From NCBI RefSeq assembly GCF_000959445.1, contig NZ_CP009632.1:806001-870000 (forward strand): 64,000 nucleotides of DNA, written 5' to 3'. Positions 1 through 64,000 of this stretch are shown here, piece after piece; within the stretch, counting starts at the first letter, position 1; each line of letters starts with the position of its first letter. The notes under the pieces were generated by a model. The model was not told where the DNA came from. It worked only from the letters and a program-made list of their open reading frames with translations, and ran no database searches. Made by a program: the position numbers and the translations under genes. Source of the DNA: Burkholderia vietnamiensis LMG 10929 (lineage in GTDB: Bacteria > Pseudomonadota > Gammaproteobacteria > Burkholderiales > Burkholderiaceae).

Positions 1-53
1 CCGGCCGCGCGCATCCCGCCCGAAATACCGCGGCCGATGCGCGCTCGGGATAC

Positions 54-1406
54 CTATCGACCCTGCACCGGCAAGGTCACCCGCACGCCGAATCCGCCGC
101 CGTTCAGCCCGTCGACGTAGGTCAGACGCCCGCCGAGCTTGGCCACGATCCGCGCGACGATCGACAGCCCCAGGCCGCTGCCGCTCGCGTCATGATCGGC
201 ACCGCGAAAGAACCGGTCCTGCAAGCGCGCCAGATCCTCGGTCGGCACGCCGGGGCCGTCGTCGCACACCTGTAGCGTGACCGCGTCGGCGTCCTGCCAA
301 GATGCGATTTCGACGTGCCCATGCTCGCGGCCGTACTTGATCGCGTTATCGACGAGGTTGTCGAGCAGCACGCGAAGCAGCGTGGGCGGCGCGTGCATGA
401 CGACGCGGCCATCGACCCGCGACGTCACGGACATCTCCTTGCGCTCGGCGCGCGCCTGATGATCGTTCACGCATGCGGCGATCAATTGACGAAGATCAAC
501 GTCCGCGCCGTCCAGCGGAACCGTCTCGTCGAGCCGCGCCAGCGCGAGCAACTGATCGGCCAGATGCGTGCTGCGGTCGACGCCCTCGACGACCCGCTGC
601 ATCGCGCGCCGCTGGCGCTCCGGATCGCGCGCGGTGAGCGCTACCTGCGCCTGGACCTTGATGGCGGCGAGCGGCGTCTTCAGCTCGTGCGCCGCGTCGC
701 TGGTGAACGCGCGCTCGCGAACGAGCGAGTCGCGCAGGCGTTGCAGCAACGTATTGAGCGCGGCGACCAGCGGACGCACTTCATCGGGAATGCCGCGCGT
801 GCCGATTGCGTCGAGGTTGTCGGCCGAGCGCGCTTCGATCGCGTCGGACAGCGTGCGCAGCGGCGTCAGGCTGCGGCCGATCGCGAACCAGATCAACACC
901 GCCAGCACCGGCAGCGCGAACGCCAGCGGCCGCGCCACGCGCCGCGCGACTTCGGCGGACAGGTCCGAGCGGCGCGTGCGCTGCTCGAAGATGCGCACCG
1001 TCCGGCCGCGCGCGGCATCGGTCAGCACGTACGCGTGCCACTTCGGATTGCCCGACTCGGCCGCGCCGGATGCAGCAGCCGCAGACGCCGGCACGTCGAG
1101 CGCCGCGAGACCCGGACTGGCCGCGAGGACGCGCCCGTCGGCATCGCTGACCTGGTACAGCATCGGCGGCGCGGCATCGTTGTCGCCGTCGTCGTCGTCG
1201 CGGCCGGCGAGCACGATCTCGGCGAAGCGCGGCAGGTCGCGCGCGTCGAGCACCGCGAAGGTCCGGGCGATCTGCTCGACGCGCGTTTCGTACCATTCGT
1301 CCGCTTCGTGAATCGCCTGACGATAGCTCGACACGAGCGAATAGGCCCACACCACCACCACGCCCGACAGCACGAGCAAGGTCAGCCGTTGCCGGATCGA
1401 ACGCAT
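54..1406 (-). CDS. Sensor histidine kinase, QseC/PmrB type
   Basis: This is an inner-membrane sensor kinase of 450 residues that should phosphorylate the response regulator encoded just upstream. Transmembrane segments lie near residues 8-26 and 161-177 and flank a periplasmic domain. That domain carries a run of acidic residues at about 69-77, a feature some related sensors use to bind metal ions. The phosphorylated histidine is H240 in the motif DAAHELKTP. An ATPase domain with N-box and DGPGVP/GSGLGLS G-boxes completes the protein. The start codon overlaps the regulator stop by one base, which implies translational coupling. The stimulus is unknown; the divergent haem genes suggest a redox or metal signal. 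Confidence 0.93.
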   Translation of the reverse strand: MRSIRQRLTLLVLSGVVVVWAYSLVSSYRQAIHEADEWYETRVEQIARTFAVLDARDLPRFAEIVLAGRDDDDGDNDAAPPMLYQVSDADGRVLAASPGLAALDVPASAAAASGAAESGNPKWHAYVLTDAARGRTVRIFEQRTRRSDLSAEVARRVARPLAFALPVLAVLIWFAIGRSLTPLRTLSDAIEARSADNLDAIGTRGIPDEVRPLVAALNTLLQRLRDSLVRERAFTSDAAHELKTPLAAIKVQAQVALTARDPERQRRAMQRVVEGVDRSTHLADQLLALARLDETVPLDGADVDLRQLIAACVNDHQARAERKEMSVTSRVDGRVVMHAPPTLLRVLLDNLVDNAIKYGREHGHVEIASWQDADAVTLQVCDDGPGVPTEDLARLQDRFFRGADHDASGSGLGLSIVARIVAKLGGRLTYVDGLNGGGFGVRVTLPVQGR

Positions 1407-2068
1407 CACGACGCCTTCTCCACCACGTAGCCCACGCCGCGGATCGTGCGGATCAGGTCGGCGCCGAGCTTCTTGCGCAGGTTCGAAACGTGCACCTCGA
1501 TCGCATTGCTCTCGATCTCCTCGTTCCAGCCGTACAGGCTGTCCTGCAGCTGCGCGCGCGACAGCGGGCGGCCCTGGTTCGACAGCAGTTCGACCAGCAA
1601 CGCGCATTCGCGCGACGTCAGCGCGATTCGCTCGGCGCCGCGGGTGGCCGTCATCAACGCGGGATCGACCGACAGGTCGCCGTATTCGATCGTGTCGGTG
1701 CTGCGCCCCTGCGAACGCCGCACGAGCGCACGGCAGCGCGCGACCAGCTCGGTCAGGTCGAACGGCTTGCCGAGATAATCGTCGGCGCCCGCGCTCAGGC
1801 CGCTCACGCGATCGGCCACCGTGTCGCGCGCGGTCATCACCAGCACCGGCGTATGGTCGCGACGCTTGCGAAGCCACGCGAGCAGCTCGACGCCGGACAT
1901 GCGCGGCAAGCCCAGATCCAGCACGACGAGGTCGTACGGCGTGGTTTCGAGCGCCAGTTGCGCATGCCGGCCGTCGTGCGCCCAGTCGACCGTCATGCCG
2001 GCCTCGCTCAGCCCGTCCTCCACGCCGCTGCCGATCAGCTTGTCGTCCTCCACGAGCAATACCCGCAT
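1406..2068 (-). CDS. OmpR-family response regulator, QseB/PmrA type
   Basis: The protein is a two-domain DNA-binding response regulator of 220 residues. The receiver domain has the acidic pair at residues 8-9, phosphoacceptor D51 and the conserved lysine in GKPFD. A winged-helix effector domain follows, with the typical SNAIEVHVSNLRKKL recognition helix. I chose the ATG at 2068 because GAGGAG lies nine bases upstream; a TTG nine bases earlier abuts that ribosome site and is unlikely. It forms an operon with the downstream kinase and is divergent from cytochrome b562. The promoter of that cytochrome carries a PmrA-like direct repeat that this regulator may bind. Confidence 0.93.
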   Translation of the reverse strand: MRVLLVEDDKLIGSGVEDGLSEAGMTVDWAHDGRHAQLALETTPYDLVVLDLGLPRMSGVELLAWLRKRRDHTPVLVMTARDTVADRVSGLSAGADDYLGKPFDLTELVARCRALVRRSQGRSTDTIEYGDLSVDPALMTATRGAERIALTSRECALLVELLSNQGRPLSRAQLQDSLYGWNEEIESNAIEVHVSNLRKKLGADLIRTIRGVGYVVEKAS

Positions 2069-2164
2069 GATTCGCAACTCCTCTTTGATCCGGACCTCGC
2101 GTCCGTTGCGGCACGATAACCGCAGGCGTGCCCGCGCATCAAGCGGGTCGCGGCCGAAATCGGG

Positions 2165-2182
2165 CCTTAAGAATCCGTTAAC
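2165..2182 (+). promoter_or_regulatory. PmrA/QseB-type direct-repeat operator
   Basis: The sequence CTTAAG-AATCC-GTTAAC forms two six-base half-sites with a five-base spacer, the layout of PmrA-type boxes. It lies between the response regulator gene and cytochrome b562. A nearly identical copy precedes the SHP operon at 14293-14310. Confidence 0.55.
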
Positions 2183-2231
2183 GTCGGCGCCCTATCGTCG
2201 CGCTCACCGATACTGCCGACCCGAAACGCCC

Positions 2232-2606
2232 ATGAAGACGCCCGCATTCCGATTCCGCTTCTGCGCCGCGCTCGCCGCGCTGCTCGTCGTGACCGCCGCG
2301 CCCGCGCAGGCGGGCGAGATCAAGCCGCTGATGCGCGACATGAAGCAGACAATGCAACGCGCGCTGAACAGCCGGACGACCGCCGAGATGCGCGGCTACG
2401 TCACCCGGCTCGAAAGCGACGCGCAACAGGCGAGCCGCCAGCGCTATCGCAGCGACCAGTCGACCTACGACGAAGGCATGCGCACCTTGCAGCGCGAACT
2501 GACCGAAGTCGATCGCGCGATCGCGGCGAACGATCTGCCGGCCGCCAAGCAGGCATTGCGCCGCATCAACGACACGAAGAAGCACTACCACGACCTGCTC
2601 GGCTGA
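2232..2606 (+). CDS. cybC: Cytochrome b562 family periplasmic protein
   Basis: This is a 124-residue secreted four-helix haem protein. A signal peptide ends near AQAGEI (about residue 27). The mature chain starts with a helix containing the likely axial methionine (IKPLMRDM) and ends with KKHYHDLLG, where the histidine matches the second axial ligand of E. coli cytochrome b562. Its role is probably periplasmic electron transfer, and the next gene encodes a membrane cytochrome b561 that could be its partner. The upstream PmrA-type repeat suggests control by a local response regulator. The family call is firm; the redox partner is inferred. Confidence 0.85.
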   Translation: MKTPAFRFRFCAALAALLVVTAAPAQAGEIKPLMRDMKQTMQRALNSRTTAEMRGYVTRLESDAQQASRQRYRSDQSTYDEGMRTLQRELTEVDRAIAANDLPAAKQALRRINDTKKHYHDLLG

Positions 2607-2644
2607 GCCGACCGCACCCGCTTGCCACTGAACGATATTCCGTC

Positions 2645-3211
2645 ATGAAGACCGCTACCCGTTATCCGCTGTCGATCAGCCTGCTCCATTGGCTGCTGGC
2701 CGTCGCACTGATCGGCAACCTGATCGTCGGCCTGCTGCTAGACGACAACGAAGACCTGGTCGGCCTGCACAAGTCGATCGGCGTCGCCATTCTCTTGCTC
2801 GTGGCGCTGCGTCTCGGCAACCGGCTGCGCGCGCGCGACCGGCTGCCGCCGTCGGTCAATCCCGCCGGCACGCTGCGGCATTCGGCCGAACGCGCCATCC
2901 ACGGGCTGCTGTATGCGCTGATGCTGGCGATCCCGGTGCTCGGCTGGCTGAAGACGAACGCGGCCGGGCACCCGGCCAGCTGCTTCGGACTCTTTTCGCT
3001 GCCGACGCTGGTCGCGAAGAACCGCGAGCTGTCGCACTGGCTCGGCGAACTGCACGCACTCGCCGCCTACGCGCTCGTCGCGCTGGTCGGCCTGCACGTC
3101 GCCGCGGCCGTGGCGCACCGCGTGCTCCATGCGGAAAACGTCCTGCCGCGCATCCTGCCGTGGGCGGCCCGTTCCGGCCGGCGCGCGCTGCAGGCGAAGG
3201 ATATCGGCTGA
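2645..3211 (+). CDS. cybB: Cytochrome b561 (CybB-like)
   Basis: The 188-residue integral membrane protein has four predicted helices. Conserved histidines for two b haems lie in LLHWLL, LHKSIGV, ELHALAAY and GLHVAAAVAHRVLH. Members of this family oxidise quinol or superoxide in the inner membrane and pass electrons to periplasmic acceptors. It lies 38 bases after cytochrome b562 and is probably cotranscribed with it, so a b562-b561 electron relay is plausible. The start ATG at 2645 fits the family length. Confidence 0.9.
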   Translation: MKTATRYPLSISLLHWLLAVALIGNLIVGLLLDDNEDLVGLHKSIGVAILLLVALRLGNRLRARDRLPPSVNPAGTLRHSAERAIHGLLYALMLAIPVLGWLKTNAAGHPASCFGLFSLPTLVAKNRELSHWLGELHALAAYALVALVGLHVAAAVAHRVLHAENVLPRILPWAARSGRRALQAKDIG

Positions 3212-3270
3212 CGCCGGCATTGCGATGCGCGGCGGCCGGACCGCTTCGAAATCCGGCGGAAAACCGGCGT

Positions 3271-3433
3271 CGCGCGTCGCCCGCACGTGTCGGCAGCCAC
3301 GCGGCAGACCGAACGCGATCAGCAGACCCACACGCTCCACGCGACCGTTGATCTTCGTCAACGCCTCGGTGTCCACACCCTTCAACGACGGGCGGCGGTC
3401 GATCAATATCGACGTATCGCAACCGGGCTTCAT
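3271..3433 (-). pseudogene. Possible decayed gene fragment
   Basis: An open stretch on the minus strand encodes about 54 residues with protein-like composition, including RVERVGLLIAFGLPRG. This vaguely recalls the C-terminus of GxxExxY-type proteins (VGLLINFNVP). No full gene surrounds it and the frame then runs into sequence antisense to cytochrome b561. I report it as a possible remnant only. An FNR-like palindrome overlaps it on the other strand, so the region may instead be purely regulatory. Confidence 0.22.
3348..3361 (+). promoter_or_regulatory. FNR-type box upstream of the hemerythrin gene
   Basis: TTGATCTTCGTCAA matches TTGAY-N4-RTCAA exactly and lies about 135 bases before the hemerythrin start. 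The -10 candidate at the usual spacing (CAACGA, 3383-3388) is weak, so function is less sure than for other boxes. Confidence 0.45.
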
Positions 3434-3494
3434 GCGCGCAGCCGAAGCGAGCCGCGAGCACGCCGGTCATTCCGTTACCGCTGTGGGGTGTGAA

Positions 3495-4079
3495 ATGTCG
3501 ATGCCCGGGCCACGTAGCGCCGTCGCCATCATCCGCCACGAACATGCGCAGTTGTCGACCGTGATCGACGGCATGCGGCACTTCGTCCGTCTGCTCGTGG
3601 CGGGTGAGCCGGTGCCGGGCGTGATCGTGTTCCGCGCGATGCTCTATTACATCCGGGAATACCCGCAGCGCATTCATCATCCGAACGAAGACCGCTACCT
3701 GTTCGCGCCGTTGCGGGCGCGCACCGGCGAGTTCGACAGCGTGCTCGACCAGCTTGAGGCGCAGCACGACAAGAGCGACATGAAGCTGCGGAATCTCGAG
3801 CACGCGCTGACGCGCTACGAGTTGAAAGGCGCGAGCGCGCTGCATACGCTCGGCGCGCTGATGGACGATTACGCGGAGTTCCATGCGGACCATCGCTGTC
3901 TAGAAGAGACCGTGATCCTGCCGGCCGCCACCCGCGTGTTGACGCCCGACGACTGGGTCGGGATCGACGCGGCGTTCGCCGCGAATCGCGATCCGTTCGA
4001 CGGCCAGCCGCTCGACGAGGATCTCGACCGGCTGTTTTCGATGATCGTCCAGGCGATCCCCGATCGGGCGCCCGATTAG
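3495..4079 (+). CDS. Hemerythrin-like (HHE) domain protein
   Basis: The 194-residue cytoplasmic protein has a hemerythrin cation-binding fold. Candidate diiron ligands are the histidine in IIRHEHAQL, the HHPNED motif, the histidine in EAQHDKSD and the later FHADHRCLEE histidine and glutamate. Such proteins bind oxygen or nitric oxide, or support repair of iron centres. ATG 3495 follows GGGGTG by a short spacer; ATG 3501 and the upstream ATG 3432 are alternatives. It stands alone between the cytochrome genes and a stress protein gene. A second hemerythrin domain occurs 1.2 kb away at the end of the metal ATPase. Confidence 0.85.
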   Translation: MSMPGPRSAVAIIRHEHAQLSTVIDGMRHFVRLLVAGEPVPGVIVFRAMLYYIREYPQRIHHPNEDRYLFAPLRARTGEFDSVLDQLEAQHDKSDMKLRNLEHALTRYELKGASALHTLGALMDDYAEFHADHRCLEETVILPAATRVLTPDDWVGIDAAFAANRDPFDGQPLDEDLDRLFSMIVQAIPDRAPD

Positions 4080-4083
4080 CAGC

Positions 4084-4114
4084 GCGGCCGCCCTTCGGCC
4101 GCTGGAAAGCCAGC
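4084..4114 (+). terminator. GC-rich hairpins after the hemerythrin gene
   Basis: A hairpin with seven-base arms (GCGGCCG, loop CCCTT, CGGCCGC) starts four bases after the hemerythrin stop. A second small stem, GCTGG-AAAG-CCAGC, follows at once. There is no U-tract, so intrinsic termination is only possible. Confidence 0.4.
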
Positions 4115-4145
4115 GGCACGCATTACCCGGCGAACATGAACGCGC

Positions 4146-4159
4146 TTGACGAAGGTCAA
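4146..4159 (+). promoter_or_regulatory. FNR-type box of the tandem Usp gene
   Basis: TTGACGAAGGTCAA lies upstream of the stress protein gene at 4232. A -10-like AACAAT at 4181-4186 is centred 31 bases downstream, as expected for class II activation. Confidence 0.75.
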
Positions 4160-4231
4160 GCCGCGCGCGCCTCGCGTGCGAACAATGGCCGTATGCACGA
4201 TCGCCGGTTGCCACCGGACCGGGAGACCTTC

Positions 4232-5182
4232 ATGAGCGCCAGCAACTCACCCCTCCACCCCCACCACGCGCCCCAACGGGTGCTGATCGCGATCGACGGC
4301 TCCGCCGCGTCCGATCATGCGCTCGCGTATGCGCGTAACCTCATTGCGCCGAATGCGTCGGTGCACGTGGTCAGCGTCGCGGAAAATCCGCGCACACTCG
4401 TTCCGCGTGGATCGAAATCGGCCGCGTTCTTCGAAGCGGCGCGCGACGAATTGCTGCACGACGCCGCCGACGCGCTGTCGCGCGCCACCGGCGCATTGCG
4501 GCGCGACGACATCGCGATCGACAGCGAAGTCATCGACCTGTCCGTGCACGGCGCCGATATCGCCCATGCGCTGGCCGAAACCGCGCAGGCGTGGCGCGCC
4601 GATCTGCTGATCGTCGGCGCGCGTCAGCATCACGGCCTGCTGCGGTGGATCGAAGGCACGGTGTCCGGCCCGCTCGGCCACCTCGCCGGCTGTCCGCTGC
4701 TGATCGTCCCGGAAGGGTTCCAGCCGGCCGCCGAGCATGTGCCGGCGCGCATGCTGTTCGCCGTCGACGGCAGTGCGATCGCCCTCAACGCACTGCGCGC
4801 GGGCCTCAAATTCGCGCGGCCGGACACCGAATTCCGCGTGATCCACGTCGTGGACCGGCCCGTATCGCTGGGCGATTTCGTTCCCGTCGAGACGCTGGAA
4901 CAGGCGTCGATCGACGAAGGCCGCCGCGTACTGCAAAAAGCCGTCGCGCTGTTCGACGGCGCGGCCCGACACGCGCAGTCGCAGCTGATTCAAACCGACC
5001 GCACCGGCGACGACGTATCGCAACGGATCGTGCACGACGCGAGCGGCTGGCATGCCGACATGATCGTGATGGGCACCCACGGACGGCGCGGCGTCACGAG
5101 CTGGGTGCTCGGCAGCGTGGCGCGCCGCGTCGCGCGGATCGCGCCGACGCCGGTCCTGCTCGTGAACGCGCCGCATGCGTAG
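4232..5182 (+). CDS. Tandem universal stress protein
   Basis: This 316-residue cytoplasmic protein consists of two UspA domains, about residues 15-155 and 170-312. The second domain has a complete nucleotide-binding motif, GTHGRRGVTSWVLGS, so it probably binds ATP. The first has the degenerate GARQHHGLLRWIEGT. Proteins of this kind support survival during growth arrest and hypoxia. ATG 4232 is preceded by GGGAGACC. The gene is preceded by a good FNR-type box and is convergent with the metal ATPase gene, whose stop lies only 12 bases away. Confidence 0.92.
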   Translation: MSASNSPLHPHHAPQRVLIAIDGSAASDHALAYARNLIAPNASVHVVSVAENPRTLVPRGSKSAAFFEAARDELLHDAADALSRATGALRRDDIAIDSEVIDLSVHGADIAHALAETAQAWRADLLIVGARQHHGLLRWIEGTVSGPLGHLAGCPLLIVPEGFQPAAEHVPARMLFAVDGSAIALNALRAGLKFARPDTEFRVIHVVDRPVSLGDFVPVETLEQASIDEGRRVLQKAVALFDGAARHAQSQLIQTDRTGDDVSQRIVHDASGWHADMIVMGTHGRRGVTSWVLGSVARRVARIAPTPVLLVNAPHA

Positions 5183-5194
5183 CGCGCTAGCGCG

Positions 5195-7486
5195 TCACAC
5201 GTCCGCGCCCACCGCGTGGAACAGCTCCTCCTCCTGCGCGCAATGTAGGCGGACGATCGCTTCAAGCCCGTACAGCGTCCGTTGGATCGCCTGAGCGCCC
5301 GCGGCGTCGGCGTGTTCGCGCGGCAGATCGGCGACCATCTGCCTGAGCGCCCTGACCATCCGGAAGATCTCGCGGTGCGCGCCGCTCATCGCCGCAAGCG
5401 GATCCTCGCCGCCGAGCAGCGGCGCGAGACGCGCGTAGACGTCGCGGTCGTCCGCGCGCTCGTGCGGCAGCAGCCGCGCGTCCAGCACGCCGATCAGCCG
5501 CGCCGATTCGCTCGCGATGGTCGCGGCCGGCAAGCCGGGGATGCGATCGGCGAGATCCCGCAACTGGTCGAGCAGCGGCGACAACGCGGCGTGCTCGCGC
5601 TTGAGCTGCTCGACGTCGAGGCCGCTCGGCCGCGCCTCCGACGGCTTCGCGCGGACCAGCAACACGCGCAGCGCATTGACGATCACGACGACGTCGATCA
5701 CCTCCTGAATCACCGCGCCCGCAATCGGCGGCAGTAATCCGGCCGCCGCGACCGCCATCGCGAGCGCCGACAACGACATGCCGGCCACCACGCTCTCGAG
5801 CGCGATGCGGCGCGCGCGGCGCGCAATGCGGATCGCGTCCACGAGGCGGTCGAGCCGGTCGACCAGCAGCACCACGTCGGCGGCCTCGGACGACGCGGCC
5901 GCGCCACGCGCGCCCATCGCGATGCCGACGTCGGCGGCCGCGAGCGCCGGCGCGTCGTTCACGCCGTCGCCGACCATGATCGTCACGCCGTCCTTGCGAG
6001 CCGACTGGATCGCGGCGAGCTTGTCCGTCGGCGTTTGCTCGGCGCGCACGTCGGTCACGCCGAGCAGTTCGCCGACCGCCAGCGCGATATCGCGCCGGTC
6101 GCCGGTCAGCATCACGAGGCGCTCGACGCCTTCGCGCTTGAGTAGCCGCAATGCGCGCGGCGTCTCGAGCCGCAGTTCGTCGGCCAGCTCGATCGCGCCG
6201 ATCATCGCGCCATCCACGCCGACGAATACCGCCGCGCCGCCCTGGCCGCCGACGCGCGCGACGAACGCATCGCTCCACGGCGCCGGCGTCGAGCACGCCG
6301 CGACGAAACTAAACTTGCCGATCGTGACCGTGTGACCGTCGACGCTGCCCGTCACGCCTTCGCCGGGCGTCTCCAGTACGGCCGACGGCGCCGACAGACC
6401 GACGCCGCGCTCCCGTGCGGCAACCGTCAGCGCGTCCGAAATCACGTGCGCCGACGCCTGTGCGAGCGACGCCGCGAAGCGCAGCACGTCGGCGGCGGCG
6501 ACCTGCGCGCCGCATTCGATCGCGACGATGCGTGCGCGCCCGCCGGTCAGCGTGCCGGTCTTGTCGAAGAACAGAATCGTCGCTTGCGCGAGGCGTTCCA
6601 GCGCGCCGCCGCCCTTGACCAGCACGCCGCGCTTCGAGCAGCGCGACATGCCCGACACGATCGCGACCGGCACCGCGAGAATCAGCGGACACGGCGACGC
6701 GACGACGAGCACCGCGAGCGCGCGGCCGACGTCGCCGGTCGCGAGCCACGCGCCGCCCGCGACGAGCAGCGCAATCACGACGAAGCCCGCCGCGTAGCGA
6801 TCCGCGACGCGCACGGACGGGCTGCGCTCGCGCTGCGCGCGCTCGACCATCCGTACGATGCCGGCAAACGTGCTGTCGCCGGCGGTCGTGCGCGCCACCA
6901 TTTCGAACGGCGCGCCGGCGTTGACCACGCCGCTGCATGCGGTTTCGCCCGAACGTCGCCGCTGCGTGGACGATTCGCCGGTCAGCATCGATTCGTCCAG
7001 TTCCGCGTCGCCGGTGAGTGTGCCGTCGACCGCGACGCACTCGCCGCTGCGCACCAGCAGCCGGTCGCCGGGGACGATCGCACCCGGAGCGACGGGCCGC
7101 CATTCGCCATGCTCGAACCGCGTCGCCTGCCGCGGCGCGCGGCCGAGCAGCGCGGTCATCTCGCGTTGCGCGCGGCGCTGCGCGTGCTGCTCCAGCGTCC
7201 GCCCGCTCGCGAGCATCAATGCGATGACCGCGGCGGTCAGCGTCTCGTCGAGCGCGAGCGCGAGCCCGATCGCGAGCCACGCGAGCACGTCGATGCCGGG
7301 CTGCCGGCGCGCGACCGCCTTGGCGACGGTGACCGTCAACGCGAGCAGCACGGGCAGCGCGCCGAGCAGCCACACGAGGCGCGCGAGCGCAGGCAGGCCG
7401 AACGCGACGCACGCGCCGCCGGCGGCGAGCGTGACGGCAGACAGAACCAGCAACGTGAAATCGAGCGACCAGCGCATTCGGGGCAT
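5195..7486 (-). CDS. P1B-type metal ATPase fused to a hemerythrin domain
   Basis: This 763-residue membrane pump should export or import a transition metal using ATP. Visible motifs are TGES at 169-172 (actuator), SPCP at 264-267 in the metal-binding helix, DKTGT at 308-312 (phosphorylated aspartate) and GDGVNDAP. No N-terminal CXXC metal-binding domain is present. Roughly the last 150 residues form a hemerythrin-like four-helix domain (EHAAL, LPHERADD, HREIF, LHCAQEEE). This architecture matches the P1B-5 group, where studied members handle nickel and iron. ATG 7486 follows a GGAAAA ribosome site. It is divergent from the gene at 7704 and has its own FNR-type box. Confidence 0.92.
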   Translation of the reverse strand: MPRMRWSLDFTLLVLSAVTLAAGGACVAFGLPALARLVWLLGALPVLLALTVTVAKAVARRQPGIDVLAWLAIGLALALDETLTAAVIALMLASGRTLEQHAQRRAQREMTALLGRAPRQATRFEHGEWRPVAPGAIVPGDRLLVRSGECVAVDGTLTGDAELDESMLTGESSTQRRRSGETACSGVVNAGAPFEMVARTTAGDSTFAGIVRMVERAQRERSPSVRVADRYAAGFVVIALLVAGGAWLATGDVGRALAVLVVASPCPLILAVPVAIVSGMSRCSKRGVLVKGGGALERLAQATILFFDKTGTLTGGRARIVAIECGAQVAAADVLRFAASLAQASAHVISDALTVAARERGVGLSAPSAVLETPGEGVTGSVDGHTVTIGKFSFVAACSTPAPWSDAFVARVGGQGGAAVFVGVDGAMIGAIELADELRLETPRALRLLKREGVERLVMLTGDRRDIALAVGELLGVTDVRAEQTPTDKLAAIQSARKDGVTIMVGDGVNDAPALAAADVGIAMGARGAAASSEAADVVLLVDRLDRLVDAIRIARRARRIALESVVAGMSLSALAMAVAAAGLLPPIAGAVIQEVIDVVVIVNALRVLLVRAKPSEARPSGLDVEQLKREHAALSPLLDQLRDLADRIPGLPAATIASESARLIGVLDARLLPHERADDRDVYARLAPLLGGEDPLAAMSGAHREIFRMVRALRQMVADLPREHADAAGAQAIQRTLYGLEAIVRLHCAQEEELFHAVGADV

Positions 7487-7583
7487 GACGAGTTTTCCTG
7501 TTGCCGCGCGTGGGCCCGAGCGTTGCGTCGGGCGCCGTTGACGACGGCGTGGCATCAGTCTAGAAAATGCCGCGCTTCGACCG

Positions 7584-7597
7584 TTGACGTGGGTCAG
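7584..7597 (-). promoter_or_regulatory. FNR-type box of the metal ATPase gene
   Basis: TTGACGTGGGTCAG has one base off the palindrome. Reading towards the ATPase, a -10-like TAGACT occupies 7562-7557, centred 31 bases from the box centre. Confidence 0.7.
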
Positions 7598-7627
7598 CCC
7601 GACGCGCGTGCCCGCGCGGTGCGTTGC

Positions 7628-7641
7628 TTGACGTGAGTCAA
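7628..7641 (+). promoter_or_regulatory. FNR-type box of the 7704 gene
   Basis: TTGACGTGAGTCAA is a full match. A -10-like CACAAT at 7663-7668 is centred 31 bases downstream, giving a class II layout for the membrane protein gene. Confidence 0.75.
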
Positions 7642-7703
7642 CGGCGCGGCCCGTCTCTTCAGCACAATCGAAACGTGACACCGGATGGTCTGGAGCCGAT
7701 ATC

Positions 7704-8321
7704 GTGCTGACGCTGGCTGTGCTGTTCCTGCTGATTCTGCTGCTGAATCTCGTGCCGGCATTCGCGCCGCCCACCTGGATGGCGATGTCGTGGGTGGGCT
7801 TCAACCTGCCCGACGGCAATCCGTTCGTGTTCGCCGTCGTCGCGGCGGCCGCGGCCACCACCGGCCGCGTGATCCTCGCGACCTTCGCGCGCTCGCTGGT
7901 GCGCTCGCGCTGGGTGCGGGACGCCGATCGCGAGAACATCGCCGTGGCGACGCGCTGGCTGCGCAAGCACGGCACGCTCACCGCCGGGGCGTTCTTCCTC
8001 TATGCGCTGAGCCCGCTGCCGTCGAACTATCTGTTCATCGCATACGGGCTGTCCGGCTTGCCGCTCAGGATCATCGCCGCGGCGTTCTTCATCGGCCGCG
8101 TGACGACCTATGCGATCTGGGCGCACGTCGGCCGCTTCGCGTCCACGCAGCTCGACGCCGAGTCCGAACTCGGCGGCAGCTATCTCGGCGGCTACTTCAT
8201 CGTCACGCAGCTCGTGCTGCTCGCATGCATCGTCGTGTTGATGAAGCTCGACTGGCACGCGCTCGTCCACGAACGTCGATTGACGTTCCGGCGCGGCCAG
8301 CGCGTGCGCCGCTCCGATTGA
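7704..8321 (+). CDS. Membrane protein, possibly VTT/DedA-like
   Basis: The 205-residue protein starts at GTG and has about five hydrophobic segments. The central stretch ALSPLPSNYLFIAYGLSGLP, followed by IIAAAFFIGRV, recalls the core loop of SNARE-associated/VTT (DedA-type) proteins, which move lipids across membranes. This assignment is tentative because the usual N-terminal re-entrant loop is not obvious. The gene stands alone behind its own FNR-type box and is divergent from the hemerythrin-tailed ATPase. The C-terminus is basic and cytoplasmic-looking. Confidence 0.7.
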   Translation: MLTLAVLFLLILLLNLVPAFAPPTWMAMSWVGFNLPDGNPFVFAVVAAAAATTGRVILATFARSLVRSRWVRDADRENIAVATRWLRKHGTLTAGAFFLYALSPLPSNYLFIAYGLSGLPLRIIAAAFFIGRVTTYAIWAHVGRFASTQLDAESELGGSYLGGYFIVTQLVLLACIVVLMKLDWHALVHERRLTFRRGQRVRRSD

Positions 8322-8365
8322 AGCCGGCGCGGGCGTGCGTTGGCCGATACGCCGCCCGTCCCCTC

Positions 8366-9319
8366 TTAATTTCGGTGAAGCGCTGCGGCTTCGAGCGCCG
8401 TTTCGCGCTTGCGCGGATCGACGTGCGTCATCACGTTCAGCACCCGATGATGGCGCAGCACGCGCGCGCGCGCGTCCACCGCGATGTCATGCCCTTGCGC
8501 CACGGTGAGATCGGCGTCGATGTCGAGATGCACGTCGACCAGGATCAGATCGCCGGTCTTGCGCGTGCGCAGGTCGTGCAGGTCGAGCACGCCGGGCGTG
8601 GCGAGCAGCGTCGCGCGGATCGCCTGCACGTCCTCGGCGTCGGCCGCGCGGTCCATCAGATCGTGCAACGCGTTCCAGCCGAACGTCGCGCCCATTTTCA
8701 CGATCATCCCGCCGACGATCAGCGCGGCGACCGGATCGAGCAGCGGATAGCCGAGCAGGTTGCCCACGATCCCGCATCCGACCACCAGCGACGACGCGGC
8801 GTCCGAACGCGCATGCCACGCGTTGGCCACCAGCATGCTCGACTTCACGCGCGTCGCGACCGCGAGCATGTAGCGAAACAGGCTCTCCTTCGCGACCAGC
8901 GCGACGAGCGCCACCCACAGTGCCGCGACGTGGACGCGCTCGATCGCCTCCGGATGCTCGAGCTTCTGCACCGCCGACCACAGCATCCCGCCGCCGACCA
9001 CCAGCAGGATCGCGGCCAGCGCGAGCGACGCGCCGGTTTCGAAGCGTTGATGGCCATAAGGATGCTTTTCATCGACCGGCTTGCGGCTGTGATGACCGGC
9101 CAGCAGCACGACGAAATCCGCGACCAGATCGGACAGCGAATGAATGCCGTCCGCGACGAGGCCCTGCGAGCGCGACAGGATGCCGATCACCACCTGGCCG
9201 ATGCTCAGCGTGAGGTTCACCGCGACGCTCACCCAGGTGCTTCGGGTAGCCGCGGCGGCCATGGCGGGCGTCGCTTCGGCGACAGTTTCGGGTACGGCGT
9301 CGGGGTTGTTCTGGATCAC
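8366..9319 (-). CDS. Cation diffusion facilitator (FieF-like)
   Basis: This 317-residue inner-membrane antiporter would export divalent metals such as zinc or iron in exchange for protons. Six helices are expected. Transport-site motifs ADGIHSLSDLVAD (DxxxD) and NAWHARSDAAS (HxxxD) are visible, along with the family signature KHPYGHQRFE. The C-terminal cytoplasmic domain carries several histidines and aspartates (DVHLDIDADL). The start is GTG 9319 with only a weak ribosome site; ATG 9262 is an alternative. With the nearby metal ATPase it forms a metal-efflux group. Confidence 0.9.
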   Translation of the reverse strand: MIQNNPDAVPETVAEATPAMAAAATRSTWVSVAVNLTLSIGQVVIGILSRSQGLVADGIHSLSDLVADFVVLLAGHHSRKPVDEKHPYGHQRFETGASLALAAILLVVGGGMLWSAVQKLEHPEAIERVHVAALWVALVALVAKESLFRYMLAVATRVKSSMLVANAWHARSDAASSLVVGCGIVGNLLGYPLLDPVAALIVGGMIVKMGATFGWNALHDLMDRAADAEDVQAIRATLLATPGVLDLHDLRTRKTGDLILVDVHLDIDADLTVAQGHDIAVDARARVLRHHRVLNVMTHVDPRKRETALEAAALHRN

Positions 9320-9382
9320 GATTCAGTTCACGTTACAGGGTTAGCAAATTCGAATGTCGCTGGCAGCACCCGACAGCGGCGC

Positions 9383-9730
9383 TCAAGCGGCCAGCTGGTC
9401 GTAAGCAATCAGCGCATGGGCCGCGTACATCATCGACGGGCCGCCGCCCATGTACACGGCGACGCCGGCCACCTCCTCGACTTCCTCGCGCGTCGCCTTC
9501 AGCTTGATCAGCGCCTGCACGTGGAAGCCGATGCAGTCGTCGCAGCGCGATGATATCGCGATGCCCAGCGCGATCAGCTCGCGCGTCTTCTTCGTCAGCG
9601 CGCCGTCGCGCGTGCCGGCCGCCGCCAATGCGCCGAACGCCGACATCAGATCGGGCTGCGACTGCCGCAGCTTGCGCATCTGCTCGGTAATCTCGGCGGT
9701 TCGTTGACGATAGTTCAGTGAATCGGTCAT
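9383..9730 (-). CDS. Carboxymuconolactone decarboxylase/AhpD-like protein
   Basis: The 115-residue protein carries the AhpD core motif SSRCDDCIGFH, with a CXXC pair and a downstream histidine that form a peroxidase proton-relay site in this family. It is probably a small thiol-dependent peroxidase or disulphide reductase rather than an aromatic-ring decarboxylase. A GGAGG ribosome site precedes ATG 9730. It lies 63 bases upstream of the cation transporter gene on the same strand, so the two may be cotranscribed. Confidence 0.88.
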   Translation of the reverse strand: MTDSLNYRQRTAEITEQMRKLRQSQPDLMSAFGALAAAGTRDGALTKKTRELIALGIAISSRCDDCIGFHVQALIKLKATREEVEEVAGVAVYMGGGPSMMYAAHALIAYDQLAA

Positions 9731-9880
9731 GGCAGGTCGCCTCCGCGTTGGGGAAATCGGACCGGCTCACGGCGTCGCGCCGCGGTCGCTGCACGCGACG
9801 CACGATGATGCACCGCAGGAGCGACATCGCCGTGACGGCCGGCACACGTTTCGATGGTATGAGCGGCTCCCGGACGGCCC

Positions 9881-9894
9881 TTGATCTGCCGCAA
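9881..9894 (+). promoter_or_regulatory. Weak FNR-type box upstream of 9952
   Basis: TTGATCTGCCGCAA keeps one perfect half-site and loses two bases in the other. A TACCGT hexamer at the standard spacing (9916-9921) is a poor -10. It is listed because position and orientation suit the gene at 9952. Confidence 0.35.
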
Positions 9895-9951
9895 TGGACA
9901 GGCTGCGCTCACGTGTACCGTTGAACGCATGCAAACCGTCGGGAGACTGCC

Positions 9952-10386
9952 ATGTTTCGCTTGAATACCTTCACCGCACACTGCGTGATCGGCGTCGCGA
10001 TCGCGATGTCGGCCGGGCTGGCCCACGCGCAGGCGAGCCAGCCGAGCCAGCCTGCACGCGGCGGCGTCGAATCGGGGCACATGATCTACGGCAGTCAGCT
10101 GATGACGCCGGCGGAGCGCACCGAATACCGGACGCGGATGCTCGCGGCAGCGTCGGACGCCGAGCGCGACAAGATCCGCGCCGAGCATCACGCGCAGATG
10201 CAGAAGCGTGCGAAGGCGCGCGGCATCACGCTCCCCGACGCGCCGCCGATGCGCGGCATGCATCGCGGCCAAGGGATGGGAATGGGGTCCGGGATGGGGC
10301 CAGGTTCGGGGATGGGGTCCGGCATGGGCCCCGGCTACATGCAGGGGCAGCCCGGCGGCCCCGCCAGCGGCGCTGCCGGCCAATGA
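9952..10386 (+). CDS. Periplasmic Met/Gly-rich protein of unknown function
   Basis: The 144-residue protein has a signal peptide ending near AHAQA (residue 26). The central region LMTPAERTEYRTRMLAA continues into a charged helix and recalls small periplasmic proteins of the Spy/CpxP kind, although no LTxxQ motif is present. The C-terminus is a repeat of GMGSGMGPG units with at least ten methionines, spaced like methionine motifs that bind copper or silver. I infer periplasmic metal binding but cannot name the family. GGGAG precedes the ATG. Confidence 0.75.
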   Translation: MFRLNTFTAHCVIGVAIAMSAGLAHAQASQPSQPARGGVESGHMIYGSQLMTPAERTEYRTRMLAAASDAERDKIRAEHHAQMQKRAKARGITLPDAPPMRGMHRGQGMGMGSGMGPGSGMGSGMGPGYMQGQPGGPASGAAGQ

Positions 10387-10464
10387 CCGCGCGGCGCGGT
10401 GCGCCGGGCGAGGACCGAGGCCAGCCTGACACGCGCGCCGAGCCGGCCACGAAAGGCCGCTGCG

Positions 10465-10479
10465 GTGACCTTCGGTCAC
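10465..10479. repeat. Perfect inverted repeat between convergent genes
   Basis: GTGACC-TTC-GGTCAC lies between the Met/Gly-rich protein and the end of the second kinase gene. Its odd spacing rules out an FNR box. It may help to end transcription from both sides, though no T-tract follows. Confidence 0.35.
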
Positions 10480-10521
10480 GCGCCGACGCTGTGCGGTGTG
10501 ATTCGCGACGGACATGATTGC

Positions 10522-11919
10522 CTAGTGCGCGGCTGTGCCGGCTGCATCGGCTGCATCGGCGGCCGGCCAAGACACGACGACGCACAACCCGCCCAACGCC
10601 GCCGAACGCCCGACCTCGAGGTCCGCTTCATGCGCGGCCGCGATGCGCCGCACGATCGACCAGCCCAGGCCGCTGCCGCCCGGCCGGCTTCCCGCCGGCC
10701 GAAAGAACCGCTCGCCCAGCCGGCGCAGATCGTCGTCGCCGATGCCCGGGCCGCTGTCCTCGACGCGCAGCGTCGTGCGCCCGTCGCATCGCGCGACCGA
10801 CACGGTGATGCACGCGTCGGCCGGGCTGTAGCGAATCGCGTTGTCCACCAGATTGCGCACCATCGACTCGAGCAACGGCTCGTTGCCGCCGACGAGGCAC
10901 GGCGCTCGCGCGTCGAGCTCCAGCCGCTGCCGCATGTCGATCGATCGCGGCGCGGCTTCCGCGACCACGCGTTTCGCGAGCGCCGCCAGGTCCACCGAGG
11001 CGCGCTGGGCCAGCGCGCCCGCATCGAGACGCGACAGCAACAACAGCTGATCGACGAGCCGCGCGGCTCGATCGCAGCCTTCGAGCACGCCGCGCAGCGC
11101 ATGCCGGCGCGGCGCGTCGTGGCGCTCGGCCAGCGCGACTTGCGCCTGCGCGCTGACGGCCGCGATCGGCGTGCGCAGCTCGTGCGCCGCATCGGCGGTG
11201 AAGCGCCGCTCGGCGTCCATCACCGCGCGAATCCGTTCGAACAGGCGGTTCAGCGCGTCGAGCATCGGCTGCATTTCGAGCGGCGTGCGCTCGAGCCGAA
11301 TCGTGTCGAGCGCCTGCGGGTTACGTCTGGCGAGCGCGCGGCCGAAATCGCGCAGCGGCGACGTGCCGCGGCGCACGGCCCAGCCGATCGCCAGCACCAG
11401 CAGCGGCAGCGCGGCCGCCATCGGCCAGAACGCGCTGCGCATGACCGCGCCGAGGATCGACTTGCGCGAATCGATCCGTTCGCCGACGAACACCTGGACA
11501 TCGTGGCGCACGCCGTGCACGACGAAGACGCGCCACGCATCGCCGTCGATCGCGACGGTCCAGAATCCCGACGCGCGAGCCTGCCCGGTCAGCTCGGGCG
11601 CCACCATCGGCTGCGACGGCGCGTTTTCCGAATGCAGGCCGAGCCGGCCGTCGTGGAATACCTGGAACGCCACACGCGGCCCGTACGGATGAAGCAGCGG
11701 CGCGTCGATCGCGGTGTCGTCGTCGTCCGGCCCGCGCGCCTGCTGCGCGACCAGCAGCGCGGCGGCCTGCGCGAGGTGACCGTCGAGCAGCCGGTCGATC
11801 TCGCGCTGCGCATCGAGCCACGTCAGCATCAGCGTCGCGAGCCAGACGCCGAGCACCACGGCCGGCACCAGCGTCAGCAGCCGGCCGTGCAGCGAGCGCG
11901 CGGGCAGCAGCGCCTTCAT
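10522..11919 (-). CDS. Sensor histidine kinase of the SHP operon
   Basis: This 465-residue inner-membrane kinase has helices near residues 15-35 and 160-182. Its periplasmic domain contains an acidic cluster (DDDD at about 65-68). The phosphorylated histidine is H246 in DAAHELRTP, followed by an ATPase domain with VDNAIRY and DSGPGIG. Its ATG overlaps the regulator stop by four bases (ATGA). It is the last gene of a five-gene operon with three cytochromes. QseB/QseC-type pairs beside SHP cytochromes have been noted in other proteobacteria. The paralogous kinase at the window start has a similar acidic periplasmic patch. Confidence 0.93.
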   Translation of the reverse strand: MKALLPARSLHGRLLTLVPAVVLGVWLATLMLTWLDAQREIDRLLDGHLAQAAALLVAQQARGPDDDDTAIDAPLLHPYGPRVAFQVFHDGRLGLHSENAPSQPMVAPELTGQARASGFWTVAIDGDAWRVFVVHGVRHDVQVFVGERIDSRKSILGAVMRSAFWPMAAALPLLVLAIGWAVRRGTSPLRDFGRALARRNPQALDTIRLERTPLEMQPMLDALNRLFERIRAVMDAERRFTADAAHELRTPIAAVSAQAQVALAERHDAPRRHALRGVLEGCDRAARLVDQLLLLSRLDAGALAQRASVDLAALAKRVVAEAAPRSIDMRQRLELDARAPCLVGGNEPLLESMVRNLVDNAIRYSPADACITVSVARCDGRTTLRVEDSGPGIGDDDLRRLGERFFRPAGSRPGGSGLGWSIVRRIAAAHEADLEVGRSAALGGLCVVVSWPAADAADAAGTAAH

Positions 11920-12581
11920 GCGGCGTCCCGCATCAGCACGTAGCCCACACCGCGCACGGTGCAGATCACTTCGCTGCCGAGCTTCGCGCGCAGCCGATGG
12001 ATGTGGACCTCCACCGCATTGCTCTCGACTTCCTGCCCCCAGCTGTACAGATACTGCTCGATCTGCTCGCGCGACAGCACCCGCCCGGCGTTGAGCATCA
12101 GGATGTGCAGCAGGTCGAACTCGCGCGTCGACAGCGCAACGGCCACGCCCGCGCGGCGCGCGGTGCGCGACGCGGGCTCCAGCTCGACGTCGTGCGCGCG
12201 CAGCCGTTCGGTCGGCCGGCCGTGCGCGCGCCGCACCAGCGCGCGGAGGCGTGCGCCGAGCTCGTACAGGTCGATGGGCTTGATCACGTAGTCGTCGGCG
12301 CCCGCGTCGAGCGCACGGATGCGGTCGGGCACCGCGTCGCGCGCGGTCAGCACGAGGATCGGCAGCGCAATGCCGTCGCGGCGAATGCGTTGCAGCACGT
12401 CCATGCCGTCGACGAGCGGCAACCCGAGGTCGAGCACCGCGGCCGCATGAACGTGCGCGCGCAGCTCGCGCTGCGCCGCGTCGCCGTCGCGGACCCAGTC
12501 GACCTGGAACCCTTGCTGGCGCAACCCGGCGCGGATGCCGTCGCCGAGCAGGACATCGTCTTCCACGAGCAGGATGCGCAC
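11916..12581 (-). CDS. OmpR-family response regulator of the SHP operon
   Basis: The 221-residue regulator has a receiver domain with phosphoacceptor D51 and a lysine in VIKPID. The winged-helix domain carries the recognition helix SNAVEVHIHRLRAKL. It starts at GTG 12581. It is translationally coupled to the kinase downstream and lies 28 bases after cytochrome b561. It closely resembles the regulator at 1406-2068. A PmrA-type repeat in front of the operon (14293-14310) suggests autoregulation or cross-regulation. Confidence 0.93.
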   Translation of the reverse strand: MRILLVEDDVLLGDGIRAGLRQQGFQVDWVRDGDAAQRELRAHVHAAAVLDLGLPLVDGMDVLQRIRRDGIALPILVLTARDAVPDRIRALDAGADDYVIKPIDLYELGARLRALVRRAHGRPTERLRAHDVELEPASRTARRAGVAVALSTREFDLLHILMLNAGRVLSREQIEQYLYSWGQEVESNAVEVHIHRLRAKLGSEVICTVRGVGYVLMRDAA

Positions 12582-12609
12582 GATCGGGCACTCACTCAGC
12601 CGGCGGCCG

Positions 12610-13347
12610 TCAATCGTCGTCGCGGTCCGCGCCGTGCGCGGGGCGTCCGATGTCGGCCGCGACCGGGCCGTCGCCCGGCGCGGGTTGCGGCGCCGCGTGC
12701 CATTGCGTCCACCACCAGCCGATCGCCGCGGCCGTCATGATCGCGGCGACGCTCCACCACGCGCGCCGGATGCCGTCGGCCGGCGCACCGCGCTTGTAAC
12801 CCGTCACCATCGCGCGGGCCAGATTCTCGCGGTGCACGATGCTGCTGACGAACACCGCGCCGACGTGCACGGCGACCAGCACGAGCATCGCGTTCGCCAC
12901 GCCTTCATGCAGCTCGCCGAACGCTTCGCCGTTACCGTTGTACGCGGCCCAGCCGCTCGCGCCGAGCGCGGCCGTCATCGCCAGCATCGCGACGATCGCG
13001 ATCGCGCCGGCCGGGTTGTGGCCGACGTGATGTTCGGGCCGGCCTTTCACGAGGCTCAGCAGATAGCGGCCCACGGCCGCCGGCGAGCGCACGAACGACG
13101 AGAAGCGCGCATGGCGCGTGCCGGCCACGCCCCAGACGACGCGAAACGCGACGAGCGCCAGCATCGTGTAGCCGAACGCGACGTGCATCAGCCGCCATCG
13201 TTCGCTTTCGGCGCTCAGCCACGCGCCGGCAAATGCGATCACCATCAGCCAGTGAAACGCGCGCACCGGCGCGTCCCACACCAGCACGCGTTCGGCGCGC
13301 GGCGTGGCCGGTTCAGCGGGCGCCTGGAATGCGGACGAATCGTTCAT
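12610..13347 (-). CDS. Cytochrome b561, hydrogenase-type
   Basis: The 245-residue integral membrane cytochrome has histidine-bearing helices starting at VRAFHWLMV, LMHVAFGYTM, LHEGVANAML and AVHVGAVF. It probably takes electrons from quinol and passes them to the dihaem cytochrome encoded next to it. The C-terminal tail after the last helix is hydrophilic and ends in a run of aspartates. Its start lies inside the 3-prime end of the dihaem gene, a 35-base overlap that implies coupled translation. Sets of SHP, DHC and cytochrome b561 are known in Rhodobacter and other bacteria. Confidence 0.9.
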   Translation of the reverse strand: MNDSSAFQAPAEPATPRAERVLVWDAPVRAFHWLMVIAFAGAWLSAESERWRLMHVAFGYTMLALVAFRVVWGVAGTRHARFSSFVRSPAAVGRYLLSLVKGRPEHHVGHNPAGAIAIVAMLAMTAALGASGWAAYNGNGEAFGELHEGVANAMLVLVAVHVGAVFVSSIVHRENLARAMVTGYKRGAPADGIRRAWWSVAAIMTAAAIGWWWTQWHAAPQPAPGDGPVAADIGRPAHGADRDDD

Positions 13348-13822
13348 CGAAATTTCCCTTGTCTGCCTGCATATGACATGCGGCGCAATTGGACGGCCGC
13401 TTCACTGCCGGGCTGTTCCACACCGCGGCCGGTACTTCGTCGTGGGTCGAGATGAACCACGACGAGCGCGTGATCCGGTCGTCGGGCGGCCGCCGCGCCG
13501 CAGCGCCCGTCGCCGCGTGCGCGCTCAGCCAGGTCTGCAGTTGCGCGACGGTTGCCGCATCGAGCGTCGCGTCGGTGCCGAAGTGATGCTCGAGACCGTT
13601 GAGGATGCGACGCCACGACTCGGCCGGCAGCGCGCCGGGCGGATAGGCGACATGGCAGGTCGCGCACTCCTGCTTGTAGCGGGGCAGCAGCGGCACGGCC
13701 ATGCCGCGCATTTCGTCTTCGGCGAGGACGGTGTGCGGCAGCAGCGAAACCAGCAGCGCCGCGGCGACGCCGGCCCGCAGCGCGGGGCGCCACGACGAGA
13801 TCGTCGGTTCGACACGGTTCAT
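13313..13822 (-). CDS. dhc: Dihaem cytochrome c (DHC)
   Basis: This 169-residue periplasmic protein has a signal peptide ending near TVLAED and two haem c sites, CATCH (53-57) and CAACH (146-150). The sequence around the first site, YKQECATCHVAYPPGALP, is characteristic of the DHC family. DHC is the likely electron donor to the SHP cytochrome encoded directly upstream and receives electrons from cytochrome b561 encoded downstream. The gap to the SHP gene is 12 bases. Confidence 0.92.
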   Translation of the reverse strand: MNRVEPTISSWRPALRAGVAAALLVSLLPHTVLAEDEMRGMAVPLLPRYKQECATCHVAYPPGALPAESWRRILNGLEHHFGTDATLDAATVAQLQTWLSAHAATGAAARRPPDDRITRSSWFISTHDEVPAAVWNSPAVKRPSNCAACHMQADKGNFDERFVRIPGAR

Positions 13823-13834
13823 CTGCGTTCCCCT

Positions 13835-14251
13835 TCAGGGTTTCAACGTGATCAGCCACGCGAGGATGTCGGCCTTTTCGGTAGCCGAGCATTCGCGCCC
13901 GACGACGTCCTTGCAATTTCGGCGAAACCATTTTTCGGAGCGTGCGCCGTCCGAGAACCGCGCCGGGTTGAACGCGGGCGCGAGCGGCTCGATCGTCTTG
14001 CCGGTCACGACGTGCCGCCCTGCACCGGTCGGCGAGCTACCGTGACAGCTCGCGCAACTCCATTCGCGTCCGTGGCGGGACGTGAAGAACTGTTGTCCGC
14101 GCAACGGCACCGCGGCCGTGCCCGCCTGCGCCGTGTAGCCGGCCAGCAACGCGGCCGGTGTTTCGGCATGCGCGCCGGCGCCGGCGGCCATGCATATCGC
14201 GGCCGCCGCGCAGGACCGGCGCAGCATGCGAACCGAGTCAGATAGACGCAT
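13835..14251 (-). CDS. shp: SHP-type (DUF1924) oxygen-binding cytochrome c
   Basis: The 138-residue periplasmic monohaem protein has a signal peptide ending near AHAET and haem site CASCH at 66-70. Later it has WFRRNCKDVVGRECS. In sphaeroides haem protein an asparagine in this region is the displaceable sixth haem ligand, so N112 next to C113 is the likely ligand here and C113/C121 could form the disulphide. Such proteins bind oxygen or nitric oxide when reduced. I chose ATG 14251 because AGGAGG lies seven bases upstream; ATG 14278 is the alternative. It is the first gene of the operon. Confidence 0.88.
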   Translation of the reverse strand: MRLSDSVRMLRRSCAAAAICMAAGAGAHAETPAALLAGYTAQAGTAAVPLRGQQFFTSRHGREWSCASCHGSSPTGAGRHVVTGKTIEPLAPAFNPARFSDGARSEKWFRRNCKDVVGRECSATEKADILAWLITLKP

Positions 14252-14292
14252 CGTGATCCTCCTGAGCGATGCATTCATCTTCGGGCGCGTTC

Positions 14293-14310
14293 CTTACCGG
14301 ATTCTTAAGG
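14293..14310 (-). promoter_or_regulatory. PmrA/QseB-type direct-repeat operator of the SHP operon
   Basis: Read towards the SHP gene this is CTTAAG-AATCC-GGTAAG, two six-base half-sites five bases apart. Thirteen consecutive bases (CCTTAAGAATCCG) are identical to the copy in front of cytochrome b562. Confidence 0.6.
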
Positions 14311-14363
14311 AAGCGGCGTGTCACCGTTCGGCGGCGAGCTGACGGTCATACACTCGTGCCGCC

Positions 14364-14377
14364 TTGACGCACGTCAA
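14364..14377. promoter_or_regulatory. FNR-type box in the SHP divergent region
   Basis: TTGACGCACGTCAA is a full palindromic match. No convincing -10 lies at the class II distance in either direction, so it may act as an upstream or repressing site for the SHP operon. Confidence 0.5.
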
Positions 14378-14482
14378 ACGTTGCGACACCTGCCGAAGCC
14401 GGAACTGGAGCCGGCGTCGGACGCGATGCGGCCGCTCGCGCACCGAAACGAGCGGCGCGCCGGCCCGATGGCGTGGTGGCGC

Positions 14483-14496
14483 TTGACCTGCATCAA
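14483..14496 (+). promoter_or_regulatory. FNR-type box of the 14591 gene
   Basis: TTGACCTGCATCAA is a full match. A CAGCAT hexamer at 14518-14523 is centred 31 bases downstream, leaving about 60 bases of leader before the gene at 14591. Confidence 0.65.
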
Positions 14497-14590
14497 GCCG
14501 GCACGCGCGTTCCGCGTCAGCATGGACGCGCTACCGTTTGCTCCGCACGTGCACGGCCGATGCGGCAGCCCAATCCCCGAGGAGACTTCG

Positions 14591-15064
14591 ATGCGATCGA
14601 GACCTTTCGTTGTACTGCTTGCGTGGCTGGCATTGCTGGTCGGACAGGTAGCGCCTGCCGCTGCGAACGACCTGACGCGCAGCGTGACGTCCGGCGACAT
14701 TGCCGTCAACTTCGGCGTGGTGCCGGCGAATCAGACTGCCGCAGCGGGCGGCAGCGCCGCCGACGCGTCGTCGAACGTGAACCTGTATCTGCTGACCGTC
14801 GCGCTGTTCGACCGGTCGACCGGCAAGCGCATCGAAAACGCGCACATCACGGCCGTAGTGAAGGGCCCGCGCAGCGAAGCCAGCTCGTTTCATACGAAGC
14901 CGAAGCAGATGCAGCTCGAACCGGCGCGGGACGGCAATGCGGTCACGTACGGGCACGTGTTCGACGCACGCTGGAAAGGCATCTATCACATCGACCTCGC
15001 GATTACGCGAGACGGCTCGACGCATGTCGAGCATGTCCGCCTGAACTACGACCAGCAGTTCTGA
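14591..15064 (+). CDS. Secreted protein of unknown function
   Basis: This 157-residue periplasmic protein has a signal peptide ending near PAAAND (about residue 24). The mature part looks like a single beta-sandwich (NVNLYLLTVALFDRSTGKRIENAHITAVVKGP and so on). This resembles FixH/YtkA-type or other small Ig-like periplasmic domains, but I cannot assign a family. Histidines and methionines near residues 100-110 (FHTKPKQMQLEP) could bind metal. GAGGAG precedes ATG 14591. It has its own FNR-type box. Confidence 0.75.
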   Translation: MRSRPFVVLLAWLALLVGQVAPAAANDLTRSVTSGDIAVNFGVVPANQTAAAGGSAADASSNVNLYLLTVALFDRSTGKRIENAHITAVVKGPRSEASSFHTKPKQMQLEPARDGNAVTYGHVFDARWKGIYHIDLAITRDGSTHVEHVRLNYDQQF

Positions 15065-15096
15065 GCTTCCGACCGGGTCGGCAGCGCCAAGGGTGC

Positions 15097-15117
15097 GCCG
15101 CCGCGACGTGCGGCGGC
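15097..15117. terminator. Strong hairpin between convergent genes
   Basis: Eight-base perfect arms GCCGCCGC and GCGGCGGC enclose a five-base loop. It lies between the stop codons at 15064 and 15180 and is a plausible bidirectional terminator, although no U-tract is present. Confidence 0.5.
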
Positions 15118-15179
15118 CACGGCGACGCCGTTCCGTTGCGCAGCCGGCCGAACACCCGACGCCGCACGCCGACCCGCGC

Positions 15180-17576
15180 TTAATACAGCAGGAACGCCGC
15201 CCGCTCGGGCGCGAACGCGGCATTTTGCGCAGCGACGAACGCTTCGATGTCGTCGAGCGAGCGCCCCGCTTCCAGCATGTCGGCCACCTCGCGCGAGCCG
15301 ACCGACGCGCGGATCGCATCGATCCGGAACCGCGCCGGATAACGGCGGTGCAATGCCAGCGCGAGCGCCAGCCCGATCTCGCCGGGCCGCGTCGCGCCCG
15401 GCAGCCGTTCGATGCGCACGCCTTCGCAGAGCCTGCCGCGATAGGGGCCCTCGGTCGGCACGAAGCGGACCGGCGAGAACGTCGCGGCGAGCCGCATCGC
15501 GCGCAAATCGTCCGCGACGCTGCGCGCGTCGATCCACGGCGCGCCGACCACGCTGAACGGTGTCGCGGTGCCGCGCCCGACACTGACCGCCGCGCCCTCC
15601 ACGAGCCCCGTCTCCGGATAGAGCGACAGCGCGGCCGTATCGCGCAGGTTCGGCGATGGCGGCAACCAGCCGAGCCCCGTGTCGTCGAAGCGCATCGTGC
15701 GCGCGTAGTTCGCCAGCGGCACCACGCTGAGCGTCGCGCCGATCTGCAGCCGGTCGTTGAACAGCCGGGCCAGTTCGCCGATCGTCATGCCGGGCGCGAG
15801 CGGCAGCGCGTAGTAGCGCGTGAAGGTCGACGGCCCCGCGTCGGCGACGGGCCCGCCGAACGCGTCGGCGCCGAGCGGATCGGGACGGTCGAGCACGATC
15901 ACCGGACGATGCGCGGCCGCGCCGGCTTCGAGCGCATAGCCGAGCGTCGCCAGGTACGTGAAGAAGCGCACGCCCGCGTCCTGCAGGTCGACCACCAGCA
16001 CGTCGACGTCGGCCAGCAGCGCGGGCGCGATCGTGCGGCGCTCGCCGTACAGGCTGTGAACGACCGCGCCGGTCGCCGCATCGACGCTGTCGCCGAACGT
16101 GTCGTCCACGTCGGTGCCGAGCCCGTGCTCGGGCGCGAACAGCGCAACGAGCCGTGCGCCCGGCGCGTGCGCGAGCAGGTCGGCCGTGCGCCGGCCGAAC
16201 CGGTCGAAGCCGCTGCGGTTCGTGACGAGCGCGATGCGCTTGCCGGCCACCGCCGCGTAGCCGCTCGCGGCCAGCACGTCGATGCCGGCCAGCACCGGCC
16301 CGCGCGATGGCGGCGGCCGGACGGCTGCGGCGAGCGCGTCCGCCATCGGCGGCACGCGCGCGGCGATCTGCGCCGGCGTGACCGGCGCCGCCGCGCTCGA
16401 TACGATGCCGACCACGAGCGCGCGCAACGGCATCGCGGTGCCGGTTTCGTCCGGATAGAGACGACTCGTCAGCACGATCGCGAAGCGACGCGTCACGGGA
16501 TCGATCCATAGCGCCGTGCCCGTGTAGCCGAGGTGTTGCAGCGCGCCGACCGGCGGCAGCCGGTAGCGGTTCGCCACGAGCGGCGGCCCGACCGCCCAGC
16601 CGGGCGTGTGCAGCTCGCTTGGCGTGTCGGCCGGGAGCGGTGTTTCGAGTTCGGCGACGCTGCGCGCGCTCAGCACCCGCGTCGCACCGAGCGTGCCGCC
16701 GTTCAGCAGCATGCGCGCGAAGCGCGCCAGATCGTCCGCGCTCGCGAACATGCCCGCATTGCCCGCCACGCCGCCCAGCGCCGCCGCGACCGGATCGTGC
16801 ACGCGGCCTCGCAGCAGGCGGCCGTCGCGTACGACGGTGGGCGCCACGCGCGCGCTCAGCGGGGCGGCTGGGCGGAACGTGGCGCTCGTCATCCCGAGCG
16901 GCCCGAACACGTGCTCGGCGCACCATGCGTCGAGTGGTCGGTGCGACACGCGCCGGACGATCTCGCCGAGCACCACGTAATTGACGTCGCTGTAACGGAC
17001 GCGCGTGCCGGGCGTCGCGACCGGCGCCATCGCGACGATGTCGGCGAGCACGGCCGCGCGGCTGCGCAGCGCGCGGGCCGACGACACGCCGGCCGGCAGC
17101 CCCGACACGTGCGCGAGCAACTGGCGGATCGTGATGCCGGCCTTCTCGTTCGTGCCGAACGCCGGCCAGTAGTGCGCGGCCGGCATGTCGAGGCCGAGCA
17201 TGCCGCGCTCCGCGAGCTGCATGATCGCGACGGCCGTTGCCAACGGCTTGGTCAGCGACGCGAGGTCGAACACGGTGTCGGCCGTCATCGGCTCGGCCTG
17301 CTCGCCCGTCACGCGCGCACCGCGGGCGACCCGCACGCGCGCGCCGTCCGCGTCGCCGGTCACGACCACGGCGCCCGCGAGATGCCCGTCCGCGATCTCC
17401 GCGGCGATTGCCGCGTCGATCGCGGCCGCCTGCTGCGACGCAGCGGGCGCGTCGGCTTGCGCCCACGCGTCGGCCGCGCCGAATGGGCAGAATGAGCCGA
17501 GTGGGCCGAACGCGAGCAACAACGCGCCGCTCAGCGCGACAGCACGGCGCAATCGTGCCGATCGAACGCGTTCCAC
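15180..17576 (-). CDS. Beta-lactamase-fold/DUF1343 (NamZ-type) fusion protein
   Basis: The 798-residue exported protein joins two enzymes. After a signal peptide, about residues 30-375 form a serine beta-lactamase-related (class C-like) domain with SLTK, YSDVNY and HTPGW motifs. The rest is a DUF1343 domain (LVTNRSGFDR, FAPEHGLG, VVDLQDAGVRFFTY). DUF1343 includes NamZ, an exo-N-acetylmuramidase that recycles cell-wall sugars. The fusion suggests a periplasmic or outer-surface murein-recycling enzyme with an esterase or amidase partner domain. I chose GTG 17576 because AGGAGG lies at the right distance. It lies 119 bases after the next gene upstream on the same strand. Confidence 0.88.
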   Translation of the reverse strand: MERVRSARLRRAVALSGALLLAFGPLGSFCPFGAADAWAQADAPAASQQAAAIDAAIAAEIADGHLAGAVVVTGDADGARVRVARGARVTGEQAEPMTADTVFDLASLTKPLATAVAIMQLAERGMLGLDMPAAHYWPAFGTNEKAGITIRQLLAHVSGLPAGVSSARALRSRAAVLADIVAMAPVATPGTRVRYSDVNYVVLGEIVRRVSHRPLDAWCAEHVFGPLGMTSATFRPAAPLSARVAPTVVRDGRLLRGRVHDPVAAALGGVAGNAGMFASADDLARFARMLLNGGTLGATRVLSARSVAELETPLPADTPSELHTPGWAVGPPLVANRYRLPPVGALQHLGYTGTALWIDPVTRRFAIVLTSRLYPDETGTAMPLRALVVGIVSSAAAPVTPAQIAARVPPMADALAAAVRPPPSRGPVLAGIDVLAASGYAAVAGKRIALVTNRSGFDRFGRRTADLLAHAPGARLVALFAPEHGLGTDVDDTFGDSVDAATGAVVHSLYGERRTIAPALLADVDVLVVDLQDAGVRFFTYLATLGYALEAGAAAHRPVIVLDRPDPLGADAFGGPVADAGPSTFTRYYALPLAPGMTIGELARLFNDRLQIGATLSVVPLANYARTMRFDDTGLGWLPPSPNLRDTAALSLYPETGLVEGAAVSVGRGTATPFSVVGAPWIDARSVADDLRAMRLAATFSPVRFVPTEGPYRGRLCEGVRIERLPGATRPGEIGLALALALHRRYPARFRIDAIRASVGSREVADMLEAGRSLDDIEAFVAAQNAAFAPERAAFLLY

Positions 17577-17695
17577 TGGATCGCCTCCTTCGTGGCGGCG
17601 GATGGATCGAGGCCGGCATGCGAGCGCGTCGCTGCCGAGCCGAGGCCGGGAGTCCTGCACGCCTACCTTCGGGTCGGCGCCGACCCGCCGCGCGG

Positions 17696-18169
17696 CTAGC
17701 GCGCCGGTTGCTGCTGCGGGGCCGGGCAGCCGGTGCAGAGGCGCATCGCGCCTTCGCGTTCGGGGTCGCGCCAGGCAAAGCGGACCTCGACGCCGCCGCG
17801 CGCCGGCACGACCACGTGCCGGACCTCCTGCACCGCGCGGTCGCGCGCGGTGATCGTGTACCTGCCCGGCGGCACGCGAGCGAACAGGAACGGGCCGCCG
17901 GTGCGTACGTCGAGAAGCGCCGACTTGCCGGACGCCAGCTTCACGTCGACGTCGGACAGATAGTGGCCGGCCTTCGACGTGAACGTCATCCGCAGGTTGT
18001 AGCGCGGCGCGACGTCGCGAAACGCGGTGACTTCGTCGCTGCCGATGCCGCCGGTGATGTACACGACGCCGTTACGCGAGATCGGCTCGTTCGCGGTGTC
18101 GGCCAGCGCGTTCGCGCCGAGCGTCAGCACGCAGGCTGCCAACAGCATCTTGATGGTGGTGGTCCGCAT
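17696..18169 (-). CDS. Secreted carboxypeptidase-regulatory-like protein
   Basis: The 157-residue periplasmic protein has a signal peptide ending at ALADT (about residue 24). The mature part includes GGPFLFARVPPGRYTITA, a motif typical of carboxypeptidase regulatory-like (CarboxypepD_reg) beta-sandwich domains. Two cysteines near the C-terminus (LCTGCPAP) could bind metal or form a disulphide. Its function is unknown. CAGGAGAG precedes the ATG. It may be cotranscribed with the fusion enzyme downstream. Confidence 0.75.
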   Translation of the reverse strand: MRTTTIKMLLAACVLTLGANALADTANEPISRNGVVYITGGIGSDEVTAFRDVAPRYNLRMTFTSKAGHYLSDVDVKLASGKSALLDVRTGGPFLFARVPPGRYTITARDRAVQEVRHVVVPARGGVEVRFAWRDPEREGAMRLCTGCPAPQQQPAR

Positions 18170-18633
18170 CTTCACTCTCCTGATTGAGCACGCGTGGCTA
18201 CACGGCCGCCCGTCGATCGCGGCGCGGTGCTGCGTGCGACGGCGTCGTGCGTTCGCTTTGGCGATGCTGTGAGCGTCGCGCGGAACGTCGATTTCCCATT
18301 GATGCAAGTCAACGGCGTTCCGGTCGAGGCGCGCAAAACCGGACGAAGCGCAAGCGTTACCGCGATCGCGTCGCGGCGGTCGGGGCGCGCGGCCGAGCGG
18401 CGTACCGCGGGTGAATGGCGGACGGGCGGCATGGTGTCGGCGCGCGCTGTCAGGCGATCCTGCGCAGGCCGTCGGAAATTGCCGACACGGCCGCCCGACG
18501 TCGGACAGCAAGCTCAGGCCGAGCTGATTGTGTCGCGCGGGGTCGCCGCCAATACTGAAGACGTGGCAGTACGCCATGCATCGAGCGGCTGACGCACGGT
18601 TGGTCCGCGCCGCCGCCGCACTGGGAGTTCGCG
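18170..18633. other. 464-base divergent control region
   Basis: No gene is supported here. The region holds one FNR-type box and, nearer the LRAT-like gene, a sigma70-like promoter with TTGTGT at 18528-18533, a 17-base spacer and AATACT at 18551-18556. Confidence 0.5.
18299..18312. promoter_or_regulatory. FNR-type box in the 17696/18634 divergent region
   Basis: TTGATGCAAGTCAA is a full match. On the plus side a CAAAAC hexamer sits at the class II distance; towards the minus gene the hexamer is GACGCT. Both -10 candidates are weak, so its target is uncertain. Confidence 0.55.
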
Positions 18634-19110
18634 ATGATCGATCCGACCGCAGCGCACGCCGACGCCGCCGATTCCAATGGCGAACCGCCGGTCGGTGCGC
18701 ACCTCGTGACGCGCCGACCCGGCTATCTGCATCACGGCATCTATATCGGCGACGGCAACGTGATTCATTACGCGGGTTGGTCGCGCGATCCGAGCGGCGG
18801 CCCGGTCGAAGTGGTCACGCTCGACGGCTTCCGGGCCGGCCGCGCGCTCGCGGTCGTGCGCCACGCGCATGCGCCCTACGACGGGATGCAGGCCGCGCGC
18901 CGCGCGGCGTCGCGCCTCGGCGAATGCCGCTACCGGCTGCTGACGAACAACTGCGAGCATTTCTGCCTGTGGTGCCTGTTCGGCGTCGGCCGGAGCGAAC
19001 AGGTGGCGTCGTGCCTGCGCAATCCGGCACATGGCCTCGCGGTCGCGGCGATGCTGATCGCCTGGGTGCTGGCTGCGCGGTTGTATCCGGGGATGGGTGG
19101 ACGGGGGTAA
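18634..19110 (+). CDS. LRAT/NlpC-P60-superfamily protein with membrane tail
   Basis: The 158-residue protein has the permuted papain-like fold of the LRAT domain. LHHGIYIGDGNVIHYAG carries catalytic histidine H34 and the second histidine H45, and NNCEHF carries nucleophile C107. A hydrophobic helix near residues 133-150 probably anchors it in the membrane. In other organisms LRAT-like proteins are acyltransferases or phospholipases acting on lipids. The bacterial substrate is unknown. ATG 18634 follows GGGAG. An independent sigma70-like promoter lies upstream. Confidence 0.85.
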   Translation: MIDPTAAHADAADSNGEPPVGAHLVTRRPGYLHHGIYIGDGNVIHYAGWSRDPSGGPVEVVTLDGFRAGRALAVVRHAHAPYDGMQAARRAASRLGECRYRLLTNNCEHFCLWCLFGVGRSEQVASCLRNPAHGLAVAAMLIAWVLAARLYPGMGGRG

Positions 19111-19332
19111 ACGGCATGGCGCGTTACTGGCCTGCCAGCAACTGCCGCCGCATCACCGGCGGTCGCGCCGGACCGCACAGCGCTTCACCCGCCCGCTCGC
19201 AATTCGACTCGCCGATGCCGACCGACCCGTTCGCCATCACGACCGCATTGTCGCGCATCGCTCACGGATAGCCTCTCCGTCCCATCGCGGCACCGATTCG
19301 CGCCGCCCCGGCCACCCGCCGCAACCTCCCAC

Positions 19333-20589
19333 TCACCGCGGCAACGCCGCCGGATCATAGCGATTACGCGGATTCCACAGCATCCACCCATCAGTCCCCT
19401 CCGCGTCGGCCGCATCGACCTGCGCGCGGATCTCGTCGGCGTCGAACGGCCGATGATCGAACGCGTAGTCGCGAAAGGCCTGCAGCCACGGTCTGAAGCG
19501 CACGCCGTCCATCCCGGTCCGGCGCTTCGCCTCGGCCAGCGACCGCGCGACGATCTCGCCGGCATGCTCGGTCGGCTTGCGGCAGCCGGGCAGCCCCCAC
19601 GTGAAGCCCGACGGATACAGCATCGGCGACACGTAGTCGACCACCGTGCCCAGTGCATCGAGCCGCTGCCCGATCGCGGTGTCGTCGCTGTTCCAGCACA
19701 CGTAGCCGAAAATGTCGGCCGACAGGTACAGGTTGTACGGACGCAGCCGCTCGCGCGCGCCGGTCAGAAAACCGGTGATCGCCGCGACCCGGTTGGCCTC
19801 GGTGTTGGGCTCGGCGAACCGCAGGCCGTTCGCGTCGGGAAACCGCAGATAGTCGAACTGGATTTCGTCGAAGCCCATCCGGGCCGCCTCTTCGGCGATG
19901 TCGTAATTGTGTTGCCACGCCGCGCGCGACGTCGGATCGATCCAGCGCTGATGCTCGCGATCCTGCCAGATCTCCCCCGCCGCATCGCGCACCGCCCATT
20001 CGGGATGCGCACGCGCCAGCGCGTCGTCCTTGAACACGACGATGCGCCCGATCACGTAAAGGCCGCGCGCATGGAACGTCCGCAGCAGCTCCGGCAGATC
20101 GGGCGGATGCACGATCGCGCCCGCCGCATGACTCGCCGCACCGGACACGTCGCGCGCGACGCTGCGATACGGCGTGACGCCGCTGTCGCCCTTCACGTCG
20201 ATGACGAGCGCGTTGATCGCGGTCGTGCCCTGCAGCGCGAGCGCGGCGTCGCGCAACGTGTGGTCCGCGACACCGTACGCCGACAGGTAAACCGCTTTCG
20301 GACGCACCGGCGCCAGCCGGATCGTATGGGCCGCGTCGGTCGGCGCCAGCGTGAGCTCGGCGCGCGCGTAGCCGGGCGCGCGCACGCTCACGCGCGTACC
20401 TGCCGCATCGAGCTCCAGCGAAAACGCGCCGTCGCGATCCGCGGTCCGGTTCACGCCGCCGGCATGGCCGATCGCGCCGGCCAGCGGATGACCGTTGGTC
20501 GCATCGACCACGGTGATCGACACCGGCGCCGCCTGCGCGGCGACCGCGGCGAACAATACGAGCAGACACGCGATCACGCGCTCAATCAT
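19333..20589 (-). CDS. Putative secreted glycosidase (DUF4015-type)
   Basis: This 418-residue exported protein has a signal peptide (AAQAAPV), then a carboxypeptidase-regulatory-like beta domain at about 22-95 and a TIM-barrel-like domain with KAVYLSAYG, ALVIDVKGDSG, FDEIQFDYLRFP and YVSPMLYPSGF. These are the hallmarks of DUF4015, a putative glycoside hydrolase family. The acidic residues in IQFDYLRFPD are the likely active site. Its start overlaps the end of the polysaccharide deacetylase gene by eight bases, so the two are coupled. Together they resemble the two halves of PgaB. Confidence 0.85.
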   Translation of the reverse strand: MIERVIACLLVLFAAVAAQAAPVSITVVDATNGHPLAGAIGHAGGVNRTADRDGAFSLELDAAGTRVSVRAPGYARAELTLAPTDAAHTIRLAPVRPKAVYLSAYGVADHTLRDAALALQGTTAINALVIDVKGDSGVTPYRSVARDVSGAASHAAGAIVHPPDLPELLRTFHARGLYVIGRIVVFKDDALARAHPEWAVRDAAGEIWQDREHQRWIDPTSRAAWQHNYDIAEEAARMGFDEIQFDYLRFPDANGLRFAEPNTEANRVAAITGFLTGARERLRPYNLYLSADIFGYVCWNSDDTAIGQRLDALGTVVDYVSPMLYPSGFTWGLPGCRKPTEHAGEIVARSLAEAKRRTGMDGVRFRPWLQAFRDYAFDHRPFDADEIRAQVDAADAEGTDGWMLWNPRNRYDPAALPR

Positions 20590-21379
20590 GGCTTCCTCCG
20601 GCGCTTCTCAGCAGTCCGTTCATGCAGCGCGTGTCGCACGCGTCGGTCATCAGATAGCGCGGCAGCGCCATCGCGGAATCGGTGCGCCGGACCGGGCGCG
20701 CATCGATCGTGAAGGCGGCGACGTAGCCCTCGGCCGCCGCCTGCTCGTCGGTCTGCGCATCGTGGACGCCGAACGGCCAGGCCAGCAGCGTGACGGGCCG
20801 GCCGATCTCGGCCTCGAGCCGCTCGCGCGAGCGCCGCAACTGGAACGACACGAAGCGCCGGTAGTCGGCCGGCGTCTGCCGCGCCCGCTCGGTATGGAAA
20901 TTCGGATGCCAGTACGTATGCGACTCGATGGCGACGTCGGCGGATTGCCCGAGCGCGCGCAGCTGATCCCACGTCATCGCATAGCCGGCATTGGAGATCG
21001 CCGACGGATAGACGAACAGCGTGACGGGTATCGGATGCGCCGCGAGCAGCGGGCGCAGCACGTCGTAGACGGAGCGGTGACCGTCGTCGACGGTGATCGC
21101 GACCGCACGCGCGGGCAATGCAACCGCATCGCCACGCTGCCAGCGCACGACGTCGGCGAGCGGCACGATCCGGTAGCCGTTCGCGTCGATTGCCTGCAAC
21201 TGGTCGCGCAACGTGTCGATGCGCACCGTCATCGAATCGACGCGCGTCGTCGCGAACCGGTGGTAGGCCAGGATCAGCACGCGCTGCGGCTGCGGCGCAC
21301 CGGCGCCTGCGTCGTCCGCCGCCCACAGCGGCGGCACGCACGACAGCAGGAGTAGACAGACGAGCATGCGCAAGGCCAT
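20582..21379 (-). CDS. Polysaccharide deacetylase (NodB homology)
   Basis: The 265-residue exported protein has a signal peptide ending near LWAAD. The NodB domain carries TVDDGHRS (metal-binding DD) and ESHTYWHPN (two metal-binding histidines), then AWPFGVHD. It should remove acetyl groups from a cell-surface polysaccharide. I chose ATG 21379 because the signal peptide starts there; upstream in-frame starts would add a charged leader. An FNR-like box and AACAAT -10 precede it. It is coupled with the downstream DUF4015 glycosidase. Confidence 0.88.
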   Translation of the reverse strand: MALRMLVCLLLLSCVPPLWAADDAGAGAPQPQRVLILAYHRFATTRVDSMTVRIDTLRDQLQAIDANGYRIVPLADVVRWQRGDAVALPARAVAITVDDGHRSVYDVLRPLLAAHPIPVTLFVYPSAISNAGYAMTWDQLRALGQSADVAIESHTYWHPNFHTERARQTPADYRRFVSFQLRRSRERLEAEIGRPVTLLAWPFGVHDAQTDEQAAAEGYVAAFTIDARPVRRTDSAMALPRYLMTDACDTRCMNGLLRSAGGSHD

Positions 21380-21433
21380 GGCGGTCCTCGTAGACGGGCT
21401 GCCCCATTGTTCGCGATCGCGGCGCGCATGCCG

Positions 21434-21447
21434 CTGAGCCAGATCAA
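21434..21447 (-). promoter_or_regulatory. FNR-like box of the deacetylase operon
   Basis: Read on the minus strand it is TTGATCTGGCTCAG, with one perfect and one degenerate half. A good -10-like AACAAT at 21411-21406 is centred 32 bases away, which supports function. Confidence 0.55.
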
Positions 21448-21457
21448 CGATCACCGA

Positions 21458-22393
21458 TCAGCTTGCGAGCGCAACGATTTCGTCGTGGATGCGCTCGACG
21501 TCCGCGCGCGTGCACAGGGCGGTGCCCGGATGCTCGACCGACGAAGCCGATGCGGCGAGCGCATAGCGGCACGCGTCGTCGAGCGGCACGCCGCGCGCCA
21601 GCGCCCACACCATGCCGCCGACGAAACTGTCGCCTGCGCCGACCGTGCTGCATACCGCTGCCGGCCGCCCGGGCAGACGCAACGACCGATCGCGCGTGAC
21701 GACCCACGCGCCGCGCGCGCCGAGCGTCAACGCGACGATCTCGGCCTGGCCGCGCGCGACGAGTTCGCTCGCCACCCGACACGCGGACGCATCGTCGAGC
21801 GCTTCGCCGGCCAGCGCGCTGAGCTCGCCGATACTGGGCTTCACGAGATGAACGCCCTCCTCCAGCGCCGCGGCCAGCGCACGGCCCGACGCGTCGACGA
21901 CGACGCGACTGCCCCGCGCCTTCGCGGCCCGTGCGAGCGTCGCGTACAGATCGTCGGGCGCGCCGGGCGGCAGACTGCCGCTCAGCACGAGATAGCGCGG
22001 CGCCGGCTGCATCGCGTCGAGGCGGGCCGCGCAGTCGCGCCACTCGGCGTCGCTCACCGATGGCCCCGGCATCAAAAAGCGGTATTCGCGCCCGGTCGAG
22101 GTCTCGGTCACGCAGACGTTCTCGCGCGTCTCGCCGACGATCCGGATGCGCACGCTCGGCAGGCGCTCGGCCTCGAGCAACAACGTCAGCACGTCGCCGG
22201 TCGGGCCGCCGGCCAGGTACAGCGCGACGCAGTCGCCGCCGAGCCGGTGGATGGTCCGCGCGACGTTGATGCCGCCGCCGCCCGGGTCGCGGCGCGGCCG
22301 CGCGCAGCGCAGCTTGTGCGTGTCGACGATGTGCTCGACCGACGTCGCGACGTCGACGGCCGGGTTCAGGGTAACGGTAACGATATCTGTCAT
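21458..22393 (-). CDS. pfkB: PfkB-family sugar kinase
   Basis: The 311-residue cytoplasmic kinase begins with TVTLNPAVD and has PGGGGINVAR and the C-terminal signature STVGAGDSFVGG, whose aspartate is the catalytic base. These match the 1-phosphofructokinase/6-phosphofructokinase-2 branch rather than ribokinases. It could drive glycolytic flux under low oxygen, as suggested for DosR-controlled PfkB in mycobacteria. The gene is divergent from the class II ribonucleotide reductase gene and shares its FNR-type box, with TATGGT at the class II distance on this side. Confidence 0.9.
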   Translation of the reverse strand: MTDIVTVTLNPAVDVATSVEHIVDTHKLRCARPRRDPGGGGINVARTIHRLGGDCVALYLAGGPTGDVLTLLLEAERLPSVRIRIVGETRENVCVTETSTGREYRFLMPGPSVSDAEWRDCAARLDAMQPAPRYLVLSGSLPPGAPDDLYATLARAAKARGSRVVVDASGRALAAALEEGVHLVKPSIGELSALAGEALDDASACRVASELVARGQAEIVALTLGARGAWVVTRDRSLRLPGRPAAVCSTVGAGDSFVGGMVWALARGVPLDDACRYALAASASSVEHPGTALCTRADVERIHDEIVALAS

Positions 22394-22484
22394 GGTGTGG
22401 GTCTTGTGCAGTCGATGGCACGCGCGCCGCGACGGTGCGCGCGCCGGCCGTGGCTCCACCATACGTGCGGCGACGGTCGCGGCG

Positions 22485-22498
22485 TTGATGCCAGTCAA
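22485..22498. promoter_or_regulatory. FNR-type box between pfkB and nrdJ
   Basis: TTGATGCCAGTCAA is a full match. Towards pfkB a TATGGT hexamer (22463-22458) is centred 31 bases away. Towards nrdJ the best hexamer, CACGAT (22516-22521), is closer at 27 bases. Confidence 0.7.
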
Positions 22499-22588
22499 TC
22501 GATCCCGCAACCGCACACGATTGCGCTCGATCAACGACGCACGCGTGCAGGCTCCTACAGTGAATCATTCTTCGCCGCCGAGCCCTCC

Positions 22589-24385
22589 ATGGATGAGCAG
22601 CCGCTGTGCAGCACCGTGTTCGCCGAGCGCTACGCGCAGCCCGGCGAGACGTCGCGTGCGGCCGTATTCCAGCGCGTCGCGCGCGCGCTGTCGCTCGCCG
22701 AGCCGCCCGAGCTGCGCGCGCAGTGCGAGCGTGCGTTCTTCCAGAACCTGCAGCGCGGCGCGATCGGCGCCGGCCGCATCCTCGCGAACGCCGGCGCCGA
22801 TACGGGCGGCACGATGGTCAACTGCTTCGTCCATCCGCTCGCGATGCCGGCCGACACGCGCGCGCGGGCCGTCGATGCGGCGCTCACGCACGCGCTCGGC
22901 GACGCGCGGCGCACGCTGCTGATGGGCGGCGGAATCGGCTACGACTTCTCGCCGGTGCCGCCGCTCGACGCCTACGAGCGCCGCGCGGCGTCGGACGCCG
23001 GCGCATGCGCGGCGATCGACCGCTTCGATGCGATGTGCCGCGCGCTGCCGTTCACCGGCCCGCGCCGCGGCGCGCAGATGGCCGTCCTGCGCTGCGATCA
23101 TCCGGACCTCGCGGCATTCGTCGCGGCCAAGCGCGGACGTTCGCGCTGGCCGACCTTCAACGTGTCGGTCGGCATCACCGACGCCTTCATGGAAGCGGTC
23201 CTGCACGACCGGCCGTGGGCGCTCGTCCATCGTGCGCCGCCGCACCGGGCGTCCATCGCGGCGCCACGCCAGCCGGACGGAAATCATGTTTACGCGACGG
23301 TCGCGGCACGCACGCTGTGGCACGAGATCGTCGCCGCGGCGCGCGACAGCGCCGAACCGGGGCTGCTGTTCGTCGACACCATCCGCGCTGCGAACCCGCT
23401 GCGCGAGCACGAACGGATCGACGCGACCAACCCGTGCGGCGAGCAGCCGCTGCCCGCGTACGGCAGCTGCGTGCTCGGCCCGATCGACCTGTCGCGGTTC
23501 GTGCTGCACCCGTTCGGCGTCGAAGGCAAGCCGCGCTTCGACTTCGCGACGCTCGCCGACGCGGTGCGCATCCAGGTCCGCATGCTCGACAACGTGCTGG
23601 ACCTGACCGCATGGCCGCTCGCCGCGCACCAGCGCGAGGCGCGGCGCACGCGCCGCATCGGCGTCGGCGTAACCGGGCTGGCCGACGCGCTGACGATGCT
23701 GCGGCTGCGTTACGACAGCGCCGACGCCCGCGCCTTCGCGCGCTCGATCGTGCTGTCGATGCGCGAACATGCGTTTGCCGCGTCGGCGGCGCTGGCGGCC
23801 GAACGCGGCGCCTTTCCGGCATACGATCCGGCCGACTATCTGACCGGCCCCGCGCACCGCACGCTGCTGCCGCTGAACGTACAGCACGCGATCGCGCGGC
23901 ACGGGCTGCGCAACAGTCATCTGCTGTCGTTCGCGCCGGCCGGCAGCGTGAGCCTCGCGTTCTGCGACAACTGCTCGAACGGGATCGAGCCGGCCGTCGG
24001 CTGGACCCAGCGCCGGATGGTGCATACGGCCGACGGTCAGGTCCGCCAGTTTCATGCGCAGAATCACGCTTACCGGCTGTTTCGCGCGCTGCATGGCGAG
24101 CACGAGCGGCTGCCCGACTATTTCGTGACCGCGGCGGAGATCGCACCGGCCGATCACGTCGCGATGCTCGCGGCGCTGCAGCCCTGCGTGGACGCCGGCA
24201 TCTCGAAGACGGTGACGCTGCCCGACCGGTGTTCGCTCGCGCAGGTCGACGCGCTGTTCGTGCAGGCGTGGCGCGACGGTCTGAAGGGCATCACGGTGTT
24301 CCGGCCCGACCCGCGGCTCGCGGCGGTCGTCATGGACGACGCGACGCAAGCGCGCCGCGATGGGCCGGTCTGCATCGGTTGTTGA
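22589..24385 (+). CDS. nrdJ: Class II (B12-dependent) ribonucleotide reductase
   Basis: This 598-residue enzyme should reduce ribonucleotides to deoxyribonucleotides with adenosylcobalamin and no oxygen. TMVNCFV carries redox cysteine C79. NPCGE at 281-285 carries the radical cysteine C283 and catalytic glutamate, and C294 follows in YGSC. The C-terminus ends in CIGC, the usual shuttle cysteine pair. It is shorter than many NrdJ proteins and lacks an obvious N-terminal ATP-cone, so it may be insensitive to dATP. The FNR-type box upstream fits an anaerobic dNTP supply. Cobalamin-dependence is inferred from family motifs. Confidence 0.9.
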   Translation: MDEQPLCSTVFAERYAQPGETSRAAVFQRVARALSLAEPPELRAQCERAFFQNLQRGAIGAGRILANAGADTGGTMVNCFVHPLAMPADTRARAVDAALTHALGDARRTLLMGGGIGYDFSPVPPLDAYERRAASDAGACAAIDRFDAMCRALPFTGPRRGAQMAVLRCDHPDLAAFVAAKRGRSRWPTFNVSVGITDAFMEAVLHDRPWALVHRAPPHRASIAAPRQPDGNHVYATVAARTLWHEIVAAARDSAEPGLLFVDTIRAANPLREHERIDATNPCGEQPLPAYGSCVLGPIDLSRFVLHPFGVEGKPRFDFATLADAVRIQVRMLDNVLDLTAWPLAAHQREARRTRRIGVGVTGLADALTMLRLRYDSADARAFARSIVLSMREHAFAASAALAAERGAFPAYDPADYLTGPAHRTLLPLNVQHAIARHGLRNSHLLSFAPAGSVSLAFCDNCSNGIEPAVGWTQRRMVHTADGQVRQFHAQNHAYRLFRALHGEHERLPDYFVTAAEIAPADHVAMLAALQPCVDAGISKTVTLPDRCSLAQVDALFVQAWRDGLKGITVFRPDPRLAAVVMDDATQARRDGPVCIGC

Positions 24386-24473
24386 ACCGAACCGCGCGAC
24401 AGCCGGCGGACGGCAGCCGGCGGTCCACACGCGACGCGATAGCGATGAACGCCGCCCCGCCCCGCTCCGGCCG

Positions 24474-26381
24474 TCAGGCGGACGTGCCGCTGACGCTTTC
24501 AGTATCGGTCGATGCGGCGCCCGACGTCGGGCCGGCGTCGTCCGGCGCCGCGATCAGCGCGACCAGCATGTCGTGGTCGATCGATTCGTGCTGCAGCAGG
24601 CTGCGCGCGATCCGTTCGAGCGCATCGCGGTGCGCGGCGAGCGTCGCGGTCACGCGCGCGTGCGCGTCCTCGAGCAGCGCGCGCACCTCCTCGTCGATCA
24701 GCTGCGCCGTGTGTTCGCTGCAGTGGCCGTCGCCCGGCGTCCATACGCCCGGCGCGCCGTGCTGCAGTGCACCGTCGTCGAGCGTCGCGAGGCCGAGCCG
24801 CTCGCTCATCCCGTACTGCATGACCATGTGGCGCGCGAGCGCGGTGGCGCGCTCCAGATCGTTCTGCGCGCCGGTCGACACGTCGCCGAACGCGATTTCC
24901 TCGGCCACGCGCCCGCCGAGCAGCACGTCGAGCCGGTCGAGCAGTTCGCTCCTGCGCAGCACGTAGCGATCTTCGGTCGGTACCTGCTGCGTGTAGCCGA
25001 GCGCCGCGATCCCGCGCGGGATGATCGACACCTTCTTCACCGGATCGCAATGCTCGCGGCTTTGCGCGACGAGCGCGTGCCCCGATTCGTGGTACGCGAT
25101 GGTGCGCTTCTCCTGCTCGTTCATCACGCGGCTCTTGCGCTCCATGCCGGTCATCGCGCGATCGATCGCCTCGTCGAAATCGGTCATGTCGATCGCCGGC
25201 TTGCCGAGCTCGGCCGCATGCAGCGCGGCTTCGTTGACGACGTTCGCGAGATCGGCGCCGACGAAGCCCGGCGTGCGCTGCGCGAGCTCGGCGAGATCGA
25301 CGCCGGGTGCGACCTTCACGCGCTTCGTATGCACGGTCAGGATCTGCTTGCGGCCGTTCAAGTCGGGCCGGTCGATCGCGATGTGCCGGTCGAAGCGGCC
25401 GGGGCGCAGCAGCGCGGGATCGAGAATCTCCGGCCGGTTGGTCGCGGCCATGATGATCACGCCGGAGTTGGCCTGGAAGCCGTCCATCTCGACGAGCAGC
25501 TGGTTGAGCGTCTGCTCGCGCTCGTCGTTGCCCGACATCAGCCCGACGCCGCGCGCCTTGCCGAGCGCATCGAGCTCGTCGATGAAGACGATGCACGGCG
25601 CGGTTTGCTGCGCCTGTTCGAACAGGTCGCGCACGCGCGCCGCGCCGACGCCGACGAACATCTCGACGAATGCCGAGCCGCTGATCGTGAAGAACGGCAC
25701 CGCCGCCTCGCCGGCGACGGCGCGCGCGAGCAGCGTCTTGCCGGTGCCCGGCGCGCCGACGATCAGCACGCCCTTCGGAATCTTGCCGCCGAGCCGCTGA
25801 TAGCGATCCGGATCGCGCAGAAACGCGACGATCTGCTGCAGCTCTGCCTTCGCCTCGTCGATGCCCGCGATGTCGTCGAACGTGATGCCGGTTTCCTTCT
25901 GCATGTACACGCGCGCGCGGCTCTTGCCCATCCCGCTCAGGTCGCGCATCCCGCCCGGCCGGCGCGTCATGAACGTCCAGATCACGACGAAGCCGATCAA
26001 CGGAAAGATCCAGGTCGCGAGCGTGCCGATCCAGCCGGTATCGGCCGCGCCGCGGTAGCGAATCCCGGCCGCGGTCAGCGCCGCAACCAGATTGTCGTCG
26101 CTCACGCGGTTCGTGGTGAAGCGCCACGGCGCGCCGGCCGCCTTCACGTCGGCCGCGTCGGAGGCCGGCAGCGCCGCCCCCGCCTGCGGCATGCGCAGCG
26201 TGCCGGAGATCGACGTCTGCCCGATCTCCAGATCGTCGACGAGCCGCGCTTCCACGAGGTGGTGGAAATCGCTGTAGGAGATCGCGGTCGCCGCCGGCTG
26301 ACGCCCGAACAGTTGAACCGCGATCAGTACCGCGAACGCGATCGGAATCAGCAGGCCGGAGTAGTCGAAGGTTTTTTTCAT
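24474..26381 (-). CDS. ftsH: FtsH-like membrane AAA protease
   Basis: The 635-residue membrane protease has transmembrane segments near residues 9-25 and 118-138 flanking a periplasmic domain. An AAA module follows, with Walker A GAPGTGKT (209-216), Walker [10 protein letters not shown] and the second region of homology. The zinc protease motif is HESGH at 431-435. It is probably an accessory paralogue of the housekeeping FtsH, because its periplasmic region is distinctive and it sits in a low-oxygen operon. It lies 33 bases after the zinc-ribbon gene on the same strand. Its substrate range is unknown. Confidence 0.93.
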
Positions 26382-26414
26382 CGGCTAGACCCTGCCGGGC
26401 GGCCCAGCACCGGT

Positions 26415-26924
26415 TCACGCATCGTCGCGCGTCCAGTGCGCACGCAGCATGTCTTCGCCGTCGCGATAGTTGATCGCGAGACTGCCGTGATGCGCATGCA
26501 GCAGCGCGTCGGCTAGGCGCCTGACCATGTGTGCGCCGGTCGTGCGCACGGTGACCGAATCGGCGGATCGCTCGATCTCCATGATGCGCTCGAGCGCGTG
26601 CTCGCTCGTCTCCATGTCGGCCTGACGCTGCAGCAGCTCGAGGATCATCCCGCGATGCGCGTGCAGATACGCGCCGTGCAGCACCAGCTCGCCGGCCGGC
26701 ACGTTTTCGCGCATGCGCTTGCAGGCCGGGCATTCGAGCTGGCGCCGATCGCGCGGCGTCGCGTACCAGGTCCAGCGGCCCGCGTCGCAGACCGCGCCGC
26801 AGCCCTCGCAGATCCGGTCGCCTTTGGGCCGCTTCGGCTCGCGATAGCTGTCCTTCGTATGCGGTTGCATCCGCTTGTCGCGGCGCAGAGGGTTGCGGCC
26901 GGAGCCGCCATTCGAACGGTTCAT
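26415..26924 (-). CDS. Zinc-ribbon protein of unknown function
   Basis: The 169-residue cytoplasmic protein has two CXXC-like knuckles, ICEGCGAVCD and LECPACKRM, which should bind one zinc ion. This is followed by a region with EHALERIMEIERSADSVTVRTTGAHMVRRLADAL. That layout slightly resembles NMD3-like zinc-ribbon proteins, but no function can be assigned. ATG 26924 follows GGAGAAAGG. It is the middle gene of a BON/zinc-ribbon/FtsH operon, so a role as adaptor or chaperone for the protease is an attractive guess. Confidence 0.75.
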   Translation of the reverse strand: MNRSNGGSGRNPLRRDKRMQPHTKDSYREPKRPKGDRICEGCGAVCDAGRWTWYATPRDRRQLECPACKRMRENVPAGELVLHGAYLHAHRGMILELLQRQADMETSEHALERIMEIERSADSVTVRTTGAHMVRRLADALLHAHHGSLAINYRDGEDMLRAHWTRDDA

Positions 26925-26995
26925 CGCCTTTCTCCTGACAGTGGACAACACCGGCGCGACGGTCGTGCGACGCTCGCGCACCGGTCATGCAACGC

Positions 26996-27643
26996 TCAGG
27001 CGACGGTCAGCCGGTCCACGACCTGCCGTACGCCGCGCACTGCGCCAGCCGCGCCGCACACGGCACGCTTGTCGGCCAGCGACGCCACGGTGCCCGACAG
27101 CGTGACGACGCCGTCGCTCGCGTCGATCGAAATGCCGGAGGATTCGCGCCGCGCGCGACGCGCGAGGGCGTCGGCGATCCGCGCGCCGACGTCCGGCACC
27201 GTCTGGTCGGCGCGCACGCGGATGCGGTTCGCCACGCCGACGACGCCGGTCATCCGGCTCACCATCGCTTCCGCCGCGCGGCTCTGATACGCATGGTCGA
27301 CTTCGCCGTCGAGCGTCACGCAGCCGTGATCGACCTCGACCGCGATCTTGTGATCGCGCAGCGCCTCCTGCCAGCCGAGCGCGAACGTGATGGCGATCGC
27401 CAGCTCGTGGTCGGCGCATGCGCTTTCCGGCGGCGTGACGCTCAGTTCGAGCACCAGCGCGCGCGCATCGGCGACATGCAAAGCGGTTTTCTGCGCTTCC
27501 AGCTTCTGCGCCCAGCTGTCGACGCTGCCGCGCAGCGTCACGATCCGGTCGCGGACCTCGACGTCGATCCGGCGCGCATCGATCGCCGGATTCCAGAACA
27601 GCGCCTGCTCGACATCCTGCTTCAGTACGGCGTCGGACTTCAT
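26996..27643 (-). CDS. Triple BON-domain protein
   Basis: This 215-residue protein consists of three BON domains at about 5-70, 75-145 and 148-215, each with the conserved glycine and VTLxG core (VTLRGSVDSW, VTLDGEVDHA, VTLSGTVASL). There is no signal peptide, so it looks cytoplasmic, unlike OsmY. BON domains bind phospholipids or other hydrophobic ligands. GGGAGACC precedes ATG 27643. It is the first gene of the operon with the zinc-ribbon protein and FtsH, behind an FNR-type box. Confidence 0.88.
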   Translation of the reverse strand: MKSDAVLKQDVEQALFWNPAIDARRIDVEVRDRIVTLRGSVDSWAQKLEAQKTALHVADARALVLELSVTPPESACADHELAIAITFALGWQEALRDHKIAVEVDHGCVTLDGEVDHAYQSRAAEAMVSRMTGVVGVANRIRVRADQTVPDVGARIADALARRARRESSGISIDASDGVVTLSGTVASLADKRAVCGAAGAVRGVRQVVDRLTVA

Positions 27644-27735
27644 GCCGGTCTCCCGTCGGCGCATGCCGGCCGCGACGTTTGCGACCGGATCCGTGCACCA
27701 TCGCGATCAGCATCGCGCACGGCGGCCGCGACGGC

Positions 27736-27749
27736 TTGACGAGGATCAA
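27736..27749 (-). promoter_or_regulatory. FNR-type box of the BON/FtsH operon
   Basis: TTGACGAGGATCAA is a full match. Reading towards the BON gene, GATGCT at 27714-27709 is centred 31 bases away and is an acceptable -10. Confidence 0.65.
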
Positions 27750-27938
27750 GCAACGGCCGGCTCGCGGCGGCCGCGCGTCGGTGCGCCGCCGTCCGCCCCG
27801 CGCTGCTTCGATCGCCCCGCTCGGCCAAAAAGGACGACGCCGCGGCGGCACAGCCGGCCGCGCCGACGCGCCCGCATCGCGGCCACGTCTCGGTGCGCGC
27901 GTCAATCGAGGGGCCGCTCGACACGCAATCCGGCCCGA

Positions 27939-27952
27939 GTGACCCAGATCAA
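27939..27952 (+). promoter_or_regulatory. FNR-type box of the first exporter operon
   Basis: GTGACCCAGATCAA has one mismatch. A TATAAA -10 at 27976-27981 follows at class II distance (centre to centre 33 bases), the most A/T-rich -10 of the set. Confidence 0.65.
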
Positions 27953-28047
27953 GGGGAAACCCGGTAATCGTCGGATATAAACGAGGCCGAAGCGGCGACG
28001 CCCGAGGGCGCCGCCATCCCGTATTCCTGCATTCGTCGAGGCCTTCC

Positions 28048-29544
28048 ATGCGCGCTGCCGCGCTTGCCGCTCCGTTTCACCCGACCGTCGTGCGGCGCAT
28101 GCGTGTCGCCGTGCTGTTGGCGGGCCTGGGACTGCTGTCGGGATGCCTGTCGCTCGCGCCTGCCGACACGCGCCCGCCCGCACCGATTCCCGCCGCCTTC
28201 CCCGATCCGTCGGCCGCCGCGTCGCCCGCCGCGCAGGCGCCCGACTGGCACGCCTACTTCGTCGACACGCGCCTTCAGGCGCTGATCGCGCAGGCGCTCA
28301 CGAACAACCGCGACCTGCGCGCGGCCGTGGCACGCGTCGACGAGGCGCGCGCGGTCTACGGCGTGCGCAGCGCGGACCAGTGGCCGACGATCGGCGCCGG
28401 TGCGGCCTACGCGCGGTTTCGCACGCCGGGCGGCTTGCTGACGCCGGCGCCCATGATCGGCCAGCTCTACGAGGTGCAACTGGCCGAGACCCAATGGGAG
28501 ATCGATTTCTGGGGCCGCGTGCGCAGCCTGAAGGCGGCCGCGCTGCAGCGCTATCTGGCGAGCGACGCGGCCCGCCAGGCGACGACGCTGAGCGTCGTCA
28601 CCGGCGTCGCGAACGCATATCTGACCCTGTGCGAAATCGACGAGCGGATCGTGCTGACGCGCGCGACGATCGACACGCGCCGCGAATCGCTGCGGATCTT
28701 CCGGCTGCGTTACGCGGCCGGCGCGATCTCGCGCCTCGACCTCACGCAGTCGGAGATCCTGCTGCAGCAGGCCGAGTCGCTCGGCGTCCAGTTGCAGCAG
28801 GCGCGCGCCACGGCGGCCGATGCGCTCGCGCTGCTGGTCGGCGCGCCCCCCGAGCTGGGCGCCGCACCGCTCGCGCTCGACGACGGCGCGGTGCTGCCGT
28901 CGCTCGCGCCCGGCCTGCCTTCGTCGCTGCTCGAGCGCCGTCCGGACGTGATCGCGGCCGAGCACGAACTGCAGGCGAGCCGCGCGAACATCGGCGCGGC
29001 GCGCGCGGCGTTCTTCCCGCGCATCGCGTTGACGAGCGCGATCGGCTCCGGCAGCTCGGCGCTGCACGACCTGCTGACGTCGGGAACGGGCGTGTGGTCG
29101 CTGATCCCCAGCGCCACGCTGCCGCTCATCGACGGCGGCCGCAACCGTTCGAACCTCGCACTCGCGAACGCACAGCGCGACGAGGCGCTCGCCCGCTACG
29201 AGAAAACGCTGCAAGGCGCGTTCCGCGACGTCTCCGACGCGCTCGCCGCGCGCCACTGGCTCGCCGACCAGGTCGCGATCGAACGCGCGACGCTGGCGTC
29301 GCAGGCCGAGCGCGCGCGCCTCGCGAAGCTGCGCTACGACAGCGGCGCGACGCGCTTCCTCGAAGTGCTCGACGCGCAGCGCGACCTGATGAACGCCGAG
29401 CAGCAGCTCGTCGTCACGCGGCGCGCGCTGCTGTCGAGCCGCGTCGCGCTGTACGGCGCGCTGGGCGGCGGCCCCGACGATCCGCGCCTGCCGCCGACGG
29501 CGCAGCAGCCTATCCATTCGACTGACTCGGAAAACAGACAATGA
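28048..29544 (+). CDS. Outer-membrane efflux lipoprotein (NodT/OprM type)
   Basis: The 498-residue outer-membrane channel has the lipobox LLSGC and two outer-membrane-factor repeats. Typical motifs are [34 protein letters not shown] and [21 protein letters not shown]. It would form the TolC-like exit duct for the adjacent RbbA-type exporter. ATG 28048 is given; an internal ATG at 28099 would give a more classical short lipoprotein signal peptide. Its stop overlaps the next start (ATGA). Confidence 0.92.
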
Positions 29545-30614
29545 AAACCATCCCGCGCCCTCTTCTGATCGGTGCCGGTGCGGCCGTGCTCGCCGTCTGC
29601 GTCGCCTATTACGGCTGGTCGCGCTGGCGCGACGGCCAGACCGATGCGGGGCTCGTCAGCGGCAACGGCCGCATCGAAGCGACCGAAATCGACGTCGCGA
29701 CCAAGCTGCCCGGGCGCGTGACCGCGATGCTCGTCGACGAAGGCGACTTCGTGAAGGCCGGCCAGCCGCTCGCCCGGATGGACGTCGTGGTGCTGCAGGC
29801 GCAGCTCGACGAAGCGCAGGCGCGCGCGCAGCAGGCCGTGAACACCGCGGCGAGCGTCGACGCGCAGGTCGCGCAGCGCCGCAGCGACAAGGCGGCGGCA
29901 GAGGCCGTCGTCGTGCAGCGCGAAAGCGAGCTCGACGCAGCCACGCGGCGGCTGGCGCGCTCAGAGACGCTGTCGCGCGACGGCGCCTCGTCGCTGCAGG
30001 AGCTCGACGACGACCGCGCCCGCGCGGGCAGCCTGCGCGCCACCGTGAATGCCGCGCGCGCGCAGGTGCAGGCCGCGCAGGCCGCGATCGACGCGACCCA
30101 GGCGCAGCTCGTCGCCGCGCGCTCCGCGGTGACGGCCGCACAGGCGACCGTCGCGCGCGTGCGCGCCGACATCGCGGACAGCGAGCTGACCTCGCCGCGC
30201 GACGGCCGCGTGCAGTACCGCATCGCCGAGTCGGGCGAAGTGCTGCCGGCCGGCGGCAAGGTGCTCAACGTCGTCGATCTGTCCGACGTGTACATGACGT
30301 TCTTCCTGCCGGAAGCGGCGGTCGGCCGCGTGCCGCTCGGCGCCGACGTGCGGATCGTCCTCGATGCGGCGCCGGAATACGTGATTCCGGCCCGCGTGTC
30401 GTACGTGTCGAGCACCGCGCAGTTCACGCCGAAGACGGTCGAGACGGCCAGCGAACGGCAGAAGCTGATGTTCCGCGTCAAGGCGCGGATCGATCGCGAC
30501 TTGCTGCAGCGCCATCTGAAGCTGGTGAAGACCGGGCTGCCGGGCGTCGCGTGGCTGAAGACCGATTCGCACGCGGCGTGGCCCGAGCGCCTCGCGATCA
30601 AGGTGCCGCAGTGA
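29541..30614 (+). CDS. HlyD-family periplasmic adaptor (YbhG-like)
   Basis: The 357-residue membrane-anchored adaptor has one N-terminal helix, a biotinyl-lipoyl-like half-domain split by a long alpha-hairpin (about 80-215, rich in A, Q and R heptads) and a beta-barrel region. It should link the inner-membrane ABC exporter to the outer-membrane channel. The gene overlaps its neighbours on both sides by four bases, so the cluster is tightly coupled. Substrates of such YbhG/RbbA-type systems are usually hydrophobic drugs or lipids, but none can be named here. Confidence 0.9.
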
Positions 30615-33442
30615 ACACGACGACGCGCGCAGATACCGACAGCCGCGCGACCGACGGCGCGCCGGGCGCGGCCGGCCCGGCGCCGGTCGCCCGGCTGTCG
30701 GGCGTGTCGCTGCGCTACGGCGGCAAGGCGGCGCTCGACGACGTGACGCTCGAGATCCCGGCCGGCCGCATGATCGGGCTGATAGGCCCGGACGGCGTCG
30801 GCAAGTCGAGCCTGCTCGCACTCGTGTCGGGCGCGCGCGCGATCCAGCAGGGGCACGTGCACGCGCTCGACGCCGATCTGTCGTCGCGCCGCGATCGCGC
30901 GCGCGTATGCCGGCGCATCGCGTACATGCCGCAAGGCCTCGGCCGCAACCTGTACGCGACGCTGTCGGTCGAGGAGAACCTGCAGTTCTTCGCGCGCCTG
31001 TTCGGCCACGACGCGGCCGAGCGGCGCCGCCGGATCGACGCGCTGACGCGCAGCACCGGCCTGCATCCGTTCCTCGACCGCCCGGCCGGCAAGCTGTCCG
31101 GCGGGATGAAGCAGAAGCTCGGCCTGTGCTGCGCGCTGATCCACGATCCCGACCTGCTGATCCTCGACGAGCCGACGACCGGCGTCGATCCGCTGTCGCG
31201 CGCGCAGTTCTGGGATCTGATCGCGCGCATTCGCGTCGCGCGGCCCGCCATGAGCGTGCTGGTCGCGACCGCCTACATGGACGAGGCGCGCCGCTTCGAC
31301 TGGCTGATCGCGATGGACGCCGGCCGCGTGCTGGCCACCGGCAGCCCCGCCGACCTGCTCGCGCGCACCGGCTGCGACACGCTGGAGGCCGCGTTCATCG
31401 CGCTGCTGCCGGACGAGCGCCGCAAGGGGCACCAGCCGGTGCAGATCGAACCGTTCCGGCCCGACGCGACCGCCGGCTACGCGATCGAGGCCGACGGGCT
31501 GACGATGCGGTTCGGCGAGTTCGTCGCGGTGGACCACGTGAGCCTGCAGATCCGTCGCGGCGAAATCTTCGGGTTTCTCGGCTCCAACGGCTGCGGCAAG
31601 TCGACGACGATGAAGATGCTCACCGGCTTGCTGCCGGCGTCCGAAGGCACGGCGACGCTGTTCGGCCAGCCGGTCGCCGCCAACGACATCGACACGCGCC
31701 GCCGCGTCGGCTACATGTCGCAGGGCTTTTCGCTGTACGGCGAGCTGACCGTGCGGCAGAACCTCGTGCTGCACGCGCGCCTGTTCGGCGTGCCGGAAGC
31801 CGACGTGCCCGCGCGGGTCGACGAGATGGTCGCGCGCTTCGGGCTCGCCGGCGTGCTCGACGTGCTGCCCGAGCGCCTGCCGCTCGGGATGCGGCAGCGG
31901 CTGTCGCTCGCGGTCGCGATGGTGCACAAGCCGGAGCTGCTGATCCTCGACGAGCCGACCTCGGGCGTCGACCCGGTCGCGCGCGACGACTTCTGGCGGC
32001 TGATGATCGAGCTGGCGCGCCGCGATCGCGTCACGATCTTCATCTCGACGCACTTCATGAACGAGGCCGCGCGCTGCGACCGCATCTCGCTGATGCATGC
32101 GGGCCGCGTGCTCGCGAGCGCCGCGCCGGCGGAACTGGTGCGCATGCGCGGCGCGGCATCGCTCGAGGATGCGTTCATCGGCTATCTCACCGATGCGCAG
32201 CGTGAGGACAGCCCGAGCGATGCGGCCGCAGCGGCCGATGCGTCGTCCGACGCCGGCTGGCTCGCCACTGCCCCGTCGGCCACGCCCGCGGCCGCCCGCG
32301 GCGCGGCGCGGACCGCATGGTTCAGCGCCGCGCGCGCCGGCAGCTACCTGTGGCGCGAGGTGCTGGAGCTGCGCCGCGACCCGCTGCGGGCGACGCTCGC
32401 GCTGTTCGGCTCGCTCGTGCTGATGTGCGTGATCAGCATCGGCATCAGCCTCGACGTCGACAACCTGACGTTCGCGGTGCTCGACCGCGACCAGTCGATC
32501 CTGAGCCAGGACTACGCGCAGAACCTCGCCGGCTCGCGCTACTTCGTGCCGCGCGCGCCGCTCGCGGACGATCGCGACATCGAGCGCCGCATGCGCAACG
32601 GCGAGCTGTCGCTCGCGATCGAGATTCCGCCCGACTTCGCGCGCGACGTCGCGCGCGGACGGCACGTCGAGATCGGCGCGTGGGTCGACGGCGCGATGCC
32701 GATGCGCGCCGAGACGATCCGCGGCTACGTGGCCGGCATGCACGAGAACTGGCTGCGCGACCAGGCGAAGCGCCGCCTCGGCGTGGCGCTCGCGCCGGCC
32801 GTCGACATCGCGGTCCGCTATCGCTACAACCCCGACGTGAAGAGCTTGCCCGCGATGATTCCGGCGATCATGCCGATGCTGCTGTTGATGTTGCCCGCGA
32901 TGCTCACCGCGCTCGCCGTGGTGCGCGAACGCGAGCTCGGGTCGATCGTGAACCTGTACGTGACTCCCGTCACGCGCGCCGAATTCCTGATCGGCAAGCA
33001 GGTGCCGTACGTGATGCTGGCGATGCTGAACTTCCTGCTGATGGTGGTGCTCGCCGACCTCGTGTTCGGCGTGCGGATCAAGGGCAGTTTCGCGACGCTG
33101 GCGGCCGCGGTGCTGATCTTCAACGTGGTGGCGACCGGCATCGGCCTGTTCGCGTCGACCTTCACGCGCAGCCAGATCGCCGCGATCTTCATGACGATCG
33201 TCGGTACGCTGATACCGGTCGTGCAGTTCTCGGGGCTGCTCACGCCGCTGTCGTCGCTGGAAGGCAGCGGCAAGTGGATCGGCACGATCTATCCGGCCAC
33301 CTACATGCTCGCGATCAGCCGCGGCGTGTACAACAAGGCGCTCGGGCTGTCCGACCTGTCGTCGCAGTTCTGGCCGATGCTCGTGGCCGTGCCCGTCATC
33401 CTCGTGATGACCGGCATGCTGCTGCGCAAACAGGAGCGCTGA
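30611..33442 (+). CDS. rbbA: RbbA-type ABC exporter (two ATPases fused to permease)
   Basis: This 943-residue protein has two ABC ATPase domains and an ABC-2 permease. The first ATPase (about 25-260) has [13 protein letters not shown] and [12 protein letters not shown]. The second (about 295-525) has GSNGCGKS, a degenerate LPLGM signature and [12 protein letters not shown]. The permease (about 590-943) has six helices with a large extracytoplasmic loop. E. coli RbbA has the same order and was described as a ribosome-associated ATPase. Here the adaptor and channel genes point to export. The start is GTG 30611, overlapping the adaptor stop. Confidence 0.92.
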
Positions 33443-33444
33443 TC

Positions 33445-34569
33445 ATGTCACGCCTGAACGCCATCTTCCGGCTCGGAGTGAAGGAACTCTGGAGCCTCGC
33501 GCGCGACCCGATCCTGCTCGCGCTGATCGTCTACACGTTCAGCGCGTCGATCTACGTCGCCGCCACCGCCCGCCCCGAGACGCTGCACAAGGTGCCGATC
33601 GCGATCGTCGACGAGGATGCGTCGCCGCTGTCCGCGCGCATCGCAGCGGCGTTCTTCCCGCCGCAGTTCGCGCCGCCGCCGATCGTCGGCGCGGCCGCAG
33701 CCGATCGCGGCCTCGACAACGGCGACTACACGTTCTCGCTCGACATCCCGCCCGACTTCCAGCGCGACGTGCTGGCCGGCCGCCATGCGACGGTCCAGCT
33801 CAACGTCGATGCGACGCGCATGACACAGGCCTTCACCGGCGGCGGCTACGTCCAGCAGATCGTGTCGGGCGAGATCGACTCGTTCGTGCAGCGCTATCGC
33901 GGCTCGCCGCTGCCGCCGGTCGATCTCGCGATGCGCATGCGCTTCAACCCGAACCTCGACGAAGTGTGGTTCGGCGCGCTGATGGAGCTGATCAACAACG
34001 TCACGATGCTGTCGATGATCCTCACCGGCGCCGCGCTGATCCGCGAACGCGAGCACGGCACGATCGAGCATCTGCTCGTGATGCCGGTGACCGCCGCGGA
34101 AATCATGCTCGCGAAGGTGTGGTCGATGGGGCTCGTGGTCGCGGCGGCGGCCGTCGCGTCGCTGAGCTTCGTCGTGCAGGGCGCGCTGCACGTGCCGATT
34201 CCGGGCTCCGTGCCGCTGTTCGTGGCCGGCATGGCGCTGCACCTGTTCGCGACAACGTCGATGGGGATCTTTCTCGCGACGCTGGTGCGCAGCATGCCGC
34301 AGTTCGGCATGCTGCTGGTGCTCGTGCTGCTGCCGCTGCAGCTGCTGTCGGGCGGGCTCACGCCGCGCGAGAGCATGCCGCTCGCGGTGCAGGACATCAT
34401 GCTCGCCGCGCCGACGACCCATTTCGTCGAGCTGGCGCAGCGCATCCTCTATCGCGGCGCCGGCCTCGACGCGGTGTGGATGCAGTTTGCGGCGCTGTTC
34501 GCGATCGGCTGCGCGCTGTTTCTGCTGTCGCTGACGCGCTTCCGCAAGACGATCGGCCAGATGGCCTGA
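33445..34569 (+). CDS. ABC-2 type permease (YhhJ-like)
   Basis: The 374-residue membrane protein has one N-terminal helix, a large extracytoplasmic domain and five C-terminal helices. Signature stretches are REREHGTIEHLLVMPVTAAEIMLAK and PLQLLSGGLTPRESMP. It would pair with the permease half of the RbbA-like protein to form the export channel. It starts two bases after that gene ends. The operon order OMF, HlyD, RbbA, permease is complete here. Confidence 0.92.
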   Translation: MSRLNAIFRLGVKELWSLARDPILLALIVYTFSASIYVAATARPETLHKVPIAIVDEDASPLSARIAAAFFPPQFAPPPIVGAAAADRGLDNGDYTFSLDIPPDFQRDVLAGRHATVQLNVDATRMTQAFTGGGYVQQIVSGEIDSFVQRYRGSPLPPVDLAMRMRFNPNLDEVWFGALMELINNVTMLSMILTGAALIREREHGTIEHLLVMPVTAAEIMLAKVWSMGLVVAAAAVASLSFVVQGALHVPIPGSVPLFVAGMALHLFATTSMGIFLATLVRSMPQFGMLLVLVLLPLQLLSGGLTPRESMPLAVQDIMLAAPTTHFVELAQRILYRGAGLDAVWMQFAALFAIGCALFLLSLTRFRKTIGQMA

Positions 34570-34599
34570 GGGGTCCGGCGCGCGGCGCCCCCGGGTCCG

Positions 34600-34613
34600 T
34601 TGACACAGATCAA
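34600..34613 (+). promoter_or_regulatory. FNR-type box of the second exporter operon
   Basis: TTGACACAGATCAA is a full match. A -10-like GATCAT at 34635-34640 is centred 31 bases downstream and precedes the small membrane protein gene at 34720. Confidence 0.75.
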
Positions 34614-34719
34614 CTGCGACGCGACGCCGCACGCGATCATGACGCCATGTGCCGCAACCAGCGGCGCCATCGCCTGCGGCCCCGCCGTACCATCGGCCGC
34701 CGCTCAACCGGAGAACGTC

Positions 34720-34905
34720 ATGATTCGACTGCAATATCGAAGCACGCTGGCGACGTCCTGCGTGTTCATCGCGCTCGCATCGCTGCTCGGCGTCGTCCAT
34801 GCGATGCTGATCGACGAGCAGGTCGCGCCGTATGCGATCGTCGCGCTGGTGTCGGGCATCGTCGGCTTCGTCGCCCAGCTGGGCCCGGCGTCGAGCGAGC
34901 GCTAG
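34720..34905 (+). CDS. Small membrane protein (61 residues)
   Basis: The protein consists of two predicted hydrophobic helices (about 10-28 and 36-54) joined by LIDEQVAPY. It has no recognisable family. CCGGAGAACGTC places a good ribosome site before ATG 34720. It is the first gene behind an FNR-type box and lies 30 bases upstream of an ABC permease. It may be an accessory subunit or a hypoxia-induced small membrane protein. Confidence 0.65.
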   Translation: MIRLQYRSTLATSCVFIALASLLGVVHAMLIDEQVAPYAIVALVSGIVGFVAQLGPASSER

Positions 34906-34935
34906 CCGGACGGCCGCGCGCTTCGCACCGGCACC

Positions 34936-36072
34936 ATGAACGGCATCCTGCGCCTCGCATTCAAGCTGCTCGTCAACGACGGCGCGAAGTTCACCGCGCT
35001 GATCGTCGGCATCACGTTCTCGGTGCTGCTGATGATCGAGATGACGTCGCTGTTCGCCGGCATTCTCAACAAGTCGTCGGCGTCGGTGATCAACATCGGC
35101 GCGAAGGTCTGGGTGATGGACCCGGCCGTCAAGACGATCGCGAACAGCATCGGCATGCCCGGCTACGTGCTCGACGCCGTGCGCAGCATCGACGGCGTCA
35201 AGTACGCGGTTCCGCTCTACTCCGGCGGCGCGCTCGTGAAGCTGCGCTCGGGCGCGTATCAGGCGGTCACGGTGGTCGGCCTCGACGACGCGAGCCTGCT
35301 CGGCCGGCCCACGATGCTCCAGGGCCGCATCGAAGACATCTACGCGGAAAACGGCTTCATCGCGATTCAGGACCCGGAGTTCGCGAAGCTGGAGAACCCG
35401 ACCATCGGCACCGATTTCGAGCTGAACGATCATCGCGGCGTGATCGTCGGCATCGCGAAGGTCGCCGCGAGCGGCCTGTTCGGCACGCCGACGCTCTACA
35501 CCACCTACGCACGCGCGATCCGCTACATCCCGTCGCCGCGCTTCACGACCTCGTACATCCTCGTCGAGCCGAAGTCCGATGCGGACATCGCGCACATCCA
35601 GGCCGTCGTGAAGTCGCTCGGCTACCGCGCGTACACGCGCGACGAGTTCATCGCGCAGATCTCGCGCTTCTACAAGTACGAAACCGGGCTCGGCACCAAC
35701 ATCATGCTGATGACGATCATCAGCTTCATCATCGGCCTGTCGATTTCCGGGCAGACCTTCTACGCGTTCATCGTCGAGAACCTCGACAAGTTCGGCGCGC
35801 TGAAGGCGATCGGCGCGAAGAGCCGCGAGCTGGTCGCGATGATCCTGTTCCAGGCGACCTTCACCGCGCTGACCGGCTACGGCATCGGCGTCGGGCTGTG
35901 CGTGCTGATGATCTCGCTCGCCAAGCTGCGCATCCCCGACTACGCGGCGCTCATCACGTACGGCAACCTGTCGCTCGCGTTCGGGATGGTCGTCGTGATC
36001 GCGGCGATCTCGAGCTATCTCGGCGTGCGGCGCGTGCTGCGCATCGAGCCCTTCGACATCTTCCGGGGCTGA
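34936..36072 (+). CDS. FtsX/MacB-type ABC permease (DevC-like)
   Basis: The 378-residue permease has four helices, one at the N-terminus and three after residue 255. A periplasmic domain lies between them, and the signature KFGALKAIGAKSRELVAMI lies between the later helices. This is the FtsX-like architecture of DevC, which exports glycolipids in cyanobacteria. It is encoded two bases before its ATPase and followed by an adaptor and a channel gene, making a DevBCA-TolC type exporter. Confidence 0.9.
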   Translation: MNGILRLAFKLLVNDGAKFTALIVGITFSVLLMIEMTSLFAGILNKSSASVINIGAKVWVMDPAVKTIANSIGMPGYVLDAVRSIDGVKYAVPLYSGGALVKLRSGAYQAVTVVGLDDASLLGRPTMLQGRIEDIYAENGFIAIQDPEFAKLENPTIGTDFELNDHRGVIVGIAKVAASGLFGTPTLYTTYARAIRYIPSPRFTTSYILVEPKSDADIAHIQAVVKSLGYRAYTRDEFIAQISRFYKYETGLGTNIMLMTIISFIIGLSISGQTFYAFIVENLDKFGALKAIGAKSRELVAMILFQATFTALTGYGIGVGLCVLMISLAKLRIPDYAALITYGNLSLAFGMVVVIAAISSYLGVRRVLRIEPFDIFRG

Positions 36073-36074
36073 CG

Positions 36075-36773
36075 ATGGCCGGCATCGCGATCGACGCGCG
36101 CGGCGTCGACAAATGGTTCGGCGAAGGCGAAGCGCGCACGCAGGCGCTGCGCGACGTGTCGATGCAGGCGCACTTCGGCGAGATGCTGCTGATCGTCGGA
36201 CCATCCGGCAGCGGCAAGACCACGCTGCTCAGCGTGATCTCCGGCATCCTGCGGCCGGACGGCGGCTCGGTGTCGATCGACGGCGTCGACCTGTGGGCGC
36301 AGCCGAACGACGCGATCGCCGAGTTCCGGCTCAACCGGATCGGCTTCGTGTTCCAGGACTATCACCTGTTCCCGCGGCTCACCACCGCCGAGAACGTCGC
36401 GATTCCGTTGATCCTGAAGCGCCAGCCGTGGGACGACGCGATCCAAGCCGCGCACACCTATCTGGGCGTGGTCGGTCTCGCCAATCGCGCGCAGCTGCCG
36501 CCCGTCAAGCTGTCCGGCGGCGAGCAGCAGCGCGTGGCGATCGCGCGCGCGATCGTCAGCCAGCCCGACCTGCTGATCCTCGACGAGCCGACCGCGTCGC
36601 TCGACGGCGACACCGGCCGCATGATCATGGAGTTCGTCAAGCACGAGGTGCTGAACGACACGCGCTGCATCGTGATCGTCACGCACGACGCGCGGATCTT
36701 CGAATACGCGGATCGCATCCTGCGCATGGAAGACGGCAAGCTGACCGGCATCGAGCGCGGAGGCGTGCGATGA
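36075..36773 (+). CDS. ABC transporter ATPase (DevA/LolD-like)
   Basis: The 232-residue ATPase has Walker A GPSGSGKT, Q-loop FVFQDYHL, signature LSGGEQQRVAIARA and Walker [11 protein letters not shown]. It belongs to the MacB/LolD/DevA group that powers mechanotransmission-type exporters. It overlaps the following adaptor gene by four bases. Confidence 0.93.
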   Translation: MAGIAIDARGVDKWFGEGEARTQALRDVSMQAHFGEMLLIVGPSGSGKTTLLSVISGILRPDGGSVSIDGVDLWAQPNDAIAEFRLNRIGFVFQDYHLFPRLTTAENVAIPLILKRQPWDDAIQAAHTYLGVVGLANRAQLPPVKLSGGEQQRVAIARAIVSQPDLLILDEPTASLDGDTGRMIMEFVKHEVLNDTRCIVIVTHDARIFEYADRILRMEDGKLTGIERGGVR

Positions 36774-37855
36774 AGCGCCGGCTCGTGTTCGTCGCGGCCG
36801 TGCTCGGCTTCCTGGCGAGCGTCGTCGCCGCGTGGCTCTACGGCCGCCAGGAGCCGCCGCAGCCGCCGGTGTTCAAGCCGGCCGCCAATCCGTACGCGCG
36901 GGGCGTCTATGCGAACGGCATCGTCGAAAGCGAGCAGCCGGCCGGCGCGAACGTGAACGTCTATCCGGACGTGTCGGGAGCGGTGACGCGCATCTACGTG
37001 CACGACGGCGATCCGGTGAAGGCCGGCGACGTGCTGCTGACGATCGACGACGCCGTGCAGCGCGCGAGCGCCGCGCAGCTCGCCGCGCAGGCCGATGCGG
37101 CCGCTGCGCTGCTCGACGAGCTGAACGCGCAGCCGCGCCGCGAGGTGCTCGACGTGGCCGGTGCGCAGACCCGGGCCGCGCAGGCGAGCCTCAAGCTCGC
37201 GCAGGATCAGTACGACAAGCAGCGGCGCGCGTACGACATCGATCCGAAAGCAGTGAGCCGCGACGCGCTCGATACGGCCGCGAACGCGGTGCGCGTCGCG
37301 GCCGCCAACCTGGACGTCGTGACGCGCCAGTATCGTCTGACCAAGGCCGGCGCATGGAGCTACGACGTGCGCAACCAGCGTGCGCAGGTCGTCGCGCTGC
37401 GGCGCGCGGCCGATGCGGCCGCCGCGCTGCTGGCCCGCTACACGCTGCGCGCGCCGGCGGACGGCATCGTGCTGGCGATGAACGCGGCGCTCGGCTCGTA
37501 CCTGAGCCCGCAGGGGATCTACGACACCTACACGCGGGCCAGCGCGCCGGTCGCGGTGCTCGGCGCGCCGGTCGACCGGCTGCAGGTGCGCTGCTACATC
37601 GACGAGATCCTGATCCCGCAACTGCCCGACCTGCATGCGCTGAAGGCGCACATGTTCGTGCGCGGCACGTCGGTCGAGGCCGATCTGCAGTTCGTGCGCG
37701 TGCAGCCGTACGTGACGCCGAAGATCGAATTGTCTGACCAGCGCACCGAGCGCGTCGACGTGCGCGTGCTGCCGCTGATTTTCCGTATCGTGCCGAACCG
37801 CAACGTGCGGCTGTTCCCCGGGCAGATCGTCGATGTGTACGTCGCCGGCAAATGA
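36770..37855 (+). CDS. HlyD-family periplasmic adaptor (DevB-like)
   Basis: The 361-residue adaptor has an N-terminal anchor helix, a lipoyl-like domain (VSGAVTRIYVHDGDPVKAGD), an alpha-hairpin at about 95-205 and a beta-barrel ending in LFPGQIVDVYV. It should link the FtsX-type permease complex to the outer-membrane channel encoded next. The gene overlaps both neighbours. Confidence 0.9.
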   Translation: MKRRLVFVAAVLGFLASVVAAWLYGRQEPPQPPVFKPAANPYARGVYANGIVESEQPAGANVNVYPDVSGAVTRIYVHDGDPVKAGDVLLTIDDAVQRASAAQLAAQADAAAALLDELNAQPRREVLDVAGAQTRAAQASLKLAQDQYDKQRRAYDIDPKAVSRDALDTAANAVRVAAANLDVVTRQYRLTKAGAWSYDVRNQRAQVVALRRAADAAAALLARYTLRAPADGIVLAMNAALGSYLSPQGIYDTYTRASAPVAVLGAPVDRLQVRCYIDEILIPQLPDLHALKAHMFVRGTSVEADLQFVRVQPYVTPKIELSDQRTERVDVRVLPLIFRIVPNRNVRLFPGQIVDVYVAGK

Positions 37856-39335
37856 CCGCGCGTGCGGCGGCCGTACGTCGCGGCGCCGAACCGCTGCGCG
37901 CTTGGCCGCCGGGCTGCTCGCCGCGCTGCTCGCGGGCGGCTGCACGGTCGGGCCGAACTTCGTGCCACCGCCCGCGCCGCGCGTCGAGCGCTTCGTCGCG
38001 CCCGACGATCCGCACGCGGCGTCCGGCCCGTGGACCGGCGACGGCCGCACGCAGGCGTTGTCGCCCGACGCGCCGCTCACGCGCGACTGGTGGACGCGCT
38101 TCGGCAGCCACGCCATCGACGCGAGCGTCGACGCCGCGCTGACCGGCAGCCCGACGCTCGCGCTCGCCGAAGCGACGCTGCGGCGCAGCGAGCACGCGTT
38201 GCGGGCCGGCCAGGGCGTGTTCTTCCCGCAGATCGACGCGCAGGCCGGCGCGGCGCGCGAGCGCGCGACGCCGTCGCGCGGCCCGGCGTTGCCGGCGTCG
38301 ATCTTCAACCTGTTCACGCTGTCGGCGACCGTCAGCTACACCCTCGACCTTTGGGGCGGCGAACGGCGCCAGGTGGAGGCGCTGGCCGCCGGCGTCGACG
38401 CGCAGCGCCACGCGCTGGCCGGCGCGTATCTGATGCTGAGCGCCAACGTCGTCAACACGATGATCGCGCGCGCCGCGTATCGCGACGAAGCCGCCGCCAC
38501 GCGCGAGACGATCGGTCTCGTCGACGAGCAGATTCGCCTGACGCGCGCGCAGGTGACGGCCGGCGCGGCGGCCTACGTCGCGGTGCTCACGCTCGAGTCG
38601 CAGCGGGCGACGCTGCAGGCAACCTTGCCGGCGCTCGACCAGAAGCGCGCGCAAGCCGACGATCTGCTCGCGCTGCTGGCCGGCCGATATCCGGCCGACT
38701 GGCGGACGCCGGAGCTGTCGCTCGCCGCGATCGAACTGCCGGCGAGCCTGCCCGATACCGCGCCGTCGTCGCTGGTGCGCCGCCGTCCGGACATCCAGCA
38801 GGCGGAAGCCGAACTGCACGTGGCGAGCGCCCAGGTGGGCGTCGCCACCGCCGCGCTCTACCCGAACCTGACGCTGTCCGCGTCGGGCGGCTTCGACAGC
38901 GGCGTCGCGGCCAATCTGTTCTCGCCGGCCGGCCGTGCTTGGAGCGTCGGCGCCGGCGTCACCGCACCGCTGTTTCACGGCGGCACGCTGCTGAACCAGC
39001 GGCGCGCCGCCCAGGATGCCTACGACGAGGCCGACGCGTCCTACCGGCAGGTCGTGCTGGCCGCGTTCTCGCAGGTGGCCGACGCGCTGCGCGCGCTCGC
39101 GAACGACGCCGCGGCGCTCGATGCGCAGGCTCGCGCGATGGCCGCCGCGCGCGATGCGCTGCGGCTCACGCAGGCCGGCTACGACGCGGGGATCACCGGC
39201 TACGTGCCGTTGCTGGTCGCCGACGTGCAATATCACCAGGCCCGCATCGCGTGGCTTCAGGCGCTCGCGCAACGCCTGCAGGACACGGTGGCGTTCTACG
39301 TCGCGCTCGGCGGCGGCTGGGGCGAAGCTGGTTGA
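37833..39335 (+). CDS. Outer-membrane efflux lipoprotein, second copy
   Basis: This 500-residue NodT-type channel has lipobox LLAGGC and the motifs VSYTLDLWGGERRQVEAL, LVRRRPDIQQAEAEL and AGYDAGITGYVPLLVADVQYHQ. It should be the exit duct of the DevBCA-type exporter. ATG 37833 lies 23 bases inside the adaptor gene; a TTG at 37902 is another possible start that still includes the signal peptide. It is clearly diverged from the channel at 28048. Confidence 0.9.
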   Translation: MCTSPANDRACGGRTSRRRTAARLAAGLLAALLAGGCTVGPNFVPPPAPRVERFVAPDDPHAASGPWTGDGRTQALSPDAPLTRDWWTRFGSHAIDASVDAALTGSPTLALAEATLRRSEHALRAGQGVFFPQIDAQAGAARERATPSRGPALPASIFNLFTLSATVSYTLDLWGGERRQVEALAAGVDAQRHALAGAYLMLSANVVNTMIARAAYRDEAAATRETIGLVDEQIRLTRAQVTAGAAAYVAVLTLESQRATLQATLPALDQKRAQADDLLALLAGRYPADWRTPELSLAAIELPASLPDTAPSSLVRRRPDIQQAEAELHVASAQVGVATAALYPNLTLSASGGFDSGVAANLFSPAGRAWSVGAGVTAPLFHGGTLLNQRRAAQDAYDEADASYRQVVLAAFSQVADALRALANDAAALDAQARAMAAARDALRLTQAGYDAGITGYVPLLVADVQYHQARIAWLQALAQRLQDTVAFYVALGGGWGEAG

Positions 39336-39379
39336 CGGACATGGCGCGGGCGGGCCGGCTGCTCGACGGTGCGATGCGC

Positions 39380-39820
39380 TCAGGCGACGATGTCGGGCCG
39401 TTCCCAGCGCGGCAGTTCGGCCCAGCCGAGCGGCGCGTACACGGTGCCGCCGGCCGCGTCGATCGTTTCGACGAATGCGGCGAGCGTCGCGCCGGCCGGC
39501 ACCATGAGCGTGGTCGCATCGACGAAATCCTCGCTGCGCAGCCACGGCGCCGCGCCGCGGTTGATCTGCTGGACGCTCCACGCGTGGCCGTGGCGCCCGG
39601 CTTCGGGCGGCAACAGCCCGGGCGCGTCGAACGCGACCCGCAGCAATTGCGCGCGCGAATCGCTGTACGGCGGTTTCGCCGCGTTCTGATACGGCACGTC
39701 GGCCCAGTTCTCGCCGCATTGCTGATTGAGCGGCAGGGACGTAAACCACGCCCATGGCGAACGAACGAAGCACAACCGGTACAGGTGCGCGGCGCCGTCC
39801 AGATTGGCGATCAGCGTCAT
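39380..39820 (-). CDS. Conserved hypothetical protein
   Basis: I do not recognise this 146-residue protein. It has no signal peptide or membrane segment and is rich in tryptophan (WAWFTSLPLN, ENWADVPYQNAAKPPY, APLGWAELPRW). The N-terminal half looks like a compact beta-rich domain. It is a single gene convergent with the efflux channel, with an FNR-type box about 126 bases upstream. Its codon use matches the neighbourhood, so it is probably a genuine member of the locus. Confidence 0.75.
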   Translation of the reverse strand: MTLIANLDGAAHLYRLCFVRSPWAWFTSLPLNQQCGENWADVPYQNAAKPPYSDSRAQLLRVAFDAPGLLPPEAGRHGHAWSVQQINRGAAPWLRSEDFVDATTLMVPAGATLAAFVETIDAAGGTVYAPLGWAELPRWERPDIVA

Positions 39821-39945
39821 GATGGATCGATCCCGAGAGACTTGCGATGCCGATGCGCAGCGCGCGCACGGCAGGCGCGGATCATCGAATCATGACACCA
39901 CGTCCGCGCGCCGGACCGCCATGCGCGGGCCGACGCGACTGACGA

Positions 39946-39959
39946 TTGATCGTAGTCAA
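39946..39959. promoter_or_regulatory. FNR-type box between 39820 and 40106
   Basis: TTGATCGTAGTCAA is a full match. It most likely serves the minus-strand hypothetical gene, because the plus gene has its own box. The minus -10 candidate (GCATGG) is poor. Confidence 0.55.
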
Positions 39960-40026
39960 ACCGCGCGAGCAGCCTCATTGGGCGGCGCCGGCGGTACGGC
40001 CGGCGGGGCATGGAATCCTGCAATTG

Positions 40027-40040
40027 CTGACTTCGGTCAA
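40027..40040 (+). promoter_or_regulatory. FNR-type box of the beta-CASP gene
   Basis: CTGACTTCGGTCAA has one mismatch. A strong -10-like TGTAAT at 40062-40067 is centred 31 bases downstream. Confidence 0.7.
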
Positions 40041-40105
40041 GCGCTGCCTGCGCGTTCGCGCTGTAATCGCCTTACCGATCCGTCGATTCCCGGCGAGGCT
40101 ATCTC

Positions 40106-41551
40106 ATGAAACTGACTTTTCTCGGCGCGACCGAAACCGTGACCGGCTCGAAATACCTGGTCGAGCACGGCAGCCGGCGCATCCTGGTCGATTGCGGCCT
40201 GTTCCAGGGCACCAAGAACTTGCGGCTGCGCAACTGGCGGACGCTGCCGTTCGCGGCCGACACGCTCGACGCCGTCGTGCTCACGCATGCACACATCGAT
40301 CACACCGGCTATCTTCCGGTGCTTGCACGTGAAGGATTTCGCGGGCCCGTGTACTGCACGGCGGCCACGGCCGAGCTGTGCGACATCATGCTGCGCGACA
40401 GCGCGCGGCTGCAGGAGGAAGAAGCCGACTTCGCGAACCGCCACGGCTATTCCAAGCACCATCCGGCGCAGCCGCTCTATACGCTCGACGATGCGCAGCG
40501 CGCGCTGCACCTACTGAAGCCGGTGGCGTTCGACGAATGCACGTCGCTCGGCGGCGGCGTGTCGTTCCGGCTGCTGCCGGCCGGGCACATCCTCGGCGCG
40601 GCGAGCGTCGTGATGCACTGGGATCACAAGGTGCTCGCGTTCTCGGGCGACCTCGGCCGCTACAACGATCCGATCATGCAGCCGCCGCGGGCGCCCGCGC
40701 ATGCCGACTATCTGGTGGTCGAATCCACGTACGGCGACCGGCTGCACCCGGCGTCGGACCCGGAGATCGAACTCGCCGCGATGTTCGACAAGACCTTCGG
40801 GCGCGGCGGGGTGGTCGTGATGCCCTGCTTCACCGTCGGCCGCGCGCAGGAAATCCTGCACTACATCGCGCGGCTAAAGGCGTCCGGCCGCATGGCGCGC
40901 GTGCCGGTGTTCCTCGACAGCCCGATGGCCACCGACGTGACGGAGATCTATCGCCACCATATCCTCGAACACCGGCTGACCGTTTCAGAGGCGAACGCGC
41001 TCGGCCACGCGGCGACGATGATCCGCTCCGTCGACCAGTCAAAGGCGATCTCCGATCACCACGGGCCGATGGTCATCATCGCCGGCAGCGGCATGGCGAC
41101 CGGCGGACGCGTGCTCCATCACCTCGCCCGCTATGCGCCCGATCCGCGCAACACGATCGCGCTGGTCGGCTATCAGGCCGCCGGCACGCGCGGCGCGGCG
41201 CTGGCCGCGCACGAGCCGACGGTGAAGATTCACGGCGAATACGTGCGCGTGCGTGCGCAGATCGAGTCGATCACGACGCTGTCGGCTCATGGCGATTACG
41301 AGGACGTGCTCAAATGGCTCGGCACGATGCAGGGCGCGCCGGTGCGAACGTTCGTCACGCATGGGGAGCCGGCTGCCGCGGATGCGCTGCGTCGGCGCAT
41401 CGCTGATACGCTGCACTGGACTTGTGAGGTGCCGGTTTATGAGCAGTGTGTCGATTTGAATGAGGGGGATGAGGGGGATGGTCTCCATCAAGAGGCAGCC
41501 GAAGCCGAACCGGCCGACGCCGCGCAGCAGCCTGCTGCACGCTCGTCCTGA
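40106..41551 (+). CDS. Beta-CASP metallo-beta-lactamase-fold nuclease-like protein
   Basis: The 481-residue protein starts with KLTFLGATETVTGSKY and has the zinc motif THAHIDHTG, a later SGDLGR and the beta-CASP motifs (VVESTYGDR, FLDSPMA, AGSGMATGGRVLHH and LSAHGDYED). This is the family of CPSF73-like and YbcI-like RNA-processing nucleases. It probably cleaves RNA and could remodel transcripts under low oxygen. The acidic C-terminal tail after about residue 450 is variable. It has its own FNR-type promoter. Confidence 0.9.
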   Translation: MKLTFLGATETVTGSKYLVEHGSRRILVDCGLFQGTKNLRLRNWRTLPFAADTLDAVVLTHAHIDHTGYLPVLAREGFRGPVYCTAATAELCDIMLRDSARLQEEEADFANRHGYSKHHPAQPLYTLDDAQRALHLLKPVAFDECTSLGGGVSFRLLPAGHILGAASVVMHWDHKVLAFSGDLGRYNDPIMQPPRAPAHADYLVVESTYGDRLHPASDPEIELAAMFDKTFGRGGVVVMPCFTVGRAQEILHYIARLKASGRMARVPVFLDSPMATDVTEIYRHHILEHRLTVSEANALGHAATMIRSVDQSKAISDHHGPMVIIAGSGMATGGRVLHHLARYAPDPRNTIALVGYQAAGTRGAALAAHEPTVKIHGEYVRVRAQIESITTLSAHGDYEDVLKWLGTMQGAPVRTFVTHGEPAAADALRRRIADTLHWTCEVPVYEQCVDLNEGDEGDGLHQEAAEAEPADAAQQPAARSS

Positions 41552-41877
41552 CGCTTAGTGGCGCCGGTGAAGCGCCGCATACGCATGACGCGTATAGGCC
41601 GAGACCTGACCGGTCAGTCAACGTCAGGTTAAGTCTCGGACAATACGACTGTTCGTCGCCGTTGGCGGTGATCGACCCTAAAGAGACCGTCAGACCTCCC
41701 GCAAGCGGACACTCGGCGCATGAGCAGGTGCCGGAGCGAATTCAGGCGCGAGTTCCAGTCGATGACCTCGCTGGTCATGTGCGTTTTCCAGTCCGTGTGC
41801 GTTTAGAGCGAACCAGTGACAGAAAACGTACGACGAGGGAAGGACAGGCGAGGCGGCGGCTGCTATAGCCGCCGAGC
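41552..41877. other. 326-base gap at the edge of the orphan-gene islet
   Basis: No gene is supported. The start holds several inverted repeats, the largest at 41599-41639. Base composition drops from the GC-rich lxa-like region towards the islet. Confidence 0.5.
41599..41639. repeat. Compound inverted repeat
   Basis: Outer arms CCGAGAC and GTCTCGG and inner arms CCTGAC and GTCAGG can form a long stem. The 5-prime part also contains the perfect 12-base palindrome CTGACCGGTCAG (41606-41617). It may end transcription of the beta-CASP gene or mark the boundary of an insertion. Confidence 0.5.
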
Positions 41878-42363
41878 CTAGTCGTTCCACCACCCAGGTG
41901 TGGGCAGCTTCTTGGTGTAAGGCGAGCACTGCTCGCGAAGAAGTCGCATGCCCTTGTAGTCCAACGTTACGACCGAAACGGCAGGGTCGGTTGGCCACTC
42001 CGCAATCGCGAAATCAGCCTCGTACTCTTTGCCTTCAATGCACGCGATATAAGGCTCGCCCTTGAAAGGCACAGCCGTAATCGCCCAGATACGCGCTTCT
42101 CCATGTCGATCGAGGGTGCCATCGAAGACAGTCGATTGGTAATGATTGCAGGAGGCCTCGGACAATCCGAACATCGGGATGCACGGCGTCTGCCATGTCG
42201 TTTGGTAAACCGTGACATCTGCTCCCGATAGAGGGTGCCCTTCTCCAGCGACTACCCGTAACGTAAAGTGCCGGGGGAAGACCCAAGGCCCCGCGTGCCC
42301 CCACACCAGGAAAAAGAGCGCCGCAGGAATGGCAACGAAGAGCCAACTTTTTCTAAGCTTCAT
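41878..42363 (-). CDS. Membrane-anchored hypothetical protein
   Basis: The 161-residue protein has an N-terminal signal anchor (about 5-24) and an exported domain with several cysteines (TPCIPMFG, EASCNHYQ, IACIEGKEY, EQCSPYTKK) that could form disulphides. I do not recognise the family. The phrase VVAGEGHPLSGADVTVYQT suggests an Ig-like or carboxypeptidase-regulatory-like fold. It lies six bases after a short 47-codon frame. Its codon use is less GC-biased than its neighbours, in line with recent acquisition. Confidence 0.7.
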   Translation of the reverse strand: MKLRKSWLFVAIPAALFFLVWGHAGPWVFPRHFTLRVVAGEGHPLSGADVTVYQTTWQTPCIPMFGLSEASCNHYQSTVFDGTLDRHGEARIWAITAVPFKGEPYIACIEGKEYEADFAIAEWPTDPAVSVVTLDYKGMRLLREQCSPYTKKLPTPGWWND

Positions 42364-42369
42364 TCGCGC

Positions 42370-42513
42370 CTACGCGTCAAATCCCTGCGCGTTCAAAGCC
42401 GCAGCGCCCCCAAGAGGCAGCGCGCGATGCGCCGCCTCCAAGGTCACCATGTTGAATGCGTCGCGGCTTTTTGCATCCGTCCGAATATGCGCTATCCACT
42501 TTCTGATGCTCAT
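42370..42513 (-). CDS. Possible small ORF (47 residues)
   Basis: A short frame on the minus strand begins MSIRKWIAHIRTDAKSRD and ends in NAQGFDA. It closes six bases before the start of the membrane-anchored gene and has a weak ribosome site (TTGGAACG). It could be a small protein cotranscribed with that gene or the tail of a truncated gene; an in-frame stop eight codons upstream of its ATG limits it. Confidence 0.35.
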   Translation of the reverse strand: MSIRKWIAHIRTDAKSRDAFNMVTLEAAHRALPLGGAAALNAQGFDA

Positions 42514-42653
42514 CGTTCCAACGCCATGCCTGGTTTAGAAAGCCAGTGCCATCGGTTTGATTTGAGGGGGCGTGGCTGTGGTTTGGGCTTGCATTGTCGA
42601 CGATTCAGATTTCGTTGTCGAACGGCCGATTCTGGCCGCCTGTTGCCGCAGAG

Positions 42654-43109
42654 CTACTCGGTTCCGTCAATCGCCGACGCAGCGAGTACAGAGCCTTTAT
42701 ACCTATATGCGTCGAAAGAAAACGGTCCAAACGCCTCAACTATCTGCAAGTCAGATTCACTTGTCTGGTAGGCGAAGCTCTCCCAAACGTAGGATTCGCG
42801 TTCACGCCGTACAAGGGTCGAATATGCACCGCACGCGACGTCGCCACACTCAGGGCAGATGTAGAGTAGTACGCGCTTTCCGCTCTCCGGCGGAACGTCG
42901 AGCAGCATAGCGGACATGCGTTCGCATTCCTTCGCGTAACCACTCACGAAACAACCCATGAAGTCGGCATGTCCACCGGCACTTTTAACCAGCATTTCCA
43001 GCAAAGACTGTCCGTCTATCAGAAAGTCCGCAGAGGTTCGCTCTGTGCAGGTGGCGCCTCCCGACGAGGTTGCTGGTCGATGCAGTCGGCGATGCCCAAG
43101 TAGGTTCAT
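42654..43109 (-). CDS. Orphan protein with CPECGDxxCGA motif, immunity-like
   Basis: This 151-residue cytoplasmic protein has ADFLIDGQSLLEML near the N-terminus and YICPECGDVACGAYS in the middle, a probable zinc knuckle. Similar proteins with a CPECGD..CGA core are widespread, mostly unannotated, and often found beside polymorphic toxin genes. I infer an immunity or antitoxin-like role but the function is unproven. No toxin gene is present beside it. The first 25 residues look atypical, so the true start may lie further in. Confidence 0.65.
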   Translation of the reverse strand: MNLLGHRRLHRPATSSGGATCTERTSADFLIDGQSLLEMLVKSAGGHADFMGCFVSGYAKECERMSAMLLDVPPESGKRVLLYICPECGDVACGAYSTLVRRERESYVWESFAYQTSESDLQIVEAFGPFSFDAYRYKGSVLAASAIDGTE

Positions 43110-43316
43110 GTTCGTGTGCGGAATAGGTATGACGTGCCAAGATTGTCACCGATCGCGGAGCCTGTGTCGAAGGGCCGTTCCTGGCCGACCTGTGACCGAC
43201 GACGCCGTCGCACCGTGCCCGGTCCGGCGGACGGCCCGCGTCGACCCGGAGCGGTCCTTCGGATTTCTCGAAACCGGTCATTGGGGCAGCGCTAGACCGC
43301 CGCCACTTTAGACAAT

Positions 43317-43679
43317 CTAATCGCCTTGGTTGCCCTGCCAGTCGATATACGCGGCGGTACCCATTGCGTCGAAGTTCGGCATTTCACCGACCTGAACGTG
43401 CTGGAAAAAGCCCAAGCAACGGCCCCAAGACGACATTCCCGGGTTGGGCTCGACCCAGCACGAATATCCAAAGCGCGTCCAATCCAACGACCTATCGTCA
43501 TTGCAGCGGCATAGAAGCTCCTGGGCGATTGCCCTGCACCAAATCAAAGCTTCTTCTGCCGCCGCCGCTTTGATGAAGACTCCAGTCGTCGACTCGTAGT
43601 CTTCGATCACTCCGCGGTCGAATAGCTGTCGCGGTTCGGGCTCGTGGTACTGGAAAATGACAAGGTATTCGTGTGACAT
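43317..43679 (-). CDS. Orphan hypothetical protein, immunity-like
   Basis: The 120-residue acidic cytoplasmic protein begins MSHEYLVIFQYHEPEP and contains many aromatic residues and a helical EEALIWCRAIAQELLC segment. I cannot assign a family. Its small size, acidity and position next to another orphan gene of the same strand suggest an immunity protein of a contact-dependent or secreted toxin. No clear ribosome site is visible upstream of ATG 43679. Confidence 0.55.
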   Translation of the reverse strand: MSHEYLVIFQYHEPEPRQLFDRGVIEDYESTTGVFIKAAAAEEALIWCRAIAQELLCRCNDDRSLDWTRFGYSCWVEPNPGMSSWGRCLGFFQHVQVGEMPNFDAMGTAAYIDWQGNQGD

Positions 43680-43882
43680 GTTGCAGGAGCTTGTTTAACG
43701 ACTTCATAGTTTCGTCCGTCACGCCGGTTCTAGACGATCTTGGCGGAAACATCGGACGACCGGTAGTGCCCGAACTGAGTCAGCCAACCCGCCACTGCCC
43801 GTTTAGTCCGGTCCAAGCGCTTTCGGCATACCGCCCTACGACCCGGCGCAAGCACCGGCTCGTATCGCACCCAGCCCCACCC

Positions 43883-44923
43883 TCAACTAACCTCAATAAT
43901 CACCTTCAACGCATGCGTTTGCGCCGCGCGCCCGAACGTGTCGTAAGCGTCCTCGACATCATCGAGCGCGAACCGGTGCGTAATGAGTTGCGCCGGATCG
44001 AGACGCCCCGCCCGCACCGTTTTCAGCAGCATCGGCGTGCTGACCGTATCAACGAGCCGCGTCGTGATCGCGATGTTGCGATCCCACAGCTTCTCCAGAT
44101 GCAGATCGGCCTTGACGCCATGCACGCCCACGTTCGCCACGACGCCGCCCGGCGCCACGATCGACGTGCACAGCTCGAACGTCGCCGGAATGCCGACCGC
44201 CTCGATCGCGCAATCCACGCCGATGCCGTCGGTCAGCTTCATCACGTCCGCCGCCGCGTCGCCGCTGCGGCCGTCGACGCAGTCGGTCGCACCGAAGCGC
44301 CGCGCGATGTCGAGCCGGTTGCTGTCCGGGTCGATCATGATGATCTGCCCCGGCGAATAGAACTGCGCCGTCAGCAGCGCGGCAAGCCCGATCGGCCCGG
44401 CGCCCACGATCGCCACCGAGCAGCCCGGCTGCACCTTGCCGTTCAGCACGCCGCACTCGAAGCCGGTCGGCAGGATGTCGGACAGCATCACGAGCGCGTC
44501 CTCGTCGGCGCCGGCCGGGATCGGATAGAGGCTCGTCTGCGCATGCGGAATGCGCACGTACTCGGCCTGCGTGCCGTCGATCCGGTTGCCGAGAATCCAG
44601 CCCCCGGTGGTGCAGTGCGAATATAGGCCGCGCCGGCAGTATTCGCAGCGGCCGCACGACGAAATGCAGGAAATCAGCACGCGGTCGCCCGGCTTCAGCG
44701 CATCGACCGCAGCGCCAACCTGCTCGACGACCCCCACCCCTTCGTGGCCGAGCACGCGCCCCGGTTCGCAGGTCGGCACGTCGCCTTTCAGGATGTGCAG
44801 GTCGGTGCCGCAGATCGTCGTGCGCGTCACGCGGACGATCGCATCGGTCGGCGACTGCAGCTCGGGTTTCGGACGTTGTTCGAGCGCCATGCGCCCAGGG
44901 CCGTGATAGACGAGTGCTTTCAT
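43883..44923 (-). CDS. Zn-dependent alcohol dehydrogenase
   Basis: The 346-residue medium-chain dehydrogenase has catalytic zinc ligands in TTICGTDLH and GHEGVG, and the structural zinc cysteines in SCGRCEYCRRGLYSHC. The cofactor-binding motif is VGAGPIGLAA. It resembles secondary alcohol or 2,3-butanediol-type dehydrogenases. It could regenerate NAD during anaerobic metabolism. GGAGG precedes the ATG. It lies 19 bases after the PHA synthase gene, so it is the last gene of that operon. Confidence 0.92.
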   Translation of the reverse strand: MKALVYHGPGRMALEQRPKPELQSPTDAIVRVTRTTICGTDLHILKGDVPTCEPGRVLGHEGVGVVEQVGAAVDALKPGDRVLISCISSCGRCEYCRRGLYSHCTTGGWILGNRIDGTQAEYVRIPHAQTSLYPIPAGADEDALVMLSDILPTGFECGVLNGKVQPGCSVAIVGAGPIGLAALLTAQFYSPGQIIMIDPDSNRLDIARRFGATDCVDGRSGDAAADVMKLTDGIGVDCAIEAVGIPATFELCTSIVAPGGVVANVGVHGVKADLHLEKLWDRNIAITTRLVDTVSTPMLLKTVRAGRLDPAQLITHRFALDDVEDAYDTFGRAAQTHALKVIIEVS

Positions 44924-44942
44924 CGGTATTCCTCCATGGAAA

Positions 44943-46757
44943 TCAGGTTTCTAGCACGTATGCGCCAGGCGCCGCCGCGAAGCCGGCGGCTGGCACGCGA
45001 GCCGGCACGTCGCCCGACGAATGCGTGCGCAACCAGCCGCTCCAGCAGGTCCACCACGAACCTTCTACGGGCGGCGTGTCGCGCACGAAGTCGTGCCCGC
45101 TGCGGTAAGGCGCGCCGTGCTCGCGCGTCGCGCAGCGGTAGTGGCGGCCGGGATGGCCCGGTTCGGACACGATGCCGGCGTTGTGGCCGCCCGACGTCAG
45201 CACGAACGTCAGCGCGTGGTGCGTCATCAGATGGAGCTTGTACACGGAACGCCACGGCGACACGTGATCGCGTTCGGTGCCCACCACGAACGTCGGCACG
45301 TCGAGATCCGACAGCGCGACCGGCCGCCCGTCGACGCAGTAGCGGCCGGCCGCGAGATCGTTGTCGAGAAAGAGCCGCGTCAGGTATTCGGTATGCATCC
45401 GGTACGGCATGCGCGTGGTGTCGGCGTTCCACGACATCAGGTCGTTCGGCTTGGTGCGCGTGCCGAGCAGGTATTCGCTCATCATGCGCGACCAGATCAG
45501 GTCGCGTGCATTCAGCAACTGGAACGTCGCGGCCATCTGCGCGCCGTCCAGATAGCCCTGCCGCCACATCAGCGCATCGAGCGCGGACAGCTCGCTCGCA
45601 TCGATGAACAGCCCCAGCTCGCCGGGTTCGCTGAAATCGGTCTGCGCAGCCAGCAACGACACCGAGCGCAATGCCTCGTGTTGCCGGCCGTCACGCGCGA
45701 GCGCGGCCGCGGCGATCGCGAGCAGCGTGCCGCCGAGGCAATAGCCGACCGCATGCACGGCCTCGCCGCAGATCGACCGCGCGGCGTCGAGCGCAGCCAT
45801 GCAGCCGTCGCGCAGATAATCGTCGAGCCCGAGCCCGCGCGCTTCGGCGCCGGGGTTGTGCCACGACACGGCGAACACCGTGTAGCCGGAATCGACCAGG
45901 AAGCGGATCAGCGAATTGTGCGGCTGCAGATCGAGGATGTAGTACTTCATGATCCACGACGGCACGATCAGGATCGGCTCGCGTGCGACGTCGGTGGTCG
46001 TCGGGTCGTATTGCAGCAGCTCGCACAACGCGTTGCGCCACACGACGCGGCCCGGCGTGACCGCGACGTCGCGGCCCGGCAGATAGGGACGCGCATCGTG
46101 CGCGCGCTGCTCGCCGGTGTGCTCGAACAACGCGCGCGCGTCGTCGGCCCAGTGCCGCAGACCAGTCGCCAGATTCGCCCCGCCGCTGCGCATCGTAGTG
46201 TCGAGCACGACCGGATTGGTCGCGAGAAAGTTACCGGGCGAGCACGCATCGAGCCACTGCCGCGCGGCGAACCCGACCAGCTCCTCGTGATGGCGCTCGA
46301 CGCCCGGCACGCCGGTGGTCGCGTCGCGCCACCAGCGCTGAATCGCCAGGAAATTGTCGCGATAGACGTGAAACGGCCAGGCGTCCCACGCGGGCGCGGC
46401 GAACCGCGGATCGGCGTCGCCCGCGTGCACGGCCAGGCCGCCGGGGTCGGCCGCAGCGGCGTCGCGCACCTGCGACGACGGCGCGACGGCCGCCTGCCAC
46501 GCCTGTGCCGCAAGCTCGAAGCACTTGCCGGGCGCGACCGCGAGATGCGCGCCCCAGTCGAGCATCGCGAGCGCCATCGACACCGGAGACAGGCCGAGCG
46601 TCAGCGCGGCCACGTTCGCGTGCGCCGCGCGATTCCATTGTTCGGCCGGCGTCGCATCGGCCGGCGCAGTGGCGAGCGCACACGGCGCCGGTTCGTTCGG
46701 CTGCGGCAGCCGTATCGCTTCCTGCGCGAGCGGCGCGCGCATCGCGGGTGCATTCAT
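44943..46757 (-). CDS. phaC: Poly(3-hydroxyalkanoate) synthase
   Basis: The 604-residue enzyme polymerises 3-hydroxyacyl-CoA into storage polyester. The nucleophile is C340 in the lipase-like box GYCLGG, and the catalytic histidine lies in SGGHNAG. The N-terminal domain includes PFHVYRDNFLAIQRWW. It fits class I synthases. The C-terminal tail after about residue 545 is enriched in tryptophan and glycine. It follows acetoacetyl-CoA reductase by 133 bases and precedes the alcohol dehydrogenase. No thiolase gene is in the window, so acetoacetyl-CoA must come from elsewhere. Confidence 0.93.
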   Translation of the reverse strand: MNAPAMRAPLAQEAIRLPQPNEPAPCALATAPADATPAEQWNRAAHANVAALTLGLSPVSMALAMLDWGAHLAVAPGKCFELAAQAWQAAVAPSSQVRDAAAADPGGLAVHAGDADPRFAAPAWDAWPFHVYRDNFLAIQRWWRDATTGVPGVERHHEELVGFAARQWLDACSPGNFLATNPVVLDTTMRSGGANLATGLRHWADDARALFEHTGEQRAHDARPYLPGRDVAVTPGRVVWRNALCELLQYDPTTTDVAREPILIVPSWIMKYYILDLQPHNSLIRFLVDSGYTVFAVSWHNPGAEARGLGLDDYLRDGCMAALDAARSICGEAVHAVGYCLGGTLLAIAAAALARDGRQHEALRSVSLLAAQTDFSEPGELGLFIDASELSALDALMWRQGYLDGAQMAATFQLLNARDLIWSRMMSEYLLGTRTKPNDLMSWNADTTRMPYRMHTEYLTRLFLDNDLAAGRYCVDGRPVALSDLDVPTFVVGTERDHVSPWRSVYKLHLMTHHALTFVLTSGGHNAGIVSEPGHPGRHYRCATREHGAPYRSGHDFVRDTPPVEGSWWTCWSGWLRTHSSGDVPARVPAAGFAAAPGAYVLET

Positions 46758-46890
46758 CAGATTTGCTCCGGGAAACCGGCCTGCCGGTCGCAAGACGCGT
46801 GCAGTGGAGCGCGTATCGCGCCGGACCTTCAACGCGGCGCACGCGCATCGCCGGATGAGGAAAGCCTGCGTCCGCGGACGCAGGCACACG

Positions 46891-47637
46891 TCAATGCATG
46901 TGCATCCCGCCGTTGACGTCGAATTCCGCGCCGGTCGAGAAAGCGCCGGCGTCGGAGCACAGAAACGCGATGAGCTCGGCGATCTCGTCCGGGTGGCCGA
47001 GCCGGCCGACCGGAATCTGCGGCAGGATCTTGGAGTCGAGCACTTCCTTCGGCACCGACTCGAGCATCGCGGTCGCCAGATAGCCGGGCGCGACCGTGTT
47101 GACCGTGATCCCGTGGCGGGCCAGCTCGAGTGCCAGCGCCTTCGTGAAGCCGTGAATACCGGCCTTCGCGGCCGCATAGTTGGCCTGCCCGAACGCGCCG
47201 CGCGAGCCGTTCACCGAGCCGATGTTCACGATCCGCCCGAAGCCGGCCGCGATCATGCCCGGCACGAACGGCTTGGTCATGTTGAACATGCTGTCGAGAT
47301 TGGTGCGCAGCACCGCATCCCACATGGTCTTGGTCATCTTCACGAACGTCGCGTCGCGCGTGATGCCCGCGTTGTTGACCAGCACGTCGACGTGCCCGAA
47401 CTCCGCCAGCATGCGCGCCGCGCAGTGCTGACACGAATCGTAGTCGGCCACGTCGACCTCGAACGCATGAAACGTGCGGCCCGCCTCGCGCTCGCGTGCG
47501 ATCCACGTCGCGAGTTGAGCGTCGCCGTTCATGTACGACACGGCCACGGTGATGCCGGCATCGTGCAGGCGCCGCGCGATGGCGGTGCCGAGGCCACCCG
47601 TCCCGCCGGTGACGAACGCAACACGTTCAGCGCCCAT
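46891..47637 (-). CDS. phbB: Acetoacetyl-CoA reductase
   Basis: The 248-residue short-chain dehydrogenase has the cofactor motif TGGTGGLG, VNNAGITRD and the catalytic tetrad residues in NIGSVNGSRGAFGQANYAAAKAG. It is very close to PhbB and should reduce acetoacetyl-CoA to (R)-3-hydroxybutyryl-CoA with NADPH. This feeds the adjacent PHA synthase. Its start overlaps the phasin-like gene by 11 bases. Confidence 0.93.
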   Translation of the reverse strand: MGAERVAFVTGGTGGLGTAIARRLHDAGITVAVSYMNGDAQLATWIAREREAGRTFHAFEVDVADYDSCQHCAARMLAEFGHVDVLVNNAGITRDATFVKMTKTMWDAVLRTNLDSMFNMTKPFVPGMIAAGFGRIVNIGSVNGSRGAFGQANYAAAKAGIHGFTKALALELARHGITVNTVAPGYLATAMLESVPKEVLDSKILPQIPVGRLGHPDEIAELIAFLCSDAGAFSTGAEFDVNGGMHMH

Positions 47638-48157
47638 GGCCGCTCTCCGGTGCGTCGACCTTGCCCTTCAGGCGGCGTACGGCAGTCGGTGCGCCGTCGG
47701 TCGCGTCCTCGATCCCGTGCTCGAGCGCCGTCATCCATTCCGCCCACGGCATGCTCGCTTCGTTGACGGCGGCGAGCCGCTCCAGGTCAGGCAGCCAGTC
47801 GGTCTGACTGCGCGACAGCACACCCGCGCCGTATTCGCGCAGCCAGGTACGCCACACGCCGGCATGCTCGAACTGCGCACGCATCGACAGCTCGCTGGCG
47901 TCCTGCCACAGCGCGACGCTCGCGAGCGCGTAATCGCTCATCACCTGCCGGCTCGCTTCGCCGAACGCGGTCCATTCGCCGCTGCCGGCGAGCGCCTGCT
48001 GCAACCGGCGCACCGCGTCGCGGTCGCGCTCGATGCCCCGGCCCGCCAGTGCGTGCCATTCGTGCTGCCAGTCGCGGTTCAGCGCCGCCATCCGCAGCGC
48101 GAGATCGCAGCTCGCGCGGCAAACGTCAATCGGTGTCGTCAAAGCGTAGGTGCTCAT
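47627..48157 (-). CDS. Phasin-like granule-associated protein
   Basis: This 176-residue protein is almost entirely alpha-helical and amphipathic, rich in alanine, arginine and glutamate, with no signal peptide. Its length, composition and position at the head of the PHA operon suggest a phasin that coats polyester granules. The sequence motifs of phasin families are weak, so the call rests mainly on context. It is divergent from the stress protein at 48346 and may share its FNR-type box. Confidence 0.65.
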   Translation of the reverse strand: MSTYALTTPIDVCRASCDLALRMAALNRDWQHEWHALAGRGIERDRDAVRRLQQALAGSGEWTAFGEASRQVMSDYALASVALWQDASELSMRAQFEHAGVWRTWLREYGAGVLSRSQTDWLPDLERLAAVNEASMPWAEWMTALEHGIEDATDGAPTAVRRLKGKVDAPESGHGR

Positions 48158-48264
48158 CGGCTTCCCTCGTTCGGTCCGGTCAATCGGTTGGCATGCGCCC
48201 GGTGCCTGTACGTGGCCTCGGCGGCGCGACCGCCTAACTGTGCGGGCAAGCCGCGCAGCGCCCG

Positions 48265-48278
48265 TTGATCTGAGTCAA
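48265..48278. promoter_or_regulatory. FNR-type box between the PHA operon and the Usp gene
   Basis: TTGATCTGAGTCAA is a full match. Towards the stress protein gene a TAGACT -10 at 48300-48305 is centred exactly 31 bases away. Towards the PHA operon no good -10 lies at that distance. Confidence 0.75.
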
Positions 48279-48345
48279 GCACGCGGAAAGCCCGCTCCGT
48301 AGACTGGATTGCACTGGCGGATCACCCGTCGATGGAGCGATTCCG

Positions 48346-49185
48346 ATGAGCTACAAGAGCATAGTCGTGCACCTCGATACGAGCGTCCGTGCGCATGCGC
48401 GCCTCGAGTTCGCACTGCGCGTCGCCCGGCGCTTCGGCGCCCATCTGACGGGCCTGTTCTCGGTCTACACGGCCGAGCCGCATTCGTTCTACGTGATGGC
48501 CGGGTCCGCCGATTACTTCCGCGAGCATCGCGCGCAGCGCGACGAGCGCCGCGCCGCGCTGGAGCGGCTGTTCCATGCCGAGACCGCGCGCGCGAAGGTG
48601 CACGCCGCGTGGGTCGAGGCGGACGCGCGCGCCAACGTCGCGGTGCCGCGCGCCGCGCGCGTGGCCGATCTCGTGATCGTCGGCCAGAGCGACCCGAACG
48701 ATCCCGAGAGCTTCGTCGACAACCAGTTTCCGGAGAGCCTCGTGTTGTCGGCCGGCCGCCCGGTGCTGTTCGTGCCGTATGCCGGCGCCTTCACGTCGAT
48801 CGGCGAGCGCGTGTTCGTCGCGTGGGACGGCAGCCGCGAAGCGGTCCGCGCCGCGCACGACGCGATCCCGTTTCTCGCTCATGCGAAGCGCACGACGGTC
48901 GCCGCGGTGGTCGACGGCAATTCGGCGGCGGCGGCCATGCGCATTCCGGCCGCCGATGCCGCGCTGATGCTCGCGCGCCATGCCCGCGACGTGAGCGTGC
49001 TCGACATCGATGCGGGCGACGGCCGCGCGATCGGCGACACGTTGCTGTCGCGCGCGTACGAGACGGGCTCCGACCTGCTCGTGATGGGCGCGTACGGCCA
49101 TCCGCGCTGGCACGAGCTCGTGATGGGCGGCGCGACGCGCACGGTGCTCGCGTCGATGACCGTGCCAGTCCTGATGTCGCACTGA
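48346..49185 (+). CDS. Tandem universal stress protein
   Basis: The 279-residue protein has two Usp-like domains (about 1-145 and 150-279). The first is degenerate; the second ends in GAYGHPRWHELVMGGATRTVL, a variant nucleotide-binding loop typical of tandem UspE-like proteins. It lies eight bases upstream of acetate kinase, so stress protein and ATP-forming enzyme are made together. GATGGAGCG provides the ribosome site. Its promoter is one of the best FNR-type promoters in the window. Confidence 0.9.
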   Translation: MSYKSIVVHLDTSVRAHARLEFALRVARRFGAHLTGLFSVYTAEPHSFYVMAGSADYFREHRAQRDERRAALERLFHAETARAKVHAAWVEADARANVAVPRAARVADLVIVGQSDPNDPESFVDNQFPESLVLSAGRPVLFVPYAGAFTSIGERVFVAWDGSREAVRAAHDAIPFLAHAKRTTVAAVVDGNSAAAAMRIPAADAALMLARHARDVSVLDIDAGDGRAIGDTLLSRAYETGSDLLVMGAYGHPRWHELVMGGATRTVLASMTVPVLMSH

Positions 49186-49193
49186 GCCGGCCG

Positions 49194-50393
49194 ATGCGCA
49201 CGCTTGCGTTGCTGGTCGTCAACGCCGGTTCGTCGAGCGTGAAGTTCGCGCTCTTCGCGTATCCACCACACGGCGATCCCGCACGGCGGCCGCTGCACGA
49301 CGGCGAGGCGGTCGCGGCCGGCAACGGCATCGCGATCCGCTTCGACGCCGATCGGGACGGCACGCTGCCGCTCGGCGCCGGCGACCCGTACCGCGCCGTG
49401 CTGGCGCAGGTCGCGATGTGGATCCGCGTACGCTTGCCGCACGTCACGCTCGCCGCGATCGCGCATCGCGTCGTGCACGGCGGCGCGCGCTTCGCGGAGC
49501 CGGTGATCGTTGACAACGACGTGCTGGACGCGCTGCGCACGCTGACGCCGCTCGCACCGCTGCATCAGCCGCACAGCCTCGACGCGATCGACGCGCTGCG
49601 CGATGCGTTCCCCGGCGTGCCGCAAGTCGCCGTGTTCGACACGGCGTTTCATCGCACGCTGCCGCGCACCGAGCAGCTTCTGCCGTTGCCGCACGAATGG
49701 TTCGACCGCGGCGTGCGCCGCTACGGGTTCCATGGGCTGTCGTACGAATATCTGTCCGTCGCGCTCGACGAAGCGTTCGGCGCGCAGGCGCACGGGCGCG
49801 TCATTGCGGCGCACCTCGGCAGCGGCGCGAGCCTGTGCGCGATGCGCGACTGCCGCAGCGTCGCGACGACGATGGGCTTCTCCGCGCTCGACGGGCTGAT
49901 GATGAGCACGCGCTGCGGCACGCTCGACCCCGGCGTCGTGCTGCACCTGCTCGACGCCGGCCAGTTGTCCGGCGACGCGCTCGGTCAGCTGCTCTATCAC
50001 GAGTCGGGCCTCAAGGGCGTGTCGGGCGCATCCGGCGATCCGCGCGTGCTGCTCGCATGCGAGGCGGCCGGCGACGCGCGGGCGCACGACGCGCTCGCGC
50101 TGTACGTCCACCGGATCGTGCGCGAGGTCGGCGCACTCACCGCGCTGCTCGGCGGGCTCGACATGCTGGTTTTCACGGCCGGCATCGGCGAACACGCGGC
50201 GGTGCTGCGCGAGCGGATCTGCGCGGCGCTCGGCTGGCTCGGCGTCGAGCTGGACACGCGCGCGAATGCGGCCCATGCGCAGGTGGTGTCGACGGCGGCG
50301 AGCGCGGTCACGGTCGTGGTCGAGCCGACCAACGAGGCGTGGGTCGCGGCGCGCGCGGCGGTGCGCGTGCTGCGCGGCAATCGCGACGGTTGA
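49194..50393 (+). CDS. ackA: Acetate kinase
   Basis: This 399-residue cytoplasmic kinase interconverts acetyl phosphate and ADP with acetate and ATP. Signatures are LVVNAGSSSVKF at the N-terminus, HRVVHGG, VFDTAFH, GFHGLSYEY, HLGSGAS and FTAGIGEH. No phosphotransacetylase or phosphoketolase gene is in the window to supply acetyl phosphate. It is cotranscribed with the stress protein upstream. Substrate-level ATP formation fits anoxic survival. Confidence 0.95.
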   Translation: MRTLALLVVNAGSSSVKFALFAYPPHGDPARRPLHDGEAVAAGNGIAIRFDADRDGTLPLGAGDPYRAVLAQVAMWIRVRLPHVTLAAIAHRVVHGGARFAEPVIVDNDVLDALRTLTPLAPLHQPHSLDAIDALRDAFPGVPQVAVFDTAFHRTLPRTEQLLPLPHEWFDRGVRRYGFHGLSYEYLSVALDEAFGAQAHGRVIAAHLGSGASLCAMRDCRSVATTMGFSALDGLMMSTRCGTLDPGVVLHLLDAGQLSGDALGQLLYHESGLKGVSGASGDPRVLLACEAAGDARAHDALALYVHRIVREVGALTALLGGLDMLVFTAGIGEHAAVLRERICAALGWLGVELDTRANAAHAQVVSTAASAVTVVVEPTNEAWVAARAAVRVLRGNRDG

Positions 50394-50403
50394 TCCAGAT
50401 CAG
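50390..50403 (+). promoter_or_regulatory. FNR-type box of the 50463 Usp operon
   Basis: TTGATCCAGATCAG overlaps the last codon of ackA and has one base off the palindrome. GATGAT at 50425-50430 is centred 31 bases downstream. Confidence 0.7.
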
Positions 50404-50462
50404 CGCGACCGGCGTGCATGCGCCGATGATGATTGCATCGATCTCCGTTCAAGGAAAACGCC

Positions 50463-50966
50463 ATGTACTCGAACATCCTGGTTGCGCTCGACGGCAGCGA
50501 CACGTCGTCCCGCGCGCTCGACGCCGCCCTGGATCTCGCGGCGCAAACGGGTGCGCGGCTGACGCCGGTCTACGTCGTCGATTTCCTGGTGCCCGCGTAC
50601 GACACCTACGGCTACGATCCGTCGATCCTGGTCGACGCGTTCCGTGAAGAAGGACTGCGCGTCACCGACGACGCAGCCCGGCGCATGAAGGCGCGCAACG
50701 TGGCCGGCACGCCGCAGATCTCGAACGTCGCGCCCGAGGGCGACGACATCCCGCAGCGGATCGTGACGGTCGCCGGCGAGATCGGCGCCGATCTGATCGT
50801 GCTCGGCACGCACGGCCGGCGCGGCTTTCGCCGGCTCGTGCTGGGCAGCGTCGCCGAGCGCGTGCTGCGCCACGCGAAAACCCCGGTTCTGATGATTCCG
50901 GCCGGTTGCATGTCGAACCACCCGGCCGAAACCGCCACCGCATCGACCGAAAAGGAGCCGTCATGA
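50463..50966 (+). CDS. Single-domain universal stress protein
   Basis: The 167-residue protein is a complete UspA domain with [13 protein letters not shown] at the start and the nucleotide-binding loop [15 protein letters not shown] near residue 119, so ATP binding is likely. The C-terminal 20 residues are an extra hydrophilic tail. It overlaps the next stress protein gene by four bases and is driven by an FNR-type box at the end of ackA. Confidence 0.93.
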
Positions 50967-51796
50967 GCTACAAGACCCTGCTCGTCCATCTCGACGATAG
51001 CGCGCGCTGCGCGACGCGCGTCGACCTCGCGCTCGAACTCGCGGGACGCTGGAACGCGCATCTGATTGGGCTCTACGTCGTCTGCCAGGATCTGTTCGAG
51101 CCGCTGCGGCGGCCCGACGAGCCGCTGAAGCTGGCCGTCTACGAGCGCCTGTGCGAGGAGCGCCGCAAGGAAGCCGAGCAGCGCTTTCTGACGGCCGCCG
51201 AACGCGCCGGGCGCAGCGTCGAATGGCAGGCGCCGACCGGCAACGCGACGGAAGCCGCGATCCTGCATGCGCGCCACGCCGATCTGCTGGTCCTCGGCCA
51301 GGTCGATCCGGACGATCGTCTGACCTATGTCGCGCGTAATTTCGTCGAGGATGTGGTGATGGGCAGCGGGCGCCCCGCGATCGTCGTGCCTTACGCGGGC
51401 GACGTGCGCACGCTCGGCGAGAACGTGCTGATCGGCTGGGACGGCGGGCGCGAAGCCGCGCGCGCCGTGGCCGACGCCGTGCCGCTGCTCGCCCGCGCGC
51501 GCTTCGTCAACGTCGAGACCGTCAGCCACGGGCAGCCCGCTACCGACGAGACGCCCGCCGGCGTGGACGTCGCCGCCTATCTCGAACGGCACGGCGTGCG
51601 CGCGTCGTTCTCGACGACGCCGCGCGAACCGTCGGTCGGCGTCGGCGCGACGCTGCTGAACCGCGCGACCGATCTGCATGCGGATCTGCTCGTGATGGGC
51701 CTGTACAGCCATACGCGCATGCACGAGCGCGTGCTCGGCGGCGCGACGCGCACGATCCTCGAGACGATGACGGTGCCGGTTCTGCTGTCCCACTGA
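50963..51796 (+). CDS. Tandem universal stress protein
   Basis: The 277-residue protein has two Usp-like domains and is the closest relative in the window of the protein at 48346 ([16 protein letters not shown] against MSYKSIVVHLDTSVRA). Its second domain ends in [21 protein letters not shown]. It is translationally coupled to the single-domain stress protein upstream. A strong hairpin follows the stop codon. Confidence 0.92.
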
Positions 51797-51807
51797 GCGG
51801 GTTTATC

Positions 51808-51830
51808 GGGCGGCCGTCTGCTGGCCGCCC
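51808..51830. terminator. Terminator between convergent Usp genes
   Basis: Eight-base perfect arms GGGCGGCC and GGCCGCCC enclose a seven-base loop and are followed by a pyrimidine-rich stretch with CCTTT. It lies between stop codons of convergent genes and probably works in the plus direction and perhaps in both. Confidence 0.7.
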
Positions 51831-51856
51831 GTCTCTCCTTTGACGAAACGTCGCCG

Positions 51857-52327
51857 TCACAGCATGCCGGCGCCCGCACCCGGCCCTTCCCGTACCACCA
51901 GCACCGGCCGGTCCGCGTCGCGCAGCAATGCTTCCGCGACGCTGCCGAGCACCGCCCGACGCACGCCGCGACGGCCGTGCGTGCCCATCACGATCAGATC
52001 CGCATCGCATTCGGCGGCCGCGCGCGCCAACACGTCCGAGATGTCCTGGCCGTTCGCTTCGACCGTTTGCGCGATGCCGCGCACGCCGGACAGCTGAAAC
52101 GCCGTTTCGGCGTCCGCGACCGCGATGGCGGCCTTGTCCGCATCCAGCCCGGCCGGGTCGCGCTGCTCGACATAGCCGCTGTCGACGTCGGTCAGCCGCG
52201 GCGCATCCGACACCACGCACATCGCGATGACGAGGCCGCCCGACTCGCGCGCGAGCGAAATCGCCTCGTCGAGCGCGAGCCGCGAGCCGCGGCTGCCGTC
52301 GAGCGCCGCGAAAATTCTTCGATACAT
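51857..52327 (-). CDS. Single-domain universal stress protein
   Basis: The 156-residue UspA-domain protein starts FAALDGSRGSRLAL and has the complete loop GTHGRRGVRRAVLGS, so it should bind ATP. It resembles the gene at 50463 in the loop but has a different middle section. It stands alone, convergent with the tandem Usp gene, behind an FNR-type box with a CAGACT -10. Confidence 0.93.
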   Translation of the reverse strand: MYRRIFAALDGSRGSRLALDEAISLARESGGLVIAMCVVSDAPRLTDVDSGYVEQRDPAGLDADKAAIAVADAETAFQLSGVRGIAQTVEANGQDISDVLARAAAECDADLIVMGTHGRRGVRRAVLGSVAEALLRDADRPVLVVREGPGAGAGML

Positions 52328-52398
52328 GGTGCCTCCCTGCCGTCATGCGGGTTCGATGGATTCGTGAAGCCAGTCTGATCGCGGCCGGCGGCGAGCGA

Positions 52399-52412
52399 TT
52401 GACGCCGGTCAA
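52399..52412 (-). promoter_or_regulatory. FNR-type box of the 51857 Usp gene
   Basis: TTGACGCCGGTCAA is a full palindromic match. Reading towards the stress protein gene, CAGACT at 52377-52372 is centred 31 bases away. Confidence 0.75.
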
Positions 52413-52415
52413 GCA

Positions 52416-52435
52416 GATACGGCGGCGCCCGTATC
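52416..52435. repeat. Inverted repeat next to the FNR-type box
   Basis: Seven-base arms GATACGG and CCGTATC surround a six-base spacer, starting four bases after the FNR-type box. It could be a second regulator site or a small hairpin. Confidence 0.4.
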
Positions 52436-52680
52436 CGTCGGTCCCGATTGGCGAACGTCACCGTGACGCGCATAATTCCGACGACATCGCAGTTCCGGAC
52501 GGTGGCGCGTATCGTGCCACGCGCCGCCAGCCCGCCGACGACCCGCTCCGTCAGGATGAACGGCAATGACAGTGAATCCCCGCGCCTTCAGGGCCGGACC
52601 GGTTATGCCCGGTGCCCGGCCCGCCCGACGTGCCGCGACGGCCGCGCCGCGGACGCTCGCAGCGCGCCATCTTCCAAGCA

Positions 52681-52718
52681 CGTGCCGCCTCGCCGCTGCC
52701 GTATCGGGAGGCGGCACG
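52681..52718. ncRNA. Hairpin with 11-base perfect arms, possible RNA element
   Basis: Arms CGTGCCGCCTC (52681-52691) and GAGGCGGCACG (52708-52718) enclose a 16-base loop. It lies in the long leader of the NarL-type regulator gene. A structured leader, small-RNA end or attenuator is possible; nothing more specific can be read. Confidence 0.35.
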
Positions 52719-52939
52719 CGTGCTTCCGTGTTACCGCCCGTCGGGCCGCGATCCGGGGCCGCATCACGCCGCCGGTTCGTGAGTCTCGCTTCGGATGGAC
52801 GGCGCGAAATTGTCCACATCGGCACTTCGCAGCCGGGCGATGCGCCCGACGCCCGGTCAATGCGGCGGCTGCCGCGCACGGCGCGAACGCGCCCGGCGGC
52901 GCCGGCCGCAAACGATATCCGGCAGGAGGACGCGCCGAC

Positions 52940-53587
52940 ATGATCACGGTACTCATCGCCGACGACCACGCCCTCGTCAGGGACGGCCTGCGGCACATCC
53001 TGAAGAACGCCAGCGACTTCGAGGTGGTCGGCGAAGCGCGGGACAGCGCGTCGACGATCGCGCTGGTGCGCGACCGCGACGCGGACGTGCTCGTGCTCGA
53101 CCTGTCGATGCCCGGCCGCAACGGCGTCGAACTCATCAAGCAGATCAAGGACGAGAAGCCGGCGCTGCATATCCTGGTGCTGACGATGCACGCGGAGCAG
53201 CAATACGCGGTGCGCGCGTTCCGCGCGGGCGCGGCCGGCTACATGACGAAGGAAAGCGCGAGCGCCGAACTGGTCGCGGCGCTGACCAAGATCGCGGCCG
53301 GCGGCGTCTACGTGAGCCTGACGATGGCCGAGCAGTTCGCGCAGAGCCTGAACGAGCCGACCGATCTGCTGCCGCACCAGCGCCTGTCGGACCGCGAATT
53401 CGACGTGTTCCGGCGCGTGACGACCGGCGAGTCGATTTCCGAAATCGCGCACGCGCTCAACGTCAGCGTGAAGACGGTCAGCACCTACAAGATGCGGATC
53501 CTCGAGAAGATGCAGATGGCGAACGACACGGCGCTCGTGCGCTATGCGATGCGCCACAAGCTGTTCGACGACCCCGACGAACTCTGA
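52940..53587 (+). CDS. NarL/FixJ-family response regulator
   Basis: The 215-residue regulator has a receiver domain with acidic residues 8-9, phosphoacceptor D54, T82 and K104, then a LuxR-type helix-turn-helix (LSDREFDVFRRVTTGESISEIAHALNVS and on). It belongs to the group with DosR, FixJ and NarL. No partner kinase is in the window, so it is an orphan here. AGGAGG lies ten bases before ATG 52940. It follows a 612-base gap with structured elements and precedes the FNR homologue. Confidence 0.93.
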   Translation: MITVLIADDHALVRDGLRHILKNASDFEVVGEARDSASTIALVRDRDADVLVLDLSMPGRNGVELIKQIKDEKPALHILVLTMHAEQQYAVRAFRAGAAGYMTKESASAELVAALTKIAAGGVYVSLTMAEQFAQSLNEPTDLLPHQRLSDREFDVFRRVTTGESISEIAHALNVSVKTVSTYKMRILEKMQMANDTALVRYAMRHKLFDDPDEL

Positions 53588-53683
53588 CGGGCGGCGCCGG
53601 CCGCCCGCGCCGGCGCGCGCCTTCCGCGACGGCGCGGCTCCCGACGCCGCGGCGGCGACCCGCGCGGCAACGCGCCGCGCGCG

Positions 53684-53701
53684 TGTAGGAAACGCCCTAC
53701 A
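53684..53701. promoter_or_regulatory. Inverted repeat TGTAGG-N6-CCTACA
   Basis: Six-base perfect arms TGTAGG and CCTACA lie six bases apart, between the NarL-type regulator gene and the FNR gene. A related repeat with GTAGGAA halves lies at 58450-58485, so both may be sites for the same regulator. Confidence 0.4.
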
Positions 53702-53746
53702 AGGCTTCCATCTCGCCTACCGCAACTTCAATTCCGGCTGATTTCC

Positions 53747-53760
53747 TTGACGTCGCGCAA
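53747..53760 (+). promoter_or_regulatory. Weak FNR-like site upstream of the FNR gene
   Basis: TTGACGTCGCGCAA has one good half-site and a degenerate second half. No convincing -10 lies at the class II distance. It might serve autoregulation of the FNR homologue. Confidence 0.3.
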
Positions 53761-53968
53761 CATCCATACTCCATTTCAACAAAAACACCGAACGTGCCTC
53801 GCGGAGCATGGGCGGCATCGAGGAGACCGGCGTAGCGGTCTCCCGGCGCGCCGGACGCGTCAGCGAGGCGTCCCCACAGGAAGGCGGCAGAAACCAAGGC
53901 CGCCGGTACAACGGTCAGCGCGAGTCCGCCCGATGGCGGGCCGACGCTGCCCCCAACTGGAGCCGATC

Positions 53969-54742
53969 ATGCAAACCATTGCGAATGTTGCGACGAACCT
54001 GCCGTCCCGCCCGTTCATCCCGCTGCACCGCGTCGAGCCTGCCGACCAGCCGAAGCGCGCCACGTCCCGCTGCTCGTCGTGCGCATTGCGCACCGTATGC
54101 ATGCCGGCCGACCTGTCGACCGAAGAATTCGCACGCATCGACGCGATGATCTGCACGACGCGCAACGTCAAGCGCGGCGAGACGCTGTTCCGCGCCGGCG
54201 ACGCGTTCAACAGCATCTATGCGGTGAGAACCGGGTCGTTCAAGACGATCGTCATGCATCGCGACGGCGACGAGCAGATCACCGGCTTCCAGATCGTCGG
54301 CGAATCGCTGGGGCTCGACGGCCTACACGCGGGGCAGCACAACGGCGACGCGATCGCGCTCGAAGACAGCACGGTCTGCATCATCCCGTTCGGCCAGCTC
54401 GAGCAGATGTGCCGCGAAGTCCGGCCGATGCAGCACCACCTGTACCAGATGATGAGCGGCGAAATCGTCCGCGAATCGTCGCAGATGCTGCTGCTCGGCA
54501 CGATGAGCGCCGAACAGCGCGTGGCCGCGTTCCTGCTGAACCTGTCGGCCCGCTTCAAGGCGCGCGGCTACTCGGCCGCCGAATTCGTGCTGCGGATGAC
54601 GCGCGACGAGATCGGCGAATATCTCGGGATGAAGCTCGAGACCGTCAGCCGCATGCTGTCGAAGTTCCAGCACAAGGGGCTCGTCGCCGCGCAAGGCAAG
54701 CAGATCCGGATCGTCGATTCGGAAGGCCTCGGGCAAATCTGA
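53969..54742 (+). CDS. fnr: FNR-type oxygen-sensing transcription regulator
   Basis: The 257-residue Crp/Fnr-family protein has C35, C38, C44 and C137 in exactly the spacing of the four [4Fe-4S] ligands of E. coli FNR (C20, C23, C29, C122). A cyclic-nucleotide-binding-type fold, a dimer helix and a helix-turn-helix follow. The recognition helix has E224, S227 and R228, matching the FNR residues that read TTGAT. It should bind DNA when oxygen is low. It is the obvious candidate for the regulator of the many TTGAY-N4-RTCAA boxes in this window. GGAG lies seven bases before the ATG. Confidence 0.95.
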   Translation: MQTIANVATNLPSRPFIPLHRVEPADQPKRATSRCSSCALRTVCMPADLSTEEFARIDAMICTTRNVKRGETLFRAGDAFNSIYAVRTGSFKTIVMHRDGDEQITGFQIVGESLGLDGLHAGQHNGDAIALEDSTVCIIPFGQLEQMCREVRPMQHHLYQMMSGEIVRESSQMLLLGTMSAEQRVAAFLLNLSARFKARGYSAAEFVLRMTRDEIGEYLGMKLETVSRMLSKFQHKGLVAAQGKQIRIVDSEGLGQI

Positions 54743-54867
54743 GCGCGCGGCGCCAAACGGATCCACGAGGATCCCAACGGCGCCGAACCACTCGGAGCGG
54801 ACCGAAACGGCGCGCGCGGCGCCGTTCAACCAATCGGCCCACTCAGCCCATTCGGCCACTCAACCGC

Positions 54868-55857
54868 TCACCCGCCCATCCCGAGCACGGCCGCGCCCGA
54901 CACGCGGCCGGCGCGCAGATCGTCGAGCGCGCGGTTCGCATCGGTCAATGCATAGCGCACGGCCTCGACGCGCAGCGGCATCGCGTCGGCGAGCCGCATG
55001 AATTCCACCGCATCCGCACGCGTGAGGTTCGCCACCGACGCGATCCGGCGCTCGCCCCACAGCCACGCGTACGGAAAGCTGGGGATGTCGCTCATGTGAA
55101 TGCCGCCGCACACGACGATCCCGCCCTTGTCCACCGCGCGCAGTGCTGCCGGCACCAGCGCGCCGACCGGCGCGAAGATCAGCGCGGCATCGAGCGGCTC
55201 GGGCGGCATTTCGTCGCTGCCGCCGGCCCACACCGCGCCGAGCGACAGCGCGAGCTGCTGCGCTGCGGCATCGCCGGGGCGCGTCAACGCGAACACCTTG
55301 CGTCCTTCGAAAAACGCGACCTGCGCGACCAGATGGGCGGCCGCCCCGAAGCCGTAGATGCCGATGCGCTGCGCGTTGCCGGCCATGCGCAGCGTGCGGT
55401 AGCCGATCAGCCCGGCGCAGAGCAGCGGCGCGGCTTCGAGGTCGGAATAGCGCCGCGGCAGATGCACGCAATAGCGATGGTCGGCCACGGTGCGTTCCGC
55501 ATAGCCGCCGTCGATCGTATAGCCGGTGAAGCCGGGGCTGTCGCACAGGTTTTCGCGGCCGGACGCGCAATACGCGCAGTGTCCGCACGTCGCGCCGAGC
55601 CAGGGCACGCCCACGCGATCGCCGACGGCGAAGCCCGTGACGCCCGCGCCCAGCGCGCGCACCGTGCCGACGATCTCGTGCCCGGGAATCAGCGGCCGCT
55701 TCGGATGCGCGAGCTCGCCGTCGACCACATGCAGATCGGTCCGGCATACGCCGCACGCATGGACGTCGATCAGCAACTGGCCGGCTGCGGGCACCGGGTC
55801 GGGCACGCGCGCCTCGCGCAGCGTGGGCGTCGTGCCGTCGAACATCATCGCAAGCAT
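54868..55857 (-). CDS. Zn-dependent alcohol dehydrogenase (AdhA-like)
   Basis: This 329-residue medium-chain dehydrogenase has the catalytic zinc motifs ACGVCRTDLH and GHEIVG. Structural zinc cysteines lie in CGHCAYCASGRENLC, and the nucleotide-binding turn is YGFGAAAH. It differs clearly from the dehydrogenase at 43883 and lacks the longer N-terminus. It probably converts ethanol or related alcohols and aldehydes. GGAGAAAAGC precedes the ATG. It is convergent with the FNR gene and divergent from the nitroreductase gene, with an FNR-type box between. Confidence 0.92.
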   Translation of the reverse strand: MLAMMFDGTTPTLREARVPDPVPAAGQLLIDVHACGVCRTDLHVVDGELAHPKRPLIPGHEIVGTVRALGAGVTGFAVGDRVGVPWLGATCGHCAYCASGRENLCDSPGFTGYTIDGGYAERTVADHRYCVHLPRRYSDLEAAPLLCAGLIGYRTLRMAGNAQRIGIYGFGAAAHLVAQVAFFEGRKVFALTRPGDAAAQQLALSLGAVWAGGSDEMPPEPLDAALIFAPVGALVPAALRAVDKGGIVVCGGIHMSDIPSFPYAWLWGERRIASVANLTRADAVEFMRLADAMPLRVEAVRYALTDANRALDDLRAGRVSGAAVLGMGG

Positions 55858-55948
55858 GCTTTTCTCCTTCGCGCGAATCGCTTTCGCGCGCTTCGTGTTG
55901 CAACGCTAATCGCAGCGCAGCCGGTCTGCACGGCGTGGTGACGCGCGC

Positions 55949-55962
55949 TTGACGTGGGTCAA
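55949..55962. promoter_or_regulatory. FNR-type box of the nitroreductase operon
   Basis: TTGACGTGGGTCAA is a full match. CACGAT at 55984-55989 is centred 31 bases downstream on the plus side. It lies 92 bases from the divergent alcohol dehydrogenase start and might serve that gene too. Confidence 0.72.
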
Positions 55963-56033
55963 CGGGCACCCGGCCGTTCCTGACACGATGAAGTGGCGTG
56001 ACGCCGCCCGAGCGACGCGTTGGAGATGACCGA

Positions 56034-57035
56034 ATGATATCCGTTCCCCCCCTTGCCGCGAGCGCCCATCCCGAAGACCAGCTGAAGGCGCTGCTGGCCT
56101 ATGCAGTGCTGGCCCCGTCGAGCCACAACTCGCAGCCGTGGCGCTTCGTCGTCAACGGCGCGACGATCTCGGTGTGCGCCGATCGCATGCGTGCGTTGCC
56201 GGTGGTCGATCCGTTCGACCGCGAGCTGATCATCAGTTGCGGCGCGGCGCTGCTCAATCTGCGCGTCGCGCTCGACCACGCCGGCCTCGCGCACACGATC
56301 ACGACGTTTCCGTCGGAAGTCGATCCCGATCTGCTGGCGCTCGTGCGCGTCTGCGACGACGGCTATTCGGACGCCGCGCTCGGCGCGCTGTTCGATGCGA
56401 TCCCCGAGCGCGTGACGACGCGTGCACCGTTCGAATCGAGCGCAGTGCCCGACGATCTGCAGCAAGCGCTGATCACGGCCGGCGTCGCGGAAGGCGCCGA
56501 GGTCGCGTGCATCGATGCGCTCGCGAATCGCGCCCGAGTGGCCGAGCTGGTCGCCGAAGCCGATCGTCAGCAGTTCGCCGATCCGCGCTTTCGCCGCGAG
56601 CTGGCGAGCTGGATCGATCCGCGCCGGCATACCGACGGGATGCCGGCTTTTGCCGCGGGCGTGCCGACCTTGCTCGACTTCGCCGCGCCGGTCGTCACGA
56701 TGGCGGTGCGGACCTTCGATATCGGCAACGGCCTCGCCGCGCTGCATCACCAGCTCGTCGACGCGTCGCCGTTGATCGTCTGCATCGCGACCGCGCGCGA
56801 CGACCGCGACGCGTGGCTCGCCGCGGGACAGGCGCTCGAGCGGATCCTGCTGGTCGCGACGCGCGCCGGCTACACGGCGTCGTACCTGAACCAGCCGATC
56901 GAGACGCCCGCTTTGCGCGCGCACCTGTGCCACGTGCTGGGGCTGCACGGCGAGCCGCAGTTGCTGCTGCGCGTCGGGCGCGGCCCGCAGGCGCCGCGTT
57001 CACCGCGCCGCCCGCTCGACGAAGTGATCTCCTGA
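56034..57035 (+). CDS. Acg-family nitroreductase-like protein
   Basis: The 333-residue protein starts its conserved part with AYAVLAPSSHNSQPWRF, the hallmark of flavin-containing nitroreductases and of the Acg/Rv3131 group. Its duplicated-fold length (over 300 residues) matches Acg rather than classical single-domain enzymes. Acg proteins are flavin-sequestering members of the mycobacterial DosR regulon. ATG 56034 is preceded by GGAG at eight bases. It lies 19 bases before a cytochrome c gene. Confidence 0.85.
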   Translation: MISVPPLAASAHPEDQLKALLAYAVLAPSSHNSQPWRFVVNGATISVCADRMRALPVVDPFDRELIISCGAALLNLRVALDHAGLAHTITTFPSEVDPDLLALVRVCDDGYSDAALGALFDAIPERVTTRAPFESSAVPDDLQQALITAGVAEGAEVACIDALANRARVAELVAEADRQQFADPRFRRELASWIDPRRHTDGMPAFAAGVPTLLDFAAPVVTMAVRTFDIGNGLAALHHQLVDASPLIVCIATARDDRDAWLAAGQALERILLVATRAGYTASYLNQPIETPALRAHLCHVLGLHGEPQLLLRVGRGPQAPRSPRRPLDEVIS

Positions 57036-57054
57036 TTCCTGCAAGGACCACCAG

Positions 57055-57390
57055 ATGAAACTCCTGCGTAGCGCAGCGTTGTGCGTGTTCGCCGCGACGG
57101 CCGGCCTGGCCGCCGCGCAGACGGCCGTGCCCGAGCCGACCGAGCTGGTCGAAGCGCAGCACTGCATGTTCTGCCACACGGGCGACATGGCGTTCCTCGG
57201 GCCGTCGTTCCACGCGATCGCCGAGCGCTACCGCGACGATCCGCACGCCGCCGCCGAACTCGAACGCAAGCTGCGCGTCGGCGGCCGCGCGCATTGGGGC
57301 GACACGCCGATGCCGTCGGCGATCGATCGCGGCGGCCCGTTGTCCGCGGACGACGCGCATCGGCTCGTGCAATGGGTGCTGAGCCAGTGA
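57055..57390 (+). CDS. Periplasmic cytochrome c (class I)
   Basis: The 111-residue protein has a signal peptide ending near AAAQT and one haem site, CMFCH at 37-41. The probable axial methionine is in WGDTPMPS, with the usual C-terminal helix. It resembles cytochrome c551/c5-type electron carriers. It is cotranscribed with the nitroreductase-like protein and could deliver electrons to a terminal oxidase or peroxidase. AAGGACC lies before ATG 57055. Confidence 0.9.
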   Translation: MKLLRSAALCVFAATAGLAAAQTAVPEPTELVEAQHCMFCHTGDMAFLGPSFHAIAERYRDDPHAAAELERKLRVGGRAHWGDTPMPSAIDRGGPLSADDAHRLVQWVLSQ

Positions 57391-57412
57391 CCTTCGCATT
57401 GCCCTTCCGCTC

Positions 57413-58453
57413 ATGTCGACCGTAGTCAAACCCCCGCTCAAACGCGGGTCCGCCGCTGCCGTGCAGAGCAAGACCGCGCGCCGCACGCCGCGCGACCGGC
57501 CTGCCGCGAAGGCGCGCGGCAAACGCGCATGCCGGCGCCCCGGCGCGCTGGTCGGCCACGACGATCGGCTCGGCATCGCGCGCCAGGTCCGGCGCATCAC
57601 GAAGCGCGCGGCGCGTACGCCCGTGGACGAAGACGCGACGCTGCTGCAGGGCGCCGGCATGCGCGGCATCCGGCTGCAATTCGACTACTGGAAGGCCGAG
57701 GAGCGGCTGCAGATGGAGCGCATCGGCCATGCGGTCGTGATCTACGGCAGCACGCGCATCGTCGCGCCGTCGGTCGCGAACGCGCGGCTCGACGAGGCCA
57801 ACCGGCTGCTCGCGGCGCGGCCGCACGACGCCGTCCGGCGCCGCGCGGTGACGGCCGCCAGCCGGCTCGTCGAACACAGCGCGTACTACCGCGTCGCCCG
57901 CGAGTTCGGACGCATCGTCGCCCATGCGGACCGGTGCGCGCGCAGCGCGCGGCTCGCGGTCGTCACCGGCGGCGGCCCCGGCATCATGGAAGCTGCCAAT
58001 CGCGGTGCCTACGAGCGCGGCGCGCCGAGCATCGGCTTCAATATCGAGCTGCCGCGCGAGCAGCGGCCGAATCCGTACATCACGCCGTCGCTCTGCTTCA
58101 GCTTCCACTATTTCGCGATCCGCAAGCTGCACCTGCTCGAGCGTGCGAAGGCCGCGGTGTTCTTCCCGGGCGGCTACGGCACGTTCGACGAGCTGTTCGA
58201 GGTGCTCACGCTGCTGCAGACGCGCAAGATCGCGCCGCTGCCGGTGATTCTCGTCGGCGAGGCGTACTGGCGTCGCGCGGTCGATTTGCCGTTCCTCGCC
58301 GACGAAGGCATGATCGATCGCCGCGATCTCGAGCTGTTCACCTACTGCGAGACTGCGCCCGAGATCTGGCATGCGATCGGCAGCTGGTACGCGCAGCGCA
58401 GGCCGACACGCGCGGTGCGGCGCAGGGCTGCGCCGAAGCCGCGGGCCGTGTAG
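57413..58453 (+). CDS. LOG-family (lysine decarboxylase-like) protein
   Basis: The 346-residue protein has the LOG motifs GGGPGIMEAANRG and PGGYGTFDELFE, which mark nucleoside-monophosphate phosphoribohydrolases despite the old name. The core begins near residue 75; the first 65 residues are a lysine- and arginine-rich extension of unknown use. No clear ribosome site lies before ATG 57413, so the true start may be further in. It follows cytochrome c by 22 bases and may be cotranscribed. The substrate may be AMP-like nucleotides. Confidence 0.85.
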   Translation: MSTVVKPPLKRGSAAAVQSKTARRTPRDRPAAKARGKRACRRPGALVGHDDRLGIARQVRRITKRAARTPVDEDATLLQGAGMRGIRLQFDYWKAEERLQMERIGHAVVIYGSTRIVAPSVANARLDEANRLLAARPHDAVRRRAVTAASRLVEHSAYYRVAREFGRIVAHADRCARSARLAVVTGGGPGIMEAANRGAYERGAPSIGFNIELPREQRPNPYITPSLCFSFHYFAIRKLHLLERAKAAVFFPGGYGTFDELFEVLTLLQTRKIAPLPVILVGEAYWRRAVDLPFLADEGMIDRRDLELFTYCETAPEIWHAIGSWYAQRRPTRAVRRRAAPKPRAV

Positions 58454-58485
58454 GAATCGGCCGACGCGCCGGGCACGATTCCTAC
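58450..58485. promoter_or_regulatory. Inverted repeat with GTAGGAATCG arms
   Basis: Ten-base perfect arms GTAGGAATCG (58450-58459) and CGATTCCTAC (58476-58485) lie 16 bases apart. The first begins within the LOG stop codon. It could act as a terminator stem or as a binding site for a NarL/FixJ-type regulator. Confidence 0.45.
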
Positions 58486-58593
58486 CGCCACTTCGGGGCG
58501 CGCTGATTGAATCGCGCACGCGCGGCGCCGATACTGAATTCAAGGATACCGGCCGCCCGGCACCCCGCTCGCACGGCAACCAGGAGAGACGCC

Positions 58594-58815
58594 ATGTCAT
58601 ACGCCGACTATCGTTCCGATTCTGCGATGCAGGCCGACACGCGCGCGGCTGCGCTCGACACGGCCGCGCTCGTCGCGCTCGCGCGCGACGCCGGCATGCT
58701 CGTGACCCTTGACGGACAGATCGGGCGCGAGCGCTACGAAAGCGTGACGGGTTCGATCGCGACGCTGGCGCGGTTCGCGCAGGCGCTGCGGCGGTCAGTG
58801 CTCGAGGCGACGTGA
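58594..58815 (+). CDS. Small conserved-looking protein (73 residues)
   Basis: The protein is hydrophilic and mainly helical, ending in GSIATLARFAQALRRSVLEAT. No family is recognised. CAGGAGAG precedes ATG 58594 at a good distance, and the composition fits the neighbourhood, so I think it is real. It lies 140 bases after the LOG gene and behind the GTAGGAA inverted repeat. Confidence 0.6.
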   Translation: MSYADYRSDSAMQADTRAAALDTAALVALARDAGMLVTLDGQIGRERYESVTGSIATLARFAQALRRSVLEAT

Positions 58816-59016
58816 TGCCGCGCTTCACGCTGCCGCGCCGCGGCCTCCACGACCCGCGCGATGGCGCCGCGCGCCACGTGCGTGCGCGCACGCGTCGACC
58901 TGCGCGCGGAAGCTGGCGCCGGCTCCGCTGCGCGGCGCGGGCCGCGTCGCGCTGATGTGACGGACCGTCGGAGCACGTATCCCATTGCACGCCCATTCCC
59001 GCCCGTCCAAACCGCG

Positions 59017-60774
59017 ATGAACCGGCCCTGGTCCGCGCGCGTCGTGCGCATGCTCCCCGGCCTCGCACTGCTTACCCACTACCAGCGTGCGTGGCTGTCG
59101 CGCGACCTGTACGCGGGCCTCGCGCTGTCGGCCGTGCTGCTGCCGGTCGGCATGAGCTACGCGCAGGCGGCCGGCCTGCCCGCCATCACCGGGCTCTACG
59201 CGTCGATCGCCGCGCTGCTCGCGTATGCATTGTTCGGCCCGAGCCGCATCCTCGTGCTGGGGCCGGATTCCGCGCTGGCCGCGCTGATCGCCAGCGCGAT
59301 CACGCCGCTCGCCGCTCACGATCCGCAGCGCGCGATCGCGCTGGCCGGCGCGCTGGCGCTGTCGGCTGGGACGATCTGCATCCTGCTCGGTGCGCTCGGT
59401 CTCGGCTTCGTCACCGATCTGCTGTCGCGCCCGATCCAGTACGGCTACCTGAACGGCATCGCCGTCGCGCTCGCGATCGGCCGATTGCCGGAGCTGCTCG
59501 GCATGCAAACGTCGGGCGACGACGTGTTCGCCGGCGTGCAGCACATCGCGCATGCGCTCGTCGATGGCCGGTTTTCCGTCGCGGCGGGGCTGCTCGGCGC
59601 CGGTGTGCTGGCGGCCATTTTCCTGATGAAGCGCGCGCTGCCGCGCTGGCCCGGCGTGCTGCTCGCCGTGATCGGCGCGACGGTCGCGACGCGGCTGTGG
59701 CCGCTGCCCGGCGTCGCGACGATCGGCGCGCTGCCGGGCGGCATTCCCGCGCCGCGCCTTCCGGCCGTGTCGCTCGCCGACCTCGGCGCACTGGCGTCCG
59801 GCGCGTTCGCCGTCGCGCTGGTGTCGTTCGCCGACATCAGCATGCTGTCGCGTGCGCTGTCCGCCCGCGCGGGCGACACGCCGGACCGAAACCAGGAGCT
59901 GATCGCGCTCGGCGCGGCCAACCTGCTGGCCGGCGTGACGCAGGGTTGCGCAGTCAGCAGCAGCGCGTCGCGCACGCCGGTCGCGATCGCCGCGGGCGCG
60001 CAAAGCCAGCTGACGAACGTCGTCGCGGCGGCGTGCATCGCGATCCTGCTGCTCGCCGCGCCGACGCTGCTCACGTACGTGCCGCGCACCGCGCTGGCCG
60101 CCGTGGTGATCTACGCGGCATGCGGGATCGCCGACTTCCGCAGCGTCGTGCGGCTGTACCGGATGCGCCGCGGCGAATGTCTGATCTCGGTGCTGTGCTT
60201 TGCCGGCGTGATCGCGATCGGCGTCGTGCCGGGCATTCTGCTCGCGAGCGGGCTGTCGCTGCTGTCGTTCGTGTGGCGCGCGTGGCACCCGTACGATGCG
60301 GTGCTCGGGCGACTGACCGGTGTGCGCGGCTATCACGACGTCGGCCGGCATCCCGACGCGGCGCAGACGCCGGGGCTCGTGCTGTTCCGCTGGGATGCGC
60401 CGCTGTTCTACGCGAACGTCGAGATCTTCTGCGAACACCTGCACGCCGCGATCGCGCGCTCGGCGAGCCCGGTCACGCGCATCGTGGTGGCCGCCGAGCC
60501 GGTTACCGACATCGACGTGAGCGCCGCCGACCGCCTCGTCGCGCTGCACGCCGAACTGGCGGAGCAACGCATCGAACTCGATTTCGCGGAGATGAAGGGG
60601 CCGGTGAAGGATCGGCTGCGCGCTTACGGGCTGTTCGACGTGTTCGGCACCGCGAGCTTCTTTCCGACCGTCACCGATGCGGTTGCCCGGCACGTTCAGC
60701 GAACAGAGGGGCATGCGCGCGCGTGCAAGAAGAAACGCGCGATGCGCAAGCGGGCGGCGCGGAAGGCGCGTTAG
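59017..60774 (+). CDS. SulP-family anion transporter with STAS domain
   Basis: The 585-residue membrane protein has about twelve helices and the SulP signature VLGPDSALAALIAS. A C-terminal STAS domain (about 445-555) contains ITRIVVAAEPVTDIDVSAADRL, and the tail is lysine- and arginine-rich. Such carriers take up sulphate, bicarbonate or dicarboxylates; substrate cannot be read from sequence. ATG 59017 fits the start of the conserved region. No FNR-type box precedes it, so it probably lies outside the low-oxygen regulon. Confidence 0.9.
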   Translation: MNRPWSARVVRMLPGLALLTHYQRAWLSRDLYAGLALSAVLLPVGMSYAQAAGLPAITGLYASIAALLAYALFGPSRILVLGPDSALAALIASAITPLAAHDPQRAIALAGALALSAGTICILLGALGLGFVTDLLSRPIQYGYLNGIAVALAIGRLPELLGMQTSGDDVFAGVQHIAHALVDGRFSVAAGLLGAGVLAAIFLMKRALPRWPGVLLAVIGATVATRLWPLPGVATIGALPGGIPAPRLPAVSLADLGALASGAFAVALVSFADISMLSRALSARAGDTPDRNQELIALGAANLLAGVTQGCAVSSSASRTPVAIAAGAQSQLTNVVAAACIAILLLAAPTLLTYVPRTALAAVVIYAACGIADFRSVVRLYRMRRGECLISVLCFAGVIAIGVVPGILLASGLSLLSFVWRAWHPYDAVLGRLTGVRGYHDVGRHPDAAQTPGLVLFRWDAPLFYANVEIFCEHLHAAIARSASPVTRIVVAAEPVTDIDVSAADRLVALHAELAEQRIELDFAEMKGPVKDRLRAYGLFDVFGTASFFPTVTDAVARHVQRTEGHARACKKKRAMRKRAARKAR

Positions 60775-61176
60775 GGGTGCTGGAGGTGTCGGCTGCGTCG
60801 AGCATGATGTACGTAACGCAAGACTCGATCGCTCGGTCAGCGGGAGATCGGGTCCGGGATTGCCTGGTCGTCACTTCGTCACGGGCCGCGATCGACCCGG
60901 CGCCGCCGTTCGACTCGAGCGCAAGCGATCACTCGAAGGCTGCTAAAAACCGGATCGCGCGATGCCTGATTCTGCCTCGGACAGGGAACGCCACTCCAGC
61001 GATGGCAATGCCCGCGCATGATCCATGCATACTTTCCAGACCCGCACATGCGATACGATGCGCACTCGCCGCCGCAGCGGTGCCATCGAGTCGATTCGTT
61101 TTCGTATGACTTTCATTCGTCGAGTGCCGTCTCGTTTATCCTGCTGCGTCCTTCTCTTGTCACCTACCCCGATCTC
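60775..61176. other. 402-base gap without a supported gene
   Basis: I see no gene, repeat or FNR-type box here. The base composition is slightly less GC-rich than before and the region probably marks the end of the low-oxygen gene set. Confidence 0.5.
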
Positions 61177-62340
61177 ATGCTCACCCCGCTCGCTCTGATA
61201 GGTATCGTGATCCTGTCTTGCCTGATGAGCGTCGCCGTCCTTGGTTCGCTGCTCCGGACTGCGGTGCCGGGCATAGGCCGCTGGTGCGTGGCTCACGCGC
61301 TGCTTACCGCTGCATCGTCGTGGGTGTTCATCGCAGGCGCTCAGCCAGGACAGATCGTGACCCTCGGCGCTGCGCTCATCACGCTTGTGGCGGTGCTGCT
61401 GCTCGTGCAGGGGATGCGTCAGTTTTTCGGTAAGGATCCGGCGTGGCACGTAGAGTCGGCGGCGTTCGCCATCGTCTGCGTTGCGTTGGTGTACTTCACG
61501 TGCGTGTCGCCGAACATCGACGCGAAGGTCGCGCTCACATCGAGCCTCCTCGCCTATGCACGGATCGCCGTGGGTACGTTGGCGCTGCGTCACGCGCCGC
61601 GTGATGGAGCGCGCTACCCCTATCGCTTCGTCGCCGCCGCCGCTTATCTGGGTGCGTTGTTCCACGTCACGCGAGCCGTCGCGGCCGCCTTCGGCATGCC
61701 GCACATGGCCTTTCCGCAACCGTCGCCCTGGAATGTCCTGTTTCTCGGGCTTGCGATCGTCACGTTGCCGTGCATGTCGACCGGCATGGTGATGCTCGCG
61801 CACGATCGGCTCGTCCGAAAGATGGAACAGTTCGCGAGTATCGACGAACTGACGGGCGTACTCATGCGGCGTGCGTTCATGGCGAGGGCGAGCGTCCTGC
61901 TTCGCGAAGCGCGGGAAAAGGGCAAACCGCTGTCGATCGCCATTCTGGACATCGACAAGTTCAAGGCCGTCAACGACGGCTTTGGCCATGCGGTCGGCGA
62001 CCGAATCCTCAGACATGTCACGTCGGTTGTGTCCGCACGCCTGCGGTCGTGCGACCTTTTCGGGCGTCTGGGTGGAGAGGAGTTCGCGATCGTGTTCGTG
62101 GACGCGGGCATGACCGACGCAGCGGCGTTGACGAACGAACTGCGGCTTGCGGTCGAACGATCGCCAAACGAAGGCGTGCGCTGCACGTTCAGCGCGGGGG
62201 TCGAATGCGTCACGCCCGGCGATACGCTGGCGGGCGCCCTGGCGCGGGCCGACGCGGCGCTTTACATGGCGAAGGCGACAGGGCGCAATCGAGTCGTGAC
62301 GGCGTCCGAGGTCGACGAGCGCGACCTCGAAACGCATTGA
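61177..62340 (+). CDS. Membrane diguanylate cyclase (GGDEF)
   Basis: The 387-residue protein has six or so hydrophobic helices (about 3-205) and a cytoplasmic GGDEF domain. The active site is GGEEF at 299-303 and the inhibitory I-site is RSCD at 290-293, in the right spacing. It should make cyclic-di-GMP under product inhibition. ATG 61177 opens directly with the first helix; longer in-frame starts at 61018 or 61048 are possible. There is no FNR-type box. Confidence 0.88.
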   Translation: MLTPLALIGIVILSCLMSVAVLGSLLRTAVPGIGRWCVAHALLTAASSWVFIAGAQPGQIVTLGAALITLVAVLLLVQGMRQFFGKDPAWHVESAAFAIVCVALVYFTCVSPNIDAKVALTSSLLAYARIAVGTLALRHAPRDGARYPYRFVAAAAYLGALFHVTRAVAAAFGMPHMAFPQPSPWNVLFLGLAIVTLPCMSTGMVMLAHDRLVRKMEQFASIDELTGVLMRRAFMARASVLLREAREKGKPLSIAILDIDKFKAVNDGFGHAVGDRILRHVTSVVSARLRSCDLFGRLGGEEFAIVFVDAGMTDAAALTNELRLAVERSPNEGVRCTFSAGVECVTPGDTLAGALARADAALYMAKATGRNRVVTASEVDERDLETH

Positions 62341-62480
62341 ACTACTGGCACGTCAAAGCCGATCCACCTCGGTGTGATCGCGGCGGTGCACTGACGAGCC
62401 CGATTGGCTTCGTATGGCCCAAGAGTGAAGGTCAGCGGCGTTCACGAGGGCTTGTTCCCGCTCGCTTTCGCCATACCGCT

Positions 62481-63392
62481 TCATAGCGCTTGCGCCACCG
62501 ACTCGATGAGCGCTCTCAACCATTGCTGCGCCGGATTGCCTTCGCTACGCCGATGCCACATCACGTGAAAGACGATATCCGGCAGCGGCATAGGCGGCGG
62601 AAACAACACCAGCTTGCCGCCTGCGGGCGAATTGAGCGCGACCCGTTTCAGGACCGTCGCGGTCATCGTCGTGCGCGCGACGACCGCCGGCACGGCGAAC
62701 ATCTGCGGTAGCGTCAGCGCGAGCGTGCGCTGCATGCCCTGTTGCGCCAGCGCCTCGTCCACCAGCCCGTGCCGTTGCCCTTCCGGCGACACCAGCGCAT
62801 GCGGCAGCGACAGATAAGACTTCATGCTCATTCCGCGCCGCGCCGCCGGATGATGACTCGCGACGATCGTCACGAACTCGTCGCGCAGAATCGGACGAGT
62901 GAGGATTCGGCCAACCGGCTGCGTAGGCGGTACGCCGATGGCCGCATCGATCTCGCCTGCATCGAGCATGTCCACCGCATCGTCGCGGTCGTTGAACGCA
63001 TGCACGTTGATCGCGATGCCGGGCGCCTGCTCGCCGAGCGCTTCCAGCAGCGCGGGCAGAAGCACGAACGCCGGGTAGTCCGACAACCCCAGGTTGAACG
63101 CGAGCGCCGCCTTGCCCGGCACGAACTCCGGCTGCTTCACCAGGGTCGCTTCGATCTGCCGTAGCGCCTGCGAAATGGGCTCGGCCAGCTCGCGCGCGCG
63201 CGGCGTGGGCAGCAGGCCATCCGCGCTGCGCAGAAACAGCGGATCGCCGAGCAGGATACGCAGCCGGGACAGTGCCGCGCTCATCGCCGGCTGACTCACG
63301 CCGACCAGTGCCGCCGCCCGGGTGACGTTGCGCTCGCTCATCAAGACGTCGAAGGCGGCCAGCAGATTCAGATCGATGCCATGAAAATCCAT
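62481..63392 (-). CDS. LysR-family transcription regulator
   Basis: The 303-residue regulator has the N-terminal helix-turn-helix (ERNVTRAAALVGVSQPAMSAALSRLR) and a substrate-binding effector domain. It is divergent from a SnoaL-like gene, which is the usual arrangement for a LysR target. A perfect inverted repeat with seven-base arms lies directly in front of its start and is the likely operator. The inducer is unknown. Confidence 0.92.
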   Translation of the reverse strand: MDFHGIDLNLLAAFDVLMSERNVTRAAALVGVSQPAMSAALSRLRILLGDPLFLRSADGLLPTPRARELAEPISQALRQIEATLVKQPEFVPGKAALAFNLGLSDYPAFVLLPALLEALGEQAPGIAINVHAFNDRDDAVDMLDAGEIDAAIGVPPTQPVGRILTRPILRDEFVTIVASHHPAARRGMSMKSYLSLPHALVSPEGQRHGLVDEALAQQGMQRTLALTLPQMFAVPAVVARTTMTATVLKRVALNSPAGGKLVLFPPPMPLPDIVFHVMWHRRSEGNPAQQWLRALIESVAQAL

Positions 63393-63396
63393 AAAT

Positions 63397-63423
63397 CAAA
63401 TAATCATTTATATCGGTTATTTG
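63397..63423. promoter_or_regulatory. Likely LysR operator in the divergent promoter
   Basis: Arms CAAATAA and TTATTTG lie 13 bases apart in an unusually A/T-rich stretch. Position, symmetry and the T-N11-A-like core suit a LysR-type site controlling both divergent genes. Confidence 0.6.
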
Positions 63424-63504
63424 TTGGATGGATTCTACCGGCGGCGCACACTCTCGTCACCTCCAACCGCAACGTCACGACGACGCCACCACGAGAGCAA
63501 AACC

Positions 63505-63951
63505 ATGACCGCCATCGACTCCCAACTCTCCGAGCGCCTGCGCATCGAACGCGTGGCCGTGGAAACGCTGTACCGCGCGTTCAGCGACAACGACCCCGAC
63601 CTTGTCGACACGGTGCTCGCCCCTGACTGGGAAGATATTCCGCTTGCGCCGGGCCAGGGTCCTGGACCGGACGGCATCAAGCCGATCATCCGCAGTTTTG
63701 CGCAGGCCTTCCCCGACGTGCGCATCGTCATTCACGACATCGTTCAGGTGCCGGGGCAGATCGCGGTGCGCGCCGAAATTACCGGCACGCATCGCGGCGA
63801 ACTGTTCGGAATCGCCCCGACCGGCAAGCAGGTCCGCTTCCGCCTGCACGAATTCCACGCGCTGGACGGTCAGCGCGTAACCACCACGTGGCACATGGAG
63901 GACTGGTTCGGCCTGTTCCTTCAACTCGGCCAGTTTCCGACGCAAGCCTGA
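63505..63951 (+). CDS. SnoaL-like polyketide cyclase/ester cyclase family protein
   Basis: The 148-residue protein has a cone-shaped NTF2-like fold with ETLYRAFSDNDPDLVDTVLAPDWEDIPLAPG and the later HLHEFHALDG-like stretch (RFRLHEFHALDGQRV). Such proteins are often cyclases or isomerases of unknown substrate. ATG 63505 is preceded by GAGAGC. It is divergent from the LysR gene and probably its target. Confidence 0.85.
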   Translation: MTAIDSQLSERLRIERVAVETLYRAFSDNDPDLVDTVLAPDWEDIPLAPGQGPGPDGIKPIIRSFAQAFPDVRIVIHDIVQVPGQIAVRAEITGTHRGELFGIAPTGKQVRFRLHEFHALDGQRVTTTWHMEDWFGLFLQLGQFPTQA

Positions 63952-64000
63952 GCTGCCTCGTTCCGAAATCTCGAACCTCTGAAACCTGGACGGGACCCGT

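Follow-up and report, generated by a model that had tools for sequence, protein, structure and literature searches.

A map of predicted FNR/Anr-type promoters in the low-oxygen-activated (lxa) locus of Burkholderia vietnamiensis LMG 10929

A 64-kb stretch of the B. vietnamiensis LMG 10929 genome (here called the window) is rich in FNR-type palindromes and encodes an FNR homologue, from which the initial annotation had proposed a single autonomous, oxygen-controlled island. This raises the question of whether these boxes are promoter elements, which genes they would switch and which regulator reads them. Our analysis very probably answers the first two parts: the region is the lxa island, a −10-like hexamer follows most of its boxes at a distance of 21 bases, and Anr-type proteins are likely to switch on these genes at low oxygen in the class II manner.

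Identity and extent of the locus

The window corresponds to the low-oxygen-activated (lxa) locus, which has been described in the Burkholderia cepacia complex, and the system is already known. Comparison by eye with the published table showed the gene content and order of BCAM0275A-0323, 44 of the 57 window genes match the locus of Burkholderia cenocepacia NCTC13227, and the predicted masses of four USPs differ by at most 400 Da from the published values. The locus thus resembles lxa of B. cenocepacia J2315 (BCAM0275A-BCAM0323), Burkholderia contaminans and Burkholderia multivorans in gene content and order, in its internal CRP/FNR regulator and in the six-USP theme. Unlike published lxa, it is located on a 1.25-Mb replicon and carries an insertion of approximately 11 kb; the sensor kinase and the phosphotransacetylase that a relative has are absent at this locus. 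The Mycobacterium tuberculosis DosR dormancy regulon is a functional analogue by its hypoxia-survival content (USPs, alpha-crystallin, phosphofructokinase), but, unlike lxa, it has a regulator of another class, and its box differs from the FNR box. The parallel in gene content has been drawn previously (PMC6127331). Low-oxygen induction of lxa and its FNR protein has been reported in J2315, and the same report credits lxa with the FNR protein BCAM0287 and states that many genes responding to low oxygen have a motif resembling the FNR box (PMC4505428). The proposed regulon, with its internal FNR homologue, corresponds to the published locus carrying BCAM0287.

The exact motif TTGAYNNNNRTCAA (TTGAY-N4-RTCAA) occurs 14 times in the window. 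Allowing one mismatch, 20 boxes were found, compared with 1.66 ± 1.33 expected from 100 shuffles (largest value 5). The whole genome contains 56 exact boxes and only seven matches to a backwards-read control motif, so that the window, with 0.92% of the genome, holds 14 of the 56 (27-fold, P 1e-16). The initial annotation had placed about twenty boxes or variants between 3348 and 55962, and indeed 18 of the 20 boxes with up to one mismatch lie within these bounds, those at 486 and 57416 being outside. The array continues beyond 56 kb: to the right of the window, seven further exact boxes follow within 22 kb (window coordinates 72,714-85,570). The rest of the replicon (approximately 1.16 Mb outside the 85-kb array) has six exact boxes among the matches listed; six exact sites genome-wide lie beyond these matches, the same number as that of the extra boxes found in the array. 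Because of these six boxes in 1.16 Mb, the motif is not equally dense elsewhere on the replicon, coding and intergenic DNA being taken together over the whole replicon.

Although 82.8% of the window is coding by our own gene calls, all exact boxes but one, i.e. 13 of 14, are intergenic (P 1.3e-9). The exact box at 486 and the one-mismatch box at 49209 are coding; among the six one-mismatch boxes, that at 50390 also overlaps a gene end, by four bases. Likewise, the view that nearly every transcription unit is preceded by a box applies to most operons, but not to all: within 450 bp, no box with up to one mismatch was found at the response regulator gene g47 (0/10 genomes) or the FNR gene g48 (0/11), and the zinc alcohol dehydrogenase gene g38 has one in only two of 11 genomes. 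That no boxes had been noted in front of the genes at 59-64 kb does not mark an edge of the island at 59 kb. This stretch consists of the last part of a gene run with a box, which starts at box 55949 and is closed by the SulP gene (59,017-60,774), and of the insertion (~60,774 to 71,932), which is absent at the same place in ten relatives and after which the array continues.

Promoter geometry and conservation of the boxes

In class II FNR promoters the box is centred about 41 bases before the transcriptional start. In 17 of the 21 exact boxes of the array, a NANNNT hexamer is located exactly 21 bases to one side (1.06 expected, P 4e-19), whereas each of the remaining offsets between 0 and 49 has it in three of the 21 at most; the boxes without this hexamer are 3348, 14364, 39946 and 75775. 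The same offset was found for 125 of 152 boxes in ten relatives. Judged from the sequence, this spacing is the class II FNR geometry; it orients most boxes and gives predicted start sites. As in the Pseudomonas and Escherichia coli Anr/FNR regulons, a TTGAY-N4-RTCAA box is combined with a Cys-cluster regulator and a class II distance, while, unlike there, many targets are collected in one 85-kb array and several Anr paralogues are present. The joint pattern of box and −10 hexamer occurs 29 times in the genome and never with the backwards control; 17 of these sites are in the array and 12 elsewhere, two of the latter (L095, L098) without a convincing gene.

The boxes are also conserved. For ten exact boxes compared across ten relatives, 77 of 84 orthologous positions are exact, and conservation decreases from the half-site columns (0.95) to the spacer (0.84) and the flank (0.77). 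This comparison covers ten of the 14 exact boxes, 486 and 14364 being unanchored and 3348 and 14483, which were dropped from the 15 anchored boxes, having too few genomes. Left out of the scoring of eight loci outside Burkholderia were those without an exact box, namely of a Burkholderiaceae MAG (L033), Magnetococcales and four Thermoplasmata. Position, conservation and promoter spacing together support the view that these sites behave like FNR/Anr promoter elements.

Table 1. Boxes, predicted promoters and regulator genes, in window coordinates
Feature	Position	Strand	Genomes	Remarks
Exact box in histidine-kinase gene g01	486..499	.		Coding; not retained in B. cenocepacia NCTC13227
FNR box between g04 and hemerythrin gene g05	3348..3361	.	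2 comparable	Offset-21 hexamer on neither side
Box, predicted −10 AACAAT; USP gene g06 (4280-5182)	4146..4186	+	Box 5/5, with −10 3/5	
One-mismatch box, predicted −10 TAGACT; cation ATPase g07 (5195-7477)	7557..7597	-	5/5	g07: C-terminal hemerythrin domain (Pfam)
Box, predicted −10 CACAAT; membrane protein g08 (7704-8321)	7628..7668	+	5/5	g08: weak VTT match, below Pfam cut-off
Exact box 14364	14337..14377	-		Offset-21 hexamer TCAGCT misses NANNNT; >450 bp from cytochrome gene g15
Box, predicted −10 CAGCAT; g16 (14684-15064)	14483..14523	+	3/3	
Box, predicted −10 GACGCT; g18 (17696-18175)	18272..18312	-	7/7	
Box 22485, predicted −10 TATGGT; pfkB g22 (21458-22393)	22458..22498	-	9/9	Pfam PfkB
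Two-mismatch asymmetric box TTGCGCTCGATCAA, predicted −10 TACAGT; nrdJ g23 (22589-24385)	22521..22561	+		Box (≤2 mismatches) with NANNNT in 15/19 loci
Box, predicted −10 GATGCT; BON g26, g25, FtsH-like g24 (24474-27643)	27709..27749	-	9/10	Pfam
One-mismatch box before exporter 1 (g27-g30, 28111-34569)	27939..27952	+		Offset-21 GATATA not NANNNT; same GTGAY form in 5/5 relatives
Box, predicted −10 GATCAT; g31 and exporter 2 (g32-g35, 34936-39335)	34600..34640	+	10/10	Pfam
Exact box before beta-CASP gene g37	39946..39959	+		No offset-21 hexamer; exact in 6/10 relatives
One-mismatch box, near −10 TGTAAT; beta-CASP g37 (40106-41551)	40027..40067	+		TGTAAT fails NANNNT; CTGAYTTC form in 9/10 relatives
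Box, predicted −10 TAGACT; USP g42, acetate kinase g43	48265..48305	+	11/11 toward g42	Opposite side: NANNNT at offset 22 toward PHA run g41-g39
One-mismatch box, predicted −10 GATGAT; USPs g44, g45	50390..50430	+	11/11	
Box, predicted −10 CAGACT; USP g46 (51857-52327)	52372..52412	-	11/11	
LuxR-type response regulator g47 (BCAM0288 by published order)	52940..53587	+		No box
FNR/Anr-type regulator g48 (BCAM0287 by published order)	53969..54742	+		N-terminal CX2CX5C cluster, cNMP-like fold, Crp helix-turn-helix, LETVSR
Box, predicted −10 CACGAT; nitroreductase g50 through SulP g54 (56034-60774)	55949..55989	+	11/11	Pfam

The spacing assigned several boxes to one side (Table 1). Box 22485 was rejected as the nrdJ promoter, its hexamer facing pfkB in all nine genomes and nrdJ having its own, weaker site, and box 7628 was rejected as the metal-ATPase promoter, that side being served by 7557-7597. 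No offset-21 hexamer was found on the boxed sides facing the PHA run g41 (0/10 genomes), the alcohol dehydrogenase gene g49 (0/11) or g19 (0/10). Site 486 has such a hexamer, yet the site is not retained in NCTC13227, the sole relative aligned, and probably lies outside the regulon. Box and response are not related one to one: in a published isolate comparison, BCAM0299, which corresponds to g38 and is unboxed in nine of 11 genomes, rose up to 108-fold, compared with at most 6.5-fold for the boxed BCAM0284-0285.

Candidate regulators

The product of g48 has the features of an FNR/Anr regulator (Table 1), but it is not alone. Ten Crp/Fnr-type matches above the Pfam cut-off are encoded in the genome, and four of the ten combine the CX2CX5C cluster with the LETVSR helix. 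Since this helix is common to the four Anr paralogues, the box alone cannot name the acting regulator. Probably, the island copy works jointly with the other paralogues. When oxygen falls, the predicted oxygen-labile iron-sulphur cluster of Anr would stay intact, and the dimer would bind the box at about −41 and help RNA polymerase. The USPs, FtsH-like protease, NrdJ-type ribonucleotide reductase and PHA enzymes may then help the cell to persist without oxygen, as may acetate kinase, the alcohol dehydrogenases and the exporters.

A less likely alternative is that an Anr encoded elsewhere in the genome (of the BCAM0049/FixK type, under FixLJ) is the main reader of the boxes and that the island FNR has a minor part. 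BCAM0049 was the most strongly induced of three in J2315 (77-fold vs 17-fold; PMC4505428), and fixK depends on FixLJ in Burkholderia dolosa (PMC5234846). Furthermore, H111 lacks lxa, yet its anr double mutant fails to survive anoxia (PMC9104464), which indicates that the role of Anr is wider than lxa. On the other hand, all 22 genomes with an island-type nrdJ also encode an FNR that shares at least 79% identity with the island protein, suggesting that the latter has a role in the island.

Somewhat more doubtful is the idea of lxa as a mobile regulon that has a box dialect of its own. In this view, some twenty class II promoters rich in TTGAC would be transferred together with an Anr paralogue, and the array would also use the resident Anr pool. 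If so, a genome gaining the island would gain anoxic persistence in one step.

That the island is self-contained, its FNR alone reading the island boxes and other Anr proteins serving the remaining genome, appears unlikely. In its favour are the 22 genomes mentioned above and the TTGAC-rich half-sites of the island (31/42 vs 25/70 elsewhere, P 2e-4). As proof of a private regulator this dialect is weak, however, because each of the three box types is more frequent in genomes that have the island and TTGAT-N4-ATCAA, absent from the array studied here, makes up 19 of the 152 boxes in the islands of ten relatives. In addition, an FNR this similar to the island protein (at least 79% identity) also occurs in 14 genomes without an island-type nrdJ, genomes with a partial or second-type nrdJ (e.g. 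G082, G033, G045, G072) being counted among those without. The proposed autonomy does not agree with four Cys-cluster paralogues sharing one helix, with 12 of 29 joint promoters outside the island and with an FNR gene that has no close box of its own in any of 11 genomes. Chance palindromes in GC-rich DNA, a reading that the coding sites 486 and 49209 would fit, are virtually ruled out as the origin of the array by the shuffles, the backwards controls, the conservation and the fixed −10 spacing.

What is added to the known lxa system is a map of predicted switches with their directions. From the fixed distance between box and −10 hexamer, the start and orientation of transcription can be predicted for most lxa operons. 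The spacing also helps to tell likely promoters from boxes that arose by chance, and with it the question of which Anr is acting becomes directly testable. lxa has been tied to the anoxic persistence of B. cenocepacia, and the abundance of lxa proteins has been reported to climb during chronic lung infection.

Box array and identity of the locus

The FNR-type palindrome TTGAYNNNNRTCAA (box) occurs in the window at 14 exact sites and at 20 when up to one mismatch is allowed, compared with 1.66 ± 1.33 in shuffles, which confirmed the box array claimed in the initial annotation. By our own gene calls (numbered g01 onwards), 13 of the 14 exact boxes are intergenic. With the 14 exact boxes of the window and seven further ones to its right (window coordinates 72,714–85,570), 21 of the 56 exact boxes of the whole genome (6.93 Mb, four contigs; 7 with the pattern backwards) fall in one 85-kb stretch. 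Equal motif density elsewhere on the replicon, set beforehand as counter-evidence, was not observed: outside the array, contig C4, on which the window occupies positions 806001–870000, has 6 exact boxes.

Gene calls and Pfam domains agree with the table of the low-oxygen-activated locus (lxa) of B. cenocepacia J2315, B. contaminans and B. multivorans in PMC4981469: sensor kinase and regulator, cytochrome b561, universal stress protein (USP), cation ATPase, PfkB, NrdJ, FtsH-like peptidase, BON-domain protein, two exporters, beta-CASP protein, alcohol dehydrogenase, PhaC, PhbB, USPs with acetate kinase, response regulator, CRP-family regulator, nitroreductase, cytochrome c, ‘lysine decarboxylase’ and sulphate transporter. 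The J2315 correspondence rests on gene names and order; by sequence, 44 of the 57 window genes match the B. cenocepacia NCTC13227 locus. The system itself is already known, as lxa, and its parallel to DosR has been published (PMC6127331). With the boxes confirmed and the locus identified as lxa, the proposed low-oxygen regulon appears correct in outline.

Some local features were also recorded. The cation ATPase (5195–7477) bears a C-terminal hemerythrin domain (residues 622–754), possibly an oxygen- or iron-binding tail on the pump. Between g37 (beta-CASP) and the alcohol dehydrogenase gene g38, 2.3 kb of low GC content (41,548–43,886; 58%) hold small open frames only. The phosphotransacetylase gene of B. 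pseudomultivorans (L049:2841–3902, PTA_PTB) is absent from this locus (44,890–44,943), although acetate kinase is retained. In that species the counterparts of g46 (USP) and the response regulator gene g47 are also separated by a gene for a PAS/CHASE histidine kinase (frame of 673 aa, L049:11390–13408), which is absent from 52,412–52,940; the BCC1644 relative has a 246-aa frame only. g47 looks orphaned.

Promoter spacing and direction

When a −10 matrix was scored beside the boxes, a single peak appeared at offset 21. In a simpler test for NANNNT, with both sides counted at offsets 0–49, this hexamer stood at offset 21 in 17 of the 21 island boxes (1.06 expected; P = 4 × 10−19), and every other offset gave at most 3 matches. 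The same spacing was found for 125 of 152 boxes in ten Burkholderia relatives, where the best other offset in any single genome reached 6/22, and for 22 of 26 boxes at eight nrdJ loci outside the genus (L032 and L034–L040; Paraburkholderia, Pandoraea, Ralstonia, Achromobacter and one unplaced Burkholderiaceae), which hints at lxa-like loci beyond Burkholderia. Offset 21 sets the box centre some 40–41 bases ahead of the expected start, which is where FNR acts at class II promoters. Genome-wide, box and hexamer occur jointly 29 times (backwards control, 0), 17 of them within the array and 11 of these in the window, including doubtful site 486. No report of this fixed spacing in lxa was found in the literature covered, the primary paper (Sass 2013) lying outside its scope. 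The fixed spacing and the directional promoter map are what our analysis adds.

The gene on the hexamer side was taken as the target of a box.

Predicted targets of boxes with the hexamer at offset 21 (box, window start position of box plus hexamer; genomes, those with the joint pattern toward the target)
Target	Box	Genomes
USP gene g06	4146	3/5
Cation ATPase	7557	5/5
Membrane protein g08	7628	5/5
g16	14483	3/3
g18	18272	7/7
pfkB	22458	9/9
BON/FtsH	27709	9/10
g31 and exporter 2	34600	10/10
USPs	48265, 50390, 52372	11/11 each
Nitroreductase run	55949	11/11

A separate asymmetric site of its own precedes nrdJ in 15 of 19 loci. Conserved boxes with one mismatch belong to exporter 1 and to the beta-CASP gene, in both cases without NANNNT at offset 21. 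No hexamer faces the PHA run (0/10 genomes), the alcohol dehydrogenase gene g49 (0/11) or g19 (0/10), and no upstream box with up to one mismatch was found for the response regulator (0/10) or the FNR gene (0/11). For g38 such a box was present in 2 of 11 genomes. These cases speak against a simple picture. Upstream of the FNR gene, a two-mismatch element, TTGACGNCGCGCAA (about 53,747–53,760), is shared by 6 of 11 genomes at similar distances; it lacks the offset-21 hexamer and is possibly a weak site.

Published expression data, which compare B. contaminans isolates and not oxygen levels, fit this map in part (PMC4981469). The unboxed response regulator changes only 1.7- to 1.9-fold, whereas the increase of the adjoining USPs exceeds 20-fold in two media, in agreement with the map. 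BCAM0299, without a box, rises by as much as 108-fold and the boxed BCAM0284–0285 by 6.5-fold at most, which does not fit.

Conservation and insertion

For the 10 exact boxes open to comparison, 77 of 84 orthologous positions were exact in the relatives, which were chosen for encoding nrdJ, a choice favouring island carriers. Across 13 boxes (three with one mismatch), half-site columns had a mean conservation of 0.95, compared with 0.84 for spacer columns and 0.77 for flanking ones (half-sites versus flanks, P = 5 × 10−23; versus spacer, P = 3 × 10−6; columns not independent). Half-sites were constant and spacers variable in the pfkB/nrdJ and 52399 boxes; in box 27736 the spacer was constant too.

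In nine of the ten relatives, the DNA after SulP joins directly to the counterpart of coordinate 71,932; in B. lata the two parts are located apart. An insertion within the island, about 11 kb long, spans about 60,774–71,932; it is absent at that place in all ten, extends into locus L085 and is devoid of exact boxes. Its window part (from 60,775) encodes a GGDEF protein and, named by eye, LysR-like and SnoaL-like genes.

The island within a wider regulon

Across 65 genomes of the genus, box numbers follow island status (one-sided P = 1 × 10−5, kinship ignored), with medians of 43.5 with island-type nrdJ and FNR (n = 22), 31.5 with FNR only (n = 14) and 23 without FNR (n = 29). Five of these last 29 have 42–68 boxes; thus, other loci add boxes as well. 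TTGAC half-sites are enriched in the island (31/42 versus 25/70 elsewhere; P = 2 × 10−4). Since every box type is commoner in genomes with the island, a private box dialect is only a lead.

The island had also been called autonomous, which was not borne out. The Cys cluster and LETVSR helix occur together in four of the ten Crp/Fnr-type matches above the Pfam cut-off in this genome, and 12 of the 29 joint promoters lie outside the array. The genes after ten of these 12 were scanned and match ATP synthase gamma, zinc alcohol dehydrogenase, CBS, helix-hairpin-helix, GGDEF, LemA, glycosyltransferase, nitronate monooxygenase, USP and DUF1488 families. Together, the four paralogues and the outside promoters argue, at the level of sequence, that the island is a dense cluster inside a wider Anr regulon.
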